From positions 46,658,390-46,722,389 of the forward strand of contig NC_030384.2 of assembly GCF_001625215.2 (NCBI RefSeq): a stretch of DNA of 64,000 nucleotides. Direction: 5' to 3'. This document shows, in pieces, positions 1-64,000 of this stretch. The DNA comes from Daucus carota subsp. sativus (Eukaryota; Streptophyta; Magnoliopsida; Apiales; Apiaceae). Position numbers and translations under genes: made by a program. Within the stretch, counting starts at the first letter, position 1. Each line of letters begins with the position of its first letter. Under the pieces are notes generated by a model that saw only the letters and a program-made list of their open reading frames with translations, was not told the DNA's origin and did no database searches.

Positions 1-1014
1 ACAACTAAATTTGAATATGTGAAAATAGCTTAAAATTTTGAAGATGGGGCTGAAAATGGCAAGCATGTCTGAAAATTAATATTTACATGTGAAATTACAG
101 ACCTGTTGGAAGACGACATCCATTATGTGATAATTAAGATCATATGATGTTAGATTTGCCAAGACGACACACCTGATATATCAAGGCGAACACTTTCTTT
201 ATTAGGAGGAACATTATGTTAAAAAGAACGCGTAAAAGATAAATATTAACATCACCACTAAGTTACTAACATAAATATTTACATCATCACTAAGGTATAA
301 ATACAAACACTATACACGCTATAGCGTAAATGTTATGTTTCCTCTGCTTTAACATTTTCTCCACTCCCGGACCTTTTCCTCTACGTTTTGGAGCTGATAA
401 TAATATAACTTTAGAGGATTTCGGAATACTACCTGAAAGTAAAACATCCTAGTAAAATTTACCAACTACCGGTGCTTTGTTAATATCAGGCGTTAAGGAA
501 CACAGACTGCATATATTTACAATTTCAGACATTACATTGTAGAAGTTATTTACATTCAAGTATGATGTGATAACAATTTGCTCGTAAACTTCAAAGAATT
601 ACCTGGTGCCAAGCGTCTGGAATGATCATTTGTAGTATTTAAACCGTTTATCACATTGTTAACACCCGGTCCACGTCCTCTCCGCTTTGGAATTGAAGAT
701 CTACTGACAGAGGTGTTGGTTGCTGCGTGTTGGGATATGTTCGCGGCAAGTTCATGTCCTGATTAACAACATACGGGAGAAGTTATGATCTACACATATA
801 ATGAAATTATATACTACTTTGTAAGGCTTCCACAGAAAGATTACTTCGGAGATGGCTCACTGGATCAATGCTTGGTCTTTGATAATCAATGCCAACATGA
901 GGAAAATGTCAATTTGGTTGAACATTCTCCTTGATGTTATTAAGGTGGAACTGGAAATCAACATTAACCTGCCTGTATACTTTATCAAAGAAGGTCCACG
1001 ACCAAATGAACAGA

Positions 1015-1110
1015 GTGGATGAATTACACATGCTTTGAGGCCAGCACCTACAAACACAAAAAATGTAAAAATGTCTCACAACAGGGTCGCTGATAATCCA
1101 AAGACTCTAA
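1015..1110. repeat. Direct repeat, copy 1 (partner at 1823-1914)
   Basis: A stretch of about 85-95 bp recurs almost unchanged at 1823-1914. Both copies start GTGGATGAATTACACATGC and share a run through AATGTAAAAATGTCTCA. The two copies lie about 800 bp apart in the same orientation inside the repeated-exon region, consistent with local duplication. Confidence 0.8.
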
Positions 1111-1822
1111 ACCAAAATGTATATGACTGCATACTCTGTCCAAAGAAGGTCCAAGACCTCGACGGCATAAACCTGAATGCATTATATGGGATTAACAGTT
1201 AAATTGCATAACACTAAACAAACCAACCTAGCACACGCATGGAACGTGAAAACACATTCTCGAACAGATTATTCTACAACCTCTGGCATCGCAGAATTCC
1301 TTTCCATCAACATAAATTCGATTTTGATTATTTGATCGTTATGAGATATATCAGTATCAGGTGTGCCAAGAGGACTTCTTGATGTATTTAGATTCGCAGC
1401 CTGCATATTCTTAACTATATTCTGCAAGAACTCATTAAGTGCTGCGCCACCATTTCGCTTCTTTGATCCTAGCATCAAGAAGACATTCAACTTTAGGAAG
1501 TCATTTAGACACAAAAAAGGTGAAATATAGACTGAAATGGTCTTTGGATAACCTTTTAACCTGCTGACTCATCTTATGCAACTATACCAAGGCCTCACTT
1601 CATTCTTGTAATTAAGAAAGATAACATCTAGCAACATCATTAGTTTTAATTCAAACACACACAGATCAAGAACTAATCATAATTCATAAGTATCATATCA
1701 GGCCTAAGATAGACTTGAGTAATCTAAACTAAAAAAATATGTATATGAGGTAATTCCCTGCTTTTCTGATCATAGATACTGGAAATCATCTATCTATCAT
1801 GGCATTATATTAAATAAACATA

Positions 1823-1914
1823 GTGGATGAATTACACATGCTTTGAGGCCAACACCTACAAACACAAAAAATGTAAAAATGTCTCAGGGCCGGTCATAAT
1901 CCAAAGAAAACTAA
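1823..1914. repeat. Direct repeat, copy 2 (partner at 1015-1110)
   Basis: This is the second copy of the repeat starting at 1015. It matches across about 65 bp with one mismatch and then diverges through short indels. Confidence 0.8.
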
Positions 1915-2916
1915 AAGTTAACTCCTATGAACATAGCATAAGTATTTGATTTATCCGATCCTAAGTTCAGGAAATCACAGTAATAGAAAGATATTATATC
2001 AAACACCCGGTGTGCATGTGATTTGTGAGTAACTATATACCTGTGGATTCATCCCCTGTCATTGTGTGTTCGCTTGATTCCTGAAACTGATGTTGTTAAC
2101 ACCTGCTGTGGTTCCAAATAAACATATTCCCCGAACCTATTATGACCCCTCCAGTCTAGAAATAAAATATTGATGAAATTATCTTGATAATTTAACAATT
2201 GCATTCGGGTGTCATTTTCTAAGTTAATATAACATCAATCTGCAAGTGCTATATTTAACACCATACACTGTCAACCTTATCATTTTAGACAACCAAAAAG
2301 CGCCAACAGCAATCTGCACTGATATTTTTATGTGCAATATAGACTAACTTATACACTAACAACACACTACAATATGATTAAGCACAATATGATTAAGCAC
2401 TACACCAATAACTTGGGCCACGTCCTTCACGCTTAGCAGCTGAACGGAATCAGCTTGTGCATTATTTAAACAACTGAGTAGGCTAAAAGAATTTAGAAAA
2501 TGTTATACCTTTTATGATGAATAATAGGCTCGTTTACAATAGATCTCCACAGAGTTTTCTACCCCATTCTGGAAAAAAACTGAACAAATAAATAGAAGTG
2601 AAGAGAGATTACAATGGAAAAAACATGGGACTTGGAATGAAAAAGAGTATAAAGGTGTAAGAAGATCTTAAAATATCAAACAAAATCATAAAGAACATAA
2701 ATCAAACACCTTATATGCATGAATCAAAACCTGTCTAATCAAATTTTCATGAACCATTTCGTAGCCTTCAACACATCACAGAATGGCAAGATGGATAATA
2801 TGGGTGTGGAAGAACTTACCATCATTTATCGAAGGAAGAGACGGCATATGAAGGCGGAGAACTTACGATTCTTCCCTGGGATAAAATAAAACCACATACA
2901 AAGATCTCAGACTCAT

Positions 2917-3050
2917 ACCAGAAAACTGGCTGCTCATCACATCCCAGAGACCATCACAACCCGTTATCAGGATTTCATCTTCTCTTGTCAACTGAATCTC
3001 CTGCAATTCTGGCTCTGCATTTAAAGGGCAGGCACATCCCTTGAGTCCCT
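2917..3050 (-). pseudogene. Protein phosphatase 2C catalytic-domain fragment
   Basis: One short minus-strand frame reads [15 protein letters not shown] followed by [12 protein letters not shown]. This is the highly conserved late part of the plant PP2C catalytic domain, where GCDGLWDV holds a metal-binding Asp. No other PP2C exon was seen within several kb on either side, so the gene cannot be whole here. The piece sits inside the repeated-exon region, which would suit gene-fragment capture by a transposon (inference). Identification of the family is secure; the fragment's status as a pseudogene is likely. Confidence 0.65.
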
Positions 3051-5344
3051 TTATAAATATAAATATATTCTTAAAGCTTGCTAGCATTCTCTTTTACAAA
3101 ATTATCATAACTGTTCCGCAGGCTTATTTAGTGGCAATTTTGTTATTGTATATTCTGGTCTAAGCTTGTTCATCTCTTCTTGATATTATGTCTGGTTACA
3201 TAAGTAAAATCCTATCAACGCAATAGAAGTCCCATAATAACTTTGGTCAGATGAATTATACTTATAAGTTATATCAAATCATCATGCTTTAAAATGCAAA
3301 TGCAAGTCAATGCATGGACTGCTGCACTATATAACTAAAGCTATGAGTCCACAGGTCCATGTTAATTAGCTGTGAACGTGCAATATCACACAAAAGCACT
3401 GGTTGCAAGACTCGTGGATGAGACTGTATGGATTAAAACAAATATTTTGAAGAGAAGACCTTACCACCAGAGTTAGTGCCAGTTTGATTCTGATTCCATG
3501 AGAGTCTACTTTGAATGGAATTTGAAGAGAATTGGTTAGTGTTAACGGTGCTTAGTGGTGTCCTTGTGCTGGATTGCGTATCTAATACAGACATGTGAGT
3601 ATAAGAGTCCAAGAACTGTGAATACAAAAAAGGGTAATTGACAACATTCGTGCCTTCAAAGACAATTTAACATATTAACTTAAAGTAAGCCACCTGGATT
3701 CACTTGGTTTTGTGCAGAAGAAGAGTCATTCTCTTTGTCCTTGGGTAGTGATATTAACAGCTTTGAAGCTGAGAGACGGATTAAGAGCACACACTTGACT
3801 TGGTTGCAATAATGAGATCGCAGCTATGAATTCTATTACCAATTGATTAAAGTGAAAGCGCAAATGACATAAAAGAACCTACTGCAAGGCACATGGTACA
3901 TACTATACGGTCTGAAAGACAGAGTTTGCAGAGAAGACCTCACCATCGGAGTTAGTGAACATTTGCTTCTGAATCCATGAGCAACTACTTTGATCGTTTC
4001 TTGAAAAAGCATCATTCTCGCGTACCATCTTCTCCATTGTGACCCATACGTGAACCATAATCCCCGCTGCTGCAACTTCACCAATCTGGTAAGTAAAAAA
4101 TCGTCATGTGCTGATCCTCCTCCACAACGCTTTCGTCCTGAAACGGAGACTGCTATATGAATTGATCACTGATTTGGAGAATGAATTGCTATATCTATTT
4201 CCTTCAACAAAATTGTACCTGCGACTGGTGTATTAATATTGTGACAGATTTCATCGCCATACATGACTACATTCACTGCATATATCGCATAGGAATTCAA
4301 AGATGATCCATACACTTGAATAACAGACTGAAGTATCTTAAACAAATTCCAAATATTTATCTTGTTAATCGCACTTTATCTGCAAAATAATTCAAACTAA
4401 TTAGATAAATGAGCAAGTGAAAGTTCCTTAACTGCCACTCATAACAAAACCCAAGACAGCCCAAAATGAAAAGAATTATATACGGAGTGTGTAGCACCTA
4501 TTGAATTAAACTATAACATACTCCCATATACCTTACGAAAACTACAAAACTCAAGTTAGCCTAAATCAATAAAAATAAATATATCATATATCTATCTACC
4601 AAACAAAAATATATCATAAATCTATCTACCAAACAAAAATTTGTATATCTTCGACTCAACTTCGATTACCAATACGATGATATGAAAGTATGAAAAGTGA
4701 AAGAATGAAAACCATGACTTTTCTGGAACCGGTTTACAATTATGATCATAATGTAATACGATCAAAAGCACTGAAACTAACCCGGAATTCGAAGATGTGT
4801 CTGGAGTTCTTGCAGAATCTACGAACATCAATTTGAATGTTTATAGAGCCGGATGACCATGATTAAGACGATTGATCTCAGATTTCTGTAACATAATTGT
4901 GAAATTTAGGAACCTAATTTTTCATGCAGAACCTGCATCAAACACATTATAATCGACCCATTAGACAAAAGCTTCGATTTGTAACCTAAAAATGCAATAA
5001 AAAAGAGTACTAATTGATGAACTCATAATAAAACCATGTCAGAATCTACACAGAAGGCACATATAGGACCATACACTTGGATAAGATATATCATCTTTTT
5101 TGGCAGTCTAGCCTAAACACAAATCAGAAAGCATGTGTGTAGTTACAGTTTAACCTACTTGTCGACTGCGGAGCATTGGATTGCGGGGATGGTGTCTTGT
5201 CCATTGATTACTACGAAGAAACGCATATTGCAATCCTTGATCCGTGTAGCACGAATTGTGCGGCACGACGGTGACTGATTTTTGATAAATTGCTGATGAA
5301 TCGGAATTTGAATTTGAAATTAAGAAGAGGTGGAACAAACTGCT

Positions 5345-6921
5345 GCGTGAAAGTAGCCTCCCAGAGTATGCTGATTAATTATCGAAAAGAAAATACTGAA
5401 AAAGGTGAACGGGTTAACGGGTTAATGGGTAACGGGGCAGGCTAATTAGTGGGTATTTTGTGGAGTTTTTTTGGAGTCTTCACTAGCAACTATTAAGATT
5501 ATATAGAATATAGATAAAGTAGGGGTATTCCACCATTTTCAAGATATTAATTAGAGGTATTTAATGAAAAAGTTCATGCAATCAATTATTCCTTGGTATG
5601 TGTTTATTTTTTCAAAATGGACAGATAAAAAGGGACGGAGGGAGTAGTGTTTTTGTATAATTAATGCATAACAATGATAACAACATATCATATTTAATTT
5701 TTCTTAATATGTGTGATTTGAGCAAAGTGGACAATTAAAATGGGAAGGAGGGAGTATAAAATTGTTTTGAATAAGCAAGCTGATTGATTTGATATATCGG
5801 ACAATTAATTCTATCTTTGAGTTGTCCAGCCATGTTTTAAAATTATATAATTTTGATTGATTATAATAAAATTATAAGATATAGTGATAGGATATTGAAT
5901 TTTTAAAAAAGATTTAAATCATTTTTTATATATAGTCCGAAATTTATATCTCCTCAAAAACTTAAAAAAGAAAACCTCTCAACCTCTTTTTTTTAAGCCG
6001 CCATCAGGGGCTTTCATCGGTTTTCGCGGGAGCTAGAATATTTTTTTTTTGCTTTGTTCTAGTTTTTAATAATACTACTCCCCAATGTAAAGATTTCTAT
6101 CTTTGGAGATTGTATTTTTTGTTGTTAAAATTTTTTTTGGGTGTGTTTTGGTGTGATTCAACGTACACGAGTTAAATCTACCGGATTTTTAAGATTTTGA
6201 TTTAATGATAAAGATTTATATAAAATTACAATTACGATCGATAGCTCAAACAGGTTTTGGTGAACGCTGTACATATACATGTATCAATTTCATCAAATCA
6301 AACGATTGTGTATTCGTACAGACTAGATTAATCAGTGATATGATCGATTTTACGTTTGCTCGACTCGATTGTTCTTGCAGATGCCGTATAGCTTTTCTTT
6401 ATTAAATAGATCCCTTTTTTCCAAAAAAAAATCATATTTTTTTAGAATTTTTTCAGAAATATGAAGTCAGCAAAAAGATTTTTCAAAACCAGTATGTCTC
6501 TGATATCACTGAGAGTCTGAGACATTCTTCTTGAGAATGTTAGAGATCATTGGAGTCAGTCTCCTAAGAGGAACATTAGGCCAGAGGTTTGTTTATGGCT
6601 ACCACTGTAATGGAAAATGCGACTCTCATCTCCTAGCCATCTTTCTTGTTCAAACAAACAGTGCCTCACTTATTGTATCGCCTACTATTCATTCCCAAAA
6701 GTTGTCTGGTTAGCTAACCCAGACCATACTGTTAAAATCACAAATATTTAACACGAGGTTTCGCATATAAGATTTATTTTCCATTATTTATACTGAATAG
6801 TCGCTCAAGGCTACAGACAATGAAGTATAAAGACAGTTTCACAGCAAAGTACAAGCTACTCAATTCCAGGCTTATATTCCTACATGTAATCAAACATCAA
6901 TTACCCGCACATGTCAGGTTC
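5345..6921. other. AT-rich intergenic DNA with Stowaway-type ends
   Basis: No coding region is supported. Two Stowaway-like right ends (GGGACGGAGGGAGTA at about 5632-5646, and a related one ending at 5754) lie in the same orientation, as if left by a broken or duplicated MITE. From about 6650 onward the sequence matches 14,780 onward. It is the shared 3' flank of CYP72A genes A and B, carrying their 3' UTR and polyadenylation region. Confidence 0.6.
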
Positions 6922-9900
6922 TCATAGTGCTTTTAGAATCAAGTTTGCCCCATGTTGAGGTTGTATAGTTAATACGGTGGAAGGAGCGTGTATATAGGAT
7001 GGGGAAAGCACAAAAGAAAAGCGTTGTAAGATCATTGATAGTGCCATTTTAGCTTCCAGCATTGCAAAATTTTGTCCAATGCAAATCCGCGGACCTAAGC
7101 CAAATGGAAAATATACTCCTTTTCCCTTTGTTGCTTTTGACACGCCTTCAAAAAATCTCTCTGGATTGAATTCCTTAGCATCATCACCCCAGATTTCTCT
7201 GTCATGATGCATTAGGATGATAGGTAGCTGCACTGTAACTCCAGCCGGTAGAAATATCTCTCCTAATTTGACATCTTGATATACAGCGCGAATTAGGAAA
7301 ACTGCGGGTGGGTATAATCTTAGGCTCTCAAGCAAAATCATATTAACCTGCAGACCAAAGACATTTAAAGCACTAGTTCAACATGTGCCTTTGTCAAGAA
7401 ACAAATATTCTAAACTTCCATTAACATGCAACTTAAACTATAGTAATAAAAAAATAATTATCGACCCTTTGCTGCTATCACATTATACATCACAATATTT
7501 GATAAAAAATTCACACTTACAAGTTGATAACTTACTTAAAAACGTTACCAAGTGCTTATAATAAAACTTACAAGTTTGAGGCGATTCAACCCATCAAGAT
7601 CTGGTTTATCATTTCCAAAGACCTGAAAAACTTCTTCTCTGGCGCGCTCTTGCCAATCTGAATGTTGACTCAATAGAACCATAGCCCACGTAAGTAGATT
7701 CGAAGTTGTCTCTTGTCCAGCAAAATAGAATAACTTACACTCTTCGATAACCTCATCCACAGACATTCCATATTTCATATCTTTGTTTTCTTTAATTTCT
7801 TCAGAATTTGATTTCAATAATAAACCCAACAAATCGTCATGAATATACTCTTCTACTTTCATTGCCAGCAACCGCTTGTTAATCATAGACCTCAGTGCAG
7901 ATCTCACCTCACTCTCAATCTGCCTCATCCTTTTCATTCTTTTGGTTGGCAAAAATCTACATTTAAAAGATTCTAATAAACATCAATCCTAGTAGATGAA
8001 ACACCAGAAGATTTTAGACAACTTGCAAAAACAGAGAGGTGGAATAAAAACCTCATTCCTGGGAGGTACAATGTTTGTGTAGCTTGCATCAACAGCTCTC
8101 CTTGTTCTTTCTGTAGTTGAAATATTTGTCTCCCTTCTGCATAGCTACTTCCAAAGGCTGTACGTGAAATGACATCAGCTGTTAGAGTTCCCAAATCCGG
8201 CCATACATCCAACTCGCATTGCCCCTCAGCAGAAACCATCTTCTCCCATTTGCTCATTATTTCACTACAACTTAAATACATGGCTGGCAGCATATCCTGT
8301 TTATATACATCATAAAAAAGGAAGACAATAGTTGTTAATACAATAGAACAATAACTGACAATATATCTTCCTGCTTGGCACTTGCTATCATTCAGATAGT
8401 ACTGATGAAAATGACACTATTAGGTTCTATATCACGGAGCAACGGATCGAAATTTTTTTACTTGAATTAAAGAAAGTCACCTGGAGCAACAACCTACATA
8501 TATCATCAATATTTTTCTACTTAAAATAAAAAATCTACTAAATGTTTAAAAACAGCAATATGTGCTAAATACTTTTATCTATCATCAATCTACAACTTCG
8601 AACAATGTCCCATGTTCCATATATTATTTAGCATAATATGTTCAGTTTTATATTTGAATTTTGTAGATCGCCAAGATAGCAACAGGGATGACCTTTAACT
8701 TCTCAAGATGGAAAGCAGGATTCATAATTTTCCGGTGTTTGGCCCATGTCTCACCCTCAGCACTTACAAGTCCACTTGCGAGCAACTTAAATAAAGGATT
8801 ACCTCCCCTGAGTTTCTGGAAGTTAGAGGTCTTATTTAAGGCCTCTTTTATAAGATTAGGGTCCGTGATGTAGACTGCTGGTCGTGGCCCTAGCCACACA
8901 AATGACTTCTTGCCTGCAAGAAAGTATAACATAATTAAAGCCATTAGAAATTTTCAGTAAAAGGAGGAAGGAATTGAGGACTAGTTTTCTTTTGCCAAGT
9001 TAACTGACTAGCGTTTGTAGTAAACAACTTTGAAAGGGTAGAGTTCATATTTTTTGAACAATTAAGATGAAAAAATCACACACGCTTTGCTGGGAGTCTG
9101 GGACTACAGACTAGTCTCGCCGAATGTGAGACAGCTGAGTAAAAAAACAGTACATTGTCAAACTACATACAATAAGTACAGTCCAACTTCCAATTGAAGC
9201 AAGGGTTCCTACTGAAAACTTAAGCATAGAAACCTTCTAGATTAACAATAAGAAATCTTTTGCTCACTGATGAAATATTCTTGATGAATGACGAGCGCAT
9301 ATAAGAAAGAATATGTGTTTAACAACTTTAAAGAGTAAGAATAAAAATCCCTGGAGAAAATCACCTTCGCGTAATGCTCTCAAGACCTAGTAGTACAGTA
9401 GATGGGCTTATATTCTAACACTCGCCATAGGTCACTTAACTAGCAAATTTGCCATTTACTAATCACATGATGCCTTGCTTTGAATCAAGTTGGAAAGATC
9501 CCTCAGATGCGATCGTGTCAACTAAAAGATTTCATTTTCGTATATAAGTTTGTCCATTTAAGCTTGACAATGACAAGGATAAATTACCCTTCCTCTTAAA
9601 CCTAAAGGTGTTATGAAAGGGCTTACCAATATTATATTATATATTCAACAGATATGGACACTTGAAGAATAAAGCTTCCATGGATAGTTGGCAGAACCAA
9701 AATTCTTTCATAAATGAAAGTTCGGAGTTTCTTTGACAAGAGATAAAAATAAGCCGGTCATGTGTTAACTTAGGTGTGTAATGTTTCTATAATATTCTGC
9801 GCTAATGAGTGATTGAGTTGTGCTATTAGAAAACCGATGTATCACAATGTGTTGTTTCACATGTAGATGCTTAAGAACTGATTATTATGCGCAAATATGT

Positions 9901-11022
9901 TTACTTCTGTGGAATACAGATGACTTCTCCTTCACTATGAACAACCAAGGCAGATGAATTGATATAATTTGTCACTACTCACTAGGCTAATCGTCAACTC
10001 ACAATTTTAATGCTACAATTTGTAAAAATATAATATACAATCCAGTTAAATCCTCCTCCCGACGTCATAAGATTTTAGAGAAACTAATGCTACACCTCCA
10101 CGTCTGCAAGAGGAGGCAGAATCTTTTTAGCATAACAAGTATGTATAAACCATGGGAAAAGTTGGAGACCATTATTTTATTGGAGACATGCAAAGACCAT
10201 CATATTTTGTATAATAATATTTTTGCAATGTTCATGTACAAAAGTGGTCTTCATTCCAAAAAACAGTTTATGAGCTAAAAACTGCGGTTCAAAAATGTTG
10301 TTTTTAGATTTACAAAATAGTTTTTCACATAATAATTTTTTAATCTATTTATTTAACAAAATTATTCCTCTGCTATTGAAATTATTTAAAAATACCCTTT
10401 CCGGAAAGTCTAATTAAAGAAAATAAATACTATACACTTAATCGAAAGCTAAGAATTCAAAATTCAAAATAGATGAAAAACTGCTTGATATATATAAAAA
10501 CAATTTTTCAAAACAACATGTTTTGATTTTATGAAAAGCAAGTCCATGTGGTTTTCCAGCTTTTGCCGGATTACACTATCAAAACTCAATAAAAACATTT
10601 TTATTATATTTTAAGTCAAAGAAAAAATTATAAGCTTACAACATTTTTTTAACAAGGTGTTTTTCTAACACAAGACAAGGTGTTTTTAATTGGACTTAGA
10701 AACAGAACCCGGATAAATGAATGACGAAACGAAAACGCATACCGTGTTTACTAATAGCAGTAAATACAGTTGGAGTAGCGCGAGGTATAATATCGTCAGA
10801 CAAACTGATGGGCTTGGACCTGGCCTCTTTCCTAGCGGCAGCGAGTTCTTTAACGTCGCCATACAAAAGCCTGTAAGGGTTTCCTTTAAAGCCCTGATTT
10901 CTCAGAATCTTTTCCAGCTTCTTGGGCCTGATCCAAATCCAGTTGAGTAGTCTCCATGCTAACACCACAACGTATGCCAAAACCAAGCTTCCTATTACCT
11001 TGAAGTATATATCTAACTCCAT
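6922..11022 (-). CDS. CYP72A: CYP72A cytochrome P450, gene A of the array
   Basis: Five exons: 11022-10743, 8913-8693, 8296-8052, 7956-7572 and 7347-6922. All introns are GT-AG with phases 1-0-2-0, giving 518 aa, normal for CYP72A. An N-terminal membrane anchor (residues about 5-28) is followed by basic RPKK, as in ER-bound P450s. Key motifs: I-helix FAGQETTSN near residue 328, ESLR (ExxR) at 384-387, FNPERF at 437-442, and haem loop [10 protein letters not shown] with the iron-ligand Cys at about 466. The start is the ATG matching MELDIYFK in gene B. CYP72As use NADPH-P450 reductase to hydroxylate or cleave terpenoid scaffolds; the substrate here cannot be read from sequence. The closest relative in the window is gene B. 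A TATAAATA box lies about 100 bp upstream of the start codon (11121-11128). Intron 1 is 1.8 kb. Confidence 0.95.
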
Positions 11023-11120
11023 CACTGTGTGTATAGGTATGTGTAAAAGAAAGAAGGTGAGAGGATACCAGCGTGATGTTTGATGATTTAGAGTGAGGAG
11101 TGAGGACTAATGGACGATGA

Positions 11121-11128
11121 TATTTATA
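11121..11128 (-). promoter_or_regulatory. Probable TATA box of CYP72A gene A
   Basis: TATAAATA lies on the minus strand 99-106 bp upstream of the start codon, in a segment conserved upstream of gene B (about 20,430). Gene B reads CATAAATA there, with the first T changed. Confidence 0.5.
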
Positions 11129-12158
11129 TCTGTTTTTGGGGCTGAGAATGACACTGATATTATATTTGTTTAGAAAATTCAACAGAATTAATCAAAAATT
11201 GAATATCATCGTATATTAAATAATCTTAATTGAAAATCATCAAAATTTTGAGTATAAATTAAAATCCTGAAAATATAATCAAATTTTATAGTATAATTTA
11301 AATTTTAATTAAATATTTTAAGATTCTGATACCGTTTCTAAAATCCGAATCGGATATAACCATATTTGTTGAAGAAAAGTTTGTTTGATATTCCGATTGA
11401 ATATGCCGCTAAAAGCAAACCTGATCGTGGTAAACTCTTAGATAAAAAATAGTTAACATATCAAAAATAAAAAATAAAAATAACCTAATGAAAATAAGGT
11501 ACTCCAACCATATTTTTTTGTCAATAATTTTAGTCAAACTCGTGAGGATGATTATAATTATCGAATCACTACAAATTTATAACAAATGTCACATTGCCAA
11601 TCATCGTAACAATATATTATATTATAATAACTTCAAAGAAGAATATGTTATATTTAAAATATAATGAATGAATACATGAAACAAAATTTTACAAATTCAA
11701 CAAAATTTACATGATATATTGAGATCCAGTTCAACCAATCATTATAACTAACTCAAAATCAGAGATGCCGAAATAAAATACTATCTCTGTTCCAACCATT
11801 TTTTATGATTTCTTTTTTGTTTCCATCCAATTATTTAAATTTCAAAATTACCAAATATCATCAACTGGTCTCACTACTTCTCCACATTTTTCCTCTTTTC
11901 ACACGACTTCTACTTCACTATCTTTCTTTTATACTGTAAAATTTAATTAGTCTTATCATTTCATGCGTTTTTTTTTCTTTTTCTGCTGCTTTATATATAT
12001 TTTTTAAACTTCATGTCAAAATCATACATAAATAACGGGACGATAAGTCGATAACAAACGACAAGCGAGTGAAGTGTTTCCATGGGTGGGACCGAATTAA
12101 ATATGTGGGTGTATACGATTTGGAATTTTGTGCTTTGAGGTTAATGTTGTACTTAAAA

Positions 12159-12345
12159 CGGTTTTTCTGGTGTGCCCAAGGGCACACAGTAAGCACTAAA
12201 TTTTATGAGTTTGGTGCATTCTTATTGGTCATGTAGTCATAAATATGGATGGCCCCCCTGCATTTACAATTTTACACCAAACTCCACCAATCAAAATCCA
12301 ATAAACCCATCAAATTTAGTGCTTAATGTGGCACTAGAAAGACCC
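12159..12345. mobile_element. Mutator-type MITE with 9-bp target-site duplication
   Basis: Terminal inverted repeats start CGGTTTTTCTGGTGTGCC on the left and GGGTCTTTCTAGTGCCAC on the right (reverse complement), and continue through AAGCACTAAATTT. The 187-bp element is flanked by an exact 9-bp direct repeat, TACTTAAAA, at 12,150-12,158 and 12,346-12,354. A 9-bp duplication is the hallmark of Mutator-like transposition. No coding capacity. Confidence 0.85.
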
Positions 12346-13138
12346 TACTTAAAATTCTTTTGAATAAGCAAGCTGTCTGATTTGATATATTATGAAAATT
12401 CTACCTTTTGAGTTGTCAGAGTCATGTTTTGAAATTATATAATTTCATTGATCATTATTAAAATTATAAAATTAATGTTGGGATAATGATTTTTTTCTAG
12501 AATAGTTAAATTCACAATTTTTTATGGATGTTCTTTTCAAAATTTTCATATTTTGAAATTCATAAGGTATAATAGAATTCATAAGGTATAATAGAACTAG
12601 GATGTGTACACTAGTCAGAATTGGTCCAGTTGAGAGCATTTTCATAACCCAAAGGCTCGTTTGGTTTTGAGATGTGGTTATAGGTTTGGATTTTGTCCAT
12701 TTCAAATAGTCAGCAGGAAGGCGGATATGAGATATAAGTATGCAAATAAATTTATCTTAGATACTTTTTCTTTTTTTAAGTAATTAAATGTTAATGTTGG
12801 ATATTATAATAATTGATGATACAAAAATATATGATAATAATATTTTAATTAAATATAAATTTATAATTAATTTTTAAAAAATCAAATATATTATTTTCAG
12901 GACTTAACTAAACACATGATATAAAATATGATACTATTCTTCATTCCAACCTCATACCTATACTATTGTACGAATCAAACGATTATATCTGTCACTGTCC
13001 AACCCTCTAGTTGAAGTTAGTTTGGGTTAGTTTAGATGGATAATTCATAAATATTTAGAATTAGAAAAAGTTATATAAAATGCAATCAATTAATTTTACA
13101 TGTGTTCTAGAACTTGATATTGTCATTTATTTATCATA

Positions 13139-13396
13139 CTCCCTCTGTCCTATTTTAGTTGTCACATTTGGTTTTATACCGATCAAATTGACTAAAATTT
13201 GACTGAAATTTATTAATATTTTATTAACTGATAAAATTAAAAAAAAAATATCATCGGAAATAACTTTTAATCTACTTTAAGATGTAATTTTCAGTTTTTT
13301 AAAATAATGAAAGAGTGATTCATAATTTTTAGTCAAAATTTAATCAATTTGACCAATAAAAATAGAAATTTGACAATTAAAATGGGACGGAGGGAG
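13139..13396. mobile_element. Stowaway-type MITE
   Basis: The element starts CTCCCTCTGTCC and ends GGGACGGAGGGAG, near-perfect inverted termini, with TA on both outer sides (13,137-13,138 and 13,397-13,398). Its length of 258 bp and its TA duplication fit Tc1/Mariner-derived Stowaway elements. Inner inverted similarity (TTTGGTTTTA with TTGACCAATAAAA) extends the arms. Confidence 0.8.
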
Positions 13397-15073
13397 TATG
13401 ATATATATTAAACATGAATTTGCATTTTTAGTCAAGTTTCAGGTGGTTTGTTATGATCATCGATCATGACAGTATTTTCCCTGAACTTGCAGCTTGACGC
13501 ATTTGTAAGTATTTTTGTAACTATTTTGTTATATCACATACTCCTGTGAAACAATTATTTATTATATTTTATCGTGGCAAATAAAAATATTATTATATTT
13601 CAGATGAAATAAATATTTATGTGCATCATATTTATGGAGTTAATAATATAAATATATAATTTTGATTTTAATATGTTTTTAAATTCTAGTCTGAAATTTT
13701 TAATAATATATTAAATATAAAATATATAATATTTTTAAATATAACAATTCTCACCTATATATTTTATACAAAATTTAATTAAAACAATCAGATATACACA
13801 AAATATCTGCCAATAAATAAAATTTTATTTACTTCTTTTTACTTGATAAAATTAAAATATAAATACAAACTTAGATTTGCTAATGTATCTATATGCTTTT
13901 AACAAAATTTATGTACCCTGCATAGGAGATGAGAGAAAGCAAAATCAACTCAAGGGACGTTTGAATTAAGACTGGGAATGAGAATCGGGGCTCATTAATC
14001 ATGAACTAAACATCACGAAGCAAGTTAACATAATAGATATACAAAAATCAAAATGAGTGACATATGCTCTGACGATCTTTGTCATTTTCGTTCATCGAAT
14101 TGTATAGTCAACTTTGGACCAAACCACTACATAACCACAACATTACACCAAAAGAAAAATGATGGTGCCGGGCCGGTGCCGTTCTTTGATTTTTATCTAA
14201 TAATACACGGGCTGAAGTAATCTTAAGAAAATATTTGTTACTTATAATAATAGATTAATTATAAATGAAAAATAATTTTATTTCATATGTTTTAATAATT
14301 TTTTTGATGTTTACACCTTATTAGGTATAAAAATTATTAATACAATAACAAATTATTATAGATTATCTTTTTTAAAGTGATATTCTGCATATTTGTAAAA
14401 TCAAATTTTAAAACCAAAAATAATACACAAAAAAATTAGAATTTTCAACTTCATTTATAAATTGAAAATTAATTTATAAATAAGTTGGCAAGTGCCGGCT
14501 AAACGCTAAATAAATTTCTGTGCCCATGACACCACAGAAAAACTGACAAAATAAGCTGCTTCTGGTCGGGCTTAACACCCTCGTGATACCTTCTATTTCA
14601 TTCCAACAAGTTGTCCATAGACCGGGTCAGTGAATGAACAATGATCCAGTAAATGGAGGCAGAGACCAGACCGTAGATAAGGATCTGGAAAGATATACTC
14701 ATGATGTCCTAGCCGGGACTGGTCTGAACCTTCAATTCTTGTTGGGTGAGTGAACCATCTTCCTTCGCCATTATCCCTTTATTCAAACAAACAGTGCCTC
14801 ACTTATTGTATCACTTACTATTTCATTCCAACAAGTTGTCTGGTTAGCTAATCCAGACCATACTGTTAAAATCACAAATATTTAACACGAGGTTTGTCAT
14901 ATATATATCTACATTGCTACAAGATTTATTTTCCATTATTTATACTGAATAGTCGCTCAAGGCTACAGATAATGAAGTATAAAGACAGTTTCACAGCAAA
15001 GTACAAGCTACTCAATTCCAGGCTTATATTTCTTCATGTAATCAAACATCAATTACCCGCACATGTCAGGTTC

Positions 15074-18000
15074 TCATAGTGCTTTTAGAATCAAGTTTGC
15101 CCCATGTTGAGGTTGTATAGTTAGGACGGTGGAAGGAGCGTGTATATAGGATGGGGAAAGCACAAAAGAAAAGCGTTGTAAGATCATTGATAGTGCCATT
15201 TTAGCTTCCAGCATTGCAAAATTTTGTCCAATGCAAATTCGCGGACCTAAGCCAAATGGAAAATATACTCCTTTTCCCTTTGTTGCTTTTGACACGCCTT
15301 CAGAAAATCTCTCCGGGTTGAATTCCTTAGCATCATCACCCCAGATTTCTTTGTCATGATGCATTAGGATGATAGGTAGCTGCACTGATACTCCAGCCGG
15401 TAGAAATATCTCTCCTAATTTGACATCTTGATATACAGCACGACTTAGGAAAATTGCGGGTGGGTATAATCTTAAACTCTCAAGCAAAATCATATTAACC
15501 TGTAGAACAAAGACATTTAAAGCACTAGTTCAACATGTACCTTTGTCAATATACAAATATTCTAAACATCCATTAACATGCAACTTAAATTATAGTAACG
15601 GATATGCAACTTAAATTATAGTAACAAAAAATTATCGACCCTTTTCTGCTATCATATTATACATCATAATATTTGATAAATATTGAAACAAGTTCATACT
15701 TGCAAGTTGATAACTTTGTTAAAAACGTTACTAAGTGCTTAATCTAAAACTTACAAGTTTTAGGCGATTCAACCCATCAAGATCTGGTTTATCGTTTCCA
15801 AAGACCTGCAAAACTTCTTCTCTGGCACGCTCTTGCCAATCTGAATGCTGACTCAATAGAATCATAGCCCACGTAAGTAGATTTGAGGTTGTCTCTTGTC
15901 CAGCAAAATAGAATAACTTACACTCTTCGATAACCTCATCCACAGACATTCCATATTTCATATTTTTGTTTTCTTTGATTTCTTCAGAACTTGATTTCAA
16001 CAATAAACCCAACAAATCGTCATGAATATACTCTTCTACTTTCATTGCCAACAACCGCTTGTTAATCATAGACCTCAGTGCAGATCTCACCTCACTCTCA
16101 ATCTGCTTCATCCTTTTCATTCTTTTGGTTGGCAAAAATCTACATTTAAAAGATTATAATAAACATCAATCCGAGTAGATGAAACACCAGAAGATTTACA
16201 GAGAGGAGGAATAAAAACCTCATTCCTGGGAGGTACAATGTTTGTGCAGCTTGCATCAACAGCTCTGCTTGTTCTTTCTGTAGTTGAAATATTTGTCTGC
16301 CTTCTGCATAGCTACTTCCAAAGGCTGTACGTGAAATGACATCAGCTGTTAGAGTTCCCAAATCAGGCCATACATCCAACTCGCATTGCCCCTCAGTTGA
16401 AACCATTTTCTCCCATTTGCTCATGATCTCAATACAACTCAAATACATGGCTGGCAGCATATCCTGTTTATATACATCATAAAAAAGAAAGACAATAGTT
16501 GTTAATACAATAGAACAATAACTGACAAAATATCTTCCTGCTTGGCACTTACTATCATTCAGATAGTACTGATAAAAATGACATTATTAGGTTCTATATC
16601 ATGGAGTAACGGATCGAAAATCTTTTACTTGAATTAAGTTATGTAATAGCATCCATACTAAAGAAAGTCACCTGGAGCAACGACCTACATATATCATCAA
16701 CATTTTTCTACTAACAAAAAAAAAAATCTACTAAAAGTTTAAAAACAGCAATATGTGCTAAATACTTTCAACTATCATCAATCTACAACTTCGAACAATG
16801 TCCCATGTTCCGTATAAATTTAAGCTTAATATATTCAGTATTATAATGTTTGAGTTTGGTAGAGGGCCAATATAGCTACAGGGATGACCTTTAACTTCTC
16901 AAGATGGAAAGCAGGATTCATAATTTTCCGGTTTTTGGCCCACGTCTCACCCTCAGCACTTGCTAGTCCATTTGCGAGCAACTTAAATAAAGGATTACCT
17001 CCCCTGGGCTTCTGGAAGTTAGAGGTCTTATTTAAGGCCTCTTTTATAAGATTGGGGTCTGTGATGTAGACCGCTGGTCGTGGCCCTAGCCACAGAAATG
17101 ACTTCTTGCCTGCAAGAAAGTATAACATAATTAAAGCCACTAGAAATTTTCAGTAAAAGGAGGAATACAGGACTAGGTTGTTTTCTTTTGCCAAGTTAAT
17201 TGACTAGATTTTGTAGTAAACAACTTTGTAACGGTAGAGTTTACTATTTTTGGAAAATTAAGATGAAAAAATCACACATGCTTTGCTGGGAGTCTCACCG
17301 AATGTGAGACACCTGAGTGAAAAAAATTTACATCATCAACATACATACAATAAGTACAGTCCAACTTCCAATTGAAGCAAGGGTTCCTACTAAAAACTTA
17401 AGTATAGAAACCTTCTAAATTAAAAATGAGAAATCTTTTGCTTCCCCTGATGAAACGTTCTTGATGAATGACGAGAGCATATAAGAAAGAATTTGTGTTT
17501 CACAACTTTACAGAGTAAGAATAAAAATCCCTAAAGCAAATCACCTTTTCTTAATGCTCCCAAGACCTAGTAGTACAGTAGATTGGCTAATATTCTAATA
17601 CTCATCATAGGCCACTTACTAGCTAAATTCCATTTACTGGGCATATGATGCCTTGCTTTGAATTAAGTTGGAAAGATCCCTCAGACGTGATCGTGTCAAC
17701 TAAAGGATTTTATTTTCGTCCATTGAAGCTTGACAATGACAAGGATTTACCCTTTCTCTAAAGCCTAAAGGTGTCATGGAAGGGGCTTACCAAAATTATA
17801 CTATATATTCAACAGATATGGAAACTTAAGAATAAAGCTTCCGTGGATAGTTGCCGGAATCAAAATTCTTTCATAAATGGTTGGCTAAATTGGATCCGTA
17901 AAATATCGTGTAAAATTTGTCAAACTTGATACTGACTAAATTGATTGGCTATATTTTAAAAATGGTATATTATTATTATTATTTCAAGTTGTTATAAATA

Positions 18001-20341
18001 GAATATATCGTTTTAAATATAATAATAGATTATGTGAAATCTTGCGATAGGTTTCTAAAGGTCGGTCAACTGTAGCCAACATTAAAGCATCTCCAACCAT
18101 GTAGAACCCTTAACCAAAAATTAATAATACATATCATAAATAAAAAATATAGATTATGTAAGAAAAAACTCAACTCCATTCGTACATTCTCATTGTCTAT
18201 GAATATAGTCCTAATGTTTGCTATATTTTTTTATTCATAGTCCTAATGTTTCCTATATTTTTTTAAAAAAATGTCATTTATTACCATATTGAAGCGGTAA
18301 ATTTTATTTATTATTGCAACCTAAAATATTAATAACATATTATTTTTAAAATATAACCAACCAAGTTAAAGATATTTCACATAATGTCTTACAGGTCCTA
18401 TTTTAGCTAATCTCGTTGGAGGTACTCTTAGTGAGTGGGCCAACCTCGTTGGAGATACTCTTAGTGAGTTGGCAGTGTTTTAATTATGGTATGCTTTATT
18501 AAATTTTAGCTAAAGGTTTTGGAGAGTTGGAGATGCTCCTGTCGTTGGATAATATTTTTATTATGCTTCAAAAAAGAGTAGCCTTTTTAATGTCAAACAA
18601 TATTTAAATTTTAAAAAATATTCAAAATAAAATCCTCAAATAACAATACACTGCTTATTAGTATATTAAAATACAGCAAATAATTTGCATGCAAATGTGA
18701 GTATAAAGCATACATAATATTTTTATTTTTAAGAAAAATTAAGGACATTTTTTAGAGTTATAGAAGAATATGCGGAACTTGTAAAAATTAAAAATAAAAA
18801 AACATCTACTTAGAATTAATAAACTTACTTTCTAATATCCTGAAATAGTTCATTTTCAAGACATTTAAAATGTATAATGTATCAAAAGAAGCTAAAATAT
18901 ACAACATGTAATAATATCCGATTAGTAATCTGTTAAATAGTAATCTATTTATTTAACGAAATTATCCCTCCGCAATTGAAATTATTTAAAAAATACCCTT
19001 CCTCAAAGTCTTATTAAAGAAAATAAATAGTAAAAGAGAATCTAAGGTTGGGTAACTTGAATGAAATGAAATGAGAAGAGAATGAAATGAAAAATTACAT
19101 GGAAGTTTAAGTAGAAAGAAGAGAGTATGAATGACAAAATATGAGTGGATCTAAATTTTGAATGGAAGATGATGTTGGAGTGAAATGAACATTTTTACCA
19201 AAACATATGGATTAGATTTTTAGTTCAAATAATTGGAAGAAATGATCGAAGGCAAATTATAGACATTTTTTCTAATCACCTCCAATTCAATTTAGAGGAG
19301 TGTATTGGATTAGAATTTTAAAGCATTTTTTTTGCATTCATGAAATCCGAGGGTATTCAATTGGGATTGTTCGAAATCCATTAAAATCTTGAGGTATTCA
19401 ATTGAGATTTTAAATTATGCCACAAAATCTGGTGGTATTCAATTGGGATTTTAAATTATGCTTTAAAATCTGATGGTATTCAATTGGGATTGTTTAAAAT
19501 CCATTAAAATCTGATGGTATTCAAATGCTGATGGATTTTTTTTGAATTTCATAAAATGATGGATTTTGTGGCATTCTTTAGTGTATTTTAAGTTTTTTGA
19601 AATCCCACCAAAATCAATGGGATTTTGAAGCATTGTGCTTAAATCCTATCAACTCTACGACATTTTATCAAGAATCCGCACAAAATCAAAATCACATACA
19701 ATCCATTAAAATCCATAGACTAAAAACAATCCATTAAAATCTTAATCGAATACACCCCTGTTAGAGTCTAAATTTCATTTCATTTTCCTCAATTTCATTC
19801 ATCCAACTAAACTCGACCTAAAAATCTAGGAATCTAAAGTCTCCATTTGACTGTAGCAGATAACATAACCAGCTTTTACGGTAAGTTGTCATTGATTTCC
19901 CTATCAAACTTCATCAAATATTATTTTTTTTATATTATAATTTAAAATATGTAAATAAAAAAAATACAAAACAATTTTGTGCAAAAGCACTTTTCTAAGC
20001 AGCATTTTTCTAACTCTCAAATAGACTCTGAACGAATGAATTGCGAAACGAAAACACGTACCGTGTTTACTAATAGCAGTAAATATAGTTGGAGTAACGC
20101 GAGGTATAATATCGTCAGACAGGCTAATGGGCTTGGACCTGGCCTCTTTTCTAGCGGCAGCGAGTTCTTTAACGTCGCCATACAAAAGCCTGTAAGGGTT
20201 TCCCTTAAAGCCCTGATTTCTCAAAATCTTTTCCAGCTTCTTGGGCCTGATCCAAATCCAGTTGAGTAGTCTCCATGCTAACACCACAACGTATGCCAAA
20301 GCCAAGCTTCCTATAATCTTGAAGTATATATCTAACTCCAT
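15074..20341 (-). CDS. CYP72A: CYP72A cytochrome P450, gene B of the array
   Basis: Exons 20341-20062, 17109-16889, 16463-16219, 16139-15755 and 15499-15074 have exactly the same lengths as those of gene A, giving 518 aa. In exon 5 only five of the first 139 residues differ from gene A, and similarly few differ in exon 4, so this is a recent duplicate. [19 protein letters not shown] and [10 protein letters not shown] are all kept. The frame continues upstream of 20341, but the ATG aligning with gene A (MELDIYFK) is chosen. Intron 1 is about 2.95 kb, roughly 1.1 kb longer than in gene A, because of MITE insertions at 18,085-18,540 and 19,045-19,819. The 3' flank (from 14,780) and the distal upstream DNA also match gene A. 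Substrate unknown; it probably matches or overlaps that of gene A. Confidence 0.95.
18085..18540. mobile_element. MITE in intron 1 of CYP72A gene B (GCATCTCCAAC family)
   Basis: Left end AAGCATCTCCAACCA and right end AGTTGGAGATGCTCCT are inverted copies, about 455 bp apart. Internal copies of the same motif (CTCGTTGGAGATACTCTTAG, twice near 18,410-18,470) suggest internal duplication. The element lies in the part of intron 1 that does not align with gene A, so it probably arrived after the A/B duplication. Superfamily not assigned. Confidence 0.6.
19045..19819. mobile_element. Outer MITE in intron 1 of CYP72A gene B, itself interrupted by a second MITE
   Basis: Left terminus AGGTTGGGTAACTTGAATGA and right terminus TTCATCCAACTAAACTCGACCT are imperfect inverted copies, followed inward by GAAATGAAATG-rich arms. 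Most of the central part is a separate element (19,298-19,760). The corresponding position in gene A intron 1 lacks both elements. Superfamily uncertain; the end sequences resemble Tourist/hAT-like MITEs. Confidence 0.6.
19298..19760. mobile_element. Inner MITE nested inside the 19,045-19,819 element
   Basis: Ends read GAGTGTATTGGATTAGAATT on the left and, reverse complemented, GGGGTGTATTCGATTAAGAT on the right. TTAGAG directly flanks both sides (19,292-19,297 and 19,761-19,766), as expected of a target-site duplication. Inside are several imperfect tandem units of about 40 bp containing GGTATTCAATTGGGATT (19,370-19,530). Confidence 0.7.
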
Positions 20342-20674
20342 GGCTGTGTGTATAAGTGTGTGTAAAAGAAAGAAGATGAAAGAAGATACTAGAGTGAGTG
20401 GCTGTTGATTTAGAGTGAGGATGAACGGACGATGATATTTATGTACGTTTCTGGGGGTGACATGTGAGTATGACAATGCTATTCAATTTGTTTTATATTA
20501 TACTATTCAACATCCGTGTGGAAGAAGAATTGGTTGTGATTTGAGGTTAATAACTAATCGGGTCAAATTGTTCTTATTTGGGGTCGTTAATTTAATATCA
20601 GATCTAACCGATAATTGTGAACATTGGGTTACAGAATTTGGTTTAAAAAATTTAAATATTCGACATCCTTTGGT

Positions 20675-20885
20675 TCATAATATAAGACGTTTGATTTTTT
20701 ACGCGTATTTTTAGGTGCTTTGATCATATAGCAAATATTCATATTTTTGTAATTTTTTTTCTGAATAAAAATATAAATGTTATATTTTTATTCAAAAAAA
20801 GAAAATTACAAAAATATTAATATTTGCTATGTGGTCAAAGCACCTAAAGATACGTGTAAAAGTCAAACGCTCTATATAATAGACC
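20675..20885. mobile_element. Foldback (long inverted repeat) MITE upstream of gene B
   Basis: Two arms of about 95 bp, roughly 20,678-20,778 and 20,782-20,881, are reverse complements with few mismatches and almost no spacer. Shared words include AGGTGCTTTGATCATATAGC (left) matched by GCTATGTGGTCAAAGCACCT (right). It would form a long hairpin in RNA. It lies about 340 bp upstream of the gene B start, so it may affect that promoter (inference). Confidence 0.75.
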
Positions 20886-22268
20886 AGAGTGATTTGAAAA
20901 TATAACGATTATATGTTTAGCTCGTTTTTTATTTTTTAATCAGGTTGTAATTGACAATTATAAGGTTTGTCTCGGCTGAGTTTTAAGTTATTTATTAAAT
21001 TTATTCAAAAAAAAAAAAATTATTTATTAAATTATTCGCTTTTTATTAAAAAATAACTAATCGGGTCGAAGTATTTCTAATCCAGATATTGGGTCGCCTG
21101 GGAATTGGGTCGATTATACACCCTAGCCTACGGACCAGCAAGAGATGGGACGGGTGATGCTGCAGATCAGAGACCACAGAATCAACTCAGAGGAGCAAGT
21201 TAAAATAAACATACAAAATAGGTGACATATGCTCTGACGTTTTGTATCATTTTCATTCGTTGTTTTGTATAATCGACTTGGCGACAGGGATGATGGTGCC
21301 CGTTCCGTTCTTTAATTTTCATCGAACAATACATATACCTTCTATATGAATAACTATGGGGCACGATTTTCTTTGTAACGAATAAATAATCTCTATATTT
21401 TGTATTGATAGTTTATTAAACAAGTACATGTATATGTAAAATCTAATAACACTTAAAATTGTATTTATAAATATATTTATTGCATTACTTATATTGATTG
21501 CATAATTATATTTAAAATACTTTTCATTTTCTAAAAACCAACTACTGTTTCGAAAATAATAATTACATATTTTGCATGTATTCTTTTTTTTTTGAATAAT
21601 TTTGCATGTATTCTTAAAAATTGATGAATAAAAAAATTAATTAATTAAAAAAAATAGATAGTTTCATCTATCATTTTTAATTAATTCTACTTTATAAAGT
21701 AAATAATATAATATATATATTTTTATAAAATAATTTAGAAAATAACGAGTGAATGGCATTTTATATTCCCCATTTGAGTGTAACCTCAAAGAAACTTTAA
21801 ACTAGTCTGATCAAGTCCGGCAACTGTTAATTAACATTTAAGTGATAATAAACGTGACCACGAAGCTGAGAAAGATGGGGATTAGACAACAACTACGTAC
21901 AAATACATGCAGCTAATGTCAACATGAATATGATTTGGAAGCTCTTAATTAATGGAGAAGTCGATAGCACCATAATTGTTAATAACGTCCACGTTGTCGT
22001 CCTTGTTCGAGGTGAAATTATAATAAACATGGTTCAGCTCTCTAAATTATTGATTTGTAGTTCATTAAATAATAACACCGATAAATTTGTATTTTAGCAC
22101 AGATCGTATAATTGCATCCAAACAACAAAAGTCCATTGCCGTCAAAAGTATACGTATGTCAGGGATCCGGATCCTAATTAGTAGATGCAGACGCAATTAA
22201 ACATGAATGTCAATATTGAGCGACTAACTGTAGCTTTGGCCACAGTTTCAGACCGGCCAAGAACAGCT
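20886..22268. other. Intergenic DNA between CYP72A genes B and C
   Basis: No coding region is seen. The segment at about 21,160-21,335 is the upstream counterpart of 13,930-14,215 and marks the outer end of the traceable A/B duplication. Positions 22,150-22,268 hold the 3' flank of gene C and share motifs with the 3' flanks of genes D and E (AACTGTAGCTTTGGCCACAG here; GGTAACCTTGGCCGCAG near gene E). The rest is AT-rich. Confidence 0.6.
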
Positions 22269-24452
22269 CTAGGACTTAACCGATTGTAGGATCAAATGTG
22301 CACCATGCTGAGGCTGAAGTGTTAGAATGGTGTGTGGAGCATGAGTATAAGACGGGGAAAGCACAAAGGAGAATCGTTGTAGAATCATGGCCAGTGCCAT
22401 TTTAGCTTCCAACATGGCAAAGTTCTGGCCTATACAAATCCGAGGCCCCCAACTAAAAGGTAGATACGATGCTTTTCCCTTTGTCACTTTTAGTAAACCT
22501 TCTGCAAATCTTTCTGGATTGAATTGCTTAGCATCATCGCCCCATAATTCAACGTCGTGATGCAACAAGAGCACAGGTATCTGGAGAATTACTCCTGCTG
22601 GAAGAGTAGTATCTCCTAATTTGGTCTCTTTATCTATATTTCTACCAAGGACAACTACGGGTGGGTATAATCTCAGAGCCTCCAGCAAAATCATATTTAC
22701 CTGTCACCATAGCGGAAATGCAAGAGTTTCACTAGCTATAACTATGTATTCAGAATTTCAGATACCGTTTGGCATTGCTGTTGCAGACAGCTAACAACAG
22801 TTTTTTGCTGAAAATCAGGTGAAAAACTTAAAACAGTTTTTTTGAACAACGGTTTTTAGTTCAAAAGATGCTTTTAGGAAAAGCAAATCGTCCCATGCAT
22901 GCTAGCTGTTTTTCAAAATAATAGATGTGTGAGACAAACTTACAACTTTGAGGCGATTTAAACCATCAAGATCTGGTTTGTTGTTCCCAAACGTCTGCAA
23001 GACCTCTTCTCTAGCCCGTTTCTGCCAATCTTGATGCTGACCGAGCAAAATCATTGCCCATACCAGTGTATTTGAGGTTGTCTCCTGTCCTGCAAAATAG
23101 AACAGCTTGCACTCTTCGATTACTTCATCGATTGCCAACCCGAAACTTTTATTGTTTCCATGTTGTTCAATTTCTTTTAAATTGCTATCCAGGAGTATGC
23201 CCAGTAAGTCACCCTGGTTGGTTTTGCCTCCTTCGATTTCTCTCAATCTTTTGTCAATGATACTTCTAATGGTAGCTTTAACTTCTTTGGCGATTTCCTT
23301 CATCCTCTTGTTACGTTTGGTTGGCAAAAGTCTACAATAAACAGACTTATTATGCATCAAAAGAAGCAGAGAGGAATAATAATGAAATTTCCCGAAAAGG
23401 AAACTGAAATAAAAACTGAGAGACGTCTTTCAAATTTTATATACCTCATTCCGGGAATGTATACTGATTGGGAAGCCTCGACTAGAAGATTAGACTGTTC
23501 TCTCTGGAGCTGAAAAATCTTCCTTCCTTCTTCATAACTACTACCAAATGCTGTACGCGAAATGACATCACTAGTCAAATTTTCTAGATGATGGTATACA
23601 TCCACCTCACACTGCCCCTCAGCAGAAACCATCTTCTCCCATTCGTTCATTATGTCGTTACAACTTAAGTACATGGCAGGTACCATATTCTGCATTGAAA
23701 TATGGGAACAGAAATAAGGAGAAAGTTCATAAGCCTAAGTAACACATGCAAGTATCAAACCTAACCTATTAACTGAATTTTATATTTAACACTCTAGTGA
23801 AGGTTAAGTTAAGACATTGCAAAGGGACAGTAGCTGTAGTAAACCAGAAACAGACCTTCAACTTGTCAACATGGAAAGCAGGGTTGATAATTTTGCGGTG
23901 CTTGGCCCATTTGTCACCCTCATAGAAAACCAGTCCAGTCACGAGCAACTTGATCATAGGATTACCTCCTTTGACTTTCTGAAACTGATTACTCTTATTC
24001 AGAACCTCTTTTATTGTGTCTGGATCCATAAGGTATACCAGTGGCCTTGGCCCGAGCCATACAAATGAATTCTTCCCTGCAATAATAAAAAAGGATGGAG
24101 TATGAAAAATTAGACTGTTTAAAGAAAATCTACTGAATCCTCAAACAAACTATGGAAGATATGCCAAGATCAGAATACCATGTTTCTCCACTGTGTGAAC
24201 GTCGCCAGGAACAACACGTGGCAGAATATCATCACCTAGTCCAATAGGCCTGGATTTAGCTTCTGCCAGCATTTTTACCAGCTCTCTTATATCTCCGAAG
24301 AAAATTCTGTACGGGTTTCCCCTGAGCCCCTGCTTTCTCAGGAACTTCTCTAATTTCCTCGGCCTTAACCACACCCAAATCAAAATTCTCCATCCCAAAA
24401 TCACAAGTCCTATAGCCAAAAAGGCTCCGAAACACATGTAGATTAAGCCCAT
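22269..24452 (-). CDS. CYP72A: CYP72A cytochrome P450, gene C of the array
   Basis: Exons 24452-24179, 24076-23856, 23689-23445, 23331-22944 and 22700-22269 give 519 aa. The N-terminus ([19 protein letters not shown]) is a membrane anchor followed by [14 protein letters not shown]-helix [13 protein letters not shown] and FNPERF are present. The haem loop reads [10 protein letters not shown], with Ser where D, E, F and G have Gly ([10 protein letters not shown]); the FxxGxRxCxG consensus still holds. Gene C is closer to gene E than to D, its neighbour, even at the start of intron 4. Intron 4 (22,701-22,943) carries extra DNA with a hairpin-like GTTTTTTGCTG core that E lacks. Introns 1-3 are compact (under 170 bp), unlike A and B. 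Substrate unknown. Confidence 0.95.
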
Positions 24453-24645
24453 GATTGGAGATGAAAAAGAACAATTTTTTTAACAAGACAGTAATTTAAT
24501 GAAGGGCTAATCACTATAGTGCTAGCTGTTAGTGAAATGCAGGGACAATTATGTGGTAGTAGACAAGTTTATTAATAATTCTCGTATGTGGTTGTAATAT
24601 AACCAGACAGGTGAAGAAGATAATGTGGTAACTTCCAGACTCTTA

Positions 24646-24949
24646 TGTTGTGTTTGGTTGCGGAGAATGGAATGGAATGGAATGAGTAAAAATACTTGAA
24701 ACTAATAGAGATAGGAAGAAAATTTTGAAAAAAAATTGAGGAAGTGCAAAATTGCTATAATGAGATTTGAGAAGAAATTAAGGATGGGAGAGAATGGAGC
24801 ATTCCATCTCAAATTAAAGGGATGAAATCTAACACATGATGTAAGGAATGGAATGGAGGAATGAATGAAATTTCTTGAAAATTGTCCATAAAATAGTTCA
24901 TTTTTCATTCCATTTCTTCCGGAATCATTCACCCCAACCAAACACAACA
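24646..24949. mobile_element. Tourist-type (PIF/Harbinger) MITE upstream of gene C
   Basis: Ends are TGTTGTGTTTGGTTG and CCAACCAAACACAACA, exact inverted copies over about 15 bp. Trinucleotide TTA flanks both sides (24,643-24,645 and 24,950-24,952), the PIF/Harbinger target-site duplication. The interior is rich in GGAATGGAATG and its complement. Length 304 bp; no coding capacity. It lies about 190 bp upstream of the gene C start codon, so within promoter distance. Confidence 0.85.
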
Positions 24950-24952
24950 TTA

Positions 24953-25457
24953 GAATTTTCTAACTGCTTTATATATATGTCTCCTGTGCTAATCTTTTCG
25001 TGGAACAAGCAAACTGAAGTATCATTGAATACTTGGTGGTCAAACTATGAGTTCCAAGTCTCTGTACCCATGTCCAAGTGTCATGCAAAAGAAATAAGAT
25101 CTATCAAATTTATACGATGTATTATAGCACAATGCATATGAATTATTTTGCTTTTTAACTACATACAGTTCTCTTTCTGTTTTCTTGCTTAAAATTGCTG
25201 ATTAAGGCCATACATCATTGTGTGATTGTCAATGTCTCATATGTATCTGTTTCGAATAATATGAATTTTACTTAATGTGTTGTTATTTAAATAATAACAC
25301 TGACAATAATTGTATTTTATCACTGAAGACACAATTAAATTTCTGTTATTGCAAGACAATGGTAAACTTGGCCGCGGCAGTTTCATGTCTACCAAGAAGA
25401 TATTTTTCTTAGCGATTTTGAAAGAGCCACCTGATACATTATTGTGACATCCAAACT
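24953..25457. other. Intergenic DNA, 3' flank of gene D
   Basis: About 500 bp without a supported gene. From 25,349 to 25,440 it matches the 3' flank of gene E (AAAGAGCCACCTGATA in both), so the duplicated unit in the C-D-E group includes the downstream region. Confidence 0.6.
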
Positions 25458-27507
25458 TCAGATTTTAGGCTCAAACCGACTTAAGATCAAATGTGCGCCA
25501 TGCTGAGGCTGAAGTGTTATGACAGTGTGCGGAGCATGAGTATAAGACGGGGAAAGCACAAAGGAGAATCGTTGTAGAATCATGGCCAGTGCCATTTTAG
25601 CTTCTAACATGGCAAAATTCTGGCCAATACAAATCCGAGGTCCCCAACCAAAGGGCAGATACGATGCTTTTCCCTTTGTTACCTTCACTACACCTTCAGA
25701 AAATCTTCCTGGATTGAATTGCTTAGCATTATCGCCCCATAATTCAACGTCGTGATGCAACAAGAGAACAGGTATTTGGAGAATTACTCCAGCTGGAAGA
25801 GTAGTATCTCCAAGTTTAATCTCTTCATGTATACTCCTACCGAGTGCAGCTACTGGAGGGTATAGTCTTAAAACCTCTAGCAAAATCATATACACCTGTA
25901 CTCAATATAGAAATCAAGAGCTTTACTAATTTTAGATTTTCTGAGTAACAAAATACTTTCTTAGCATGACATTGTATTTTGATATAATAGCAATATGAGA
26001 CAAACTGACCACTTTGAGGCGATTTAAACCATCAAGATTTGGTTTGTTGTTCCCGAACGTCTGCAAGACCTCTTCTCTAGCCCGATTCTGCCAATCTTGA
26101 TGCTGACTTAAAAGAATCATTGCCCATACCAGGGTATTTGAGGTTGTCTCCTGTCCTGCAAAGTAGAACAGCTTGCATTCTTCGATAACTTCATCAATAG
26201 TCATCCCAAAACTTGTATTGTTTTCATGTTGTTCAATTTCTTTGAAATTGCTATCCAGCAGTATGCCCAACAAGTCACCCTGGTTGGTTTCTCCCCCTTC
26301 AATTTCCTTCAATCTTTTGTGAATGATACTTCTTACAGTAACTTTAACTTCTTTAGCTATTTCCTTAATCCTATTATTGAGCTTAGTTGGCAAAAGACTA
26401 CAACAAACAGTCTTAGTATGTAGAAGCAAAGGAGCACAAAAGGAAATCAATCAAAGAGAGATATCATCTGAAATTTGTATACCTCATTCCAGGAATGTAT
26501 ATTGACTGGGAAGCCTTCATTATATGAGTTGACTGTTCTCTTTGGAGCTGAAAAATCTTTCTTCCTTCTTCATAACTACTACCAAATGATGTACGTGAAA
26601 TGACATCGCTGGTCAAATTTTCTAGATAATGACGGACATCCACCTCACATTGCCCTTCAGCAGACACCAATTTCTCCCATTCGTTCATTATGTCGTTACA
26701 ACTTAAGTACATGGCAGGTAGCATATTCTGCATTGAAATAAGGGAACATAAGAAGAAACTGCATAATGTTCAGTGACATACATTCAGACATTTTAAGTTT
26801 TAACATTTTAATGAAGCTCCAGTCAAGACATTGCAGAGGAACACTGGTGATACTAAATTACATGACATTGTACTTCATTGTAAAAATAGTGATAAATTTT
26901 ATATGGATATGTAATAGCTATGAACAGAATAGGCCTTCACCTTCAACTTATCAACATGGAACGCGGGGTTAATGATTTTCCTGTGTTTCGCCCATTTATC
27001 ACCCTCATAGTAAACCAGTCCAGTCGCGAGCAATGTGGTTACAGGATTATCTCCCCTGACTTTCTGAAACTGATTACTCTTGTTCAGAACCTCTTTGATT
27101 GTGTCTGGATCCATAAGGTATACTAGTGGTCTTGGCCCAAGCCATACAAATGATTTCTTCCCTGCAATATTGGTAATAGAGTATGAAAATTAAAATGGCA
27201 GGACAAATATACTAGCCAGTGGCACTCAAATACCATTTTTTTCTACAGTGTCAACGTCGCCAGGCACGACACGTGGCAGAATATCATCAGATAGTCCAAT
27301 AGGTTTGGATTTGGCTTCTTCCCCCATCTTTATCAGATCTTTAACATCTCCAAAGAAAAACTTGTACGGATTTCCCTTGAACCCCTGCTTTCTAAGGATA
27401 TTCTCTAGCTTCCTCGGCCTCAGCCACACCCAATTCAAAATTCTCCCTCCCACGATCAAAAGTCCAATAACACCAAACACTCCTAAACACGTGTAGATTA
27501 AGTTCAT
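25458..27507 (-). CDS. CYP72A: CYP72A cytochrome P450, gene D of the array
   Basis: Exons 27507-27234, 27161-26941, 26727-26483, 26397-26010 and 25895-25458 give 521 aa. An in-frame ATG also exists at 27540, but the start at 27507 (MNLIYTCLG) aligns with C and E. I-helix [13 protein letters not shown] and haem loop [10 protein letters not shown] are intact. The usual PERF motif reads FNPGRF, replacing a commonly conserved Glu; E shares this change. At the exon 3/4 join the residue is Ser where the other six genes have Arg ([10 protein letters not shown]). The C-terminus ends SRFEPKI, slightly longer than its neighbours'. It shares a 3' flank motif with E. Substrate unknown. Confidence 0.95.
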
Positions 27508-27540
27508 GATCGAATGAAAATTAGTGAGATATTGATCCAT

Positions 27541-28339
27541 GAAATGATTAAGAGCTAATAACTATCTGACAAGCTGGTAGTAAAACTAATGCAGTACTTA
27601 AAGTAGCGGTACTAGACAAATTGTTAATCACTATGAGAAAGGTGATATTACTTGGTATCTCACTAACTCGCGTAGAAGATTTCTAAGTACTTGACATGTC
27701 TCATGTGTTCATCTTCATCGTAGAACAAACAAACCGAAGTATCATTAAACCGGACAAATATTGCCAATCACACTGATGCTCAACAAGTATGCGCCTTCTT
27801 CCAATTAAAGTCCGTCAGATCACATTTGGCTTGTTTCTGTTGTAAAGGTTTCTTGTAAGGAATACGAGATCGTCTACTGGTGGTAATCCATGAGAGACAT
27901 CATAAACTTGAACTCTTTTATGAAAATAGTATTTTGCTAAGAGCCTAAGACAGTTAGCTTCTTCTTTTTGTTCTTTATTACTTGCAGTTCTCTTTTTTCG
28001 TGGTCACAAGGCATCACAGTACTTGTCATTTATTATATGCATCTCAAAGTTATGAATAATTTTTTTTTAATATGTAGTTTATTACTCGTAATAACAATGA
28101 AAATATCTACAATCCACCGCATGAAAAGGGTGTAGTACAAACAACAGATATTCTTAATTCTATACTACTAAGTACTAATTGGCTGCAGATGCAATTATAT
28201 GCCTGTCAATATTGCACGACTATGGTAACCTTGGCCGCAGTTTTAACTTTCATGTCAACCAAGAACAGATATTTCTTAGCGGATTTAAAAGAGCCACCTG
28301 ATATTCTGAGACACTCTTGTGAAATCCCAGCCTTGAAAT
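27541..28339. other. Intergenic DNA between CYP72A genes D and E
   Basis: No gene is supported. Positions 28,207-28,339 are the 3' flank of gene E and match the flank of gene D. A short plus-strand frame at 28,189-28,398 overlaps the end of gene E and is taken as chance. Confidence 0.6.
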
Positions 28340-30390
28340 CTAGAACTGAACAGACTGTAAGATCAAATGTGCACCATGCTGAGGCTGAAGTGTTATAATG
28401 GTGTGTGGAGCATGAGTATAAGACGGGGAAAGCACAAAGGAGAATCGTTGTAGAATCATGGCCATTGCCATTTTAGCTTCTAACATGGCAAAGTTCTGGC
28501 CTATACAAATCCGAGGTCCCCAGCCAAAGGGTAGATATGACGCTTTTCCCTTTGTTACCTTTCCTACACCTTCAGAAAATCGTCCTGGGTTGAATTTCTT
28601 AGCATCATTGCCCCATAATTGAACGTCGTGATGCAACAAGATCACAGGTACTTGGAGAATTACTCCCGCTGGAAAAGTAGTATCTCCTAATTTAGTCTCT
28701 TCATTTATACTTCTACCAAGTGCAGCTACTGGTGGGTATAATCTAAGAGCCTCCAGCAAAATCATATTCACCTGTAACCATAATGGAAATGCAAGATTTC
28801 ATATGCTATAAAAATGTATTCCATGAAACATTACCTAACCATGTGCAAACTTGCTGCATATGTACAGAAGGTTGATATAATTGGCCTTTCAAAATAATAG
28901 ATGTATGAGACAAACTTACAACTTTGAGGCGATTTAAACCATCAAGATCTGGTTTGTTGTTCCCAAACGTCTGCAAGACCTCTTCTCTAGCCCGTTTCTG
29001 CCAATCCTGATGCTGACCGAGTAAAATCATTGCCCATACAAGTGTATTTGACGTTGTCTCCTGTCCTGCAAAATAGAACAGCTTGCACTCTTCGATTACC
29101 TCATCTATTGTCATCCCAAAACTTTTATTGTTTTCATGTTGTTCGATTTCTTTGAAATTGCTATCCAGCAGTATGCCCAGTAGGTCACCCTGGTTGGTTT
29201 CTCCCCCTTTAATTTCTCTCAGTCTTTTGTCAATGATACTTCTTATGGTAGCTTTAACTTCTTTGGCAATTTCCTTCATCCTCTTATTACGTTTGGTTGG
29301 CAAAAGCCTACAATAAACAGACTTGGTATGCATTAAAGAAGCAGAGGGGGATAGTAAAATCCACCAAAAAAGAAACAGATTTTTTTTAAAAAAACAAGAA
29401 GAGAGATGTCTTATAAATTCTATATACCTCATTCCAGGAATGTATATTGTCTGGGAAGCTTCGATTACAAGAGTAGACTGCTCCCTTTGAAGCTGAAAGA
29501 TCTTCCTTCCCTCTTCATAACTACTACCAAATGCTGTACGCGAAATGACATCACTGGTCAAATTTTCTAGATATTGATATACATCCACCTCACATTGCCC
29601 ATTAGCAGAAACCATCTTCTCCCATTCGTTCATTATGTCGTTACAGCTCAAGTACATGGCAGGTAGCATATTCTACATTGAAATAAGGGAACAGAAATAA
29701 GGAGAAACTGCTAATTCAGTTATATTTTCAACATTTTAGTGAAACTCAAATTAAGAAATTATAAACAGCTATAGACCTTTAACTTGTCAACATGAAAAGC
29801 AGGGTTGATGATTTTCCGGTGTTTCACCCATTTATCACCCTCATAGAAAACCAGTCCAGTCGCGAGCAGCTTGGTTAAAGGATTACCTCCCTTGACTTTC
29901 AGAAACTGATTACTCTTGTTGAGAGCCTCTTTTATGTCGTCTGGATCCATCAGGTTCACCATTGGTCTTGGCCCAAACCATACAAATGAATTCTTCCCTG
30001 CGACAATGGGGATGATGATTAAAATGGCAGGACAACAGATTCATACTTACACAGAGAATGAATGAAGTTATCATATAATCAATCAACTGTGGAAATATAT
30101 GCCAAAATCAAAATACCATGTTTTTCGACAGTGTGAAAGTTAATAGGCACAACACGCGGAAGAATATCATCAGCTAGTCCAATAGGCTTGGATTTAGCTT
30201 CTGCCAGCATCTTTACCAGCTCTCTTATATCTCCGAAGAAAATTCTGTAGGGGTTTCCCTTGAGTCCCTGATTCCTCAGGATCTTCTCCAATTTCCTCGG
30301 CCTTAACCACACCCAATTCAAAATTCTCCATCCCAAAATCATAAGTCCTATAGCAAAAAACACTCCGAAACACATGTAGATTAAGTCCAT
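28340..30390 (-). CDS. CYP72A: CYP72A cytochrome P450, gene E of the array
   Basis: Exons 30390-30117, 29997-29777, 29672-29428, 29307-28920 and 28771-28340 give 519 aa. Exons 3 and 4 and the intron between them happen to share one open frame, so a fused reading is possible if intron 3 is retained; the conserved sites (ATGAG/GT and TTGTAG/G) argue for splicing. [13 protein letters not shown] and [10 protein letters not shown] are intact; PERF reads PGRF, as in D. The second half of exon 4 is identical to gene C over more than 50 codons. Membrane anchor: [19 protein letters not shown]. Substrate unknown. Confidence 0.95.
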
Positions 30391-31001
30391 GATCAGAGAA
30401 AGAACGAACCTTTTTTTTCTAAATAAAGATCAGAGGCACTTGATGCAATTTATGAGAAAGATGATTAAGAGCTAATGACTGTATGATTTCAAAAAGAAAA
30501 AAGAAAAAAAAGAGCTAATGACTATATAGCTAGATACATTAATGAAGTAATAGACAAGTTGCTTCTCACTCTGTGGTTGCAGTTTAACCAGACAAGTGAG
30601 AAGATAACGTAATGTATCTTCCAACTCATAGAATTTATTTTAACTGTTTTATTTGTCTCGTGTGTTAAAACTTCTTCGATGGAACAAACTGAAGTATCAT
30701 TGAAAACTTCTTGTGGCTACACTGATGCTTAACTACATATTTTCTTCTACAAAAAGTCCGTCGTTCACATTGCAGTCTTTTTCCGTTTAATCTATAAGAT
30801 AAATGAATCCGAAATTGATATATCCAGAGCATCTTTGCTCATTTACAGCCCTCAGACAATCACATTCAATGTCAATTGATAATATTTCAGAGCTTAAACT
30901 CGTAAAATTAACATGTAAACTGTAGTGATTTCCTTATTAGCTATAATGAGTGTACAGCATGAAACATAGGCGTATATTAAATCAGCTTCACAACATAGTA
31001 G
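30391..31001. other. Intergenic DNA between CYP72A genes E and F
   Basis: About 610 bp with no supported gene. It includes a purine-rich stretch (AAAAAGAAAAAAGAAAAAAA) near 30,490-30,510. It should hold the promoter of E and the 3' end of F, but no clear element was found. Confidence 0.5.
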
Positions 31002-33234
31002 TTAGAGCTTGTGTACAATCAAGTTAGCCCCATGTTGCGGTTGAAGAGTTATCAGAGTAGCTGGAGCATGTGTATAGGAGGCCGAAAGCTCAAACGAGAA
31101 GTGTTGTAAAATGGTGGCAAGAGCTAGTTTAGCTTCCAGCATTGCAAAGTTTTGGCCTAAACATATCCTGGGTCCCCATCCGAATGGAAAATAGACTGCC
31201 TGATTACTTTTTGCTGCCTTGGACACTCCTTGCGCAAATCTTTCTGGATTGAACTCTTTTGCGTCCTGTCCCCAGAGATTTTGGTCATAATGGAGGAGCA
31301 AAATTGGCAGAGACACTTCCGTTCCAGCAGGTAATATCAGTTCTCCTAATTTAGTATCCTCGTCCACCTTTCGAGTCAGTGTATGAGCCGGTGGATATAA
31401 TCTTAAAACCTCATGCAAAATCATGGTAATCTGCACAAATTTAATCAAACAATCAACATATGATCGACATTTAAAATTTGTTTATAAGCATATGTATATA
31501 AGTACGACTCACGATTTTGAGGTGGTTAAGATTGTCAAAATCAGGCTTGCCATTATTTCCCAGCACTTGAAGAACCTCTTCTCTGGCTCGACTTTGCCAT
31601 TCAGGGTGAATGCTGAGTAAAATTATGGTCCAGACAAGGACATTTGAGGTAGTTTCTTGACCAGCAAAATAGAAAAGCTTGCATTCGCCTATCACATCGT
31701 CCAGGCTCATTCCAACACTTTTTGATCCATTCTGGAGTTGCTCATTGGAAATGGATTCCAACAATACCCCCAGCAAGTCATCGCTGCTACTTTCTCCTGC
31801 CTGCATTGCCTTGGTCTTTTTGTCAATAATGTCTTCTAAGGATGATTGTATCATTCTATTTAGCTCCTTCATTCTCTTGTTATTCTTGGTTGGTAAAAAT
31901 CTATATATGGGATACACAGTTATAATCTATGTTAAAAATGAGATGAGATTAATTAAGTACATAATACATAACTAAACCGAGTAATACCTCCATCCAGGAA
32001 TGTATACTGATTGCAGAGACTTCATTACGAGCTCAACTTGTTGGCGCTGAGTCTCAAATACCTTGATTCCCTCTTTGTAGCTACTTCCAAATGCTGTACG
32101 CGAAATCACGTCACTTGTTAATGTATGAAGATACGGTGCAATGTCCAATTCGCACCACCCATCCTTCTCTACCTTTTTCTCCCATTTACTTACCAATTCC
32201 ATGCAACTAATATACATTACTGGTAGCATTAGCTGCATCAAGATGAACAAAATTAACATCTCGGTGTATTTTATAGTGCAACAGCAGAGAAATCAGAAAT
32301 TATCAGGACTGGGACAAATTTAGCAACGGATTCATGTTTTTAAGAAAAGGATCCAGTTTAGCTACTCAAATTTCCGTCAATCTACAGATTTTTTTCAACA
32401 ATAAAATTAAGTCAGAACGGAGACTAGTCAAATTCGTATCACACAGTCATACGGAGAAAAAGATCAGGCAAGTAGAACTGTGAAGTACCTTTAACTTGCG
32501 AAGATGGAAAGCTGGAGTAAGAAGTTTCTTGTGGTGAGCCCACTGGTCACCGTTGATGCTTGCCAAACCAAGAGAAAACATTCTCACAGTTGGATTTTGC
32601 TTAATCTTCCTATATATGTAGTTTTTCGACATCACTTCTTTCATGAGCTCAGGATCTGTGATCAGCAACCTCGGATTCGGTCCAAACCAAATGAAACTCT
32701 TCTTCCCTGCAAGTAACATATGCAAGACTTGTAATATTTATCCTATTTATCTCACCCTCATTACTACTTTCTCATATCAATTTCAACTAACAGAACAAAT
32801 ATATTTAAATCCGTTCATTTGTTTGTACTAATAATCTTTAAATTTTTAGTTAGTCATATTAAATCGGATCTTGAATCATGGTTGCAGGCTTGCAGCCTTA
32901 CAGACAAAGCAAATGAAGATCTAAGGTCAATGACTCAATGGATGATAGTCTTACCATATTTTTCGACAGTGTGATGAATGAACGGGCTTGCACGTTGGAC
33001 AACATCATCGGAGAGATTTATAGGCTTTGAAAGAGCATTTCTAATCATTCCTGAGTTGTCCTTCGAATCTCCATACAACAAACGATAAGAGTTCCCATCA
33101 AACCCTTGCTTCCTCAAGCACTTCTCCATCTTCCGCGGCCTCAGCCACACCCAATTCAAGACTCTCCACGCCCATCCCACAAACAAGGCCAAAACCAAAC
33201 TCACCGCAATGTTTCTCAGTCCAACTATCTCCAT
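31002..33234 (-). CDS. CYP72A: CYP72A cytochrome P450, gene F of the array
   Basis: Exons 33234-32955, 32706-32489, 32232-31988, 31900-31513 and 31430-31002 give 519 aa. Exon 2 is 218 nt, one codon shorter than in A-E, a feature shared only with G. Anchor: [16 protein letters not shown], then [14 protein letters not shown]-helix [19 protein letters not shown] and haem loop [10 protein letters not shown] are intact. The residue before the exon 3/4 join is Trp (PGWR) instead of Met (PGMR in A-E). The sequence [21 protein letters not shown]-type region differs clearly from A-E, so F and G form a separate subfamily branch. About 250 bp of upstream DNA is conserved with G. Substrate unknown. Confidence 0.94.
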
Positions 33235-33384
33235 CACTCTCTAGCTACTCTGAATATCAGATGAAATGAAACAAATTAAGAGCTGAAGCTTATAGTTAAA
33301 TTATTAGGAGTTGTTACAAAGGGGATCATATATAATAAAATAAGAATTAAATAAGCAGCTGTGCAAGGTGGGACTGCAGAGAAT

Positions 33385-33400
33385 CATTTATATATTTATA
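33385..33400 (-). promoter_or_regulatory. Probable TATA box of CYP72A gene F, in a conserved promoter block
   Basis: TATAAATATATAAATG reads toward gene F about 150-165 bp before its ATG. The surrounding block (33,350-33,500) is conserved upstream of gene G (37,460-37,600), where the core reads CAAATATATAAAT. Shared flanking words include GGTCATTACTGA and TTTTTCAATCTGAT, suggesting retained regulatory sequence. Confidence 0.5.
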
Positions 33401-33499
33401 GATAACTGAATGCGGTCATTACTGACGCTCTGAAACTGATTTTTCAATCTGATACAGTACTGTACTAGATTTTACTTGGACCACTTTGTTCTTCGTCAC

Positions 33500-34940
33500 A
33501 TGTTTCATTGCTCTTACGTTGTTGACACATATTTCTAAAAGAAATTTCAGCTCTCCTGGTTCAACCACGCCTTTCATCCCGTCAAATGGTTGCTTTTTAT
33601 TATTATTATTATAACAAAACAAGTATCGGAACCCAGACGAGACAAATCACCGAATTGTCGACATGACACACATAAACAAAGACAAAATAAGACTCTGTCA
33701 CCAGTTCTTGAATTTAAGTACTGTACCTAACATGAGTTGGCTCTAACTTATCTATCTGACACTAATAATGTTCTGGGACTAATTCAACTAACCGGCCATC
33801 GATGTTATTTTAAGATGCTGAAACAAACATTAATTCGATCATATATTATCTTCAACTAATGAGTTGAATGTTGTTGAAATATCAATTGTATACAGACGGC
33901 TACAAAATATCAGTAGACTGTGTTTCTGATTCAAATATTTAACAGAAAAACTTACTTAACCAGAGAAATCATGAATCAGCTCATATCAATAAGCGTGTCT
34001 GCCCCATAAAAATGGAGCGGAGCCAACTCCTAACTTTGGGTCACCGTCAAATTTATGAGCATATTTAATTAAGATTGTACAGGATTTTTTTTTTGTTCTA
34101 ATGTATTGAATTAGAATTTAAAAGATTCAGAAATTTTTTGGTAAATTGGGATGGGAATGAAATTAATATTTTAAAATCTGAGGATATCCTCAGATTTATT
34201 CTTAAAATCTGGAAAGATTTCATTAAGATTTGTAAGATACTTTAAATTTGATGATTTTTGACAGTCGGTGATTTTGTAAGATTCCTACACACATTTACAT
34301 CAGTTTAGAATCAAATCAACTACGATCTATTAAACTACTACTCCCTCCGTCCCCTCCAATTGTTATCGTTTAGAATGGAGGGTTCGACACACATTTTAAA
34401 ACTCATAAAATATAGCTTTATAATTTATTTTTAAAATTTTTTTCTAGATAAAAATCTAATGTTTAAATTTTTATACAGAAAATGAAAATTATAAAAATAA
34501 GTTATATAACTACATTTTATATGAGTTTTAAAATGCGTGCCGCACACTCAATTCCAAACGATAAGAATTGGAGGGGACGGAGGGAGTATTACTCTATTTA
34601 TTAGTTCCTGAAAAGAAATTCAAAATCGAATTTGAATTTGAATATATATCCCCGCACCCAAAAATTGGAGTGGGTCACCATTAATAGTAATTAAAATCAA
34701 TGGGTCAGGCCCAAGGAAATTAACAGGCCTAGGCTCATCTTAAAGATCAAACCCATGATCAAGAGGAGAACATTCCCAAAAACGGAAGTATGCCCACAAG
34801 TGAAGATAGTTTACTTAAAAGGTCAGGCCCAGGCGCCCATCAGCCTCATTTTAATGCTCATTTGTAATTTTATGTTATCAACAAGTGAACAATTAAAACA
34901 GTAGTAGTTTTCCGGGGAAAAAAAAAAAAACAGTAGTAGT
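33500..34940. other. Intergenic DNA between CYP72A genes F and G
   Basis: No gene is supported. It contains a degraded relative of the GTGTATTGGATTAG-type MITE (about 34,085-34,340) and a Stowaway MITE (34,341-34,586). Positions 34,640-34,860 are less AT-rich and look like inserted repeat DNA of unknown family. Confidence 0.55.
34341..34586. mobile_element. Stowaway-type MITE upstream of gene F
   Basis: Starts CTCCCTCCGTCCCCTCCAAT and ends ATTGGAGGGGACGGAGGGAG, nearly exact inverted copies of about 20 bp, flanked by TA at 34,339-34,340 and 34,587-34,588. Length 246 bp; noncoding. It lies about 1.1 kb upstream of the gene F start codon and just beyond the 3' end of gene G. Confidence 0.85.
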
Positions 34941-37335
34941 TTAGAGCTTGTGTACAATCAAGTTAGCCCCATGTTGCGGTTGAAGAGTTATGAGAGTAGC
35001 TGGGGCATGTGTATAGGAGGCCGAAACCTCAAATGAGAAGTGTTGTAAGATGGTAGCAAGAGCTAGTTTAGCTTCCAGCATTGCAAAGTTTTGGCCTATA
35101 CATATTCTGGGTCCCCATCCGAATGGAAAATAGGCTGCCTGATTACTTTTTGTTGCATTCGACACTCCTTGTGCAAATCTTTCGGGATTAAACTCTTTCG
35201 CGTCCTCTCCCCAATGATTCTGGTCATAATGCAGGAGCAAAATCGACAGAGACATTTCCACTCCAGCAGGCAATCTCAGTCCTCCTAATGTACTATCTTT
35301 GCGTACCTTTCGAGTTAGTGTATGTGCTGGTGGATATAATCTTAAAACCTCGTGCAAAATCATGGTAACCTGCACAAATTTAAGTATTTTAGTTGGGGGC
35401 CACCTACCAGTGCATAAGCACTCGATTACCAGGTGTTGGGTTTAGTAGGGTGGTCCACACCCGGCGTTTACTTCCAAAGGTTCCGGTTAAAGAAATTAAC
35501 ATATGAACAGTAGTAATTGTGAATATGCATACTACTTACGATTTTGAGGTGGTTAAGATTGTCGACATCAGGTTGGCCTTGATTCCCCAACACTTGAAGA
35601 ACCTCTTCCCTGGCACGTCGTTGCCAGTCAGGGTGAATGCTGAGTAAAATTATGGTCCAGACAAGGAGATTTGAGGTGGTTTCTTGGCCGGTAAAGTAGA
35701 AAAGCTTGCATTCACCTATCACACCATCCAGGCTCATTCCAACATTTCTTGATCCATTTTCGAGTTGCTCATTGGAAATGGATTCCAACAATACCCCTAG
35801 CAAGTCATCGCTGCTACTTTCTCCTGACTGCATTGCCTTGGTCTTTTTTTCAATTATGTTTTCTAAGGATGATTGTATCATTTTATTTAGCTCCTTCATC
35901 CTCCTGTTATTCTTGGTTGGAAGAAATCTAAATATAGATAAACAGTTATAATCCGTGTCAATAAGGACATTAGATTAAATGCTTAGTTGTTACATAACAA
36001 CTAAACCGAGTTGTAGTACCTCCATCCAGGAATGTATACTGTTTGCAGAGACTTCATTACAATCTTAAGTTGTTGGCGTTGAATCTCAAATACCTTGCTT
36101 CCCTCCTTGTAGCTACTTCCAAATGCTGTACGCGAAATCACATCACTTGTTAATGTTTGAAGATAGGGTGCAATGTCGAATTCACACCACCCTTTCTCCT
36201 CTACCTTTTTCTCCCAATTATTTACCAGTTCCGTGCAACTGATATACATTGCTGGTAGCATTAGCTGTTTCAGGATCAGCAAAATTTCCGTCAATTTATA
36301 ATTTCAGTTGCTAGTACAAGGAAAAAATTAGGCAGGTAAAACATTGAATTACCTTCAACTTGTGAAGATGAAAAGCTGGGGTGAGAAGTTTTTTGTGTTG
36401 AGCCCACTCGTCCCCATTCATGCTCGCCATGCCATGAGAAAACGATCTCACAGTTGGATTTTGCATAGGCTTCTTGAAAATGTAGTGTTTAGTCATCGCC
36501 TCTTTAATGAGCTCAGGATCTGTAATAAGCAACCTTGGAGTAGGTCCATTCCATATGAAACTATTCCTCCCTGCAAGTAACATATACAAGACTCGTAAAC
36601 TACTTGCTGCAAATCACCAGAAATCGTTATTTCCTTGTACTGATATCTCCAGATTATAGTACTATAGGACATAGGTCTGATTCTACTTACATGCATTACC
36701 AGTAGTCAGTAGAAGGAGTCACTGATTATTTCTTTACGGTTATAAAAATTCGAACTTGCTAACACTCTGTCTGAATTATTCAAGACTACATGTATACTTA
36801 TCAATTTCAATCAGTTTTCAATATTCATTTGATAGCATGTTCTGATACATAATATCATGCAACGATGATCATGAAACAAAGTTTGATCAAACAGCTAAAT
36901 ATATGAATCAATAAGAGTGATCTTTATTTTTTTTAATTAGTCATATCATATCAAGTTATATTCGTTTTTTCATAACCAGATCTTAACATATGGTTGCAGC
37001 TCTGAAGACAAAAATATAAAATTGAAGATCCAAGTTTAATGCATGCCAGAGTTACCATATTTCTGGACAGTGTGATGGATGAACGGGCTTGCACGCATGA
37101 CAACATCATCGGAGAGATTTATAGGCTTTGAGAGAGCATTTCTAGTCATTTCTGAGTTTTCCTTCAAATCTCCATACAAGAACCGATAAGAGTTTCCATG
37201 AAATCCTTGTTCCCTTAGGTACTTGTCCATCTTCCGCGGTCTCAACCATAGCCAATTCAAGACTCTCCATGCCCATCCCACACACAAAGCCAAAACCAAA
37301 CTCACTGCAATGTTTTTCAACCCTGCTGTCTCCAT
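34941..37335 (-). CDS. CYP72A: CYP72A cytochrome P450, gene G of the array
   Basis: Exons 37335-37056, 36570-36353, 36264-36020, 35927-35540 and 35369-34941 give 519 aa, matching gene F exon for exon. EVLR, FNPERF and [10 protein letters not shown] are intact. The I-helix reads FTGQETTSN: Thr replaces the Ala found in the other six genes and in the general AGxET/DT oxygen-activation motif. The codon is ACC (near 35,692), against GCN elsewhere. Intron 4 is about 170 bp, against 82 bp in F, because of an insertion around 35,385-35,490. The frame is open with all splice sites canonical, so the gene is probably expressed, but activity could be altered. Substrate unknown. Confidence 0.94.
35385..35490. 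repeat. Insertion in intron 4 of CYP72A gene G
   Basis: Intron 4 of G has about 90 bp not present in gene F. It contains an imperfect inverted pair (GGCCACCTACCAG and GGGTGGTCC) around GATTACCAGGTGTTGGGTTT. It may be a short MITE or SINE remnant; the family is not recognised. Confidence 0.4.
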
Positions 37336-37880
37336 TGCATTATCTATTGCTAGTCTGAATATGCAGATAAGATTATGAAAAGAGCAAGAGCATTAGTTAA
37401 AGTATTAATAGTTGTTACATAATGGAATCAAATATTATAGAATAAGAATAAAATAACCAGGTAGGACTGCAAAGAACGATTTATATATTTGAAGATAACT
37501 GAATTGGGTCATTACTGAGGGGCTGAAACTGGTTTTTCAATCTGATGCTGTACAATACTAGATTATATGTAGACCAGCTTGTTCTTGTTCACATGGTGCA
37601 AGCTAGAACCATGTGATTGAAAACACAAAAGCATCTCTGTTTATTATAAATGGTTGACTAAATAAATTGACTGAAATAATATATAATTATTATTCAAATT
37701 GTTATAAATATATGATATATTGTTTAGTATGCAGTCTTCTAGATGGTGGTTCACTGGAATAACATATAATAATTATTTATATCGGAATAATGTTTATCTT
37801 GATGAATGTATTAATAATTTTTATCTAAAGATTGACGGGATTTGAATATGCACTAAACGGTGATTAACAATAAAGGTTGC

Positions 37881-39690
37881 TCAGCTGGTTAAACAGGGGA
37901 CCGAAAAATGCGCTTCCACCGAGCTTGGTGAGGAAGTAGCACTGGTGGATGGAGTAAATTCTCTGAATCCAGCCTGAATCATGTTCATAATTTGTTGACA
38001 TTGAGCATCAGAGAAACCTGCAGGCTTAGACTCCACAGCAGAAGAAACTGACTCTTGAGTTTCAGTACCAGTATGTGCACCTTTATGTGAAGTCACATGA
38101 TTAGCCTGAGTGTTACTCTTTACATTCTGCTGTTGTGACTTAGGCTTAGGCTTTGGCTTACCAAACAGCTTGTGCCAATCCGGATATCCGTGTATACAAA
38201 AACACTTATCACGATTGTGACCTGAGGTATGACAAAAATCACAATATAGGCTAGAAGAGTCAACAGCAGACTTTCTAGTAGTTCTGGAGTTTCGATTTCC
38301 AGTATCAAGCTGCTTAACAGCCATTGCAATGTTCTCACTAGGAATTACAGAGGTTGATCTGTCTCTTTGTTGTTCCTCTTGCAGAAGGATTCCATACGCC
38401 TCACTCAGTGATGGAGGTGGATTGATCATCAGTACATGACCGCGAATAACCGTGTATTGTTCATTCAGTCCCATAAGAAACTGAGACAGCATAACAGATT
38501 TAACAAAGGCAACAAGTTTTGAGTTGATGTCACATGTACACTTTGCACAAGTGCATTTAGGCATTTCTGAAATTGCCTCCAATTCATCATTAAGAGCACG
38601 AAACTTTGTAAAATATGCAGAGATTGACAAGGTGCCTTGTGTAAGATGCGAGATCTCCGTACGCAGATTGAAAAGTTTAGGCACATTAGTACGAGAGAAA
38701 CGTGTTGCTAAATCATGCCAAATATCAAAGGCAGAGTCCATATACATGATGCTTTGTCGAATATCAGGAGCAACAGTATTCAGAATCCATGAGATTACAA
38801 TATCATTACATCGATTCCAGTAAATCAACATAGGAGATGTAGAATTAGGTTTAGGTGTAGATCCATCAATAAAACCTAATTTGAGTTTTGTTGATAAAGC
38901 AATACGCATTGAGCGGCACCACTGATTGTAGTTGGAATCAGTCAGAGTAACAGTCACTAGAATCATACCTGAATGATCTGAAGCATTGAGGAAGTATGGA
39001 TGATTGCAATCAATCACAGATCCAGATGCAACATTCGAGTATGACGCCATAGCAAGTAATCACAAGAACAGTAACACAATTGACCTAATATATCAGATCT
39101 AGTTGTGTAAATGTATTTTCACAGCGAATTTGCGATATGAACAGCAAAATCGCAAGAAAAACTGGATAGAATCGAGACTAAACTAACGAAGATTGACGAA
39201 GAGAAGTGATTTGCGGAACTAGAGGATGCTCTGATACCATGAAAGTCTATGAATTCTATACAGTTAAGCTAGAGAATGAAGATGAAGTAGAGAGAATAAC
39301 AGAGCAGAGAAACTGTATTTACATAACAAGAATGAATATGTCTGAGTTACAATACTGAGCAACTTATATTGAGAAGCTATACACACACTTATGTATCTAG
39401 ACTATCCAGCTGTACTCCAGCTGTCACACCACCTTCTGTAACTAACTCTCTTACTGTGTCTTTGTGCTGTTGTATATTAACAGAACAATGATCAGAGAGA
39501 TTATTTGGAGTATCTAGCAGTTCAGTCACTTCTGCAAATCCCCCTATCTGGCGCAACTTCGACGCAAAAAACATAAACTCCAGCATATAAGGGCCCTTGC
39601 TCACCAAATCACATGCTACCTTGAGTGGAGAGAACGCAATAACAGACATTATAATGAAAATTATTCTCTTCCTATAAGTCTAGCTATGGA
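37881..39690 (-). mobile_element. Copia-type LTR retrotransposon fossil: one LTR, primer-binding site and gag
   Basis: Reading leftward on the minus strand: an LTR (about 39,690-39,240, outer end uncertain), a primer-binding site complementary to initiator tRNA-Met (TGGTATCAGAGC, 39,239-39,228), a leader, and a gag frame (39,050-37,881). The gag shows the Copia-type N-terminal region (NYNQWCRSM) and a zinc-knuckle-like stretch (CDFCHTSGHNRDKCF). No protease, integrase or reverse transcriptase follows, and no second LTR was seen before gene G, so the copy is incomplete. It could descend from a gag-only non-autonomous family or be a truncated full element. The largely open gag suggests moderate age. 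It lies about 550 bp upstream of gene G. Confidence 0.8.
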
Positions 39691-40521
39691 AGTTAAACAT
39701 CTTCTCAAATGTCGCCTCCTATCTTCTGAATGGTTCTCCAAAGAATGCTTGCTCCAGGCCCCCTTGCTGCTTGGACTGCTAACAAATTTCCCTCTTGTTA
39801 TTTGTTTTATTCCTAGTCTGTCTCTGTTTCTCCCTCAACAGTGCGAATTTGGAAGTTAGTATATTTTCAAGAATGTTAACTCGAACAATATTTTTTAAAC
39901 TCCTTCTTTATTTTTATATTTTATAATAAATGAACTAGAAAAGAGGGAGAGGGGTGGATGAGCAGGAGAGGATAAAAATTTTATTAATAAAAATAAGTTA
40001 AAAATCACATGGAGGTTTTTTTTTTTTTTGCCAGACGTGAAGAAACTCTTAAATTTATAAAAGAATCTCAAAGAGCTCTTTGAGCTCGTATCTCGAGTCA
40101 CTGCAGTTCTTCTTAATGTTAATGCTGTTTACCATACTACTTCAAGTCTTCAACTCATGTTCAACCGAAGTTGAAATGATAAGAAGAGTTGCAGTGTGTC
40201 GAAGTTTACTTTTGGTCTCCAATGATTTTTTTTTTTTGCTTGTTTCTGCCCTCTTGAAAAAGAAAATATTAGCAAATTGCTAGATTTGATTTATGCGATT
40301 TTTTACATTATAAATTATAAATTCAAAATAAACTAAAAAAGTTGGAGAATATAATAATAATACTTAATAAATATGAAACAGAACATAATAATACTCACCA
40401 CTAAGTTATTGATATTTTCAAGATGCGATATTGTTGAAGTTGAAGACCTGATAGTTAAATTAAACATAATTTTCGTTTTTATTCCAATTTTCGAAAATAT
40501 TAATCAGATACAAATTTAGGT

Positions 40522-40738
40522 CTATAAATAGCTTTCTAAAGAGTACGGATACACAAGATAAAGCCAAAGGCTCTGTGATTCTGCAAAATCTTTCTTCACC
40601 TGCCAATTTCTAACAATCTATCTTTCTTCTTTTCAAATGGAAGACCCCATTTTATTCAATCTTGTTACTCATATCATGCTTTTGTTTTGGCTCCGTCAAT
40701 GGCTTTTTCACCAGCCGAAGATCACATCGTTGCTTCAG
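40522..40738 (+). promoter_or_regulatory. Possible upstream promoter and alternative first exon of the F-box gene
   Basis: TATAAATAG at 40,523-40,531 is followed by a CT-rich leader. An ATG in good plant context at 40,699 (AATGGCT) opens MAFSPAEDHIVAS and stops at a donor CAG/GTAACC after 40,738, in phase 1. The F-box main exon needs exactly a phase-1 upstream exon, so the two could join, though the intron would be 9.5 kb. An overlapping frame from 40,637 (MEDPILFNL) also reaches the same donor. Nothing proves transcription. Confidence 0.3.
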
Positions 40739-40856
40739 GTAACCCTAAAACTTGTATCTGTACACACACACACATATGCTCTGCTAAGCTTGCATAACCC
40801 TTTTTTATTGTTTATTTTAATCTGGGTAGTTAAAGATGTGATGTAAAAACAATTTT

Positions 40857-40872
40857 GGGGGGGGGGGGGGGG
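40857..40872. repeat. Poly-G run (16 bp)
   Basis: An uninterrupted run of 16 G in AT-rich DNA. Such runs mutate fast and are often mis-sized in assemblies. Confidence 0.9.
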
Positions 40873-42099
40873 CTGTGGCAAAATTTAGGTTAGATATTGG
40901 TAAAAGTTCTTTTAAATCATTAGGATGTCGAGTAAAAATGGATGGATAACGTACAACCCTTGTTATTGATATGAAAAAATCTATGGGAGTGGAAGCGAAC
41001 CAAAGTGTGGAGTGTATGGACTATGGAAGAAAGGGGGAATTTGGTAATATTAAGCAGGAATTTGGGGGAATATAGTACTAGGAGTAGAGGCATCATATTA
41101 AAGAAACCTAGAGTATCTGGTTGGACCTATGCTCTTTTAAGAGTCCGATATGGCTGGTGCTTGATGTTACCTTCTCCCTTTAAAATTAAGTGTCCAACGG
41201 CCAACACCCATATCCATTGCTTATGTAAGACATAATTACATTAAACAAAAGAATATTAAAAGCAATTCAGTGGAAAAATATTGAAGCTAATGTTTGCCAA
41301 CTTGCTGTTAAACCTAAACTTTTAAGAATAATTTTCCTACACGAGAATCTTATTCAGTTTGCTTACTTAATATGGCTTTGTCATGAACGCATTCACTTTT
41401 GACGCATCAAAACGGAAGTATTGCTGCTATCCCTTTCGTTATTGTGGTTATTATCTTTTCTGAAAAAAACCATTACAAAGGTTTCATAATGTCAAAACCA
41501 AACCAGACCAGTTACATGGATTGGTTTAGTTTGAACCATGGTTTGCGGTTTGAACTTTGTAAGTGTTAAATTTTCTCCTCAGTGCTAATTTTTCTCCTTG
41601 AAATATTTACCAGGCAACTAAAATTTGAATAATTGAAACATAAAACTTTGTGCATCATGTCAGTATCAGATATTGTATATTTATTGTCAAAGAATCTCTA
41701 AATGTCTAGCTTGTATATTAAATTCTCGTTGCATTCATATATTATAATTTGAGTCAAATATGAAGTAAATTTAATAATCAAAATATATAATACAATAACA
41801 GTTAGCTCAATGGTTAATGTATGCAGTAATTCAGTTCCTTCCTATATTGAGTATATACATATAATCCCTCCGTTTTTAAAACAGAGGAATTAACTTTTGA
41901 ATTGCCCGAGCTGTTGAAACTGAATAGAAGAGGAGTTTAACAAGCTAAAAACGATTTTAGTTTAAGTCTCTTAAACTCCAACGTGATTTGTCTAATTTCA
42001 GTTGAAAGTAATCTTCAAACCAAATTATTTCATTTATACACAGGGGCCACCGTGATGAGACCCTCCATCATAATAAGAACTAAGACCCATAACCAAGTC

Positions 42100-42310
42100 A
42101 CCAAAGATTACCACCACCATTTGTACACATATACCTATAAAATTATATACAACACCCCTACCATCACCACTCCTTGCACCACCACCCTTCGTCCACCGCG
42201 GCACCACCACCACTCCACATCCGCATTCCACCACTGCCTTAACTGCTACTACCACCAAATATCGCTGCCACTAAAGTTGTCGCCACCACAGCCATCAATG
42301 TCATCATTAC
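42100..42310. repeat. Imperfect CCA/CAC-rich low-complexity tract
   Basis: Dense CCACCA, CACCAC and ACCACC words on the plus strand, giving His/Pro/Thr-rich frames on one strand and Gly/Val-rich frames on the other. This looks like a decayed trinucleotide minisatellite. Confidence 0.6.
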
Positions 42311-42696
42311 CAATTGTCACATCCAACATTACCTAAATCACGAAAATTTGACAAAATCACCATAGTTCAACACAAATCACTAAAAAAGGTCGCACATACC
42401 ATATCTACTACAACACCACCGCATAACTATCATCTCTGCCATAACCATTATTCCCACATCTCAACCACCACCAAAATGGCCATGAGTTATAATATACATT
42501 TCTTCAATTTAACTGTTTATATTGATTTTTTAATACTGATAATGTTCTATAAAAGACCTTTCTGAACTGATTATATATGATATCTATGATCATTATCTTT
42601 ATGTCCATAATTTATGATCTAATGCAGCTACAAATCCTTATTATGTACTATTAAACATATTATTCTAGATGCCTACTCTTTTACTATTGTAACCTA

Positions 42697-43023
42697 GAGC
42701 CCATTTAGGTAAGTTTAAAATTGTGACTTATGACTTAACGTGACTTGATGTGATACGCTGGGAGTTAAAATGTTTGTTTGGGTAATTTTGACTTATTAAT
42801 GATTTATGGGTTATTAAAAATGTAATAATGAAAATATAAGTGATTCATGACTCATGAGTAACTTTTGTAAAAACAGTTTAAAAAATTAAGTCACTGTAAA
42901 AAGTACATCAAACTAACTTCTGGCTTTAAGTCAGTTTCTGGCTTATTAGACAAACGTACATTATTCATCTTAAAGTCAGAAACAACTTTAAGTCCCTGAC
43001 TTAAAGCCCACACAAACAAGCTC
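42697..43023. mobile_element. hAT-type MITE
   Basis: The left end GAGCCCATTTAGGTAAGTTT and the right end (reverse complement) GAGCTTGTTTGTGTGGGCTT are related inverted termini. Subterminal GACTTATGACTTAA-like words recur inverted (CTGACTTAAAG). Flanks GTAACCTA and CTAACTTA are similar 8-mers, an imperfect 8-bp duplication. About 327 bp; noncoding. Confidence 0.6.
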
Positions 43024-43187
43024 CTAACTTAAAAGACCAGCAAATCCATACTTTTTATACTTTAACCTTGCCTAAATTAATGACCAATCAACCAACCAGC
43101 ATTTAGAATTTTATTTTATTAAGCGAATTTTGTAATTATATTAACCTCTTCGAGAATACAAGAATACCACACCACGTGAGTCATATT

Positions 43188-43478
43188 GTTAAGTGACCAA
43201 TTCTCCTAAAACCTCAAGGTGTTAGGAGGATGGCTTACCAGGATCATATTGTATTCTAACATTCCCCCTCACTCGAAAGCCCATTTATGGGTCGAGAGTG
43301 GATCACGGGCGCCCATCTTTGGGGCATAAACTTGCCTTCGCGTCCTTAATAAATTATGAGAATATTGGGGGTCACAAGGAGTCAAACTCGAATCTCCCGT
43401 GAACCTGGCTATGGTACCATGTTAAGTGACCAATTCTCCTAAAACCGGTGTTGGGAGAATTGGTCACTTAACATGGTA
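43188..43478. repeat. LTR-like dispersed repeat ending in a loop-free palindrome
   Basis: The word GTTAAGTGACCAATTCTCCT occurs at 43,188 and again at 43,421 in the same direction. The second copy (43,415-43,446) is joined directly to its own reverse complement (43,447-43,478), with 30 of 32 positions pairing. Between them lies ATTCCCCCTCACTCGAAAGC, a sequence style typical of plant LTR-derived repeats. A decayed relative (AAGGTGTTATGAAAGGGCTT) is found in intron 1 of genes A and B (about 9,595-9,655 and 17,757-17,815). Treated as a broken LTR-related fossil. Confidence 0.55.
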
Positions 43479-44564
43479 TGTTTCTCTTAGATATCTTTTA
43501 ATTTTATTGTAATTTCTTTTTCATACTTATATTATCGTCTAAACATTGTAACCGTTTTTAAATTGCTATGTATAATGTATTATATGTAGTTTTGTTAACA
43601 TGAAATATTTAATAATTTAAAATTTGTTTTAGTTCTAGTTATTGTTTTTAATGTTTTAATAAATATAATGATTTATTTGCGTTGTGTATTAGGTGAGAAT
43701 CAAACTTTAACCCATAAATGAAATTTTATTGTGGAGGGTTCAAGATCCCGTATGACCAACCAATTTTTTAGCTAAAAACCATCAAATGTAATTGTATTCG
43801 CAGTTTTTTTTTTATTATAATATTTTATTTTACAACAACTTGAGGCCGAATTGGGAATTTATAAATCTATGGAGCATTATTTTCATAAGGCATACTAATT
43901 TAAGTTTACCTTTGTCTTAAGATCGTCAAACCACTCAACTACCAAATTGGTCCCCTTTTCAGTTAAGGAGTCTTAATTAAAACGGTTTTATTTTGTCTAA
44001 AAACAAATTTTGACCATTTTGATTTGGATATCTATTCATATGTTATACTTGTACATAATATGTTATTCATAATATTTTATTTGTATAAATTTTAAAGTTT
44101 AAATTTGTATACAAAACAAAACTTATGAAAATGGGATGGAGTCTCGGAGGGGGTTTATGTCATAAAAGTTAAAATATTATCACCGTAAAATAGTATGATA
44201 AACCATATATTCGGTAAAATGATGTAATGTTAATATCTTTGATTTATGTGGTTGTGATACAGATTTAAAATCTGAATGTATATGATATCATTATATAGAT
44301 TTAAATTTAAATTATATTTTGGATTTTGTATAAAAAGTAGTAGTTATCTCTCAAACATTTATTAAAAAAGAGCACCAATGACATTACACGTGGAATTACG
44401 CGTGGAAGTAGTGAAGTTGCATTATACAATAGCATCCCGAAGCTAGTTCCTCAATTTTATAAAAGATTTTGTACCAATTTCTCCGTATCCCTCTTTAAAA
44501 CAAAAAGGGCGATGGGGAGATTTCTATTTACTAATAGCTAAAAGATTGTGTTAGGTATTGGGTT

Positions 44565-44573
44565 TTATATATA
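44565..44573 (+). promoter_or_regulatory. Possible TATA box before the F-box first exon
   Basis: TTTATATATACAA at 44,564-44,576 lies about 110 bp before the ATG at 44,685, a usual distance for a plant promoter with a short leader. Confidence 0.4.
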
Positions 44574-44684
44574 CAATATCAAGGCGGTGGACGAACAACA
44601 AAAAAGGGGGCGGTGGACGAAAACAATAAGGGCCAAGTTAAAGCGCAAGCATTGTGACAAATCGATAAAGCAAAATTGAGAAAT

Positions 44685-45693
44685 ATGGAGATTGAACAGG
44701 AAACCAAGGAAGGAGGAGAGAGTTCTAAGGAGGAAGGTATTTTTCAAAAATCTAGTACCATATCATGTCATTTTTGTTATATTAATCGATAAGCTTCTAT
44801 CCATGTTTGTTAATTAGTAATGAATTGGATTTATGTTCTTTATTTGGATCGAAGATCTTAATTTGATATTAGTACTTTTAGTAATATTGGCAAATTGTTT
44901 AAGATGTATGAGATCTGGTCACTAAGAGATTATTCAATTGTTTATGTTGTATATCTTTGCTTGACATATGTGTGTGTTCGTTTGCAGAGATCAAAAATCG
45001 AACTCATGGAAACTTGTTTTTCATATTGTTTTTACTGTAGAAATTAGACAATGATTGTTTCATGTGTGTGCCATGTATGCTTAAAAATATTGGCGTTTAG
45101 ATGTCTTAGCATAATAAATTAAAGGATATATGTATTTTGAAGAAGAATTGGTTGGTAAGTTGTACACACCTTTAACCTTTACTCCATTGTGAAAATGAGA
45201 TTATTTCCTTAAGTGCGACAACCTAGGTCAAATCTTGAGCCTTTCTGGAATTCAAGTCAATCCCGATTTCGAATCTGAAATAAGTATAGGTAAATTGGCC
45301 TAAATGCAACAACTTGGGTAATCTATAAGCCTCAAAATTTCATATTTTTGGTGTATTTAGTAGTATTACTTGTGTTTATATATTGAATTAAGGTCTCCAC
45401 TCTGCTTGATCAGGACTAGGAATGGGGTGTTATAAACTCTCACACTTAAATTATTGACGTTCTCGCCAATCCTGAACGGGTAGGCCATGGGTTCACATCA
45501 TTGCTCTCTAACCACTGTGGGATAATACTGAGCCTTTGTGTCACATTTGGACCTCGGCCATTGTGGTATTATACCACCAATATTCGTGTCCCCACCTCCG
45601 ACAATTTGATTCATCAAGCTTCGAGAGTCGGGTCTAATACCGTATATCACAATCCTGCGTGACAACTTAAGTCAAATCTCTAGCCTTTCTGAT

Positions 45694-45724
<31 letters not shown>

Positions 45725-48700
45725 TCTGTTTCAAGTCCCAACTCTAAAACCGAAATAAGCCCAAGTAAACTAACTCAAATGCAACAACTTGCAGAATCAA
45801 CAAGCCCGCCACATGCCCCAAAAGATAATGAGTTGTTAGTATACTTAGTAGTATTACTTGTGTTTATATACTGAATAGATTATTCCACTCTACTGGGACT
45901 GAGATGTTGCACAAAGACCCTTGGCTTGAAATTTATGATGGTATAATATATGAAGTAGATGTGCACTATCTTATAAATCACATAAACAAATTATATATTA
46001 ATTTGACCATATACAAGTAATATTAACAAAATTAAAATTTTGGATTGAAACAATAACCTTATATTTAACTATATGTTTATATCATGTGATTATTTATATA
46101 CATGTTTATAACATGTGATAATTTATATGTCTTGTATAATTTTGGTAGTTTTATTGTCTTAATATATATTGTTACAATATTTCTTGTTTATATATTGTCA
46201 ATTCATTGTACTAAAATGTTTTTATGTCAAATGTATATTATTTATCCTATTTTGCCATCATCAATGTTGTCTTTGTTTAGTTCTTGGTTCGTTCATTTTG
46301 TTTTCTTATTTCTTTGAACTTTTATTCATTTTATTGCATTAAGTTGGTTTTGTTGCCCTTTTCTTTTTGCAATGTAAAATCATTTTTCGCCAATCTACAT
46401 CAATGTAGATCATGTGAAATAAATTAATGGCAATTTTACTACACAATTCTAAAATAAGAGATTTTTAGACATTTTATCTTTTATGTGGTAATCAACTAAA
46501 TTAAGCCTGTATAGTGCTGATTGCAAATAGTATGAATTAAACCATATTTTGACTTGCTTCCTGGAAGTGGCTCAATAAAACTAGTGTGAGAGCAAAATAA
46601 TAAATATGGTCCTGGACCACTGAGCTATCACAGTGTTACCATCCCACTTTGTAATTTTTTGATATATAATCATATATGTCTTGTTCACTTTTTGTACTTG
46701 AAATTTTTATATCTAGTTCATTACCACTCTTACAATATATATTTAAGGAGCACTAGCATTAATGTGTTATTTACGTCCAAAATTATTTAGATTATAATTT
46801 GCTTTTACGATATATGTATATAATACAATGAATTTTATATTTTATAAAGTTCACTTCGTGTATGTAAATTTGAGGTGTCATACCACTTTCAATTAAGTAT
46901 CAGTTAAAATACCAACCTTTGCGCTTCGTTCCACTTTGACAACTTCCATCAGAAAGAGCGAACGTCGTAAAGGACAATATTAACTGAAGTCAGTTACCAA
47001 TCAGAAAACAAATTAATACATAAATTTTGGCTCTAGTAATTATATAATGTCGCATGTCGGTCCCCCCAAACCGATTCTTGCAAACCCTAATTTTTGTTTT
47101 GTCTGCAAATTAAGGTTGCTCATGGCTATTATATACATTTGTAATCATATGCTAATTTAGTCTTAATGTTTTCTATTTTCTTTCTTGACATGACAAATTA
47201 CAATTTACAACTGAAACCATATTACATCAAATGAAAGTCTAAAGTCATCACCAGTAATCAATATCTATCAATTATCACTATGAAATCTAAAAATTGCACA
47301 ACTTCATTTTCTTGGTGTTCATCACATCGATATCCAATATAAATCCAAGAGGAATAGATGTGTTGATTACACACACACATATAAATATGTATAGAGAGAA
47401 ATCAAATGATAAAGTGAGAGTGAGAAAGCAAATGAAAAGAAAATATGAATGTGAAGTGGGTTTGCGGAGTTTACATATGAGGACCAAAACTGGATATGGA
47501 TTTCGCAAGATAACAAGTTTCACACATATCACAGCAAGTTTTCATATTATACTTATATATAACACAAATGTATGCATTCTTAGAAAGTATCATGTACATA
47601 CATTTTTGTATAAGCATATGAACATGAAAGAGTACGGGAAGAAAATGAAATTTAGAAAAAGTATGAATATAATTTATATCTTTAATGATAACACTCGTAA
47701 AAGGCTTTTTTATTCCTGGTGTAAAAAATATTTACAAACAACATTAGTTATATTATGATAATGCACATAATGTAACAAAAATAAAATTTAAGTATAACAA
47801 GTTATTTCTTCAAGTGAAGTGCTGTAATCGGTCTAACACTCTGAGTGCATGTATATGAAGTGCTCTTTACTCTGTTTTATATATTACAACTTCAAATTAC
47901 CCAGGTTTTAGTTGTATTGTAATAACTAATTATTACAATATTTAAAGTTTATATGGTAATAAATTAAGATAACAGTAAATAATATACAACTTATATTCAA
48001 ATTATAATCATGGATATCATGAAGATGACTATTCGACTGAAGGTACTCAGGCACTGAGTTCCTAGAAGCTCGACTTGGCACCATAATAACCATGATGATG
48101 GTGTACCATCGCCAATGCAATCAATGACAAAACACAAGGAGGTGGAGATGAATTGATATGATATTTGCTTGATTTTCATTTTTATGTTTTATTTGGTTTG
48201 ACATGGTTGATATTTGGATGCTATTATGTAGTAATCATGCTTAATTTGAACTTATTATTCTATTACTTCTTATTAAAATTATTAAATTGATGTGTTAAAA
48301 TAAATTTATATTATATAATAGTAAATATATGTATTATAAAAGACTTGTCGACTTTATACGACTATTTGGGCAGTCAACTAGTCTTCTTGAAGGTACTCAG
48401 GCATCGATCCTCGACTTGGAGCCATAATAACTATGATTATAATTATATAAAATTAAATTTCATATTAAAAATAAAATATGTAGGACCTATCGAAAGTCAA
48501 AAGGGAGAATCGGGCTTTGCATTGTACTCTGTAGGAACATGTGACTCTTTTTACTAAGACTGCAATTTGGTGATATGGCATGTAGTGGGACCAATATACG
48601 TGAGAAGTGGAGATTGCATTGTGGATGTGTTTAGGAACATTCATTTATCGAATTACCTGAATAATTTACTTCTATCCCCATCTGTTCATATAATGCTTCC

Positions 48701-51495
48701 TCTAAGCATAGGTCATAAGTTAGAAAAACAACATTATTTTTGGAAATGAAGAAAATTGATCCTTGTAAGAACTCTTTATCTCTGCATCCATTAGAGAAGT
48801 AGCCAACCGTCCAACTCAGCAACTTTTTCTTTCGTAAATTCCTACCCAGTGCCTCTGTCAAAAGTGGAAACTATTAAGTGTATCCTTGGACTAATCCAAA
48901 ATAAGTTCTTGCAAAACATACAAGGGACTGAAAAAGTTTAAGTATTATATCCCATCTCATGACTCATAATAAATCCTATAAAACAAACACGGTAATAATG
49001 TTAGGGCTCCTTAACTACCTCTTCAGTTGTAAAACTCACTTTTTTTTTCTCTACAACCTGATGCCAGTATCAGCGTTTAAGGCCTACTTTAGTAAGGTGT
49101 TTATTTACCTTGAGCCTTTTTGAACTCCTTCGTGAAAGTTTGTTGATCCTTAATATGCAAAGTGAAGGCTCTTATTTTTTCAGGGTTTGAATCTGAAGTT
49201 ATATCTCCTCTTTTGAGAACAGGACACTCTAATAAACACAAAATCCTTTAAAAATCATGAGTAAATGATAAGCCTCCACTTATATGTAGTTATAGTTATC
49301 ACAAAGACCATTTCCCAGTTTTAGCTCCTCTTCATCCTTGATGTGCATTGATCTGTGTTTCATTACTGTAAATAAGGATAAGAATGCTTTCACCGTCCCT
49401 TTTTGCATCCATAGATCTGTATAGTTCTGTCTCTGGCTTATTAATCCTGTGGAATCAGCGATCTACATGCCTAATGGCTTTGTTTCTCAAGGCCTTTGCT
49501 TGATCATTTTGTATTAGCTCCGCAAATTATCCCTCTATATATAAATGGATTCGACTATGTAACTAAACTCTAAACCCATCTGGGTTGTTCAAAGTTGATC
49601 AACACGAGTATATTATATAAGTTACATCTTGTTCTTTGGATGTTCTAGTATTGAAAGTTGAAAATTATCTCAGGGTAGTGGATCTTTGAAGCAGTTCCAT
49701 TAATGCTTTTAGGCATCTTTTTTGCATATACATATATTATTAGCATCATTTTGGCTAATAACCTTACCTGTGAATGGGAACTTAAAGTGGTAGTTAATGT
49801 ACATTTTTTTATATATAGCAGCCTTTTGCAACCCAGAACACAAATCTCAATCCTGATTTAACGGAAAGAAACAAGAAAGAATGCTGATTTGTTACAGCAG
49901 TTTATGGCTATATATATTTGGAGCTAAAGAAGGAATTTTGAAATTGCAATTTCCTGTTACTTAAAAAATTATGATGCTTGACATGTTGCCAATATATAGA
50001 AACATATTTTTTCCGTCTTTGTGTTTTGAGGTTGTAACTTTAAGGACTTCGGTTATATCAAAAAATTTGCTTTCAAGTTCTCCCCCTTTTCTAGGATTTC
50101 ATATGAATAACTTTGTCCATGAGAACTATTTGTTGCTTCACAGGAAGATTTTCTAGCTTGTTTTCTGGTTGAATAATATTTTAACCAATTTCCTACTGTA
50201 TTGTTGTCCCAGAAGTTGGCAAGTCTGATGCATTGACTACATCCTCCTCTAATTTGTTTAATATACCTGAAGATATGTTGAACAAGATCTTGTCGAAGAT
50301 GCCATTTATCAGCATCTTGAACTTCAGGGATGTGTGCCCTTCTTCGCGAACTGTTCTGAGATCTTTTATCTCGTCATCATCTTATAGTCAGGTTCATCTA
50401 GCACCGTGGATGTTGCTTCCTGGAAAATTAGAAGATAAAGAGAGTATCCGCTTCTGTACTTATGAAGATGAAATGGTGTTTAAGCGCACTAATGCACCCC
50501 CTGAATTTTATGATGATTTATGTTTGGGAACCTCTTACGGCTGGATGGTGATGTTGGATAAAGATATAGAACCTTATCTCTTCAACCTCTTTTCACTTAA
50601 AAAAATTAAACTGCCAAATATTGATACCTTCCTGAATATTGTGTGCGTTACTGGACCAATAATTGAGAATGGCAATTATATTTTCTACTATGAAGGTCGT
50701 CGTACACACCTTAAGAAAATTAGGTCTGTGCATCAATTGTGGCATGAATTTATGTATAAAGCTGTAGTTTCAGCTAAGCCTTCTCACAACAATGGGGACT
50801 TCTATGTGTTGGTGATAATTGAACGCGGCAACTCTGGAACAGCACAACTTGCCTTTTGCTATGCCGGTGATGATGAATGGATGCAGCTAGGTGGCTATAA
50901 TGAATCCTATTGTGATGTTGTATGCCATGACAATATGTTCTATGCTTTGAACTATCCAGACAAGGTTGAGATTTGGGATGTCCATAATTCTCATCCTACT
51001 AAAAGAACGAATATTGTGGCAGCCTTTCCTCAGAAAATTTTTGATACCAAGTCTTCTTTGAGAAATTTTAATACATTCCGCAATTACTTGGTGGAAGTGT
51101 CCACAGATCTGTTCCTTGTTGTGAGGTTTATTGGGGGGGTCCTCTATAACTGTGGATTATATGCACTGGAACTGAAGCATGAGACGCTTTTTTTCCAGGT
51201 GTATAAGCTTGACACTAGTAAAAAAAGGTGGGAGGAGGTAGAATCATTAGGGGATCTGGCATATTTTGTAGGTGCAAATCAATCGAAGTCTCTTTCGGTC
51301 CATGGGAATTCAGCATACAAAGCAAATTCAATTTACTTCACTGATGATTCTTGGGATATGATTTATTGGAATAAAAAGCATTTTGATGTCGGAGTCTATC
51401 ACATGGAAGATAAAAGTATCGAGAGAAAGATTCTGTTTACTTCGTACAGTGAACCACCGCCCTTTTGGATTGACCCTGAATCTTTAATAGATTAA
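44685..51495 (+). CDS. F-box protein with DUF295 domain (KIB1/F-box family)
   Basis: The main exon is 50,213-51,495, after the acceptor TCCCAG. It encodes an F-box (FNIPEDMLNKILSKMPF, then LNFRDVCPSSR) and a DUF295/beta-propeller-like region ending PPPFWIDP near the C-terminus. Such proteins act as SKP1-CUL1-F-box substrate receptors; the target is unknown. The main exon's frame has no ATG near its beginning, so an upstream exon is needed. The best candidate is 44,685-44,736 (MEIEQETKEGGESSKEE, donor GAAG/GTATTT), which joins in phase 1 and gives 444 aa with an intron of about 5.5 kb. The F-box exon is secure; the first exon is inference. The stop is followed by CAG/GTATGA at 51,508, and a matching acceptor at 52,417 suggests an intron in the 3' UTR. 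Confidence 0.7.
45215..45915. repeat. Pair of direct repeats with unique DNA between
   Basis: The segments 45,215-45,430 and 45,660-45,912 align in the same direction. They share CTTTCTG near the start, AAATGCAACAACTTG in the middle, and TTAGTAGTATTACTTGTGTT followed by TATA near the end. Between them is about 230 bp with a TCTAATACCGTATATCAC word. The arrangement suggests a short terminal-repeat element or a tandem-duplicated dispersed repeat. The second copy has been invaded by a T11-G21 run. Confidence 0.55.
45693..45724. repeat. T11-G21 homopolymer junction
   Basis: Eleven T followed directly by 21 G, an extreme composition jump inside one copy of a direct repeat. It could fold as a G-quadruplex or be a sequencing or assembly artefact. 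Confidence 0.85.
45925..50212. other. AT-rich DNA, probably intron of the F-box gene
   Basis: No confident coding region. A pair of related direct segments occurs at 48,036-48,094 and 48,386-48,440 (GAAGGTACTCAGGCA in both). A 154-codon plus-strand frame at 47,294-47,758 has no recognisable domain and sits in low-complexity DNA. Multiple T-rich tracts occur before the F-box exon. Confidence 0.5.
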
Positions 51496-51904
51496 TAATA
51501 CAGAGCAGGTATGACAACAGTATATCTCCATCCATGCATTTTCTAAGGATTTATGAGCCTAATTTCTTCTTTTTTCAATCTACTTTTATCTAGAAAGCAG
51601 TTGTTATCATCTATTTATTGTACTCCTGTCAAATTCCCGACACTGCAAAGTTTTCTTCTATTTCTCAACAATATACTATTTTATGAAGTTTATAAAATTA
51701 CTTTGTGAAATCTTATCTTTCTGTTCTGATGTTTCAAAATATTAGGATCTCCGCATAATATTAGTATATTCTGGAAAATCACGTTGTTTCCTGAATCTCT
51801 TAGAATATCAAAGCAAATAGTTACGTAAAGCAAATTACTTGATCTGTATTTAGAGCACATGTTACTTATCTCAGTATTGCTTTGAAAAATTAATAATCCT
51901 GGGA

Positions 51905-52125
51905 TAACTACGTCATTTTCTTTAATATTAAGGAATTATAATCCATGAGTTTGTATTGCAATTCATTTCCATGGGATTATAATACCTTCTCTCACAAGGT
52001 ATTATAATCCCATATAAACGGACTAAAACAATGATTGGGATATGAATTCATGGGATTATAATCCTTTACAGTAGAGATAAATAGAGTAATAATCCGGAGT
52101 TTATAATTTCTCCAAACAAACATGG
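51905..52125. mobile_element. Probable MITE with perfect internal hairpin in the F-box 3' UTR intron
   Basis: An 18-bp arm ATGGGATTATAATACCTT (51,971-51,988) is followed after a 7-bp loop by its exact reverse complement (51,996-52,013). Further copies of GGATTATAATCC-like words lie on both sides, and the right end reads CCAAACAAACATGGCC, typical of plant hAT-like MITE ends. Outer limits are uncertain. It lies between the F-box stop codon and the proposed 3' UTR acceptor. Confidence 0.55.
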
Positions 52126-52417
52126 CCATAGAATATTACACTTGAATAAGTATATTACACTTGAATAATGCACTTATTTCTATCGTAGAGATCAGTTTTT
52201 GTCACTAGCTTCTGGTTCTATATGATTCCATATTAAAGATAATGTTATGAACATTACAGACTAGCCAGTTTCGTGATGAGGGAATCTATATCGAATATCT
52301 TGTTTGTAATTTGTTTTTCTTAAGGCGTGAGCAACACAGCTTTTCTATTTGAATTACATGCCACATTATGCTTCTAGTTTCCTGCTGCTGGACTGATGCC
52401 TTCATTCTCATATGCAG

Positions 52418-52690
52418 GTCCGGGAAAAAATTGAGGAGTCTCACTGTGATGATAATGCAAGCAGTTATGCCATCATGAATGCAGCTATCTACTGCGGTAT
52501 TATAGAGTTGGTCAATGGCTAGATGCTTTATATCTTTAATGATCACTTTGGATAATGTTACTCTACAAAAACTTGTTTCGGGATTTTCTTTTGGTTGTAC
52601 AACTGCTTTAACTTGTTGAAGTCTGGAGGATTCCGTTTGTCTATGTTTTTCTTACAGAATGTTGGCATAATAAATAAATTCTGGATTTGT
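52418..52690 (+). other. Possible 3' UTR exon of the F-box gene, or a small gene remnant
   Basis: Follows the acceptor CATATGCAG. A 34-codon open stretch (start REKIEESHCDDN, end AAIYCGIIELVNG) runs to TAG. The end loosely resembles an ankyrin-repeat helix, so it could be a relic of another gene. AATAAATAAATTC near 52,669 could be its polyadenylation signal. Confidence 0.3.
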
Positions 52691-53235
52691 GTGTTTGTGT
52701 TTGCGTATTTTAATCTTTTGAAACTTTAGTTGCTTGAGGTGCTCCATTTGTGTGTAGTCTGGGTCTGGGAAATGGAAAACTTTACCCCAGAATACAAGAG
52801 GAGATTGATAGTTTAGCGGAAGATGGATAGTATAAGTATACTCTCCATTTGTGTGTAAGAGTAAATGATGGGCTAACTTAATATTATAGTTGTTAAGTGT
52901 AAGATTAGGGTCCTGGTCTCCGGCACATGTATGCTGGGGGGACTCTTATACAACATACAATATCCAACTGAATATTTAATGGCTAGGATTATAATTTTTT
53001 TTGAACATGTTTAGTGTTTTTTAGCTATTGGACGAGTAAAATGATTATTTGTCTGTTTAGCGATTTTTTTAGCTAGACAATTGAAATGAGTATTTTATTC
53101 GTCCAGTGGTTAAAAAGGATTGTATGTGTTAAAAAAAAGTTATGATCCTAATTGCGGGATATTCATCGAACAATCAAGAAAGTGTATGTTATTTAAGAGG
53201 TACCTGGCATACACGTGCTGTGACAAGACCTATAT

Positions 53236-53440
53236 AAGATTATGGTGTGGTTATAAGGCTTGGATCTTATTTAGTATTTACTTATCCAGCGGGTTCAGTT
53301 GTATATAAGAGGTCTTCATCATACAAAAGATTATGGTATGATTACAAGGCTCAGATCTTAATTTAATATTTACTCAGAGTTAGCAGTGAAAGGCTTAGAT
53401 CTTAATTTAATATTTACTCACAGTTAGCAATGAAAGGATT
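53236..53440. repeat. Three degenerate tandem units
   Basis: GGCTTGGATCTTATTTAGTA, GGCTCAGATCTTAATTTAAT and GGCTTAGATCTTAATTTAAT occur in succession, each followed by TATTTACT. The last two are nearly identical, including AGTTAGCARTGAAAGG. Confidence 0.7.
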
Positions 53441-53843
53441 AGCATTGTTACTGCAAGTTGAGTTTCTTTGTTGTGGCTGCACGGAGATGCGCGGATCTGA
53501 CAATCTGAGAGTGCGTAATAGCAAGTGTCTGTAGAACTCTATAAATGAATAAAATTTTCTGATCGCCCGCGTAGAGTCTTGTTTGAAACACAATTCAGGT
53601 TTACAGTCTATCACAACTCGCAAGAGCCTGATGCCAGAATGGCACTAATTAAAATTAGGTCTATCATATCAGAAGCTTTTCAATTGAGGATTGATTCGAG
53701 TACTAAAAATTCTTGAGATTTAATAATAAGTATTGAGATGATTAAAGTTGACATTAATTCCTGCATTTCTCCCGTGAACAAGAAATGATATTTTTTCTGT
53801 CAAGTAAGTTATGAAATGAACTCTCAATTCTCTTCAAATAGTA

Positions 53844-54102
53844 CTCCCTCCGTCTCTAAATACTTTTCCTGTTTGTACTTTTCACGTTTGCCAACACACA
53901 CTTTTGATCGTTCATATCTTTCATTTCGTAGTAGCATTAAATATAAAAACTTCACCGTATTAAAGTACACGTGAATACGAATCTAACAAGATCACTCATG
54001 ACTATATTTAGTTTTATAGATTAGATGTAAATTAGTAATTTGTCTCATGTTATGAACAGTACCGACATCCCATACAGGAAAAGAAAAAAGAAACGGAGGG
54101 AG
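53844..54102. mobile_element. Stowaway-type MITE
   Basis: Starts CTCCCTCCGTCTCTAAATAC and ends GAAACGGAGGGAG with TA on both outer sides (53,842-53,843 and 54,103-54,104). Inner arms TTTTCCTGTTTGTA and TACAGGAAAAG also pair. Length 259 bp. Confidence 0.8.
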
Positions 54103-55791
54103 TATCAATTAGTGGTTAGAAGATAATGGTAGATGATATGGGTGTCCATAATCCACAAGTTCGTAAATTTATCAATCCAACCCAGCAAAATTAGGTTTCT
54201 AACATTTCAGCCCAACTCATAAAAAGCTCCTTGTGCTTATTTCGGTTCGGGCTGAACTTGTCGAGTGTTAGTTTATAATTAATTCTATAATCGAAATACA
54301 AAGTTCAAAATAAATTAAATATGATTCAATAAAATATTACAATCATCCATCTCAAATAGATTTTTGACATCCAAGGTCAAAATAAATCGAAAACACGACA
54401 AATAAAAATTTTAAAATTAATTAAATAATAATATTATAATGAATCACTCATCAAATTCAAAAATATTGATTTTCTTGGTGTTCGTGTACATAATCCTTAA
54501 TATTTCATCTTGTCAGCTTCATAATTTACACAAATAGTGTAGGATGTACAATTAACTTTTTTTTATCACACTATACAACGACGGTCACTATCATTAATAA
54601 ATTTAGGATATTGAGCCAGATCAGTAGCACACTAGTATTGTGGGTATTAAAAATATCTATCAATCTTTCTAATTGTGATCTCAGTTTTGTAAATATTTTA
54701 TATTTTTTATCTTACACACCTATTGTTATTGTCAGTGGACTCAAAATATTTTATATTATTTTACCTCACACAAATAAATACATATTATTAATGGACTAAA
54801 AATCTAAAACTTGATAAAGATAAATTAATAATTTATGCATCATACAAACCTACAACTTATTTCTAACTTATAAATCGACACTTTATCATTGAAACTTAAA
54901 AAATAATATTGTAATATATATACTAGACATATTTACTATTTTTCTAATCTTTTGATCGGGTTGAATCATTAGAAAAGTCAAAACCCATGTTCAACGCATT
55001 ATCTTAACCACAAGTCCACAATACATACCAACTTGGAAAAAAAATCGATTTGGATCGACCAAAAACATATCATATCAATTTGAATCGACAAAAAAAAAAG
55101 AAGTTGATTTGGATCGGAAAAAACATATTATATCAATTTGAATCTTTGTTTGGCCAATTGATGCAGGCCCCGTCAAATTAAAAAAAATATGAAAAATAAT
55201 GAGAAGGAGAAGAAAAAGTGGGGAAATTAATGAGATCCATCAATATATAATTGATAGATTTGAAAAAGTAATTGAAAGTAGTGGGTGAGCCGTGAGCGGG
55301 TTTATATTATAAAAGTTTACTTTTTTGAAAATTTTTTGAAATGTATAGAATTATGTGGGACATCCAAAAGAGGAAAGTATATAAAATTAAATGTGACTAA
55401 AGATAACTCGCCCAGAATAGCACACGGGTAAAATATTGCAAATTTGTTCTCCTTCACAGACATTGTGTTGCTGAAAAGTGCTAAGACTAATTTGACATAT
55501 TCTAATGGTCATAATTGGTCTCACAAGATCAAAACACAAGAATACTATACATTTGGTTTTATTGATTATCAACCCAGCTATGGCAATTGCAATAGCTAGA
55601 TCCTACATATATCTGTTCTCTGTCAAAAACTAGGTTGTCCAGAGGTGAAAGACCAAGTATAAAGGGGATGAGGAAATGGAGGGGAAAAAAAGATAGAACA
55701 TAATTCTAAAAACCAATTATCAAACAAGCCAGACCACCAGCTGATATGAACAGTGGCACCAATGTTAACCAGACAAAACAGAACTCTGGTT

Positions 55792-58700
55792 TCAAGAAGA
55801 GACGTCATTTTCTACATCAGATGAGGCTGGAGAATCGGTGGCTTCAGCAAGATTTTCCAGCATTAGTATAACTTCACTTGTGTCATCTAGATAGTATTTG
55901 GCTTTGCTTGGCTTTTGTCCAACTGTGCAGGCGAAAACTGATGTGTTTGAAGAAAGAATATTTCCTGATATTGCACTACCAATTATTTCAAACATGTCCT
56001 CATCAGAACGATCATCACCAATGCAAAGCACAAAGTCAGCCTGCTTCCCGTTTTCACACATCGATGTGAAGATTTTTTCCGCCACCAGACCTTTGGTGAC
56101 TCCCTGTAAAAAAAAATGACGTGTAAATAATGTTACAACATGTAGAACAAGGATCCCATTTCAGGCATAAAAAAGAATCGACCAGGATAGTACTAATGCA
56201 AAGAAACGGCAGCAAAACCAGATATGCAATACAATGGAAACCACAATAATGACACCGGAAACTTCATAATCCAAAAATATTATATCCAACATTATTGTCT
56301 TCTCTTTACTTGTTCTCTTTATCTCGTCTTAACACTAAAACAAAAAGTTTACATAAATAAATAAAAAACTATGTAAATCAAGATGATAAGCAATGAATAC
56401 AATAAACATTATCCCTTTAGAAGGCCTTATGACTAAAATAAACCATCCATCGTTCAGACCAGTATAATATATCATGCAAATAGCTCCACTTATATCATCC
56501 AGAAGGACTAGAACCGTTAGATTCTCAGGGCAAACATTATTCCAAATCAATTCTTAGATTAGAGAATACCGACTATATTAAAGTCGGGCATCTCAGAGAA
56601 AGATCCCGATATACAAACTTCAGATGAAGAGACATAAAGGCTAAAGGAGAACCAATAAAACAGCAATCATTAGGTTTTGGATAATAACTTGCCTGGGGTT
56701 TTACTTCTACAATGAACTGGCCACTCTTCACTTCAACAGGCTCATTAGCTAAAACGCTCTCTAGATGATCTAACAACTCCTTAGCCTGAGAAAATCCAAA
56801 TCCTGGGTCTGCATCTCTGTACTGCCAGACTAGAGCACTTTCCTTGGTTTCAACAGAAGAACCGTCTGTTGCCTCAGTATACAAGTTCAACACAGGTTTA
56901 GCCATATCCATCCAACCAAATTCACTGCTATGACCACATACTTCCCATTCTTCATCTTGCGACCGTCTGAAATGTATAGCATAGGAGAATAGAAAGTTAG
57001 TAAAGGAGGATATAAAAGCAAATGGGGTGAGGCGTACATCAGTAGGCAAATTAAATTTTTCATAGAACATGTAGATATAAGACTATTTCGTATCCTCTAA
57101 CACAATTTTCAAACCGATACACAACTGATAATATAATAGTGGGTTTATGCTTATCCGCATAGCGTTTTAGGTCATAACTGATAATACAAAGTGTACAGTC
57201 TAAGTTGAAGTACGCAGAAATTCAGTCCCAGGATATTTCCATTTGAAAGCGTTTCTCACATTCATGAGTTCAAATAAAGCCATACCGTAACTTCACACCT
57301 ATTCTCTAAAGATTAAAAGGTTATCATTCTTAATGCTTCCCAGGCCCCTTCACATATGTAAACATACTCAATAGTATTAATACAAGTAACAAATAACCCA
57401 GTATAACAATTTAAGATATAAATGAATATTTCATTGCCCAGTTACAAACTATTTAACAGTGTTCTACCTCAGCCATAACATCATTTAACTAATGTACCTT
57501 GTACCATTTAAGTGTTTCTTCAAATTTGGCTAAACTATCCACAGATTATAGTAATTACATAATATTCTACTTTCGTGTACCACATTTTACCCTTGCTGAA
57601 CACCAGAAGACAGGGAAACAAACAAAAATTGTTGAGAATAAAATAATATAAAACTCCTTAAATCACAATTGACGGATCATTCAGACCCGTGATAAACTAA
57701 TATAACAATATTTGTCATTGACAACAGTGGTACATAAAAATATTCTTCCAATGAGATATATTAAAATCTACCCATAAAGTTGCAGACTTGGGTGCAAGCG
57801 CAACCAGTTATATTCCTTAAAAGAAATTCAGCCATATAATGTTAATGACTCTAACTTAAATAAATAAGAGTTATAACTTATTCATAAACATATATTTACA
57901 TATAGAGTTATAATATTGTAACTTGGTAAGTAAAATTAAAAAAAAAACTCACCTCATGAAGTAGCCATGCTCTGCTGCAATTCCAAGATTTTTGCACGAT
58001 GAAAATATCTTGCTTAAACTATCCCTCCCTCTTCCGCTGACAATGTATACTGTATTGTTTGGATCCCCACAAAGTCTATTCAGAATTGAAATGACCTCAC
58101 CGCTTGGAGTCTTTATGATAGAATTCTGCGGCATCATGGTACCATCATAATCTAACAAGATGGCCCTTCTCTTGGCTTTAATATAGGCTGAGACAATATT
58201 ATCTATAGAAAGCTTTCTGAAATTCGGATCTAGTGAGACAACCCTAAACCCAAAGCCCAGACCGATTCCCCAACATCTTTTCCTAAAATGATCCGTACAG
58301 GTCCTCTCCATATCTTGCATGAAGCTGCGTGACCAATAAGCTACATCATGGGTGCTTACAAACCGATAATGTTTTTCATGTCGCAGTTGTTTTTCATATT
58401 CAGCCATGGATATTGCCTCATTCATTGCCTCTGCAGTTGACTCAACATTCCAGGGGTTGATGCGGATTGCCCCACTCAGCGAGGGTGAACATCCGATAAA
58501 TTCTGATATAACCAACATGCTCTTTTTTGGTCCACTAAGATCTGAACCTGATTCTGCACCAGATATACCCTGTCTACACACAATATATTCATATGGAGTA
58601 AGGTTCATCCCATCGCGGACTGCAGTGACGACAACACATTCTGCAATGCTGTAATAAGCAACCTTTTCACAGACTGACAAAGGTTCGTCAATAAAAACTA

Positions 58701-59940
58701 TCGGTTCGTACCCTGACTTTCCAAATTTTTCATTGATTCTCCTGCAGCTCTCTTGTATTTCAGCCTGTGTTTCCTCCAAATCTATTCCTTTACCTCTTGC
58801 AGGATTTGCAATTTGGACCAGCACAGCTCTTCCTTGCCATGCAGGGTGCTGTTTGAGCATCTGTTCCATTGCTAAGAGCTTCAAGTTAATTCCTTTGAAA
58901 ACATCCATGTCATCTACTCCGAGTAACACCGTCTTCCCCTCAAATCTCTGCCTGAGCTCCCCAACCCTCCACTCTTTATCAGCAAGTTTCATTACTGACT
59001 CAATCTGGCCCATATGAATCCCAACTGGCATTATCTTTATGCCAACCGTCCTTCCAAAATATTCTAATCCTATGTAGCCCCTCTTCGATTGATACTCCAA
59101 ACCTAACATCCTACTGCAACATGAAAGGAAATGCCTAGCATAATCAAAAGTATGGAAACCAATAAGATCAGCGTTGAGTAGAGCCTTTAGAATTTCTTCT
59201 CTAACAGGAAGAGTCCTATAAATCTCAGAAGAAGGGAAAGGGCTGTGAAGAAAAAATCCCATCCTCAATCGGTTAAATCGACGCCTTAGGAAAGTTGGCA
59301 ATACCATTAAATGATAATCATGAATCCAGACAAAATCATCTTCTGGATTTATCACCTCAATCACTTTCTGCGAAAACAACTTATTTGCTGCTACATAGGC
59401 TTCCCACATTGAACGATCAAACCGGTTTCCATGATCAGCGGTATATGGCAGCATATAATGAAAGACAGGCCATAACTGTTTTTTGCAAAAGCAGTCATAG
59501 AACTTCTCCAAAAGATTTGGGGGAAGAAAAGTAGCAACACATTTAAACCTCTCTAGCAGAACTTGGGCAACATCATCCTGCTCTATTGGGATAACATCCA
59601 CATTTAATGACCCAACATAAAGGACTTCCATATCCTCAGGCAAACCATCCTTCAACCTGAATATTAAAGAGTCCTCATCCCAACTAAAGCTCCACCCTTT
59701 ATTATCCGGCCTCCGCTTTGCTTTCAGTGGCAATTTATTTGCCACAATAATCATCCTATCTGTAGCAAGAGAAGACGGATTATCTGAACATACACTCTGT
59801 GCCTGATCATCATCGAGCTCAGCAATACTCCCAGGGACCGTCATTGTTCTTGGAAGCCGTCTCCTCTCCCGCTCCCTTCCCATTATCGGAAAATTCCCCG
59901 ATGCTAAATCTAAAAGATTCGTATACGATCTGGACATCAT
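55792..59940 (-). CDS. TPS7: Class II trehalose-6-phosphate synthase-like protein (TPS7 type)
   Basis: Three exons: 59940-57953, 56966-56693 and 56103-55792, with phases 2 and 0, give 857 aa, close to the usual class II length. The N-terminus (SRSYTNLLDLASG) is the class II signature. A glycosyltransferase-20 domain (residues about 60-540) precedes a HAD phosphatase domain. Its motifs LDYDGTMM (about 596), SGRGRDSL (about 636) and GDDRSDEDMFE in exon 3 are all present. Class II TPS proteins generally show no synthase activity; they are thought to be regulators in the trehalose-6-phosphate/SnRK1 sugar signal. Intron 2 uses a GC donor (CAG/GCAAGT). A 5' UTR intron is likely (donor near 60,298, acceptor TTTGTAG near 59,975). 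The gene symbol is by similarity; TPS5 or TPS6 orthology is less likely. Confidence 0.93.
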
Positions 59941-60621
59941 CTTTACTCAAACACCTCTTACTTTCTTCTCTACAAACAACACACTATACCAATACTCCCA
60001 CACAAACCCCAAGCCCACAATTCTTGATTTCTCAAAACGACCCAACTCAATTATCTGCACATGTCATAAAAGTACCCCCATTATCACACAACATAATTGA
60101 CCAAACATCAACACATCCAAATTCACTACAAAAACACACAACCATATACAAATAAACAACAATTCCCAATACAAAACGAACCCCACTTAATCAAAAAACC
60201 ATAAAGTAAAAAACACAATCAATCAGATCCCAAAATCAACAACAATTACACACACATAAATAAAAAAAAAGGGGATAAAAACACTGACCCTTTACTCAGA
60301 ATGACCGAAAGAACCAATCTTTATATGCAAAGCTTCGATCTTTAAGTCAAATTTGCAATTAATTTTCTAGGGTTTGAAAAGGGTTTGACAGAACTAACAA
60401 AAGATATGTAGGGTTTGTTTAAAAATACTCCACAGAATGCGTGTATATATTACAAGGAAAGTCATACAATGAATATCCAGAGAATAGCATACTAGCAGAG
60501 TGCCTAGTAGCATTAATTAATCCACTTTCTTTTCATCACATCCAAACGCGGTCTTATTATATATCTAGAACAGCTCAACCTTATCTTTTTCTTTACCTGT
60601 CATTAATACGCTGTTTTTACC

Positions 60622-60627
60622 CACGTG
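60622..60627. promoter_or_regulatory. G-box (CACGTG) upstream of the TPS gene
   Basis: CCACGTGC lies about 680 bp before the TPS start codon and about 170 bp beyond a minus-strand TATA-like TATATA near 60,445-60,452. CACGTG is bound by bZIP and bHLH factors in sugar, light and ABA responses. The surrounding 120 bp is unusually GC-rich for the window (CGCGTGATCAGCGCGTG). Confidence 0.45.
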
Positions 60628-60839
60628 CTCCACACGTAGTGCTGACCGCGTTGGTGCTGGCGCGTGATCAGCGCGTGGGTTCTCGTACCGATGATGATGC
60701 AGATAGTGGGTTGGTGACAGCTGGCATTGTCGGAACACGGTGTAAACCACATGCGCAAATTGACATTTTCTTTATTCCCATGAGAAAATTAAAGTTATTT
60801 TTTTTGTTTTAGGCCGTCATTCTTTTTTTTAAAAAGGTC

Positions 60840-62150
60840 CATTTTCTGAATTATTTGGAAATGGGTAAGGTATGATGTACAGGATATATCTTTATCGTTT
60901 GCATTATTACAAGAATGGAATCTACTTTTATGTGTTCTTAATTTTCCTTTTTTCTTTATAAAGTATAATCTATGTGTAACTATTTACACCATATATGCTG
61001 ATATTCTGATTTTGTATCCAACTTGGACTCCACAGACACGTAAAATTTTGATATAAATATATACAACATCGGATCATGTGCTATATTAATTTAAACTAAA
61101 TGTAGTTATATTATGAATAAATTTGTTATTATTACATTAGATTAAATGTATTCTTGAAATGAAAAATGATCTTATGGATGCTGTAAGTTAAAAAAATTTC
61201 AATATAGTATAGAGTGAGAAATGCAAATAATTTATTTTTGAAAAAATTTAGATAATACTATAAAAACCATGTGATGTCTCTAATTTGATTAAGCCCTAAA
61301 ACTTAGGGCCTTATCGTAAATATCCAAATTCAAAACATCTTTTGTAAAAGATTTATATTTTTTTAAATATTTTGTAAAAATACTAAACTTGTGAAAATAT
61401 TTACAAAAACAATGAATGTATCACTTAACTGAAGTTGCAGATAGTATTTTGTAATTTTTTTAAAAAAATTTGATATTTTTGTAAATACTTTTAAAAGACA
61501 TTTAAATAAAAAAAAACACTCGGAGAAGTGGGAGTTTTACAACTTTATGATTATTTGATTCTAGAAACGAATTTATTCTCTTGTAGAGAAGGTTACCATC
61601 AATGACCAGTCTTGATCCATATACACCTTGGTCAAAGTCAAAATCCCTTTGGGCATAACGTACAAATGGACTTTGAAAACAACCGGCCCAAAAATAGCAG
61701 TCCTGTGCAATCTTATCTTGGCCTTTACATAAGTTTTTTTTTAATCGGGCCGCATTCCACAGAAGAAAATTTTTATTTTTAATATATATTTTCTAAAATA
61801 TTCCTATAATTTAAAATGTAACATTTTATGTATATTTAATTATCAAGATATTTACAAATTTGATTTATTTTCTCAGATTAGATTACCGCTTAAATTCAAA
61901 AAATTTATTTCAGATATTAAATTATATTACAAACATTTCAATAAAATAAAATATATCGAAAGATTATTTGTTGATCAGAGACCTCAAATAATATTTTATT
62001 GATAAATTTTATCAACATTCACAATATATATATAACTTGGGATTTATTTATCATATAATAATGACATTAAATGCTTTCAAAAAAAAATGACATTAAAAAA
62101 AAACATTTTTATCACCACGGCTGCTGCACAGTAAAAGAGCATTATTGTAA
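60840..62150. other. Intergenic DNA between the TPS and RABA genes (divergent promoters)
   Basis: AT-rich, with no coding region or recognised repeat. It separates two divergently transcribed genes. Confidence 0.6.
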
Positions 62151-62228
62151 AGGGCAAAGACAAGTGATTGAGTTTCCAATATTATTGCCAAGGATCTAGC
62201 CTAGCTAGCAACAACCTCGACAACAGAG

Positions 62229-62449
62229 ATGAGTGCTTACAGAACTGAAGATGAATATGATTACTTGTTCAAGCTTGTTATCATAGGAGATTCTGGTGTG
62301 GGCAAATCCAATCTTCTTTCCAGGTTCACAAGAAATGAGTTCAATCTTGAGTCCAAGTCTACTATTGGTGTTGAGTTTGCTACCAAGACTCTTGATTTTG
62401 ATTCCAAGGTTATTAAAGCTCAAATCTGGGACACTGCTGGCCAAGAAAG
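62229..62449 (+). CDS. RABA1: RABA1-type (RAB11) small GTPase, first exon only
   Basis: Exon 1 encodes 73 complete codons plus 2 nt. It shows [12 protein letters not shown]-loop GDSGVGKS, switch I TIGVEF and switch II start WDTAGQER. The donor AAAG/GTACAC falls right after GQER, the usual RABA intron site. Continuing into RYRAITSAYYRG would need exon 2, which was not found before position 64,000, so intron 1 exceeds 1.5 kb and the gene runs off the edge. RABA GTPases direct trans-Golgi and recycling-endosome traffic to the plasma membrane and cell plate. SGVGKSNLL and LESKST favour RABA1 or RABA2 over RABA3-RABA6. Confidence 0.92.
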
Positions 62450-64000
62450 GTACACGCGCTTTTTATTTTTTTGCTTCTTGGTATTTTATAAAATTTCGTT
62501 TCTTGAGATCTTTTTCGCGTTTTAGTTGTTGGTTTTGGATGGGTTGAAGTTTTACATAGTTGTGAGTTGTTGATGTGGGGTTGTGTTATGAATTTTGGTG
62601 TGTTGTTGGGACAAGTGTTTTGTTTGTGTTATGAATTTTGATATGTTTTGATTGGTTCTTGGTGAGTCCTAAACAATAGTAAACCAAAGTGTATTCACTA
62701 ATCGTGATATGTTGTGCTTATGGTGGAACATGCTAGTCCTAAATTATATGTTGTGCTTATGGTGGAACATGCTAGTCCTAAATTCCCTTCCCTGATCACA
62801 ATGGCTACATATGTAGCATCCATACCCAGATTGGATGGAGCCAAGGATTAGTCAGTAGAAAAGCATTAATTGCTTTCGAAATGTTTACAAGTACGTTGAT
62901 TCCTAGGAAGCAGTTACTCGCTTACCCAACATATCCTAATGGACCCTATCGCATACGGGGATAATTGCATAATTTCAATTCTTATTCTATTGTTGTCTAA
63001 AAGTAGTGTTAAATAACCACTACAAAATTACACATGTGACTTGCAAAGATATACATAAAGGTATAACAACAAATATTAGATGAAATAGGTACAATATTTT
63101 CCAGTATCATTCAGAATCATTGACAAATCTCGCCACAATCATCAAAAGTTACCAATTTAAGCTTCATACTATATTTTCGCGCAACATCCATTCCAAGACA
63201 ATTTTTGATTGAATGTAACACATTTATAAACCCAACTCTAAGAGTATTTTTAAGATGACGAAAACCTGAAAGTTATGACTTCCTAGTGTTTGAGCTAGTA
63301 ATGTAAGTGAACTTGAACATTTACTCGTTGCAATTAGCCATGCAGTGTTAGGAAGGGTATTTGTGTGGACATCTATCACTTCACATTGAAAATCATAATT
63401 AAAACAAAGAAACACTCTAGGGTAACCCCCAACCCCCTACCAAGGGGACCGCATTACATGGACTATATCCTTGACTTGCAATTTATGGAGATCGGCAACT
63501 TCTTTTTTATATGCATATGATTTCAACAAGTAAAACTGAAGTAAGAAATACTGATTCTATACTATCTTCAACAAGTAAAATTGGAGTATGAAATATTGAT
63601 TCTATACTATTTTATACTGATCGGAATGGATGTTTTGCTAAAAAAGATTCTGAAGGTAAAACTGAGTAGGTATACCAAATAAGTCGGTGGTTGGTGGCAA
63701 CAGTTGCAAAATTTCTGAAGAATTCTGAACAGTACAAATGAAGTATGAGGAACATCATACCTATTCTGTTATTATTGTTGATCATACCTGTATGAATATC
63801 TCTGTAATTCATATATGTAGAATTTGAAGACTGGAAAGCATAAGAATCCACACACCTGTACACATCTCTTAATCAATCAGTGGTTTTGTTCCATGCTGTT
63901 TGATATGAATACAATACATGTAGCCTCTTTGACTAGGGATAGGGATTTCAGACTTGGGTTATTGGTCATTAATCGGCCATAATACAACATATGATAAATA
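62450..64000 (+). other. Intron 1 of the RABA gene
   Basis: No coding exon is seen. It contains a perfect 39-bp tandem duplication (62,707-62,784) and a degenerate tandem pair of about 43 bp (63,524-63,610, AACAAGTAAAA-based). Confidence 0.6.
62707..62784. repeat. Perfect 39-bp tandem duplication
   Basis: The units 62,707-62,745 and 62,746-62,784 are identical, starting ATATGTTGTGCTTATGG and ending GTCCTAAATT. Identity suggests a recent event. Confidence 0.9.

Follow-up and report, generated by a model that had tools for sequence, protein, structure and literature searches.

We found that the seven CYP72-type cytochrome P450 genes predicted in the window, by which we mean the whole 64,000-nt stretch analysed here, are very probably the right-hand portion of a tandem array of ten genes on C4, which grew by local duplication out of two old founders and has decayed copies farther to the right. 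This reading rests on the gene models, on the relatedness of the copies to each other and to genes elsewhere in the genome, and on the selection acting on their frames.

Results

The seven genes, A to G, were all predicted on the minus strand between positions 6922 and 37335 of the window. Each has five exons, GT-AG introns and intron phases 1-0-2-0, and the predicted frames are open over 518-521 codons without internal stops. Gene A (518 aa) occupies 6922..11022 (exons 10743-11022, 8693-8913, 8052-8296, 7572-7956 and 6922-7347), and gene B (518 aa) 15074..20341 (exons 20062-20341, 16889-17109, 16219-16463, 15755-16139 and 15074-15499), with a first intron of 2952 nt. They are followed by gene C (519 aa) at 22269..24452 (exons 24179-24452, 23856-24076, 23445-23689, 22944-23331 and 22269-22700), gene D (521 aa) at 25458..27507 (exons 27234-27507, 26941-27161, 26483-26727, 26010-26397 and 25458-25895) and gene E (519 aa) at 28340..30390 (exons 30117-30390, 29777-29997, 29428-29672, 28920-29307 and 28340-28771). 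For gene D we chose the start at 27507 because it matches the relatives, and dropped an in-frame ATG 33 nt upstream that would give 532 aa. Two genes of a second CYP72-type lineage complete the row: F (519 aa) at 31002..33234 (exons 32955-33234, 32489-32706, 31988-32232, 31513-31900 and 31002-31430) and G (519 aa) at 34941..37335 (exons 37056-37335, 36353-36570, 36020-36264, 35540-35927 and 34941-35369). An exon-level tblastn search of the window (1e-4) did not find an eighth CYP72-type copy.

An earlier note on this DNA had described seven intact same-strand genes of five exons with identical phases, and our models agree with it in every case. Its 30-kb same-strand array is borne out for the seven genes at 6922-37335; the array itself runs on leftward, where one member is inverted.

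The ExxR, PERF-type, I-helix and haem-cysteine motifs were recognisable in all seven proteins; the complete P450 motif set claimed by the note was thus found throughout, in some copies with variants. The PERF motif reads FNPGRF in D and E, the I helix of G reads TGQETT, and the membrane anchor is followed by GGR in D and by AWR or GWR in the other six proteins. The variants could lower the activity of D, E and G. An N-terminal hydrophobic stretch is present in 7/7. The four proteins scanned with the Pfam profile all matched PF00067 (gene A, 2.7e-84; C, 1.4e-88; D, 4.4e-87; G, 1.6e-91), and the protein of gene E matched solved P450s (CYP3A4, E-value 1.9e-40).

The proteins are 51-57% identical to CYP72A1 and CYP72A15, for both of which we used provisional reference sequences. 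To CYP72A15, A-E show 55.0-56.7% and F-G 51.9-52.1%, and to CYP72A1 all seven show 51.3-52.9%, F and G topping out at 51-53% to these references. The subfamily name CYP72A for the array genes is accordingly our presumption, taken from provisional references. By the naming practice given in the available part of Prall et al. (2016), a family requires at least 40% and a subfamily at least 55% identity, with trees deciding exceptions (PMC5036807).

Protein identities bore out the sub-branches A-B (95.6%), C-D-E (84.0-88.8%) and F-G (84.2%), which the note had reported in this order along the DNA; across groups they fall to 63.4-65.1% (AB-CDE), 57.1-59.0% (AB-FG) and 52.8-55.1% (CDE-FG). A random order would give three contiguous groups in 144 of 5040 cases (~3%). 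A-B is a young pair, with a dS of about 0.10. Among C, D and E, 41 polarised informative sites revealed no clear tract of gene conversion: 25 favour C-E, 9 D-E and 7 C-D, interspersed along the gene.

Three further intact genes, X1, X2 and X3, lie to the left of the window, one of them inverted, bringing the array to ten complete contiguous genes in 65 kb (C4 46,630,380-46,695,724). An eleventh intact gene, H, is of the F type and lies together with three truncated copies 220-275 kb to the right of the array. At the left end, X1 and X2 (dS 0.19) and two lectin genes (46625952/46642615, dS 0.14) are mirrored in order and strand, from which we infer, with good support, an inverted duplication of a two-gene block. 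Among 10 neighbouring ORFs (4 in the window, 6 to its left) we found F-box/KIB, copia gag, trehalose-P synthase and Ras-type GTPase matches, four B-lectin proteins and a piece of an HSF DNA-binding domain, while one ORF matched nothing; a scaffold synthase or transferase was not among them, in an ORF scan that may miss intron-split genes.

Tree support was 100 for X1-X2 and C-D-E, 98 for F-G and 100 for the separation of the F-G side from the A-E side. F fell beside G, H and one gene from C5, apart from A-E, and in the first tree the F-G side clustered with C5, C9 and C3 genes (supports 96-100). A second tree that included provisional outgroups joined the F-G group to the C9/C3 genes at a support of 69 and kept the A-E clade without F-G at 100, while its deep nodes ranged from 29 to 69. 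The first protein tree did not settle the branching of A, B and X3; the second joined A with X3 at 76. Given that F-G fall with the C5, C9 and C3 genes (the join to C9 and C3 having 69 in the second tree), we rejected a simple expansion from one founder. The note had named copies on unrelated branches as an outcome that would speak against it, and this is partly the case, F-G standing apart from A-E; the groups A-B, C-D-E and F-G hold.

Purifying selection acts on all seven window genes. Tip-branch omega was 0.15-0.43 and below 1 in each (p 1.1e-07 to 0.0063 vs 1, uncorrected): 0.23 in A (p=0.00087), 0.15 in B (p=7.3e-07), 0.23 in C (p=1.2e-07), 0.23 in D (p=9.9e-06), 0.20 in E (p=1.1e-07) and, over exons 2-5, 0.24 in F (p=4.4e-06) and 0.43 in G (p=0.0063), the value for G exceeding the background (p=0.013). 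X3, to the left of the window, had an omega of 0.64, which does not differ significantly from 1 (p=0.21). A free-ratio model was better than a single omega (p=0.0021); therefore, constraint differs among branches. In a neutral simulation with substitutions only, without indels, and with branch divergence set to half the pairwise dS, the chance of staying stop-free was 0-3.6% per gene.

Site models were limited to the clade of X1, X2, X3 and A-E, leaving out F, G and H, since F-G have saturated dS to the other genes. Within these eight genes we did not observe a class with omega >1 (M1a/M2a p=1, M7/M8 p=0.27). The codon models were custom numpy implementations over 515 codons, with a topology that forced A with B; M7/M8 ran with six beta categories and with relative branch lengths kept constant.

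Within the window groups, replacements per site were denser in the substrate-recognition sites (0.505) than in the rest (0.330), and 12 of 422 circular shifts reached an equally extreme value. The enrichment extended to all recent groups (8/422) and to all eleven genes (1.533 vs 1.097 per site elsewhere; 14/422). Residues 149 and 398 of CYP72A63 have likely counterparts here, and these two sites also vary among the eleven genes; both the equivalence and the bounds of the substrate-recognition sites are presumed. Since the copies diverge more in the substrate-contact regions than elsewhere, they likely take partly different substrates or positions. Selection on product diversity, which the note had suggested, is weakly supported: the frames are kept by selection and the substrate-recognition sites are modestly enriched, but no omega >1 class appeared in the A-E clade.

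Discussion

In the origin that we favour, one founder would have given X1-X2-X3-A-B-C-D-E and the other F-G, through repeated local duplication. Each product would be an ER-anchored haem-thiolate monooxygenase that may receive electrons from cytochrome P450 reductase and hydroxylate a hydrophobic specialised metabolite; the putative oxidation of a triterpenoid or other terpenoid scaffold is our leading guess.

The reason why the copies were retained can be read in several ways. If new products had been favoured through repeated adaptive change of the active site, one would expect the denser replacements in the substrate-recognition sites and the variation at the likely equivalents of residues 149 and 398. 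However, M2a and M8 yielded no omega >1 class in the eight-gene clade, omega is well below 1 in every window gene, and relaxed constraint could also produce such an enrichment, which moreover depends on presumed site assignments; we consider diversifying selection rather unlikely. Conceivably, though still improbably, all copies perform the same chemistry and were kept for dosage or for expression at differing places or times. The low omega values and the near identity of A and B agree with this, as does the limited alignment beside the ATG: out of 1500 nt upstream, A-B align over about 150 nt and F-G over 265 nt. Upstream of C, D and E we observed short shared pieces farther up, besides the neighbour's last exon; we discarded this similarity as promoter evidence, being mostly that exon. 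Nevertheless, the sub-branches differ in 35-47% of their residues, and the greater variation of the substrate-recognition sites is hard to fit to one shared substrate. The linkage of an A-E-kind and an F-G-kind gene could also reflect selection holding both deep lineages adjacent, as a two-step oxidation module on one scaffold, each half expanding locally. We raise this because such genes are linked here and in a paralogous block on C5, at 8.848 and 8.866 Mb (~18 kb apart), but give it little credence. Paralogous blocks lie on C3, C5 and C6, those on C3 and C5 carrying CYP72-type genes at the corresponding position.

That the open frames are mere remnants of recent duplication, free of selection, would suit the youth of A-B, the omega of X3 and the truncated copies farther right. 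The omega values of the seven genes and the neutral simulation, even with indels left out, led us to reject it for the seven genes taken together, and we regard it as very improbable. C4 does contain stretches more than 99% identical, both at 46.908-46.95 Mb and close to the end of the contig, as duplicated haplotypes would leave; yet the window genes differ in 4-47% of their residues, their introns have diverged and the window is without N, so that an assembly artefact in part of the array is scarcely credible.

Clusters of this kind are already known. In the available text of PMC6901910, Medicago truncatula carries CYP72A tandem arrays on chromosomes 2 and 8, and the members of the chromosome 2 cluster share 81-94% identity, one excepted. 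Its CYP72As oxidise beta-amyrin with differing regioselectivity, governed in CYP72A63 by residues 149 and 398; four of the enzymes assayed yielded no product. There, as for the CYP72-type genes here, tandem copies form tree subgroups that match array membership; here, unlike in Medicago truncatula as far as that text goes, a single contiguous array holds two deep lineages (F-G vs A-E, 53-59%). The part of PMC8536171 available for the monocot Dioscorea zingiberensis lists 25 CYP72A genes, of which a single chromosome carries 14, and gives five exons for clade II, as in all seven window genes, naming one intron-free gene alongside. The angiosperm survey of Prall et al. reports, in its available part, 4-12 CYP72A genes in most species and more in some (26 in potato), whereas here at least 28 places match the last exon of E at >=59%, four copies of a truncated gene excluded. 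There, the acidic PERF residue is replaced by glycine in some Vitales (3/8) and Poales (5/51), as in D and E here (PMC5036807).

The array leaves existing knowledge of CYP72A arrays unchanged. It is a clean example of how a P450 array grows out of two old founders: dS orders the steps, one block is likely inverted, and truncated copies lie nearby. It would also provide a natural variant set for tying CYP72A active-site residues to products.

The CYP72-type array and its extent

We found that the seven CYP72-type P450 genes A-G occupy 6922..37335 of the window, which lies at C4:46,658,390-46,722,389 in a genome of 441 Mb (11 contigs). These limits, proposed in the earlier note, proved exact, running from the stop codon of A to the start codon of G. 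Models spliced using motifs and intron phase bore out the common gene structure: every model has five exons separated by GT-AG introns, with phases 1-0-2-0. Each holds an open frame (7/7, 518-521 codons), Pfam PF00067 spans the four proteins scanned (4/4), and the seven copies of a direct-repeat family coincide in position with the genes. Intron 1 is long in A (8914-10742, 1.8 kb) and B (17110-20061, 3.0 kb), whereas that of C-G spans 72-485 nt. Immediately upstream of G (37881-39059, minus strand) is a copia-type gag frame, open over 392 aa.

Exon-level tblastn over 60 kb left of the window, the window itself and 20 kb to its right revealed three further complete genes: X1 (C4:46,630,380-46,632,320, minus), X2 (C4:46,638,790-46,641,839, plus) and X3 (C4:46,644,472-46,647,506, minus), whose spliced models are intact (517-518 aa). 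With these three, which sit left of the window, the contiguous array comprises ten genes in ~65 kb. The single orientation claimed for the array therefore holds for the seven window genes and fails for the ten, X2 being on the plus strand.

About 220-275 kb to the right of the array, on the plus strand, we observed three truncated C/E-type copies, all (3/3) with an internal stop in at least one matched exon piece, together with H, an intact F-type gene of 522 aa. A genome search with protein E (1e-10) gave no match in C4 46.742-46.908 Mb among the best candidates scored. Within C4:46908000-46977999, a 13-kb stretch bearing a truncated C/E-type gene is repeated nearby at 99.7%, and its DNA is found again at >99% near the C4 contig end; these repeats may be either a very recent duplication or an assembly error.

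Relatedness and age of the copies

The first tree compared exons 2-5 across 21 genes, of which 11 are on C4 and ten elsewhere, and supported X1-X2 (100), C-D-E (100), F-G (98) and H with F-G (96), while X3, A and B formed a group with unresolved inner order. A C5 gene at 8.848 Mb grouped with F-G-H (100), and this group united with C9 and C3 genes (99), the C3 cluster being represented by two of its genes only, and not with A-E, whose kin include genes at C5:8.22, C5:8.866 and C3:53.94 Mb. A second tree, with three presumptive reference sequences, supported A-E and their kin without F-G at 100; the join of the F-G group to C9 and C3 reached only 69, and deep nodes 29-53. As had been suggested, array order tracks relatedness, the tree groups being contiguous among the ten genes; under random order, groups of 2, 3, 3 and 2 would be contiguous in 3456/3628800 cases (~0.1%).

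Synonymous divergence (dS) within the array was 0.10 for A-B, 0.19 for X1-X2, 0.25 for both C-E and F-G, and 0.38 for C-D; between blocks it was 0.92 for F and C5_8.848, 0.77 for A and C5_8.22, and 1.11-1.42 for C4 and C5 lectin genes. The duplications within the array are thus younger than the C4-C5 divergences.

Five B-lectin genes, presumably EP1-like, accompany X1-X3, two of them inside the X1-X3 interval and the other three just to its left; four were identified by Pfam scan and the fifth through 89% identity. The pairs formed by the lectin gene at C4:46625952 (minus) with X1 (minus) and by X2 (plus) with that at C4:46642615-46644027 (plus) look like a single inverted two-gene duplication, the mirrored lectins differing by a dS of 0.14 and X1-X2 by 0.19. 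The sole other genome match of these B-lectins (1e-40), at C5:8.217 Mb, adjoins a CYP72-type gene.

Putative paralogous blocks

We read the array region as one of four putative paralogous blocks (C4, C5, C3 and C6), the C5 block extending over ~650 kb. For the trehalose-P-synthase gene on the array's right side, the best paralogs are those at C6:28.27 Mb (dS 1.07) and C3:10.72 Mb (dS 1.19), which differ from each other by 0.60, and a CYP72-type cluster lies ~14 kb from the C3 copy. Of the six other matches to the gene at C4:46,729,728, three fall in the blocks (C5 8.79 Mb, 63%; C3 10.71 Mb, 39%; C6 28.28 Mb, 46%) and three elsewhere on C2, C4 and C5. The best paralog of the gene at C4:46,724,529, which is putatively WRKY-like by its motif, lies in the C6 block (64%); the gene has no paralog in the C3 block or the C5 block. 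CYP72-type genes occur in the C4, C5 and C3 blocks, and the protein E search found none in the C6 block among the best candidates scored.

For a putative heat-shock-factor gene left of the array, the best long match of its second piece elsewhere is at C6:28.25 Mb (56%). Its pieces (left-flank L014:5825-6967) recur at C8:12.573, C9:6.126 and C4:46.429-46.432 Mb, most at 87-96% identity and two at 64-71%, as if copied or captured. Separately, C9:17.7-25.6 Mb is crowded with dozens of trehalose-P-synthase-like copies, mostly partial, at ~47-57% to the window's gene and some with internal stops.

Constraint and predicted function

Tip omega was below 1 in each window gene (0.15 in B, 0.20 in E, 0.23 in A, C and D, 0.24 in F and 0.43 in G; uncorrected p from 1.1e-07 to 0.0063), F and G being estimated together with H and C5_8.848 from exons 2-5; it was also below 1 for X1, X2 and H. 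Constraint on G is weaker than on its background (p=0.013). For X3, omega (0.64) did not differ significantly from 1 (p=0.21) and, because it exceeds background (p=0.00054), X3 is relaxed or recently adaptive. Under simulated neutral substitution, with indels excluded and branch divergence set to half of pairwise dS, the probability of no stop was 0.0000-0.0355 per gene (4000 runs each).

Site models detected no positively selected class in the eight-gene clade. Replacements were denser in substrate-recognition sites (SRSs), placed through alignment to CYP3A4 with presumed bounds, at 0.505 per site in the window groups vs 0.330 elsewhere; 12/422 circular shifts were as extreme, with 8/422 for all recent groups and 14/422 for all eleven genes.

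Each protein has a hydrophobic N-terminal stretch (maximum 19-residue mean 1.76-2.42), resembling in A-G that of ER-anchored plant P450s, and the chemistry predicted from the family would be reductase-fed hydroxylation. Sites E141 and E391 align with CYP3A4 S119 and A370 (presumed CYP3A4 numbering) and would be equivalent to CYP72A63 residues 149 and 398. The pair is V/A in A and X3, A/A in B, F and G, V/V in C, D and E, V/G in X1, L/G in X2 and G/G in H, a variation that hints at different pockets among the genes. None of the eleven C4 genes has the Leu149/Leu398 pair that is reported to confer C-30 selectivity in CYP72A63 (PMC6901910).

The same study describes CYP72A tandem arrays for M. 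truncatula, other legumes, Barbarea, rice and Arabidopsis, with regioselectivities that differ within one array (PMC6901910), and another describes lineage-specific duplication in CYP72A, with clade differences strongest in SRSs (PMC5036807). Because such arrays and duplications are described there, the C4 array of D. carota is, on the basis of these two sources, another case of a known array type.
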